Assembly: GCA_025399215.1 (NCBI GenBank) | Contig: MU621302.1 | Span: 1,133 to 29,029 of the forward strand | DNA length: 27,897 bases | Direction: 5' to 3' | DNA from: Globomyces pollinis-pini | Lineage: Eukaryota > Chytridiomycota > Chytridiomycetes > Rhizophydiales > Globomycetaceae | Shown here: positions 1 through 27,897 of the stretch, piece after piece | How positions within the stretch are numbered: position 1 is the first letter of the stretch | Layout of the letters: every line of letters begins with the position of its first letter | The notes under the pieces: generated by a model | Seen by the model: the letters and a program-made list of their open reading frames with translations, nothing else | The model's database searches: none | What the model was told of the DNA's origin: nothing | Made by a program: the position numbers and the translations under genes

Positions 1-43
1 TCAAATTTCAAATTAATTTAAAAAAAAAGGGAGTGACATTTGG

Positions 44-224
44 CTTCACCTAGAAGTAGTGCAATACTAGGGAAACCGGTGCCGGAGCCACCGCACAAGT
101 ACGATGGACATCCAACTCCGTGCAAAAATTAGCTTGACAACTACGATCCGAAGACCGCATTTCAGTTGTCACACTGAAAAGAACAGATACTACACTTGAT
201 CTTAGCCAATAGGCCTGAGAGGAT
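44..224 (-). ncRNA. U2: U2 spliceosomal snRNA
   Basis: This is the RNA of the U2 snRNP, which pairs with the intron branch point during splicing. Read on the minus strand, the 5' end starts AUCCUCUCAGGCC and continues into the highly conserved UUGGCUAAGAUCAAGUGUAG. The branch-point pairing sequence GUAGUA is at 188-193. It is followed by stem IIa (CAGU...ACUG), an Sm-type site AAUUUUUGC near 121-130, stem III, and a 3' stem-loop IV whose arms are CCUAG/CUAGG around a UAUUGCAC loop (U2B''-type) at about 49-72. The 5' end is set by homology with other U2 RNAs; the 3' end is approximate (about 40-48). The length of about 180 nt is normal for U2. The branch-point partner TACTAAC is seen in an intron of RMT2 in this same window. 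Confidence 0.95.
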
Positions 225-248
225 ACTTTTAACTTTGATTTTCTTTCC

Positions 249-279
249 TTTTTATACCCCGTGTGGCTGGCTAAGCCTC
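249..279 (-). promoter_or_regulatory. U2 promoter: palindromic element plus TATA box
   Basis: On the minus strand a TATA box (TATAAAAA, 249-256) has its first T 32 nt before the RNA 5' end at 224. Just upstream is GAGGCTTAGCCAGCCAC (263-279), a near-palindrome centred 47 nt before the start. The same element at the same spacing precedes most F-box/LRR genes of the window. By position it resembles the proximal sequence element of snRNA genes; that function is inferred. Confidence 0.8.
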
Positions 280-321
280 GTCTCTTCTCATTCGTCCCTT
301 TCTTTTCATTCCAAAAACAAC

Positions 322-390
322 AGACTGAATACCACTGAACTGAGTAGTGAACTGAATACTGAACAGCATACTGAACTGAGTACTGAAGAG
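322..390. repeat. Imperfect ACTGAAC/ACTGAAT short repeat
   Basis: About 70 bases contain repeated ACTGAA(C/T) and GAGTACT-like units, 100-165 bases upstream of the U2 start. A single ACTGAACA(G/A)AGAACC-like block occurs in the upstream regions of F-box genes D and I (near 7446 and 16833), so this may be an expanded form of a shared promoter block. The rest of 391-665 shows no gene; it contains the upstream block at 451-463 described in the findings and the 3' flank of gene A. Confidence 0.45.
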
Positions 391-665
391 TTAAATTACT
401 AACAAATGGTGGTAGTAGATTAGTAGATCATAAACTCTCGGTTTTAACTTAGTGTCATAAGATTAAACAGAACTGATGATTCATAAGATGTATCTTGGTC
501 ATTCACACAGGACGACAATAATTTAACTACAAGCACAACTAAAGAAAGCAAGGTTAGACACTGAATAAGAGACTAAAGGAGGAAACATCACGGTATTAAA
601 GCTTTCACGATCATAAACTTCAATTGATAAAATGAATTATATATTCAATATACAAATTCACACGT

Positions 666-2078
666 TTAAGCATGCCAAAAGTGATCCATCAACGATTGGA
701 GTGACGTTTCATCAAGTGCGATCAAAGATCGCAATGAGGAAACATCTTCAATTGGATTCCTCTCCAGAGAAAGACTTTCCAACTTGACCAATGATGCCAA
801 TGGGGTAACATCAACAATTTGATTCATTTCAAGAGACAAATGTGTCAATTTGATCAATGACGCCAATTGGAAAACATCGTGTATTTGATTCGAATCAAGA
901 TAAAGTACTTCAAGATTAATTAATGATTCCAATGGGGAAATATCTGATATTTGATTTGAATCAAGATACAACCTTTTCAGTTTGGTCAATGATGCCAATG
1001 AGGAGATGTCGACTAGTCGATTCGAATCGAGATACAGTGCGTTCAGTTTGTTCAATGATACCAATGGGGATATGTCAACTATTTCATTCACACCGAGATG
1101 AAGTTCTTCAAGTTTGACCAGTGATGCCATTGTGGAGACATCAACGATACGATTCCTATGCAAATCAATTTTTTTCAGGTTGACTAAAGATATCAAGGGG
1201 GAAATATCAACTATGTGATTCTTTTCAAGGTAAAGTACTTCAAGTTTGATTAAAAATGCCAAAGGAGATACGTCAACTATTTCATTCTCCTGAAGATTAA
1301 GTTCTTGAAGTTTAATTAATGAATTTAATGGGGAAATATCAACTATTTGATTAGTAAAGAGGTAAAGTTTTTCAAGGTTGATCAGTGAAGCTAATGGCGA
1401 TATATCAATTATGCGATTCTCTGCTAGATCAAGTTCTTTGAGGTTTACCAATGATGCCAATGGGGAAATATCTCTTATTTGATTCACACGTAGGCCAAGG
1501 CGTTTAAGGTTGATTAATGAGGTCAATGCATTAATATCAGCTATTCGATTTATATCCAGATTAAGTTTTGTTAGGCTAATAATAGATGCCAATGGTGAAA
1601 TATCAGTTATGTAATTCTGAGCGAGACATAATTCTTTCAATTTGACTAAAGATACCAAGGGAGGAACATGTACTATACAATTCCAGTAGAGATCTAGTTT
1701 TTCAAGACTGACCAATGATTCCAATGGTGAAATAACTGCTGTTTGATCCCATACTATTTCACGTTTAAGATGTCGCAGGTTTTTGAAGATATTCAAAGAG
1801 TTCAAGTTGAAGTTGTGTTTCTTAACTGATATAAATTGAACATTGTCCTTGATAAAATCGGAAACTTCATCCAAATCACTTCTATCTTTAGTCTTTAATA
1901 CTTTTCTTTTTGCAAATAGTTCATTTCTTAAAGGCAGAAAGAATTTGGAAGCCATTGTAAGCTGAGTGAGATCTTTAGGAACGGACCAATCAGCAATCTG
2001 ATGTAGAATATCCATAGGGAGTTGATCTACTCGAGCAGTAGGAAAAGAATGCAGCTGTGAATCTTTAAAGTTAACCAT
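666..2078 (-). CDS. F-box/LRR protein A (470 aa)
   Basis: Probable substrate receptor of an SCF ubiquitin ligase. The F-box is at residues 20-60, starting LPMDILHQIADWS; the LPxDIL...I pattern is the usual Skp1-binding signature. A linker ending NLNSLNIFKNLRHL (about 91-104) leads into about 15 tandem 22-residue LRRs (to about 455) of the type NxIVDISPLASLxxLxxLxL, the SDS22/internalin class. There is no signal peptide or membrane segment, so it is probably cytosolic or nuclear. The ATG at 2078 gives the 19 residues before LPMD seen in most paralogues. It is the last gene of the minus-strand array, next to U2. Its target is unknown; ligase membership is inferred from the domain pair. Confidence 0.85.
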   Translation of the reverse strand: MVNFKDSQLHSFPTARVDQLPMDILHQIADWSVPKDLTQLTMASKFFLPLRNELFAKRKVLKTKDRSDLDEVSDFIKDNVQFISVKKHNFNLNSLNIFKNLRHLKREIVWDQTAVISPLESLVSLEKLDLYWNCIVHVPPLVSLVKLKELCLAQNYITDISPLASIISLTKLNLDINRIADINALTSLINLKRLGLRVNQIRDISPLASLVNLKELDLAENRIIDISPLASLINLEKLYLFTNQIVDISPLNSLIKLQELNLQENEIVDVSPLAFLIKLEVLYLEKNHIVDISPLISLVNLKKIDLHRNRIVDVSTMASLVKLEELHLGVNEIVDISPLVSLNKLNALYLDSNRLVDISSLASLTKLKRLYLDSNQISDISPLESLINLEVLYLDSNQIHDVFQLASLIKLTHLSLEMNQIVDVTPLASLVKLESLSLERNPIEDVSSLRSLIALDETSLQSLMDHFWHA

Positions 2079-2100
2079 ATCGCTTTCACTAAATTTTTAC

Positions 2101-2139
2101 CTTTTATCCTGCACTGACAGTGACTGTTAGAAGTCACTC
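2101..2139 (-). promoter_or_regulatory. Gene A promoter: inverted repeat plus TATA-like box
   Basis: Gene A lacks the common GAGGCTT...AAGCCAC element. At nearly the same place it has a perfect inverted repeat, AGTGACT-N6-AGTCACT (2120-2139), centred about 51 nt before the ATG. A TATA-like GATAAAAG (2101-2108) starts 30 nt before the ATG. It may be a diverged or replaced version of the array promoter. Confidence 0.4.
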
Positions 2140-2399
2140 TTGTATATCTCTTCTACTACCAATGAGTAGTCTTGATACTGTAAGCAAAAGACAAAGACAC
2201 ACCAGATATCAATCAAGTATAGTTAAATACATTGTTGTCTTGTACAAATTGATATTGTGTATTGGATATACCAGATGGAATAGACTTCGAACGCTAGTGT
2301 TAATCAGATTGGAAGAGACATGACGACCGTCGACTTTAATTTGATAAAAAGCGACAAGGTCAATCATAACTACTTGACAACCTTTTAACTGACAAACCT

Positions 2400-2556
2400 A
2401 CCTTCGAGGATACAATGGTGAAATATCAACTTTTGGATTCGAATCAAGAGAAAGTCTATCAAGCTTAGTCAGTGTAATCAATGGCGAAACATCAACTATT
2501 TGAATCTGATGGAGACAGAGACTCTTTAACTGGAACAATAATGACAATGAAGACAC
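2400..2556 (-). pseudogene. LRR remnant downstream of gene B
   Basis: The minus strand still reads as about two LRRs (SSLSLLFQLKSLCL, then QIVDVSPLITLTKLDRLSLD, then SNPKVDISPL) with no start or F-box. The reading frame is the same as that of gene B, whose stop codon lies 45 nt upstream at 2599-2601. The intervening stretch is AT-rich with several stops and is about 12 codons longer than the repeat phase allows. The simplest reading is that gene B once ran further and was shortened by a small insertion. The rest of 2079-2598 holds only gene A's promoter. Confidence 0.6.
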
Positions 2557-2598
2557 GTATTATCAAGCAATTATATTAAAATAGAGTATAACATTTCA

Positions 2599-3924
2599 TT
2601 AGCGACGTGGAAATATGAGGTCAAAATGTTTTAGGTTCACCAAAGATTCTAATGGGAATATATCAACTATTGGATTCGATTTGAGATAAAGCTTTTCAAG
2701 GTTAATCAATGATGACAACGGGGAAATGTCCACTATTAGATTCGAATTGAGTTCAAGATGTTCAAGCTTGATTAAAGATGCCAATGAAGAAACATCAACT
2801 ATTTGATTTACTTCTAGATTAAGTCTTGTTAGGTTGATCAATGATGTTAATGGAGAAACATCACGTATTTCATTCGAATTGAGATGGAGATCTACAAGAT
2901 TAATTAAAGAGGTAAGCGAAGAAATATTGGCTATTTGATTCGCATACAAACGGAGTTCTTCCAGTTTGATCAATGACGCCAATGGGGAAACATCGTACAC
3001 TCTATTCGAATTGAGAGAAAGAACCACAAGTTTGGTCAATGATGTTAATGGGGAAACGTCAATTATTTCGTTTGAATCCAGGTAAAGTTCTCCAAGATTC
3101 ACTAACTTTGCCAATACAGTAAGATCAACTATCTGATTTGAATTGAGATAAAGCTTTTCAAGGTTGGCTAAAGATTCCAAAGGTGGAACATCTGATATAA
3201 AATTCCAATTCAGATTAAGCACTTCAAGTTTGATCAAAGATGCTAAAGGTGAAACATCAACTATTTGGTTCGAATCCAAGCGGAGTTTTTCAATTTTGAT
3301 CAATGTTGCCAATGGAGTAACTTCGACTATTTGGTTGCACGAGAGATCAAGTTCTATAAGGTTTCTTAATGAAGTCAACGGGGAAATATCAACTATTTGA
3401 TTTGAATCAAGATTAAGCTCCTTCAGGTTGACTACAGTTTCCAATGGAGACACATCAATTATTTGGTTACAGCAGAGAGAAAGATGTTTAAGGTTGATCA
3501 AAGACGACAATGGGGAAACATCATCTATACAATTACTACCCAAGTGAAGTTCTTCAAGTTTGGTCAATGATGCTAATGGGGAAACATCAACTAATTGCTT
3601 ACGTCTGATGTGTAATTGCTGAAGATTTGTGAAGATTGCCAAAGAGGTCAAGTTGAAGTTAGGTTTGGAAACTTTTACTGATTGAATAATTTCCTTGATA
3701 AAGTTAGAAAGCTCATCCATATTAGTATCAGCTAAAACAATTAAAGATTTCCTTTTTGCGAATAATTTGGTTCTTATAGGTAGAAGGAATTTGGCAGCCA
3801 TTGAAAACCGAGTTGCATCCTTAGGAAGAGACCAATCTGCAATTTGATCAAGAATATCCATAGGAAGACCTTCTACTTGAATAGGACGCAGCGAGTTCAG
3901 CTGCGATTCTTCCACACTGACCAT
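2599..3924 (-). CDS. F-box/LRR protein B (441 aa)
   Basis: Same family as gene A. The F-box starts at residue 20 (LPMDILDQIADWSLPKD); note DQ in place of the usual HQ/HR. About 15 LRRs follow from about residue 97 to 435. The protein ends abruptly inside a repeat (HFDLIFPRR), and in-frame LRR sequence continues after the stop, so the C-terminus looks secondarily truncated. The ATG at 3924 is 33 nt downstream of the TATA-like box and 46-47 nt from the centre of the palindromic element, as in the other members. Likely an SCF substrate receptor; target unknown. Confidence 0.85.
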   Translation of the reverse strand: MVSVEESQLNSLRPIQVEGLPMDILDQIADWSLPKDATRFSMAAKFLLPIRTKLFAKRKSLIVLADTNMDELSNFIKEIIQSVKVSKPNFNLTSLAIFTNLQQLHIRRKQLVDVSPLASLTKLEELHLGSNCIDDVSPLSSLINLKHLSLCCNQIIDVSPLETVVNLKELNLDSNQIVDISPLTSLRNLIELDLSCNQIVEVTPLATLIKIEKLRLDSNQIVDVSPLASLIKLEVLNLNWNFISDVPPLESLANLEKLYLNSNQIVDLTVLAKLVNLGELYLDSNEIIDVSPLTSLTKLVVLSLNSNRVYDVSPLASLIKLEELRLYANQIANISSLTSLINLVDLHLNSNEIRDVSPLTSLINLTRLNLEVNQIVDVSSLASLIKLEHLELNSNLIVDISPLSSLINLEKLYLKSNPIVDIFPLESLVNLKHFDLIFPRR

Positions 3925-3949
3925 TGAACTATCTGAGCTAATTCTTCAT

Positions 3950-3978
3950 ATTTTAAATGGAAGTGGCTACCAAGCCTC
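3950..3978 (-). promoter_or_regulatory. Gene B promoter module
   Basis: GAGGCTTGGTAGCCAC (3963-3978) is the shared palindromic element with one base missing in the middle. TTTAAAAT (3950-3957) stands in for the TATA box. Upstream, 3979-4301 holds no gene; an ACCAGTC block near 4039 resembles blocks upstream of genes D and F. Confidence 0.65.
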
Positions 3979-4301
3979 TCCAGTGCTACCTTTGGACTGA
4001 TGTATGAGTAATTGTTAAGTACACGTAATCTGTAATTACCAGTCTTGACAACTGATGATTGTCCTGAAGACAAGAGCATTGCAAGTTTGAAATTATGGAC
4101 ATCATTTATAACTATTGAGTATCGTGTTTAACACGACAACAGGTCACACTATTGCTTCTCTAGAATCTGTAAATGGAGAACTGTAATCTCTACCACTAAG
4201 AAATTTAATGAGTGATTGCATGAATAATCAACATCATGGCATAGGAAATTGGATTATTCTCATGTGATGATCCAATGTAAAGTAACAGTACCAGTGAAAA
4301 A

Positions 4302-5300
4302 TTATATATAGATAGTAACAGAGTCGTTGAAGTATTCCAATTGGGAAAGATCAATTATTTGATTCGACTTGAGAAAAAGCTCTTGAAGATTGTCCAATAA
4401 CACCAATGGGGAAACGTCAGCTATTTGGTTCGAACTGAGATACAGATGTGTCAAGTTGACTAATGCTGATAATGGGGATACATCAACGATTTCATTCGAA
4501 TTGAAATACAGTACCTCAAGTTTAACCAATGTTGTTAATGAGGAAACATCAACTATCTGATTTGAATAGAGATGAAGTTCTTTAAGGTTAATCAATGATG
4601 CCACTGGAGAAACGTCAACTATATGATTCGAATCGAGATTAAGTATGGTAAGATTGAGTAATGATTCCAATGGAGAAATATCCACTATTCGATTCGAATC
4701 AATACATAAGACTCTAAGGTTGACTAACGTTGCTAAGGTGGTGATATCCAGTACATGAATGGAATTGAGGTCAAGGTATTTGAGGTTCACTAATGACTTT
4801 AATGGGGAAATATCAGCTATTGGATTCGAACCAAGATGAAGTTTTTCAAGTTTGCGTAATGTTGCCAATGGAGAAATATCGACTATTTGATTCCGTTCAA
4901 GATTAAGTTCTTTAAGGTTGATTAATGGTGCCAATGGAGAGATATCAAATAATTTACCACGTACGAGACGCATACATTGAATATCCTTGAATATTTTCAA
5001 AGTAGTTAATTGAAAGTTCTGTTTCGTCACATTGACAGATTGAATTTGGTCCTTGATAAAACCGGGGAGTTCATCCAGATCAGTTCCATCTTTAATGGTT
5101 AAAGTTTTCCTTTTCGCAAATAGTTCAGTTCTTAAAGTTAGAAAGAATTTGGAAGTCATTGTAAGCTGAGTGAGATCTTTGGGGTGAGACCAATCAGCAA
5201 TCTGATGAAGAATATCCATAGGGAGTTGACATACTTGAGTGCCACGATACGAGTGGATTGTAAAGTCTTCCATATCCCCAAGAAAAAAAGTATTTTTCAT
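4302..5300 (-). CDS. F-box/LRR protein C (332 aa)
   Basis: The shortest intact member of the array. The F-box (LPMDILHQIADWSHPKDLTQL) begins at residue 26 if the ATG at 5300 is used, or at 17 from the ATG at 5273 (MEDFT). The linker is well conserved (DGTDLDELPGFIKDQIQSVNV). About 10 LRRs follow and the protein ends LEYFNDSVTIYI. One repeat is irregular (NSIHVLDITTLATL). The F-box domain is closest by eye to that of gene A (both have HPKD/VPKD-LTQLTM). The start is uncertain because the usual promoter module is absent. Role as for the other members, inferred. Confidence 0.82.
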   Translation of the reverse strand: MKNTFFLGDMEDFTIHSYRGTQVCQLPMDILHQIADWSHPKDLTQLTMTSKFFLTLRTELFAKRKTLTIKDGTDLDELPGFIKDQIQSVNVTKQNFQLTTLKIFKDIQCMRLVRGKLFDISPLAPLINLKELNLERNQIVDISPLATLRKLEKLHLGSNPIADISPLKSLVNLKYLDLNSIHVLDITTLATLVNLRVLCIDSNRIVDISPLESLLNLTILNLDSNHIVDVSPVASLINLKELHLYSNQIVDVSSLTTLVKLEVLYFNSNEIVDVSPLSALVNLTHLYLSSNQIADVSPLVLLDNLQELFLKSNQIIDLSQLEYFNDSVTIYI

Positions 5301-5703
5301 CGCGCCGCTTAGTCTTTATTCGACCCTACTTTTTAAAACACCAGAAAAGAATTCGCGACCCTACCTGTTATTTTCGTCATTTAAGGACTTGGACTCATTC
5401 TTTCAACGCAAAGAACTAAGTTATCTTCATACTAACCAACAGTGAAAGTTTCATAAACTGGAATACAAAATGTAATGTATATCAATAGAAAAATAATTGT
5501 AATCACTACTGGTTTAACTTCATTTTTAGTATTCAATGATGTTTCAGTTTAGTTTTAGAAACCTTTTCAATAAGTGATTTGTAACGATTTTTTATGGAGG
5601 ATTATTTAATTTGTTTATAAGAAAATGGGTTCTCGGAGGATTAATAAACTTGATAATAATCACACAAACATACAGACGCGCTATTTTACAATTGCTTTAT
5701 TCT
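5301..5703. other. Intergenic region without the shared promoter element
   Basis: Upstream of gene C there is no GAGGCTT...AAGCCAC element. A TTTTAAAAAG tract (5329-5338) could act as a TATA box 37 nt before the ATG at 5300. The 9-mer CGACCCTAC occurs twice, at 5321-5329 and 5356-5364. I see no gene here; the right half is the AT-rich 3' flank of gene D. Confidence 0.45.
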
Positions 5704-7341
5704 TCAATGTATAAAATCACGTAAGAGTAATGACCTTACTGGGGAAAAGTCAACAATTCGATTCCGACGAATAAAAAGTGATTGAAGTCTGACCAATGAT
5801 GCCAACGGACCAATATCAACTATTTGATTTGTCTCGAGATCAAGTTCTTGAAGGTTGATCAATGATGCCAATGCGTTAACATCAACTATTTGATTCCCAC
5901 CAAGAAGAAGGTGTTTAAGTTTCACATATAATGCCAAAGGGGACACATCAACTATTTGATTCGAACCAAGAGAAAGATGTGTCAGGTTGATTAATGATGT
6001 TAATGAGGAAATATCGACTATTAGATTCGATTCGAGATGAAGCACTTGAAGTTCAGTTAGTGATGCCAAATGAGAAACATCTACTATTCGATTCGAGTTT
6101 AGTTTAAGTACCACAAGGTTTACTAATACTGCCAATGGGGAGATATCAAAAATGTGGTTTTCGCCAAGATAAAGTATTTCAAGTTGGATCAATGATGACA
6201 ATGGTGAAACATCGACTACATCAGTCCCATTTAGACGTAGTTCTTCAAGTTTGGTAAATGATGCTAATATTGAAATATCTACTATATGATTTGATTCAAG
6301 ATGAAGGATTACAAGGTTGACTAAAGATTCCAATGGGGAGATATCAGATATTCGATTATTATTAAGGTGCAGTTCTTCAAGTTTCCGCAATGCTGCCAAT
6401 GGATAAATATCGAGTATTTGATTCCGACCTAGATGTAAGCCTTTCAAATTGACTAAAGATGCCAATGGGGTAATATCAACAATAAAATTATCACCAAGAT
6501 CAATTGTTTGTAGTCTGCTCAATGATGCTAATATAGAAATGTCAGCTACTTGATTCGATTCCACATAAAGATGTTTAAGGTTCAATAAATACGTCAATGA
6601 AGAAATATCAACTACATGATTGGATTTGAGATTGAGTAATTGAAGTTGAACCAATGATGTCAGTGGCGAAATATCAACTATGTTATTATTACTGAGATCA
6701 AGCTCTCTTAAGTTGATTAATGGTTCCAATGGAGAAACATCAACTATTCGATTGCATTCGAGATTAAGTTCTTGTAATTTGACCAATGATGCCAATGCAG
6801 AAATGTCCGATATTTCATTCGAATAGAGACCAAGTTTTCTTAAGTTGATCAATGGTGTCAATGAAGAAATATCAAAGATTTGATTCCCTTCGAGATTAAG
6901 TTTTTCGAGAGTTGTAAGTGATGCCAATGCTGAGATATCAACTATTCCATTCCAATTCAGAGACAGTTCTTTGAGATTAGTTATTGACCCTAATGCAGAA
7001 ACACCATCTAAATTATACCTTCGGAGATGTAGATGTTGAATATTCTTGAAGATTGTTAAAGAGTTTAAGTTAAAGTTATTGTTGCTCACTTGCACAGATT
7101 GAATATTGCTCTTGATGAAAGTGGGAAGTTCATCCAATTCAGTTCCATCTTCAATAACGAAAGCTTTCCGTTTCGCAAATAGCTCGTTTCTTATACCCGA
7201 AAAGAACTTAGAAGCCATAGAAAACTGAGTGACATCCTCGGGGTCACACCAAGAAGCAATTTGATGATGAATATCCATAGGGAGACCTTCTATTGTAATT
7301 CCATAAGAAGAGGACGGTTTAGAGTTTTCCCAGTCAATCAT
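5704..7341 (-). CDS. F-box/LRR protein D (545 aa)
   Basis: The longest intact member. The reading frame is open from a GTG at 7350, but the first ATG is at 7341 (MIDWENSKPSS) and gives the family's 19 residues before LPMD, so I start there. The F-box is LPMDIHHQIASWCDPEDVTQ (residues 20-39, continuing to about 55), with an H in place of L in DILH. About 20 LRRs run from about residue 95 to the end, with one lacking the conserved Asn (LNGTDVVDVSPL). The ATG lies 32 nt from the TATA-like box and 47 nt from the element's centre, identical to the U2 geometry. Likely SCF substrate receptor. Confidence 0.87.
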   Translation of the reverse strand: MIDWENSKPSSSYGITIEGLPMDIHHQIASWCDPEDVTQFSMASKFFSGIRNELFAKRKAFVIEDGTELDELPTFIKSNIQSVQVSNNNFNLNSLTIFKNIQHLHLRRYNLDGVSALGSITNLKELSLNWNGIVDISALASLTTLEKLNLEGNQIFDISSLTPLINLRKLGLYSNEISDISALASLVKLQELNLECNRIVDVSPLEPLINLRELDLSNNNIVDISPLTSLVQLQLLNLKSNHVVDISSLTYLLNLKHLYVESNQVADISILASLSRLQTIDLGDNFIVDITPLASLVNLKGLHLGRNQILDIYPLAALRKLEELHLNNNRISDISPLESLVNLVILHLESNHIVDISILASFTKLEELRLNGTDVVDVSPLSSLIQLEILYLGENHIFDISPLAVLVNLVVLKLNSNRIVDVSHLASLTELQVLHLESNLIVDISSLTSLINLTHLSLGSNQIVDVSPLALYVKLKHLLLGGNQIVDVNALASLINLQELDLETNQIVDIGPLASLVRLQSLFIRRNRIVDFSPVRSLLLRDFIH

Positions 7342-7364
7342 ATTCTCCACTTGCCAAATTTTAG

Positions 7365-7396
7365 CTTTTTAACATAGATGTGGCTTGCGAAGCCTC
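7365..7396 (-). promoter_or_regulatory. Gene D promoter module
   Basis: GAGGCTTCGCAAGCCAC (7380-7396) has perfect 5-base arms GGCTT/AAGCC. The TATA position reads GTTAAAAAG (7365-7373). Further upstream a bZIP/AP-1-like TGAGTCATAAGATGA begins at 7544. Blocks between 7400 and 7715 match the region upstream of gene I (16780-17105), including ATCGATACAAATTAC and TACATGTCAC. Confidence 0.8.
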
Positions 7397-7779
7397 ATCC
7401 TGTTTCCTGTATCTTGGACTAAATTATTGTATACACGATCACTGCACTGAACAGAGAACCAAGATTCAATATCAAATAGAACCAGCACTAATACTGGTAT
7501 TCAATAACCAGTCGAGTTTCGCGATAATGGCTAGCGGTAAATCTGAGTCATAAGATGACACTGATTCAACTATTTGCATAACAATTTAATATTTTTTTTG
7601 TGCGGTGCGTAAGGATTAGACATATAAATGTTAGTTTTGATGTATAAATCGATACAAATTACAACACTTGGATAACGAGATAAAAATGAACCATTAAATA
7701 TGTACATGTCACAATATGCAGATTGGGTATAAAGGAAGCATTTATAATTTTATTCCAGAATGCATTAAATAATTTTATA

Positions 7780-8157
7780 CTACTTGAATTTGAGAAATAG
7801 ACGTTGAATATTTTTGAATAGTTTTAAGGAGTTCAGATTAAAATTCTTTTTCGATACTTCTACAGATTGAATATTGTCTCTGAGAAAATTTGAAAGTTCA
7901 TCCAGATCAGTTCCATCCCTAATCCTTAAGCTTTTTCTTTTTGAAAATAGTTTGATTCTTAAAGGTAGAAAGAATTTAGCAGCCATTGAAAATTGAGTGA
8001 CATCCTCGGGGTAAGACAGATCTGCGATCCGATGAAGAATATCCATAGGAAGACTTTCCATTTGAGTAGGAGGAAGAGAGTCAGAGCTTTCTAAAGTGTT
8101 TTCCACTGAAGATTGCATTCCAATTTTTATTAAAGTTGTTGAACAAATTCTTTCCAT
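7780..8157 (-). pseudogene. Truncated F-box gene E lacking LRRs
   Basis: The F-box and linker are intact (LPMDILHRIADLSYPEDVTQ, then DGTDLDELSNFLRDNIQSV, then FNLNSLKLFKNIQRL), but the frame stops at 125 codons, just where the LRRs should begin. The longest frame starts at ATG 8157, yet the surviving half-element GAGGCTTAG (8166-8174) is 48 nt from the second ATG at 8118 (MQSSVENTLESS), the usual distance. The right half of the palindrome and the TATA box have decayed. It is probably a pseudogene left by a deletion joining it to the upstream region of gene D. A short F-box-only protein that binds Skp1 without substrate remains possible. Confidence 0.6.
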
Positions 8158-8165
8158 TTTTTCTT

Positions 8166-8176
8166 CTAAGCCTCAC
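8166..8176 (-). promoter_or_regulatory. Half of the shared promoter element, gene E
   Basis: Only GTGAGGCTTAG of the palindromic element survives, in register with the ATG at 8118. No TATA box is visible at the expected place. Confidence 0.5.
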
Positions 8177-8223
8177 TTGTACCTACTTTAACTGATATTT
8201 ATCAAAAGAAACCAATTATTGAA

Positions 8224-8470
8224 AGAGAAGTTCTTCATCAACTATATGGAACATCAACTTTTGGGATTATTTACACCAGTTTTGATATATTTTAAACCGG
8301 ATACTAATGGATATAGGTTATGATTGGTGGATAAACGGATAATGAATATCGTCAAAGCGGTAGCTTTATTATCTCTTTTATCAGCAGCAAGACAGCTATA
8401 CAAAGATTCCATCAACTACTTGATTCAATTCAAGGTTAAACTGTGTAAAATTGATCAATGGCATCCATGG
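8224..8470 (-). pseudogene. LRR scraps between genes E and F
   Basis: 8396-8470 reads on the minus strand as PLINFTQFNLELNQVVDG followed by a stop. Its DNA copies the 3' end of gene F: ATCAACTACTTGATTCA and CAAAGATTCC are shared, but an 11-base stretch present in gene F is missing. A second scrap near 8224-8272 contains NPKVDV. These look like a duplicated and deleted tail of an LRR gene. Confidence 0.5.
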
Positions 8471-8532
8471 TTAAACAATATCTATCTGATTCTAGAAGAT
8501 CATTATCTATCTGATTCTATCATATAGAATTT

Positions 8533-10158
8533 CTACTGATACTGAACACGTTCGTACAAAGATTCCAGAAGAGATTTATCAACTACTTGATTCAGTTCCA
8601 CGCTAAGGTCTTTAAGGTTAACCAATGATACCAATGGCGATACTTCAACTATTAGATTCGATTCTAGGTTAAGTTCTAGTAGTGCTGTCAAAGTTGTTAA
8701 TGGAGAAGCATCGACTATACGATTGGATTTGAGATTTAGTGATAAAAGATTGTTCAATGGTACCAAAGGGGAAATGTCAACTATTCGATTCGATTCGAGA
8801 TCAAGCTGTTCAAGTCTAACCAATGTTTCCAATGCAGAAACATCACTTATTTTATTCGATGCGACGTCAAGTTGTTCAAGATTAATCAATGATTTCAGTC
8901 CAAAAACATCGGGTATTAGATTGGAATTGAGTGACAGGTATTCAAGACTGATTAATGAAGCAAATGGGGAAACATCGGCTATTTGGTTCCCATTAAGATT
9001 AAGCAGTTCAAGGTTGGTTAATAGTGCCAATGGGGACACATCAACTATTTGATTTTCTTCAAGATAAAGTATTTTAAGTTGAATCAAAGATGCCAATGGA
9101 GAAATATCCGCTATTTGATTATAACTAATTGAAAGCTGTTCAAGCTTTATCAAAGATGTCAATGAGGACAGATCATCTATTTGATTCCCCGAGAGATCCA
9201 ATTTTTGAAGGTTCAGTAATGATGCCAATGAAGAAATATCAACTACTGAATTTCTTGAGAGGTCAAGCTCTTGAAGATTAGTCAATCCTGCCAACGTATA
9301 AATATGAAATATTTGATTTTGATAGAGATTTAGCCTTTTAAGGTTGATCAATGATGCTAGTGGGGAAACATCGACAATTTCATTCATATTCAGATTACGT
9401 TCTTGAAGTCCAAGAAATCCATCAGATGAAGCGAGAGAAATCTCTCTAAGGTTGATTAAATTTGTCAATTGGGAAATATCAACTACAGGATTCGATGAAA
9501 GATCAAGTTTTTCAAGGTTGATAAATGTTGATAATGGGGAAATGTCGACAATTTTATTCGATGCTAGTTGAAGTTCTTTTAGATTAATCAGTGATACCAA
9601 TGGGGAAACATCAACTACTTGATTCCAAGATAGATCAAGTTTCTCAAGTTCTATCAATGTTGACAATGGTGAAACATCAACTATTCGATTGGCCACGAGT
9701 TGAAGCTCTTGCAGTCTAATCAGTGATGCTAATGGGGATACGTCAACCATTCTATTACATCCGAGAAAAAGACGTTTAACTGTTATCAATGACACCAAAA
9801 AGGAATTCGGAATTCTTTTTTTTCGACCATCTAGGTGCAGATGTTGAAGATTCTTGAACATAGTTAGAGAGGTCAAGTTAACGTTCCATGTTAGAGTCTT
9901 TATCGATTGAATATTGTTCTTCATAAAGCTGGAAAGTTCATCCAGATTAGCACCATTTTTAACAGTTAAAATCTTCCTTGTTGCAAATAGTTCAATTCTT
10001 AATGGCAGAAAGAATTTGGAAGCCATTGAAAATTGAGTAACGTCGTTAGCGTCAGTCCAATAAGCAATTCGATGAAGAATATCCATAGGAATACTTTCTA
10101 TTTGAATAGGACGACAAGATTCTAAGCTAATCATATCACTCTTCCTTCCAATTTTCAT
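8533..10158 (-). CDS. F-box/LRR protein F (541 aa)
   Basis: The frame opens at a TTG (10167), but the first ATG is at 10158 (MKIGRKSDMISLES), 29 nt from the TATA box; ATG 10134 (MISLES) is the alternative. The F-box begins IPMDILHRIAYWTDANDVTQ, with Ile for Leu and an unusual DAND in place of the P-rich turn. About 19 LRRs follow. One region is out of phase: LREISLASSDGFLGLQERNLNMNEI, around 9385-9455, has a repeat about eight residues too long, suggesting unequal crossing-over between repeats. It ends ESLYERVQYQ. Role inferred as SCF substrate receptor. Confidence 0.85.
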   Translation of the reverse strand: MKIGRKSDMISLESCRPIQIESIPMDILHRIAYWTDANDVTQFSMASKFFLPLRIELFATRKILTVKNGANLDELSSFMKNNIQSIKTLTWNVNLTSLTMFKNLQHLHLDGRKKRIPNSFLVSLITVKRLFLGCNRMVDVSPLASLIRLQELQLVANRIVDVSPLSTLIELEKLDLSWNQVVDVSPLVSLINLKELQLASNKIVDISPLSTFINLEKLDLSSNPVVDISQLTNLINLREISLASSDGFLGLQERNLNMNEIVDVSPLASLINLKRLNLYQNQIFHIYTLAGLTNLQELDLSRNSVVDISSLASLLNLQKLDLSGNQIDDLSSLTSLIKLEQLSISYNQIADISPLASLIQLKILYLEENQIVDVSPLALLTNLELLNLNGNQIADVSPFASLISLEYLSLNSNLIPDVFGLKSLINLEQLDVASNKISDVSALETLVRLEQLDLESNRIVDISPLVPLNNLLSLNLKSNRIVDASPLTTLTALLELNLESNLIVEVSPLVSLVNLKDLSVELNQVVDKSLLESLYERVQYQ

Positions 10159-10179
10159 GTTTTTCAAAACCGTTTTAAA

Positions 10180-10210
10180 CTTTTATAGTGGATGTGGCTT
10201 GCTTCGCCTC
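10180..10210 (-). promoter_or_regulatory. Gene F promoter module
   Basis: GAGGCGAAGCAAGCCAC (10194-10210) is followed by TATAAAAG (10180-10187). The element's centre is 44 nt from ATG 10158. A TGAGTCG block at 10352 corresponds to the TGAGTCA upstream of genes D and I. Confidence 0.8.
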
Positions 10211-10893
10211 ACATATAAATCTTGGATATATTTCTCTGGATACAAGGTTAGCTTACTGGACAAAGAAACCTGATTCAATCGATTGGAATTAATAGTAACA
10301 CGTGTCATTCAATCACCAGTAGAGTTTCACGAGAATGGCTACCTGAATATCTGAGTCGTTAGATAAAACGATTCATTAGTTGAAACTGATTCATAAGTGT
10401 CAAGTATTTGGAATAACAATTTGAATTTTTCAACTACCAGTAAGTAATGATTGGGTATATAAATGCATACCTAAACTCTATTTCAGATATGTTCAATTGT
10501 AACGGGCGAACGGAACACCCTAGAAATATATTCCTCTCCCACAAATAGATGTAATCATTCATTGTTTCGATAATTGGATGAGAGCTTTATTAAATAGTAC
10601 CAATCTATCAAAAAATCCCAAATCTTTGTATGTATTTAGCACCATGGCATACAGACACGTCATTTCGAAGCTATATAGCATGAAAAACTTGGGACGGCAT
10701 ATTCGAACAAAGCAAAAAAAGGGATTGTGTTTTATTGATAACTATACTGATTGGTCGAAATAAAGAGATATGTGTGGAATGTTAAACACGTCTGATTTTC
10801 TGTCACGCTCTTAATAGAAATATATACAAGTGCAGGGATTACATTTGAAACATACACGGCGATTCGATGTTGTTTATTATTAACCGCTTATAA
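10211..10893. other. Intergenic region upstream of gene F, no clear gene
   Basis: The right-hand neighbour is the 3' end of gene G. The first 250 bases are conserved promoter-like blocks shared with genes D and I (ACCAGTAGAGTTTCACGAGA, AACAATTTGAAT). A 61-codon plus-strand frame at 10578-10763 has no recognisable motif or promoter and I do not call it. Confidence 0.4.
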
Positions 10894-12072
10894 TTAGTTG
10901 AGAGATATTTCGCAATTGTGTAGAGATTCCAACGGAGATTCATCAACTATTTCATTGAACTCGAGGCTAAGCCTTTTAAGGTTGGTCAACGATGCCAATG
11001 GAGATACATCAATAATTTCATTTGCTTGCAAGTAAAGTTCTTCAAGTTTGGTCAAAGTTGCTAGTGGCGAAAGATCGACAATTCGATTTTCTGCGAGTGT
11101 GAGCATTTTAAGGTTCACCAATGATGCCAATGGAGAAATATCGACAATGCTATTAGGATAGAGAGAAAGATCTTGCAGCTTGATTAGAGATGCCAACGGT
11201 GTAATATCAACAATTTCATTCGAATTGAGATTCAGTTCTCGAAGCTTGATTAAAGTTGCTAACGGTGTAACATCTACTATGTTATTTAATTCGAGATCAA
11301 GTATTTCAAGATTTAGTAAAGATGCCAATGGAGAAATATCCAGTATTTCATTAAAAGTAAGATGTAATACTTTAAGATTTACTAAGCATGGGAAAGTGGA
11401 AATATCAAGTGTGGGAATGTGACTGAGGTCAAGATGTTTTAGGTTCACCAAAGATTGTAATGGGGAAATATCCACTATTGGGTTGCCCTGGAGACCAAGC
11501 GTTTCGAGTTTGATTAATGGTTCCAATGAACTTATGTCGACTATTTGATTCGAAGAGAGATCAAGTATTTCAAGTTTGGTTAATGATGCCAATGGAGAAA
11601 TATCGACTCTTTGATTCGAATAGAAATGAAGCTCTTGAAGTTTGATCAATGATGCCAATGGAGAAATGTCAGATATCTGATTCCTATTGATACAAAGTTT
11701 TCTTAAGTTAATCAATGATTCTAATGGAGAAATATCAGATATTTTACCATGCTGGAGAAGCAAAGATTGAACATCCTTGAATAGTTTCAAAGAGTTCAAG
11801 TCGTAGTTCCTTTTGTACATTTCTATAGATTGAATATTTTCCTTTACAAACTTTGATAGTTCGTCCAGGTTAGTTCCATCCCTAATAATCAAGGCTTTCC
11901 TTTTTGTGAATAGTTTGATTCTTAAAGGAAGAAAGAATCTGGAAGACATTGAAAGTTGAGTGACATCCTTAGGGCAAGACCAATCAGCAATCCGATAAAG
12001 AATATCCATAGGTAAGGTTTCTATTTGGGAAGGTCGAAGAGAGTCCATTCGATATTCCATGTAGTTTACCAT
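10894..12072 (-). CDS. F-box/LRR protein G (392 aa)
   Basis: The F-box begins LPMDILYRIADWSCPKDVTQ at residue 20, with Tyr in place of the common His. The linker is DGTNLDELSKFVKENIQSIEM. About 13 LRRs follow; two are irregular (YSNQRVDISPL and SHIPTLDIST). It ends SLHNCEISLN. The ATG at 12072 (MVNYMEYRMDS) gives the family's 19-residue leader; the second ATG at 12060 lies 50 nt from the promoter element's centre. Same inferred function as its neighbours. Confidence 0.84.
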   Translation of the reverse strand: MVNYMEYRMDSLRPSQIETLPMDILYRIADWSCPKDVTQLSMSSRFFLPLRIKLFTKRKALIIRDGTNLDELSKFVKENIQSIEMYKRNYDLNSLKLFKDVQSLLLQHGKISDISPLESLINLRKLCINRNQISDISPLASLIKLQELHFYSNQRVDISPLASLTKLEILDLSSNQIVDISSLEPLIKLETLGLQGNPIVDISPLQSLVNLKHLDLSHIPTLDISTFPCLVNLKVLHLTFNEILDISPLASLLNLEILDLELNNIVDVTPLATLIKLRELNLNSNEIVDITPLASLIKLQDLSLYPNSIVDISPLASLVNLKMLTLAENRIVDLSPLATLTKLEELYLQANEIIDVSPLASLTNLKRLSLEFNEIVDESPLESLHNCEISLN

Positions 12073-12101
12073 TCAATAAATTGTTTCCAGGTTTTGTGCT
12101 T

Positions 12102-12118
12102 GTGGCTTGCTTGCTTTT
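12102..12118 (-). promoter_or_regulatory. Gene G promoter element (right half only)
   Basis: AAAAGCAAGCAAGCCAC keeps the right half (GCAAGCCAC) of the shared element while the left half has changed. No good TATA box is present where expected. Positions 12119-12394 contain no gene I can support. Confidence 0.5.
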
Positions 12119-12394
12119 TGGTTTGGGACTCGAAAGGAATTTCTCCGTTGTGGCGACAATACCATTGGAGACTAAATTTTAAAGAACGTAAATGGTGGAT
12201 GAGAATCACGATAAAGTACGAATAATTAACTTCAAATTAAGTTTGCAAGAAAAAAACGCGACTGGACTCAATATATACACGTCAGAAAAAAAACCGAATC
12301 AAAAGTTTATCTTCAAAAGGATAGTAATATCTGTGTTAAATTCAGTGAATCGAAGTGTGGAATGATATGCCTGTTGAACCTTTTCATCGGAAGC

Positions 12395-12556
12395 TTAAAA
12401 ATCATGGAGCTGAATTTGATCTGAATTACTCACCGTACGAAAGTATTTAGAAGCCATTGAAAACTGAGTAACATCCCCCAGACTAGGCCAATAGGCAATC
12501 CGATAGTAAATATCTATAGCAATACTTTCTATTGAATTATCATTAGAAGAGTCCAG
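12395..12556 (-). pseudogene. F-box ghost gene with lost start codon
   Basis: The minus strand reads DSSNDNSIESIAIDIYYRIA, then YWPSLGDVTQFSMASKYFR, clearly the family F-box, then runs off into unrelated sequence and a stop at 12395-12397. LRRs are gone. LPMD has become IAID. Where the ATG should be, 31 nt after a good TATA box, there is a CTG (12554-12556). The promoter is still recognisable, so the gene died in its coding part first. It lies between the 3' end of H and the promoter of G. Confidence 0.7.
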
Positions 12557-12579
12557 AAGAGTCCTCTCCCTTTTAAAGC

Positions 12580-12610
12580 TTTTTATACTGACTGTGTCTT
12601 GCTAAACCCA
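12580..12610 (-). promoter_or_regulatory. Promoter module of the ghost gene
   Basis: TGGGTTTAGCAAGACAC (12594-12610) is a decayed copy of the shared element, with an intact TATAAAAA (12580-12587). Its centre is 46 nt from the mutated start. Confidence 0.6.
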
Positions 12611-12783
12611 TACAGACACGTGTAAGTTAACAACTTTAGTGTACAAAGATATTTATGGTTCCTTTATTCACAACCGACTAGGCCTGATTACACCTCTTAC
12701 TTACCTTTTCACTCGCGTCTCAGGTAGCTTTGAGAGTAAGTAAAAGGAATTCATGTGCTTATTATCTAGCAATTCTATCTTCT

Positions 12784-14447
12784 TTATTCGTCATAGTTAC
12801 AATTAGGATAAATAATGGCACAGTCGTATAAACAATCCAATGTGTATTTATCAATGATCGGATTCCATTCTATATCAAGGTGTTTAAGGTTGGTCAAAGA
12901 TGACAATGGGGATACAGACACAATTTCATTATCTCGCAGATTAAGCTCTTCAAGGGCAAGCAATGAGGCTAGTGCGGTAACATCAACAATTTGGTTTGAT
13001 TTCAGCGACAAGTCATTAAGTTTGATTAAATATGCTAATGACGAGATATCAACAATTTGATTCGAATGCATGCGAAGTCTTTCGAGGTTGATTAAAGATG
13101 CTAATGGCGAAATATCAACAATATGATTTGAATTCAGATAAAGGTCATAAAGATTGATTAAAGACGCCAATGATGAAATATCGACAATTTTGTTTGAATG
13201 CAGCAAAAGTTCTCTTAGATTCGTTAGAGATGCCAATGGTGAAATATTGACAATTTGGTTCGAATCCAGCCAAAGTTTTCTAAGGTTAATCAATGATGAT
13301 AATGGGGACACATCAACTATTTTATTCGCTGTGAGTCGAAGTTTTCTAAGGTTGATCAAAGATGCCAATGGTGAAATGTCAAATAATGGTATCAAAGAGA
13401 GATCAAGAGATGTCAAGTTGATTAATGATTCCAAAGGAGAAATAGAGAATTTATAATTCTGATAGAGATGCAGTTTTTTAAGCTGTGTCAATGACTCCAA
13501 TGGAGATATATCAACTATTTCATTTGAATTAAGATTTAATTTTTCAAGGTTGATCAGCGATACCAGTGGGGAAACATCCACTATTTTATTCTCACAAAGG
13601 TATAGTTGTTCAAGGTTGATCAATGAAGCAAATGGAGTCACATCAACTATCTTGTTCTCAATGAGTTGAAGTTGTTGAAGGTTGAATAAGATGCCAATGG
13701 AAAAACATCAGCTATTTCATTTCCACCAAGATTTAGCTTTTTGAGGTTGATTAATGATGCCAATGGTGATACATCTACTAGTTGGTTCAAGTCGAGATTC
13801 AGTACTTCAAGGTTAATTAATGATTCCAGTGGTGAAATATCCATTATTCGATTATCTTTGAGAATAAGCTTTTCAAGGTTGATAAGAGATGCCAACGGAG
13901 AGACATCTACAATTTGATTCGACTCGAGAGAGAGATGTTGAAGATGAACTAATGATGCCAAAGGGGAAATATCAACGATATAATTCCAATCGAGATGAAG
14001 CTCTTGAATTTTCACCAATGCTTCTAAAGAGGAGATATCCTTTATTTGATTCTCATTAAGAATCAGTATTTCAAGTTCGCTGAGTGATTCAAGTGGGCAA
14101 ATATGCCCCTTTTTCTCCAATGTGATGCACAACTGTCTAAGATTCTTGAACCTCTGTAATAGATGGAAATGAAAGTCACAGTTTTGAAATTTCACAGATT
14201 GAAGATTATCATTAACCTTTAAAAAATTGGAAAGTTCATTCTCATTAGTGCTGTTCTGAAGAATTAAGGTTTTCCTTGTTGCAAATAGTTCAGTTCTTAT
14301 AGGAATAAAGAACTTCGAAGCCATTACAAGCTGAGTGAGATCTTTAGGGTGACACCAACAGGCAATTCGATGAAGAATATCCATAGGAAGACTTTCTATT
14401 GTAATTCCATGAGAAGAGGACAGTTGAGAGTTTTCCAAGTCAATCAT
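12784..14447 (-). pseudogene. F-box/LRR gene H, broken by a one-base frameshift
   Basis: The first half reads from ATG 14447 (MIDLENSQLSS; the frame upstream begins with GTG at 14456). It has the F-box LPMDILHRIACWCHPKDLTQ and about six LRRs, then leaves frame at 13684-13694, where the usual LASLINL codons lack one base, and stops at 13647. In the next frame perfect LRRs resume at once and run to 12784, ending CLYDCAIIYPNCNYDE. Together there are about 19 repeats. Both halves are otherwise undamaged, so the break is either recent or a sequencing error in a repetitive region; the nearby N gap makes an assembly error plausible. Confidence 0.75.
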
Positions 14448-14471
14448 CTTCCCCACTTGCCAAATTTTCCC

Positions 14472-14503
14472 TTTTTTATACTGAGTGTGGCTTGGTAAAT
14501 CAC
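14472..14503 (-). promoter_or_regulatory. Gene H promoter module
   Basis: GTGATTTACCAAGCCAC (14487-14503) keeps the right half of the element and outer GTG/CAC symmetry. TATAAAAAA is at 14472-14480. Spacings to ATG 14447 are 48 nt from the centre and 33 nt from the first T. Positions 14504-14774 contain no gene. Confidence 0.7.
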
Positions 14504-14774
14504 TTCCAAATTCCCACGGATATTGACATGATTAGTTTGAAATATTAGTTGTATTCCATAATATCCCACATATTTGATTGTAGTTAAACAGTTAGAACAC
14601 GTCATTATTGATCCCATGCAACTTATATACTTGAGGAAGATATTAATACACATTCCAAGTTATGAAACAATTAGAATGAACGGCAATCTAATTTAGTATT
14701 TTAAGAATTGAAGACTTTATTAACACATCTTTAAAGTCATCTCTCGCTAAAAGCCAATTGTGTGGGGAAATATC

Positions 14775-16719
14775 TTATCTGTATTCGTGAAGTTCATCAA
14801 AAAGCCAAACGTCCAATGAAGGCAATGATAAAATTGGGGAAAAGTCAGCAACTCGATGTTGATCAAAAGAAATATAATTAAGCCGGTCTAAATTTTTCAA
14901 TGCGGAAACATCTACTATTTGATTTGATTGAATATTAAGACACTCCAGTTTAACTAATGTTGCCAATGGGGTAACATCCACTATTTGATTCGAACGCAGT
15001 GAAACCATTTCAAGTTCGATCAATGATGCCAATGGGGATATATCGACTATTTGATTATAATCAAGATATAGATCATAAAGAAGTATTAAAGATGCCAGTG
15101 GGGATATATCATCTATTCGATTCTCATCCAGGTTCAGATCTGAAAGGTTGACCAATTTTACCAAGGGCGATAGGTCAGCTATTCGATTCTTATTAAGACG
15201 AAGCTTTTCAAGTTTGACCAAGGCTGACAATGGGGAGATATCTACTATATTGTTATCATTGAGATTTAGTTCTTCAAGTTTGACCAAGGTTGACAATGGG
15301 GAGATCTCAACTATACAGTTACCATTTAGATGTAGTTCTTCAAGCTCTATCAAAGGTTCCAATGAAGATACATCTTCTATCATATTCATATCGAGATCAA
15401 GTCTTTTAAGATTGACCAAGGATGCAAATGGAGAAATATCAACTATTTGATTTTCCTTGAGATAAAGTTCTTCAAGCAGTATCAAAGTTTCCAATGGAGA
15501 NNNNNNNNNNNNNNNNNNNNNNNNNNNNNNNNNNNNNNNNNNNNNNNNNNNNNNNNNNNNNNNNNNNNNNNNNNNNNNNNNNNNNNNNNNNNNNNNNNNN
15601 NNNNNNNNNNNNNNNNNNNNNNNNNNNNNNNNNNNNNNNNNNNNNNNNNNNNNNNNNNNNNNNNNNNNNNNNNNNNNNNNNNNNNNNNNNNNNNNNNNNN
15701 NNNNNNNNNNNNNNNNNNNNNNNNNNNNNNNNNNNNNNNNNNNNNNNNNNNNNNNNNNNNNNNNNNNNNNNNNNNNNNNNNNNNNNNNNNNNNNNNNNNN
15801 NNNNNNNNNNNNNNNNNNNNNNNNNNNNNNNNNNNNNNNNNNNNNNNNNNNNNNNNNNNNNNNNNNNNNNNNNNNNNNNNNNNNNNNNNNNNNNNNNNNN
15901 NNNNNNNNNNNNNNNNNNNNNNNNNNNNNNNNNNNNNNNNNNNNNNNNNNNNNNNNNNNNNNNNNNNNNNNNNNNNNNNNNNNNNNNNNNNNNNNNNNNN
16001 NNNNNNNNNNNNNNNNNNNNGAATGCCAAAGGGGAAATATCTACTATTCCAGTATGACCAAGGTGAAGGACTTCCAGATTAACCAATGCTCCCAAAGCCG
16101 AGATATCCAGGATGTGATTCTCATTAAGGTTAAGTCTTTTAAGGTTGATCAAAGTTGCCAATGGAGAAATATCAACTATTGGATTCCATTGGAGATCAAG
16201 TTCTTCAAGTTTTACCAATGCTGCCAAAGGAGAGATATCCATGATTCGATTACGATCAAGGACGAGTTTTTTAAGGTTGATCAATGCTACTAATGGGGAA
16301 AGAGATTCTATTCGATAATTAACAAGTTCAAGTTGTTTCAGTGTGATTAAGGATGCCAATGGCGAACCGTCAACTATATCACCACTCTGTAGTGAAAATT
16401 TTACACATAAGTTTTGGATATTCTTGAAGATTGTTAAAGAACTTAAATCCACTTCTCTTGCTCGAACTATTACCGATTGTATGTTGTCCTTGATAAAATT
16501 GGAATGTGTATCCAGGTCCGGTTTATTGTAAATAATAAAGGCTTTCCTTTTTGAGAATAGTTCCATTCTTAATGGGAGAAAGTGTTTGGAAGCCATTGAA
16601 AACTGAGTGAGATCTTCAGTGTTGGACCAGTTGGCAATTTGATAAAGAACATCCATAGGAAGACTTTCTATTGGAATGCCATGAGAAGGATCCAGTCGCG
16701 AGCTTTCCAAGTTAAACAT
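14775..16719 (-). CDS. F-box/LRR protein I, interrupted by an assembly gap
   Basis: The N-terminal part starts at ATG 16719 (MFNLESSRLDPS), the first ATG after a GTG-opened frame at 16737. It carries the F-box LPMDVLYQIANWSNTEDLTQ and about five LRRs, then enters the N gap at 16020. After the gap, from 15500, LRR sequence continues on the same strand (PLETLILLEELYL) for about 10 repeats and ends WLFDELHEYR. The 520 Ns are not a multiple of three, so the gap size is not exact, or a second gene boundary lies inside it. I treat the two parts as one gene, since no F-box or stop is seen at either edge. Confidence 0.72.
15501..16020. other. Assembly gap (520 N)
   Basis: Unsequenced stretch inside the LRR region of gene I. 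Gaps are expected in near-identical 66-base repeats. Confidence 0.98.
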
Positions 16720-16745
16720 ATTTTCTTTCCATCCCACATTTTAGC

Positions 16746-16776
16746 TTTTTATACAGGTAGTGGCTTGCTAAGCCTC
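16746..16776 (-). promoter_or_regulatory. Gene I promoter module (best copy)
   Basis: GAGGCTTAGCAAGCCAC (16760-16776) with TATAAAAA (16746-16753). Centre and first T are 49 and 34 nt from ATG 16719. Upstream it shares AAGATACAGGAAACAGG with gene D. A TGAGTCATAAGATGA block begins at 16952. Positions 16777-17248 hold no gene. Confidence 0.85.
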
Positions 16777-17248
16777 ACCCTGTTTCCTGTATCTTGGAAT
16801 AAACTGTATGAGTGGTAACAAATCACATTACTGAACAAAGAACCAAGATTGGATCAAGTAGCATTCGCATGATTGGATCAAGTAGAATTCACATTTTTAC
16901 GCGTTAATTCTAGACGGTACTGGGTAGTATGACTCCATATGGCCGAATTTGTGAGTCATAAGATGAAACTCATTCATAAGTAACAACTCGTCACAACAAT
17001 TTGATATTCTTTACCTGCCAAAACTGTGAGATTAGGCAGATATATGAATGTCTACTATATCAATCGATACAAATTACGAGAGTAAATAAATACATGTCAC
17101 TGTACCTGTGATGTGAATAGAATAATTCAATTGCCTAAATTCTATGGATTTATCCAAAGTCTAGCTAAGTGCTACACTATACACAGCATGCCATCGAATC
17201 TATGAACTACAGAAAGCCTGAAGATTTCTTGAAATGAAATGTATTATG

Positions 17249-18956
17249 TTAAAAATCAAAGGTAACAGTGGGAATACGATAGACCGGTAAACTCCAATAG
17301 GTCCGCTTCGTGTCTTTCCAGACATCATCCCCAAGTGTTTCCATATCAATATCTTCAAACACTGTACGCAGTCCCATTTCCCTTAAATCCAGTACAGCCA
17401 TTTCACAAGCAACATCGTGGAAAAACTGGTTGGTACCAGCCAGTCCATTGAAGAACGAGTAGACACCTTGTTCGTCGAGGATGTTGGGTAGGATCTGAAA
17501 TTAGTATTCGTGTGGTTACTTGGTGGAATTGTTTGAGGTCGTCATAGTATTCACCAAAGGTGTCGAAGAAAATACCATCGTAACATTCGAGTTTGTCTAG
17601 TACATCCTAGGGTAAGTGGTGGGTTGGATGTGGAGTTGTGTAGTAAAAATTTATGTGATCAAAAAACGTTTACACTTTTAGTGTCAGAGTGACGAAAATC
17701 TTGGATAAATATATAAACACTTTCAGTGCCAATCAGCAAATTGTTTCTGGTGCTTCAAAGTATAGAAGACAATGATTGAGAAGTAACGTCGGTCAGAGAT
17801 GTGGTGCAATCTTACCTGCCAACGACCAAATAAAATAGTAACTCCAGGTTTCTTATCCCAACCATCATCAATCATTTTCCGATATACATCTGGATGGGCT
17901 TCAATAATGGTGTGTTTAGCAGGTTGTAGTAGCTGCAAATAGTTGTCGACTAAACCCAAACCAAAACCAACATTAAGCACACTTTTACCTTTGATATAGT
18001 TAGTACGGATTTCGGAATTTGTTAGTGATAGTATATTATTGGTTTTTATGATTTAGATGCCAACGAACTTTTAAAGAGAATAGTCAAGTGTATAGTATTA
18101 TTACCAGGTTCAGGACAAATAATCTTTGCATGTAATTTCATCAACGGATCTTCCCTAATTGTTAAAAGAGAAAAAAGAACCATCCCTAAGGTAAGTACGA
18201 GCGAATAAGCAAAACAGAAACACTTTTAGTATATGTGTACATTCAATGATTCTATACACTCTAGGTACATTAGTAACCCATACTGCCATCATATGGAGAA
18301 TGTGTAAGTGTGTATAGATTACGTAGATGTATGTACCAACTAAGTGGATTTGTTTTGCTTATACACTAAAATCAGAGAGCTTTAGCATACCATCATAACA
18401 GCATTCGCATCTGAATCGAGTAATTGACTACCATCTTGAGTGTAAGTGAGCGGTCTATTCAAGTAGTTTGAATTAGCAACGATATCATCATGATGTTGTA
18501 CAATATCTTCACCTACAACAGTATCCTGCTGAGTGACATTCATGACCAAGTCACCATCTTCGATAATACGCTGACCTAACAAAGAGAGCACGAATTCAGC
18601 TCGAACACCTTTTCTGTTAAGAAAGGGCTGTAATTACCATGTTGTACTAATTCATTATAAAGGTCCAAATGACCCAATTTGTAAGCTAATTCGCCAGCCG
18701 AAATGGATTGATTATCCAGAGTATTCCACGGGATTTGAGCGTATTGAATTAAGTCTGAACATAGTTGAATATTATTTGTAGGGACAGCATAATGTAAAAG
18801 GGAAGAATTTGGGGACAACAAGTTCGTATTTCCACCATTTTCTAACCAAGACTTTACAGTTTTTGTAATATTTTTTGGATTGTCATTTTGGTTAGTATTT
18901 TGAATGAATTTTAAAAAATCCGAGTCCACAGTTTGAATTTGATTCTCTTCTTCCAT
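17249..18956 (-). CDS. RMT2: Protein arginine N-methyltransferase 2, seven exons
   Basis: Transfers methyl groups from S-adenosylmethionine to the delta-nitrogen of arginine, known in yeast for ribosomal protein L12. Exons as I read them: 18956-18638, 18608-18391, 18185-18181, 18154-18105, 17988-17816, 17606-17520, 17494-17249; together 1098 nt, 365 aa. The N-terminal part is ankyrin-like (SSLLHYAVPTNNIQLCSDLI, then YKLGHLDLYNELVQHG). The methyltransferase part has AVMM-x-WEDPLM, then VLNVGFGLGLVDNY (cofactor loop), IIEAHPDV, GRWQ, YDGIFFDTFGEYYDDL and YSFFNGLAG. Introns of 29, 26 and 25 nt sit beside introns of 205, 116 and 209 nt; TACTAAC is visible in the 116-nt one. The 5-nt third exon is inferred from frame and the conserved WE motif. 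Divergent from PIS1, 281 bases away. Confidence 0.88.
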
Positions 18957-19237
18957 CTACTACAAAAAACAAAAAAAAAAAGAAAAAAAAATTAAGAAAT
19001 TGGCAACCATGAATTCGTTACTACTATTATACTATAGGAAACAAAGCAAGTATTCATAGTTCATCCTAGTTTGGTATCAGTTACAGTCCAAGTATCACTA
19101 GGGTTAGTTAGGGTTACTTAAGGGTTAGAGGGCTCAGATTCTTGAATTTCTTCAACCCTCATACCACTGAACGTCGCATTCACAATTTACAAACATCAAT
19201 CAAATACCATTTACCTGTTACCAATTCAATAACCAAA
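18957..19237. promoter_or_regulatory. Shared RMT2/PIS1 divergent promoter with AGGGTTA cluster
   Basis: An A-rich tract (18963-18993) adjoins the RMT2 start. Three AGGGTTA motifs start at 19100, 19110 and 19121, all on the same strand and about one helical turn apart, 117-138 bases before the PIS1 ATG. In fungi such teloboxes are bound by Tbf1-like proteins in some promoters. Neither the array element nor a clear TATA box is present. Confidence 0.5.
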
Positions 19238-19902
19238 ATGTCTTCAATCAACCCAGTCTTCCTATTCGTACCTAACATCATTGGTTACTCTAGAGTTTTA
19301 TTCGCTTTACTCTCCCTATTCTTCATGCCTACTAACCCTCATATCGCTATTTTCTTATACTCGCTATCTTGTTTATTAGATGCTGCTGATGGTATAGCTG
19401 CTAGGCATTATAATCAATGTATTGACTCTATTTACTCACTAAATTATTAGCTTCTCAATTCGGCGCTGTCTTAGATATGGTTACTGATCGTTCTACTACC
19501 GCTTGTCTACTCATTCATCTAGCTACAATGTACCCCGCTTTCACTTTTGTCTTTCAACTACTAGTCTCTTTAGACTTATCATCTCACTACATGCATATGG
19601 TCGCTTCAGCTAGGAAAGGTAAAGACTCTCATAAATCTATGGACCCTGATACAAATTACCTCATGGTACTTTACTACACCTCAAGACCTGTGCTCTTCCT
19701 CGTTTGCGCTGGGAACGAACTTTGCTTTATCTTTATCTATTGTTTGGGTTGGTTCTCACACTGGCTATTGTGGTTAGGCTTATTAATCTCCATCCCCGTT
19801 TGTCTCTTTAAACAACTCATGAATGTTATTCAATTACAAGCTGCTGCTCAGTCGCTCGCTGCAAAAGATTACGCTGATCGATTACCACAAAAAGCTGATT
19901 AA
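19238..19902 (+). CDS. PIS1: Phosphatidylinositol synthase, two exons
   Basis: CDP-diacylglycerol-inositol 3-phosphatidyltransferase makes phosphatidylinositol from CDP-diacylglycerol and inositol in the ER membrane. The exons are 19238-19418 and 19451-19902, 210 aa, close to the 220 aa of yeast Pis1. The start is MSSINPVFLFVPNIIGYSR; the frame upstream opens only with TTG. The 32-nt intron (GTATTG...TATTAG) falls inside the catalytic motif; after its removal the CDP-alcohol phosphotransferase signature D-x2-DG-x2-AR-x8-G-x3-D-x3-D is perfect (DAADGIAAR ... GAVLDMVTD). Several hydrophobic segments follow, with a lysine-containing tail ending LPQKAD. Without splicing the frame ends at the stop in the intron (19448-19450). 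Confidence 0.93.
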
Positions 19903-20081
19903 TATACTCTTTGTCAATTATTCAAACAAAATGTGATCATACATTTTAACAAACAGACCATTTTAATAGCAGCATATTGTAACTGGCATGGATTATTGAG
20001 ACTCATGTTTGATTTGGTAAATCCTGTATTCATGTTTGAATTCAAAAATATACGCTTGAGACGTGCTGACAATCAATTATA
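19903..20081. terminator. Short convergent 3' region between PIS1 and the dioxygenase gene
   Basis: Only about 180 bases separate the two stops. The region is AT-rich and must hold both 3' ends, so overlapping 3' UTRs are likely. I see no distinct poly(A) signal that I would assign. Confidence 0.3.
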
Positions 20082-22427
20082 TTAATCAGAATCAATCAAA
20101 ACAACATCTTTTTCATCAATCTTTTGTCTCTTCACAGACTGTGTTACCGATTCATCATGAAGTAATTTCTCCAGCTTTATCTTTTCATCCAACAGTTGTT
20201 GATAATCACGACATAGTTGTTGGTGAAACGATCTAGTTTTGGTAATACGGACCATAGATCTTTTCCCAGTTCCAGAGGCCTCTGCTTTTGCACTGTACTG
20301 GTTTCTATCAAAATGGGCACTGGCCCAATACCGTGCATCTCTTATACTACCAAAATTGTGATAATCCATTGTTTGCACGTTGCTTCTTAGAAATTCCGTT
20401 ACAGTGGGGTGTAATGGGATAACTGCATCAGGTCTACACCATGTGAAAATTGGCTTTCCAGGTGCTAACCTATCAGTTACATCTTGTAATCGTTTTTCAA
20501 CAATCAATCGAAGAGGAATATCAGTTATTGGAATTATCACTTGATCCTTGATTAAAGCATTACAGAGTACGGCCAATTTATCTCTTCTTAAATTTTCAAT
20601 ATAGAATTTAGCAACTCTACATAAAAAGTCAACATTTCCCCATAAACAAAAAGTTTGGTATTCAGCAATAATATTTCTACTTCCAATTTGAGCTTGGGAA
20701 TTGATAAACAATTCAAATATAGCATCTCCAGTTTCTTTTGTCTTTTCAATCAAGTTGTTATCCAACAACTCCTTGATGATTGAAAAATCCCCCAATTTCA
20801 AAAGAATGGGTAACACCTTTGATGCCAATGCATTCCATCCAAAAGTTTGAAGAATAAGCGAAAATGAAATCTTATCAAATGAATTGGTAGCAAGTAAATC
20901 ATGGATTTTATCCAACAACAGAAGTGCAAGTTCTAGAGACTTCAACTGCGTAACATATAGTATTGCCTTTTCCACTATTACATCGTTAATGTTGATAGGA
21001 GTTCGACCACGATATAAACCTGACCATTTGATTTCCTGACGCCCATTCCATTTTTCAAGAAAACATTGAAATTTTCCGTCATTCGAGTTTGCTTTTCCTT
21101 CTTTTACTTCAATTAATAACGTCTTTACGATTGCTTCAGGGGACGAAACAGACAGAAAATATTTGAATTCATTTACTGATGGATAAACCACCAAGGCATA
21201 TCTTTTGTAAATTTCCTCTTTTGAACCACCTTCATTACCCATATACCCTTCCTCTTCCTCATCAAAAATATCACCCCACCATTCCGCATCGTCGGTCGAC
21301 AACCCTTCCTCTTCCGCAGCTATAGAATGTACCTGGTCAATGGTAAGGTTCAAATACTGGCCATTCTCGAATACTTTACCATTGTCTTCAATCCAATTAT
21401 CAAAATCGATAGTCACTTCACTTAAATGCCAATCAGTAGCGCCATAATAGCTTTCTCCTTGGCCGTAATAAGATACTCTACGAATCATTTCAACAAGAAA
21501 TATTCTTATCTTTTGATGATCAGGCAATGAAGTATTAATGCTATTCAAGCATTGATAAATCTGTTTATCATGTCCTTTCAGAGAAAAAAGTCCCATTCCT
21601 CTTGTCCCTTTTTCAGTATATTCATGATCCAGTGGTATGCCAAAACAATCTTTTGGGCTTTTTTTTGAATACTCCAACATTAGATTTGCAAGTTTCTCAG
21701 ACTTTGCGGCATTTTCTTCAGCCGAAGGTGCAATTCCATAACTATCCCATACAAGCGAATAAGTGAGAACAAAGCGAAACCCACTTGTGACTGTCTCCAA
21801 ACCATGTTCTACGTCAGCATAGTGAGCGGCAAAATGAGAAGCAAAAGCTGCTTGACCAGTTGATGCACCAAAATCATGGTAATTCTCTTTTCCTTTAAAA
21901 CGAGTGACCAATCTTCCACCAGTACAAATCGATGGTAGTTGAATTACCAACGTTCCAAACATCTTATTTTCTTTTTCAGTATCTTTATGAAAATCAAAAT
22001 GCCCACCTTCTTCATAAAGTAAAGCTTTATAAAAAATAGCAGATACCTTTCCACCAAATTCCAATGATTCACCAATTTCATCCACAAGATGGGATAACCA
22101 TTTTAACCAATCTGGATGCGTAATCGATACCAAATCAGCATTGATTTCCCAAGCTTTTCGAACTTTTTCATCCACAATCGTTTCCAAACCTTTACCAAAT
22201 GGTGCTGGATTAGCAACTTTTTTTATCTGTTCGGCAATTGGCATTGTGATGGGTAAAGGAATCATTCCAATTCCTTTAATACAAAGTCCAGGTAATATGG
22301 GTAATTGACAACGACCACCAATACTAAATTCACTTGTTCTTTCCAAAGTTGAAAGACATTGAACGATTCTCGCTACAACTTCTGATGCATTGCTACTTGT
22401 ATCGCTTTTAGATTCTTCCACCGTCAT
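20082..22427 (-). CDS. 2-oxoglutarate/Fe(II)-dependent dioxygenase, large (781 aa)
   Basis: An oxygenase of the prolyl-4-hydroxylase-like fold. The catalytic domain lies near residues 100-225: GGHFDFHKDTEKE gives the HxD iron pair (His147, Asp149), the distal His is His208 in DVEHGLE, and Arg218 in GFRFVLTY should bind 2-oxoglutarate. The remaining 550 residues carry an acidic patch (FDEEEEGY, near residue 400) and no domain I recognise, with helical, leucine-rich stretches. The C-terminus has a basic KRQK and ends VVLIDSD, which fits a SUMO-interacting motif. No signal peptide, so probably nuclear or cytosolic. No introns. Substrate unknown. Similar long proteins of unknown function occur in fungi (from memory of the family, not checked). 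Confidence 0.82.
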   Translation of the reverse strand: MTVEESKSDTSSNASEVVARIVQCLSTLERTSEFSIGGRCQLPILPGLCIKGIGMIPLPITMPIAEQIKKVANPAPFGKGLETIVDEKVRKAWEINADLVSITHPDWLKWLSHLVDEIGESLEFGGKVSAIFYKALLYEEGGHFDFHKDTEKENKMFGTLVIQLPSICTGGRLVTRFKGKENYHDFGASTGQAAFASHFAAHYADVEHGLETVTSGFRFVLTYSLVWDSYGIAPSAEENAAKSEKLANLMLEYSKKSPKDCFGIPLDHEYTEKGTRGMGLFSLKGHDKQIYQCLNSINTSLPDHQKIRIFLVEMIRRVSYYGQGESYYGATDWHLSEVTIDFDNWIEDNGKVFENGQYLNLTIDQVHSIAAEEEGLSTDDAEWWGDIFDEEEEGYMGNEGGSKEEIYKRYALVVYPSVNEFKYFLSVSSPEAIVKTLLIEVKEGKANSNDGKFQCFLEKWNGRQEIKWSGLYRGRTPININDVIVEKAILYVTQLKSLELALLLLDKIHDLLATNSFDKISFSLILQTFGWNALASKVLPILLKLGDFSIIKELLDNNLIEKTKETGDAIFELFINSQAQIGSRNIIAEYQTFCLWGNVDFLCRVAKFYIENLRRDKLAVLCNALIKDQVIIPITDIPLRLIVEKRLQDVTDRLAPGKPIFTWCRPDAVIPLHPTVTEFLRSNVQTMDYHNFGSIRDARYWASAHFDRNQYSAKAEASGTGKRSMVRITKTRSFHQQLCRDYQQLLDEKIKLEKLLHDESVTQSVKRQKIDEKDVVLIDSD

Positions 22428-23206
22428 TTGGAATTAAATTGTTTAAAAAAAAAGTTGGATTTGGATGAAAGTGTTTTTGGACAAAGCTTTTTTTGTCCAG
22501 TTTCTTTTGTGTTTCAAACCATTCCCATGGACCGTCGAATCCAATCATTGGCGAGTAGTTGCGTAGCTGCCAATGGTTGATAGGATTTTCTGTCTTTTTA
22601 CTGCGATTTCGAAGGAAGAGTTTATTGTTGGAAATGTGCATACGTATCAATTGGTACCAACACGTTGTGTAATGGAAACAGTCATAAACTAAAGTAGGTG
22701 ATTCATTGAGACCATTCAAACTCTAATCGAACATTTGACATTGGTATACTGAGCTGTTGCATATTAAGATTTAGGACTACAAGCCTATACGTCTGTATTA
22801 TCACAGCAATGTGAGCAATGAAAATACCAAAAGCATTCTGGTTGGGATAAACGATGTATGTTGTCTGCAAATTTGTTGCAATCAATGTAAATTTTAACAA
22901 TCTGAACTTAGTGGTTTTACTGATGCCATATTAGGAATACCCTGTAAGATTGGAAAACGGTAGATCTGGGACTGACCAAATAAGTCCACATGGTTCTGGC
23001 ACTGCCAGATTATTCACGGCTATGCTATTCTGATTGACCCAACATTCCAAATCAATCAAAAAGGGTTATTCAAAATAGTTGATATATTCCAAAGACGTTA
23101 AGCTTTGAATTGTTGATATGGTTTTACGATCGAATTTGAGGGTTTGATATACTTCTCTTACTGCGGACAACAACGGCGGAGTTCTTGGGCAGGGTGTTAC
23201 AATTCT
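22428..23206. other. Intergenic region between divergent genes
   Basis: About 780 bases between the dioxygenase start and the TATA box of the secreted-protein gene. Minus-strand frames here open with TTG and lack recognisable motifs. I see no RNA gene and no copy of the array promoter element. Confidence 0.4.
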
Positions 23207-23215
23207 TATAAAAAG
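23207..23215 (+). promoter_or_regulatory. TATA box of the secreted-protein gene
   Basis: TATAAAAAG lies 43 nt before the ATG at 23250, implying a 5' UTR of only about ten bases if transcription starts 32 nt from its first T as at U2. It lacks the palindromic element. Confidence 0.55.
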
Positions 23216-23249
23216 TACAAAAAATATAAATCAACTACCAATCAGTTTC

Positions 23250-24470
23250 ATGCTATTCTACTCCATCTCAATTGTATTGACTGCTACTCAAGCAAGACCA
23301 GCTCATAGCTGGTACGAAGATCAAATGTTTTCAAGTGTATCCCCAACGTCCAACACAAAGGACTATCAAATTCAATTGATTCCATTGGCACATACTTCAC
23401 TTCCTCAAACCGACTATCCTGAAGGTAGGTTTGGACCAGCATGTGGTGATGAGTTACAACAACCTAAACTGTGTGCATTATGTCCTGCAGGTGCGGATCA
23501 CCCTAGTCCAGTCATCACCACTTTTAATTGCAATTTTAACAAGTTTCAAACTTTATCAGTGGATTCTGGAAATGAAGCAACATGGTGTGATGGTAAATGT
23601 GTGTCACTTGTGAATGATGTACCAACATTTGTATCCTCCTCAGTTAGTACTTTACGTAGCGGTGATGGAACTGGGATTTGGAAAATCACACCTGTTTCTA
23701 GAAAAGTTCAAGGAACAATTTATTCCAATGGAAAGATTCCTGTTGATTTATCTACTGTATATACTATTCAAGACAAGAAGAGTGGTCGATGCTTGACAAT
23801 GAAGAACAGTGACAATCCAATGTATCTGGCACCATGTTCGTCCACCATCATCCAGCTTTTTATGTTGTTGGACAATAATGGTAAGCCTGTGGTAATTAGC
23901 GCATCTGGTGGAAATGGTGGTGGTGAACAAGGTACATGTTCTGAATTGGTCAATCGCTGTGCCAACACTCAACCGCATGACTGCCGACCACTATGTGGGG
24001 GAGAGTATAACACCAAATGCCGTGCTACTAGTCTCAAACCTGATGTCGAAAAATGGTGTGGCCCATTACCAAGCACTGATCAAGAGACTTGTTCCAACTT
24101 GGTGAACCGATGTGCTAATACTCAACCGCATGACTGTCGACCGCTTTGTGGAGGAGAATATAACACCAAATGTCGTGATACGAACCTCAAACCTGATGTT
24201 GAGAAGTGGTGTGGTCCATTACAAAGTGCTGATCTAGGTAAATGCTCTGAATTGGTCAACCGATGTGCCAACACTCAACCACATGACTGTAGACCACTCT
24301 GTGGGGGAGAATATAACACCAAATGCCGTACTACTAGTCTCAAACCTGATGTCGAAAAATGGTGTGGATCTCTCTCAAAATTCTCTTCTAGTCGATTTTC
24401 TCAAAACTACAACATTCCTTACTATGCTAATCTTGATTTTACCACTGCTGAAACGAACTATCAAAAGTAA
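23250..24470 (+). CDS. Secreted protein with three 51-residue cysteine-rich repeats (406 aa)
   Basis: A short hydrophobic N-terminus (MLFYSISIVLTATQA) looks like a signal peptide, with cleavage probably before RPAHSW. Residues about 60-220 form a cysteine-containing domain with a beta-trefoil-like stretch (YTIQDKKSGRCLTM, then YLAPCS), hinting at a lectin-like fold; this is weak. After a glycine-rich linker come three tandem repeats with the spacing C-x6-C-x7-C-x3-C-x7-C-x12-C (cores CANTQPHDCRPLCGGEYNTK and LKPDVEKWCG). A serine-rich tail follows with no clear GPI signal. It is probably extracellular or wall-bound; function unknown. Confidence 0.75.
   Translation: MLFYSISIVLTATQARPAHSWYEDQMFSSVSPTSNTKDYQIQLIPLAHTSLPQTDYPEGRFGPACGDELQQPKLCALCPAGADHPSPVITTFNCNFNKFQTLSVDSGNEATWCDGKCVSLVNDVPTFVSSSVSTLRSGDGTGIWKITPVSRKVQGTIYSNGKIPVDLSTVYTIQDKKSGRCLTMKNSDNPMYLAPCSSTIIQLFMLLDNNGKPVVISASGGNGGGEQGTCSELVNRCANTQPHDCRPLCGGEYNTKCRATSLKPDVEKWCGPLPSTDQETCSNLVNRCANTQPHDCRPLCGGEYNTKCRDTNLKPDVEKWCGPLQSADLGKCSELVNRCANTQPHDCRPLCGGEYNTKCRTTSLKPDVEKWCGSLSKFSSSRFSQNYNIPYYANLDFTTAETNYQK
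23937..24365 (+). repeat. Three tandem 153-bp repeats in the secreted-protein gene
   Basis: Repeat cores begin at 23937, 24090 and 24243, a period of exactly 153 bases (51 codons). Copies 1 and 3 share long identical stretches such as CTAGTCTCAAACCTGATGTC, while copy 2 differs more, which points to recent duplication or gene conversion. Confidence 0.9.
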
Positions 24471-24703
24471 ATCTAATATAATTGACTTTCTGAATACAGT
24501 TTTAATTTTGTGTGAATGGTTGTTTTTTTAATTAGTTATCTCAAAAAGGTGTACAATTCAAAAACGACTTTTCACAATGGTAAGAGATTCCACCCCATTC
24601 AAAAACCTGCAGTCTCGTCTCGCTTTAAATAAATACTGCTTAGAAAAATAGAAGTGGTACACATAGGGAAAACAAGTATTCGACCTACTTTTCATGTAAA
24701 ATA

Positions 24704-24856
24704 ATGTCCCAAAAAGTATTTAATTGTACCGTTTCGCCTGTTTTATACAAAAGACTTGGAGTGTTTAAAGAAGAGCGTTTACACGTTGCAGGATGTACTA
24801 AAGAAAATGACTGCGGAATACTAAGTTCAGATACATACCAAAATTGTAATAGATGA
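24704..24856 (+). CDS. Possible 50-residue cysteine-containing protein
   Basis: The frame starts MSQKVFNCTVSPVLYK and ends YQNCNR, with four cysteines (NCT, GCT, DCG, NCN). There is no signal peptide as it stands; it could be the tail exon of a longer gene or chance. It lies 233 bases after the secreted-protein stop. I do not recognise it. Confidence 0.25.
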   Translation: MSQKVFNCTVSPVLYKRLGVFKEERLHVAGCTKENDCGILSSDTYQNCNR

Positions 24857-24933
24857 ACAATTTAGTGATAACTTTTGTCAGTTTATTAATAAATAAGAAA
24901 TAAAGAAAATAGAACAGGTTCGGTGTAGATTGA

Positions 24934-25116
24934 TTAGAGATAGGATACAACAGCGGTTTGCATTGGCCAGTAGGATGTCAACTTTGGGTTGACTACGCTT
25001 TGCTTGGTTGAGCTTCCAGACTTGGTGGTGGAACTAACCACTTGATCTAACTGATCAACAACTTCTTGTTGTAATGTTTGAGACTTCTTTCCTTGGAACA
25101 TTGTAGATAATTTCAT
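24934..25116 (-). CDS. Small Ser/Thr/Gln-rich protein (60 aa)
   Basis: The protein begins MKLSTMFQGKKSQTLQQE, has an SSTTKSGSSTKQS stretch and ends TAVVSYL. No domain is recognised. In favour of a real gene: a good TATA box (TATAAAAAAG, 25176-25185) lies 69 nt upstream, and the leader is a G-poor, CAAA-rich stretch typical of highly expressed fungal genes. The context is the intergenic space between the secreted-protein gene and F-box gene J. Confidence 0.45.
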   Translation of the reverse strand: MKLSTMFQGKKSQTLQQEVVDQLDQVVSSTTKSGSSTKQSVVNPKLTSYWPMQTAVVSYL

Positions 25117-25185
25117 TTGCGTGTTTATTTGAGTATTTGTTTGAATTTGAATGATTTGCTTGATGGATCAAGTGTCTTTTTTATA

Positions 25186-25638
25186 CACCAGACTTGAAAA
25201 GCTTGAGCAGATGTATCGTCTGACTCATTCCTACAAAATTACTTGAAACTGACGCTTTGGGATTTATACGACACGCTTCTAATGACTCATTTTGCATTAA
25301 TTTTTGAGGAATAGTCGAAAATACACTATCAAGAGAAGGTGTGTGTCAAGGAAATATTATTCAAAATGATCCCTTCAATCGGATTCTGTGTATCTTGTTA
25401 CTAATCGTGAACATCCAACCAATAATTCACAACAAGATCATATATCGATGTCTGCCATGCAAGAACGCGTAACAATCGTAATCTCTCTAAAAGCAATCAG
25501 AAATCAGTGATTACTGATTGCAAATCACGAAAACATCTTCAGTTAGCATATTTGAAAAGCATACTATTTCCTTCTAAAGTTCTTCCTTTACTTTTTTTTT
25601 GATTTGGTTCCTTTAAATGAGTGTGTTAGCTGTAATTC
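25186..25638. other. Intergenic region upstream of gene J
   Basis: No gene seen. The array promoter element is absent. A weak TTTAAATG lies 27 nt before the ATG at 25639, after a T-rich tract. Confidence 0.4.
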
Positions 25639-27087
25639 ATGAATTACTTAGTACAATCAGCATTTGTGAAAAAAAATTTGACCTCGAAATTCAATTCAAT
25701 GGATGCTAAAGTGGAATCAGTAGACTCTCAAATGGCCTCTTTTGCTGCTCAAATAGAAGCTTTACCTATGGATATTCTTCATCGAATTGCCCATTGGTCT
25801 CACGCTAAAGATGTCACTCAGCTTGTAATGACTTCGAAATTCTTTATACCGTTAAGGACCAAACTATTCTCAAAAAGGAAAACTTTAACCATTAAAGATG
25901 GAACTGATCTGGATCAACTTTCTAATTTCATCATGGATAATATTCAATCTGTGAATGTGAATGTGATTGAAGAGAGCTTTAACTTAAACTCTTTAGCAAT
26001 GTTCAGCCATATCCAACATCTGCATCTTACAGGCCAGGGAATATCTGATATTTCCTCCCTTCCATCACTGATTAACCTTAAAGAGCTTAATCTCCATGAG
26101 AATCAAATACTTGATATTACCCCATTAAAAAGTTTCACCAACATTGAAATCATTCGTCTGGACTGGAACAGTATAGTAGATGTTTCGCCATTACAATCAT
26201 TAACGAACCTTAAAGTACTCACTGTCCGGGCAAATCGATTGGCTGATATATCTTCATTGGCATCATTGATCAACCTTGAAAAACTGATTCTCAGCTCGAA
26301 CAAAATTGTTGACATTTCCCCTTTGGCATCATTAATCAACCTCAAAGAACTTGAACTCCACATAAATCAAATTATTGACGTTAAACCATTGGCATCATTA
26401 TTCAAACTTCAGGAACTGCAGCTCAATGAAAATAAGTTGGTTGATGTTTCCCCATTGGCATCATTAATCCACATGAAAAAGCTTTTTCTCCATATGAATC
26501 AAATTATTGACATTAACCCATTGGAACCATTGGTCAACCTGATAGAACTTGATCTCGGCTCAAATCATATTGTTAATGTTTCTTCATTGGCATCTTTGCG
26601 CAACCTTGAAGTACTTTACCTGAATTCAAATCAAATTGCTGATGTATCCCCATTAGCTTCATTGATAAATCTTAAATATCTTAATTGCCCTTCAAATCAA
26701 ATTTTTGATGTTTCCCCATTGGCATCATTGATTAATCTTTTAAGGCTAGAACTCGAATCGAATCAAATTGTTGATATTTCATCACTAGCATCTTTAATCA
26801 ACCTTAGAGTACTTCGACTCACATGGAATAAAATTGTTGATGTTTCCCAATTGGCATCATTGGTAACCCTTGAAGAACTCGATCTCTGTTGGAATCAAAT
26901 TGTCGATATTTCGCCATTGACATCGCTGATTAACCTTAAAATACTTTTCTTGCGATCGAATCAAATTGTTGATGTTACTGCATTGTCAGCATTGGTCCAC
27001 CTTAAAAAGCTTATGCTCGCAGAGAATCAAATTATTGATACTTCCCCATTGAAATCTTTAGAAGGGTGTAGTTGTCTCATATGGTAG
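25639..27087 (+). CDS. F-box/LRR protein J (482 aa)
   Basis: A member of the array family in opposite orientation, beyond the housekeeping block. The F-box begins LPMDILHRIAHWSHAKDVTQ at residue 42 from the first ATG, or at 22 from the second ATG at 25699 (MDAKVESVDS), which matches the family better and may be the true start. The linker is DGTDLDQLSNFIMDNIQSVNV. About 16 LRRs follow, ending KSLEGCSCLIW. It lacks the shared promoter element and a clear TATA box, so it may be regulated differently. Probable SCF substrate receptor. Confidence 0.85.
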   Translation: MNYLVQSAFVKKNLTSKFNSMDAKVESVDSQMASFAAQIEALPMDILHRIAHWSHAKDVTQLVMTSKFFIPLRTKLFSKRKTLTIKDGTDLDQLSNFIMDNIQSVNVNVIEESFNLNSLAMFSHIQHLHLTGQGISDISSLPSLINLKELNLHENQILDITPLKSFTNIEIIRLDWNSIVDVSPLQSLTNLKVLTVRANRLADISSLASLINLEKLILSSNKIVDISPLASLINLKELELHINQIIDVKPLASLFKLQELQLNENKLVDVSPLASLIHMKKLFLHMNQIIDINPLEPLVNLIELDLGSNHIVNVSSLASLRNLEVLYLNSNQIADVSPLASLINLKYLNCPSNQIFDVSPLASLINLLRLELESNQIVDISSLASLINLRVLRLTWNKIVDVSQLASLVTLEELDLCWNQIVDISPLTSLINLKILFLRSNQIVDVTALSALVHLKKLMLAENQIIDTSPLKSLEGCSCLIW

Positions 27088-27446
27088 CCGCTTTCCCTAC
27101 CGCTGCTTTTGATTTATAACTTAATGGATTATTTTTCAAATCTTCAAGTTGAAAGTTTGACGTGATGTTTTAATAAAATTGCAATATTAGATGAAGATAC
27201 ACTGTTAAATGCGACACTAATTAAATGAATTGGGTTGTTGCTTGTTTTAAAACCTTTAAATTAGTCAGGTTCTTTATGGCTAGTTTCGTGATCCACGTCC
27301 AGTTATGGATTAGTGACTGGAATTTATCTCAGCCCCAGATACAGATAGTTGAGAATTAACTGTTGTTCTATATAGTTGGAAGGTGAACAAGAGATGCCTT
27401 ATGGATCAGGTTCAGCAACACACCTCCCAATAAAGTCATTTAGTCC

Positions 27447-27479
27447 GGGATTCATCAAGCCACTACTGATTGAAAAGGA
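27447..27479 (+). promoter_or_regulatory. Gene K promoter module (diverged)
   Basis: GGGATTCATCAAGCCAC (27447-27463) keeps the right half of the shared element, followed after six bases by TTGAAAAGG (27470-27478) in the TATA position. Positions 27088-27446 contain nothing else I can support. Confidence 0.45.
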
Positions 27480-27484
27480 AAAAA

Positions 27485-27897
27485 ATGTCAATGTGTTTGG
27501 TGCAAAACTATATGGATCCGAGCTCCAACTATCCTCCTGCTCTTGAATTAGAAAGGTTTCCTATGGATATCCTTCATCGAATTGCCGATTGGTCTCACCC
27601 TAACGATGTCACTCAGTTTGCAATGGCTTCCAAACTCTTTCGATCAATTAGAACTAAACTATTTGCGAAAAGGAAAACTTTAATTATTGAAGATGGAATG
27701 GACCTGGATGAAGTTTCCAAGTTTATCAAGGAAACTATTGAATTTGTGGATGTGAAGGAAAGCAGCTTGGACTTGACCCGTTTAGAAATGTTTAGTCAGC
27801 TTCACACTTTGTATCTTATGCGTGGTGGATTATCTGACCTGTCGCCTTTGGAATCATTTATCAACCTTAAACACCTTAACCTCTATTCGAATTTTAT
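27485..27897 (+). CDS. F-box/LRR protein K, cut by the window end
   Basis: The frame is open from ATG 27485; ATGs at 27491 and 27512 (MDPSSNYPP) are in the same frame. The promoter geometry predicts a start near 27502, so 27512 may be the real one. The F-box reads FPMDILHRIADWSHPNDVTQ, with Phe for the usual Leu, then KRKTLIIEDGMDLDEVSKF and the first LRR (LSDLSPLESFINLKHLNL). The remainder lies outside the window. Tandem with gene J, 397 bases downstream. Confidence 0.8.
   Translation, partial: MSMCLVQNYMDPSSNYPPALELERFPMDILHRIADWSHPNDVTQFAMASKLFRSIRTKLFAKRKTLIIEDGMDLDEVSKFIKETIEFVDVKESSLDLTRLEMFSQLHTLYLMRGGLSDLSPLESFINLKHLNLYSNF

Follow-up and report, generated by a model that had tools for sequence, protein, structure and literature searches.

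Why should a spliceosomal U2 snRNA gene and a series of F-box/LRR protein genes carry the same promoter element? The question is raised by a stretch of 27,897 nucleotides from the chytrid Globomyces pollinis-pini (hereafter the window, meaning the whole stretch analysed). A sequence-only reading of it had offered two explanations: either the protein genes are driven by an snRNA-type (PSE-like) element, or U2 has captured the promoter of an F-box gene. The element consists of two AAGCCWC half-sites approximately 10 bp (one DNA turn) apart, lying 6 bases 5′ of TATAAAAAG. The 17-mers quoted for U2 and for genes I, D and F were all found on the minus (gene) strand, and the copies quoted for gene B (a 16-mer), gene H and a ghost gene, as well as half copies at genes E, G and K, were all located. 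The features are:

5 to 29, minus strand: snRNA 3′ box C(T)nAAATTAATTTGAAAT, directly 3′ of U2 and common to U4 and U5
34 to 226, minus strand: U2 snRNA gene (Rfam RF00004, 135.4 bits, full length)
224, minus strand: predicted U2 RNA 5′ A, the 33rd base counting from the first T of the TATA box
248 to 256, minus strand: U2 TATA box TATAAAAAG, 6 bases after the element
263 to 279, minus strand: U2 promoter element GAGGCTTAGCCAGCCAC, half-sites inverted, start spacing 10, one mismatch (paired half-site scan)
2599 to 3924, minus strand: gene B, LRR protein of 441 aa (ORF)
3963 to 3978, minus strand: gene B element GAGGCTTGGTAGCCAC, half-site start spacing 9; TATA slot TTAAAATAT at 3948 to 3956
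5704 to 7341, minus strand: gene D, LRR protein of 545 aa (ORF)
7380 to 7396, minus strand: gene D element GAGGCTTCGCAAGCCAC; TATA slot GTTAAAAAG at 7365 to 7373
8163 to 8174, minus strand: half copy GAGGCTTAGAAG before gene E, without TATA module
8533 to 10158, minus strand: gene F, LRR protein of 541 aa (ORF)
10194 to 10210, minus strand: gene F element GAGGCGAAGCAAGCCAC; TATAAAAGT at 10179 to 10187
12098 to 12112, minus strand: half copy AAGCCAC before gene G (10894 to 12072), without TATA module
12594 to 12610, minus strand: ghost-gene element TGGGTTTAGCAAGACAC; TATAAAAAG at 12579 to 12587
13647 to 14447, minus strand: gene H, F-box/LRR-like ORF of 266 aa
14487 to 14503, minus strand: gene H element GTGATTTACCAAGCCAC, 3′ half-site intact; TATAAAAAA at 14472 to 14480
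15472 to 16719, minus strand: gene I, F-box/LRR-like ORF with an N gap at 15501 to 16020; its N-terminus was used as search seed
16760 to 16776, minus strand: gene I element GAGGCTTAGCAAGCCAC; TATAAAAAG at 16745 to 16753
27455 to 27468, plus strand: half copy AAGCCAC before gene K; degenerate TATA TTGAAAAGG after 6 bases

At up to 3 mismatches the 17-mer matches four times in the window (U2, I, D and F) against 0.03 expected, and 0/100 shuffles of the window gave four matches. The TATA-like box does follow at a near-constant distance: TATAAAA comes 6 bases after the 3′ half-site at U2, I, F, H and the ghost gene, and in gene D GTTAAAAAG occupies the slot in the same register. A promoter model built from 10 F-box/LRR promoters only (E values over 69,262 bases) scored U2 at 27.0 bits (E 2.4e-7) and the gene K half copy at 13.7 bits (E 0.0042). 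Over the region of the RMT2, PIS1, dioxygenase and secreted-protein genes, names that come from the sequence-only reading and were checked only in part, the model peaked no higher than 7.3 bits, in agreement with the statement that these genes lack the element; the secreted-protein gene has TATAAAAAG without a half-site. The name F-box is only weakly backed by Pfam for this subfamily: gene D scores 16.6 bits against a cut-off of 20.5 and gene B has no match, while two more distant paralogues score 21.9 and 26.4 bits. A protein search with gene D returned 4,322 matches, the best 120 of which were generic LRR proteins and thus uninformative. In gene H, LRR-coding sequence runs on downstream, beyond the 266-aa ORF.

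Only one U2 gene was found, Rfam giving a single match in the assembly, so no further U2 copy came to light from which the element could be absent. U4 and U5 were fetched by Rfam, independently of the motif, and both carry paired half-sites just 5′ of TATAAAAAG. A half-site pair is thus common to these snRNA genes, though not in the arrangement of U2: in U4 and U5 the two half-sites face the same way and stand at another distance from TATA, whereas the U2 pair is inverted and six bases away. Half-site pairs were found at 3/3 located snRNAs. Under a pairing rule framed after viewing these genes (both half-sites within 60 nt before TATAAAAAG), dinucleotide shuffles reach U4 in 7/20,000 and U5 in 14/20,000. 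Such pairs precede 1/142 other TATAWA sites, that one being on C115 and itself fetched for the motif. The paired half-site scan covered a nearly non-redundant set of 160 kb, in which L048 and L049 overlap. An exact half-site within 45 nt before TATAAAA occurs at 3/3 snRNAs against 0/25 sites on loci outside the F-box family that the half-site-TATA pattern had not retrieved, some of these being loci fetched by the 17-mer. The F-box-only promoter model gave U4 15.0 bits (E 0.0017) and U5 6.0 bits (E 1.2). A site of 15.0 bits, equal to the score of U4, also occurs at L069, a non-family locus presumably flanked by a kinase-like gene and another gene; it has weak snoRNA matches only, and we discount this locus as support.

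Moreover, a common 3′ box, C(T)nAAWTAATYTGAAAT, follows U2, U4 and U5 no more than a few bases from the RNA 3′ end, a pattern derived from these three genes themselves after viewing them. No match to it was found elsewhere in the examined sequence set, F-box/LRR genes included. The Rfam search of the genome found neither U1 nor U6. A search for the U1 5′ end downstream of a TATA picked out one candidate, on C103, but this appears to be coding sequence and Rfam matches nothing in it up to E 10; two conserved blocks of U6 gave one false match and none. The assembly may lack U1 and U6, or the two may have diverged, and their non-detection therefore counts neither for nor against the element.

SNAPC3 is encoded (PF12251, 79.1 bits), and the encoded protein matches human SNAPC3 in PDB (E 1.2e-5). 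The well-studied yeasts are not known to have SNAPc. Counting from the predicted RNA 5′ A as +1, the U2 element lies at −55 to −39. This fits the position of the PSE, some 40–70 bp upstream of the start (PMC9652321). In human, the core of SNAPc touches the DNA over register −57 to −35, beginning 8 bp upstream of the TBP site, and probably serves as a ruler that sets the start (PMC9758055). We consider it fairly probable that an snRNA-type (PSE-like) core promoter, presumably bound by SNAPc, serves the spliceosomal snRNA genes and one subfamily of F-box/LRR protein genes. This version is favoured over capture by U2 because half-site pairs precede TATAAAAAG at U4 and U5; it is upheld in part, since the use of SNAPc is deduced from sequence.

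How widely is the element distributed? In 18.5 Mb, the 17-mer at up to 2 mismatches occurs at six places: U2, D, F, I, an F-box/LRR gene on C188 and another gene on C115 (L005), where the nearest TATAAAAA lies 32 nt after the element. At up to 3 mismatches there are 11 places against 9 for the reversed control. We regard the five additional places (L007–L011) as background, given the control count and the lack of an Rfam match at gathering score in any of the five; one of them (L011, on C427) has a dyad without TATA. AGCCAC-N6-TATAAAA has eight listed matches genome-wide, 7/8 being U2 or F-box/LRR. A general core promoter is not what is seen, the 17-mer being nearly confined to U2 and F-box/LRR genes. 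Other F-box/LRR loci carry the element on C188, C329 (two genes) and C318, but not on C246 or in the distant paralogues sampled.

An ordinary TATA-proximal activator could bind the half-site in a modest set of Pol II genes, with no SNAPc at the protein genes. This alternative survives best, and we hold it to be rather unlikely. The looser pattern AGCCAC-N5-11-TATAAAA has 24 genome matches against 6 for the control, and 15 of the 24 are neither snRNA nor F-box/LRR (four similar loci, of which the one tested is a carbonic anhydrase, and 11 others, thioredoxin and alternative oxidase genes among them). Half-site pairs in either orientation also resemble the site of a dimeric activator. However, the 11 other loci only modestly exceed the 6 of the control, the strict N6 spacing and the 17-mer keep almost wholly to U2 and the F-box/LRR genes, the half-site is absent from the 25 comparison sites, and −55 to −39 is the position of a PSE.

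Capture by U2 of a regulatory site of the F-box/LRR family, the half-sites of U4 and U5 being coincidental, is improbable. U2 does adjoin gene A, downstream of it and on the same strand, at the end of the array, and the inverted pair with six-base TATA spacing is common to U2 and the F-box genes and not to U4 or U5. Against this, U2 and F-box upstream sequences outside the element and TATA are 21–32% identical over 100 nt in 8 comparisons, which is the random level, and pairs such as those of U4 and U5 are rare in shuffles.

On the PSE-like reading, a SNAPc-like complex containing the encoded SNAPC3 would bind the half-sites and place TBP on the TATA box, and the Pol II start would be fixed approximately 33 bases downstream, counted from the first T of TATA. 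The predicted RNA 5′ A is at 33, 33 and 34 from TATA in U2, U4 and U5. The A of the start codon falls 30–35 from TATA in 7/10 element genes (the inner ATG being chosen for C318 and K, and gene G left out as it has no TATA), against 41–57 in 7/7 control ORFs, six of which come from half-site-selected loci. On this start-codon geometry the F-box/LRR mRNA would be near-leaderless. Transcripts of the snRNA genes would end at the 3′ box, whereas the F-box/LRR genes, without a 3′ box, would start near the ATG in most cases and give a nearly leaderless mRNA. We tentatively suggest, as a possibility, that the subfamily is under a SNAPc-type promoter with its ATG at the fixed start, such that leaderless or near-leaderless mRNAs are co-regulated with the splicing RNAs and the lack of a 3′ box allows run-on into mRNA.

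That Pol III makes the F-box/LRR transcripts, using a U6-like promoter (PSE plus TATA), is very improbable. A TATA beside the PSE sets Pol III specificity in human type 3 promoters (PMC3499247), but each of the 8 ORFs checked contains 1–7 internal runs of at least T4 (longest T4 to T7), and U2, U4 and U5, with the same TATA, contain internal T5, T5 and T7 runs. These runs make it more likely that the promoters are Pol II.

Within the subfamily, a half-site or more precedes 13/17 genes, those without the element being A, C, J and C246. The module was found in 0/18 sampled distant paralogues, and scans of their whole stretches gave 0/18 within 2 mismatches, with C88 and C367 at 3. These 18 comprise 17/20 fetched stretches and L039 (L084 and L089 lack the N-terminal anchor, and L090 is C318) and are a sample of a family with 186 matches, 150/214 candidates having been scored. 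In the upstream-only scan, C270 and C373c offered just 76 and 247 nt of upstream sequence, respectively; the whole-stretch scan covers both. Over 27 F-box promoter pairs, drawn only from genes chosen for having the module, identity is 96% in the 3′ half-site and 79% in the TATA box; the spacer is 35% and the 100 nt upstream 28% identical, so that the flanks are near random. B and C329b were left out of these pairs because of spacing indels. An N-terminal tree of 28 rows (without the ghost gene, C318 and five distant paralogues) separates 15 subfamily members (11 carrying a half copy or more, 4 carrying none) from 13 distant paralogues (support 85/68). Branching within the subfamily is poorly resolved for the most part, and four changes of the element label are required. 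We suppose that the subfamily may have gained the promoter in a single event, perhaps in or around the U2 locus, with duplication spreading it afterwards; the tree does not settle this. Chance or passive inheritance, in which recent duplicates have kept common upstream sequence and the U2 match is fortuitous, is scarcely credible and already contradicted: I and D do agree at 95% over the 20 nt preceding the element, but the flanks of the other 27 F-box pairs are near random, four matches stand where chance would give almost none, and copies lie on C188, C329 and C318.

Co-option of snRNA promoters is known for non-coding RNAs, namely nematode piRNAs and dodder microRNAs. The top-ranked open-access PMC literature showed neither a protein-coding family run by an snRNA promoter nor an account of chytrid snRNA promoters. 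If the PSE-like reading is true, the snRNA-only character would be separable into promoter and 3′ box, the subfamily would be a natural case of a SNAPc-fixed start site on top of a start codon, and the signals described here would offer a first consensus for snRNA genes in an early-diverging fungus.

The arrangement resembles the metazoan PSE/SNAPc system in that several snRNA genes have a common element 5′ of the TBP site, at approximately −55 to −39, in that SNAPC3 is encoded and in the 3′ box downstream of the snRNAs. The human SNAPc core covers two turns of DNA and likely fixes the start (PMC9758055 and PMC9652321). Unlike the metazoan PSE, the sequence here is made up of two AAGCCWC half-sites, the element stands before a protein-coding family as well, and the snRNA genes, which look Pol II, also have a TATA box. 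Human SNAPc is described at some seventy loci, which comprise the Pol II snRNA genes, the type 3 Pol III genes and a few that lack annotation (PMC3499247). In nematode piRNA promoters, the Ruby motif, from SNAPc-bound snRNA promoters, is likewise a core element co-opted by a large gene family, and the loci are clustered in some species (PMC6436959); those loci are non-coding, whereas the targets here are protein-coding. The trans-species MIRNA loci of Cuscuta also reuse an upstream sequence element of U-snRNA genes in a lineage-specific gene set, but they are plant non-coding RNAs with Pol III features (commentary PMC10226582). Lastly, the Class I RNAs of dictyostelids, although non-coding, have an element (DUSE) approximately 60 nt from the start that is also associated with spliceosomal RNA genes (PMC7919456).

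The element reads GAGGCTT-AGC-AAGCCAC, that is, two inverted AAGCCWC half-sites whose starts lie 10 bases apart; a half-site followed by a TATA box is here called the module. The copies quoted in the sequence-only reading are present at the genes it named. The window corresponds to C213:1133-29029; its dioxygenase is 47% identical to the nearest named relative, from the Rhizophydiales chytrid Globomyces pollinis-pini, and on this ground the organism is treated as chytrid-like. Within the window the 17-mer has 4 matches at ≤3 mismatches (0.03 expected), and across the genome (18.5 Mb, 459 contigs) it has 11, against 9 for the reversed control. At ≤2 mismatches there are 6 places genome-wide: U2, array genes I, D and F, an F-box/LRR gene on contig C188 and one other gene, on contig C115. 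The C188 gene is arranged like U2, with the element, 6 bases, TATAAAAAGG and then the start codon. AGCCAC-N5-11-TATAAAA occurs at 24 places in the genome against 6 in the control, comprising U2, U4, 7 F-box/LRR genes (F, H, I, C188, two on C329 and one on C318), four similar loci and 11 others. With exactly 6 bases between the two parts there are 8 places, 7 of them U2 or F-box/LRR genes and 1 an alternative oxidase gene. The four similar loci (L048, L049, L068 and L070) have in common a promoter stretch, AAAGCCACC...TATAAAA; L049, the only one of them tested, codes for a carbonic anhydrase.

U4 (C90) and U5 (C272) were fetched by Rfam alone. With RNA ends set by similarity to other U RNAs, U2, U4 and U5 each carry TATAAAAAG, and the putative first A of the RNA is at base 33, 33 and 34, respectively, from its first T. 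All three contain internal T runs (T5, T5 and T7), which favours Pol II over Pol III. Moreover, a common 3′ box follows each RNA:

Window 5-29, minus strand: C(T)nAAWTAATYTGAAAT, a few bases past the 3′ end of the U2 RNA
Locus L044, after U4: the same box
Locus L013, after U5: the same box

In the sequence scanned, F-box/LRR genes included, there was no other match to this box, a candidate snRNA 3′-end signal for chytrids.

We scanned 56 fetched, nearly non-redundant stretches (160,272 bases) for paired half-sites in any orientation, at a spacing of 9-12 and with ≤1 mismatch in total. This gave 10 pairs: U2, B, D, I, C188, one C329 gene, U4, U5, C115 and C427, the last two fetched beforehand for their likeness to the 17-mer. 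Across six first-order random sequences of equal length the total was 1 pair, a comparison weakened by the rule having been framed after the U4 and U5 pairs were seen. The latter are direct repeats, at spacings of 10 (U4) and 11 (U5, one mismatch), and end 10 and 13 bases before TATAAAAAG, against 6 in the U2-type layout. When the 60 nt preceding TATA were dinucleotide-shuffled, a paired half-site arose in 7/20,000 cases for U4 and 14/20,000 for U5. At C115:16163-16179 (L005 1501-1517) lies a near-palindrome, GTGGCTTAGCACGCCAC, with the nearest TATAAAAA 32 nt further on; the gene downstream is cyclin-like by eye, and the one exon tested had no Pfam match. At C427:6271-6287 (L011 1501-1517) a full dyad precedes an ORF, and no TATA box was seen.

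An exact half-site ≤45 nt before TATAAAA was found at 10/30 sites in loci fetched by half-site and TATA, at 7/20 on contigs with F-box genes and at 3/3 snRNA genes, and at 0/25 of all other sites. Paired half-sites preceded only 1/142 other TATAWA sites, that of C115, itself motif-fetched. We also trained a promoter model on ten F-box/LRR promoters, leaving out all snRNA genes, and scored 69,262 bases with it. U2 reached 27.0 bits (E 2.4e-7) and U4 15.0 bits (E 0.0017); the U5 score was low, at 6.0 bits (E 1.2). The U4 score is not decisive alone, since among other loci (58,631 bases) the top non-family site, at a motif-fetched locus, also scored 15.0 bits. Separately, L069 1637-1712 gave a weak, apparently intronic C/D-box snoRNA match (E 0.11, below the gathering score), with a double AGCCAC plus TATAAAAAG upstream of it.

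Among 17 members of the F-box/LRR subfamily, the module is found in 9 at ≤2 mismatches and in 11 at ≤3, and at least one half-site in 13 (absent from A, C, J and C246). None of 18 sampled distant paralogues had the module at ≤2 mismatches anywhere in the fetched stretches. In a tree, 15 sampled subfamily members (11 with an element copy, 4 without) separate from 13 distant paralogues with support 85/68. Over 27 pairs from eight module-bearing promoters, omitting the I-D pair as recent duplicates, identity was 96% in the 3′ half-site and 79% in TATA, figures partly built in because the genes were picked for having the module; it was 35% in the spacer, 28% in the 100 nt upstream and 35% in the 28 nt downstream. 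Common flanks are thus not the source of the shared module. The subfamily would have acquired the promoter once, presumably by co-option from snRNA genes. By eye, window 2400-2600, 8400-8530 and 12400-12610 carry LRR-coding remnants between array genes and a ghost gene whose promoter looks intact, and these suggest birth and death within the array. Elsewhere, the protein encoded at window 23250-24470 (+) looks secreted; it has three nearly identical Cys-rich repeats and gave no Pfam match.

Counted from TATA, the start-codon A lies at bases 30-35 in 7/10 element genes: 33 (B and D), 30 (F, from its first ATG), 34 (H), 35 (I), 34 (C188) and 34 (C318, from its third ATG, the first being at 13). 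It lies at 42 and 44 in the C329 genes and at 41 in K by an inner ATG (first ATG at 17). In G, counted apart as it has no TATA, the position is 24 or 36. Control ORFs with an upstream TATAAAA had it at 41-57 (7/7), 6 of the 7 being from half-site-selected loci. If transcription of the F-box/LRR genes starts at base 33-34, the position inferred for the snRNAs, their mRNAs would be almost leader-free; one account describes leaderless mRNAs as translatable in eukaryotic systems (PMC5124965).

Taken together, we favour, as the rather more probable reading, a PSE-like, SNAPc-type core promoter common to snRNA genes and one F-box/LRR subfamily, in which SNAPc would bind the element. The main rival explanation, a moderately common activator site close to TATA, is less likely. 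The sequence-only reading had proposed a PSE-like snRNA element driving protein genes, or an F-box promoter captured by U2. Its snRNA-type part gains from the paired half-sites at U2, U4 and U5, the three snRNA genes on which it was judged. The interpretation as a whole is partly rather than fully supported, because the use of SNAPc is presumed and the comparison covers these three snRNAs. A SNAPC3 gene is encoded (PF12251, 79.1 bits), matching human SNAPC3 in the PDB (E 1.2e-5). According to one structural account, the human SNAPc core binds two DNA turns at register -57 to -35, beginning 8 bp upstream of where TBP sits, and probably sets the start at a fixed distance (PMC9758055). The present element spans -55 to -39.
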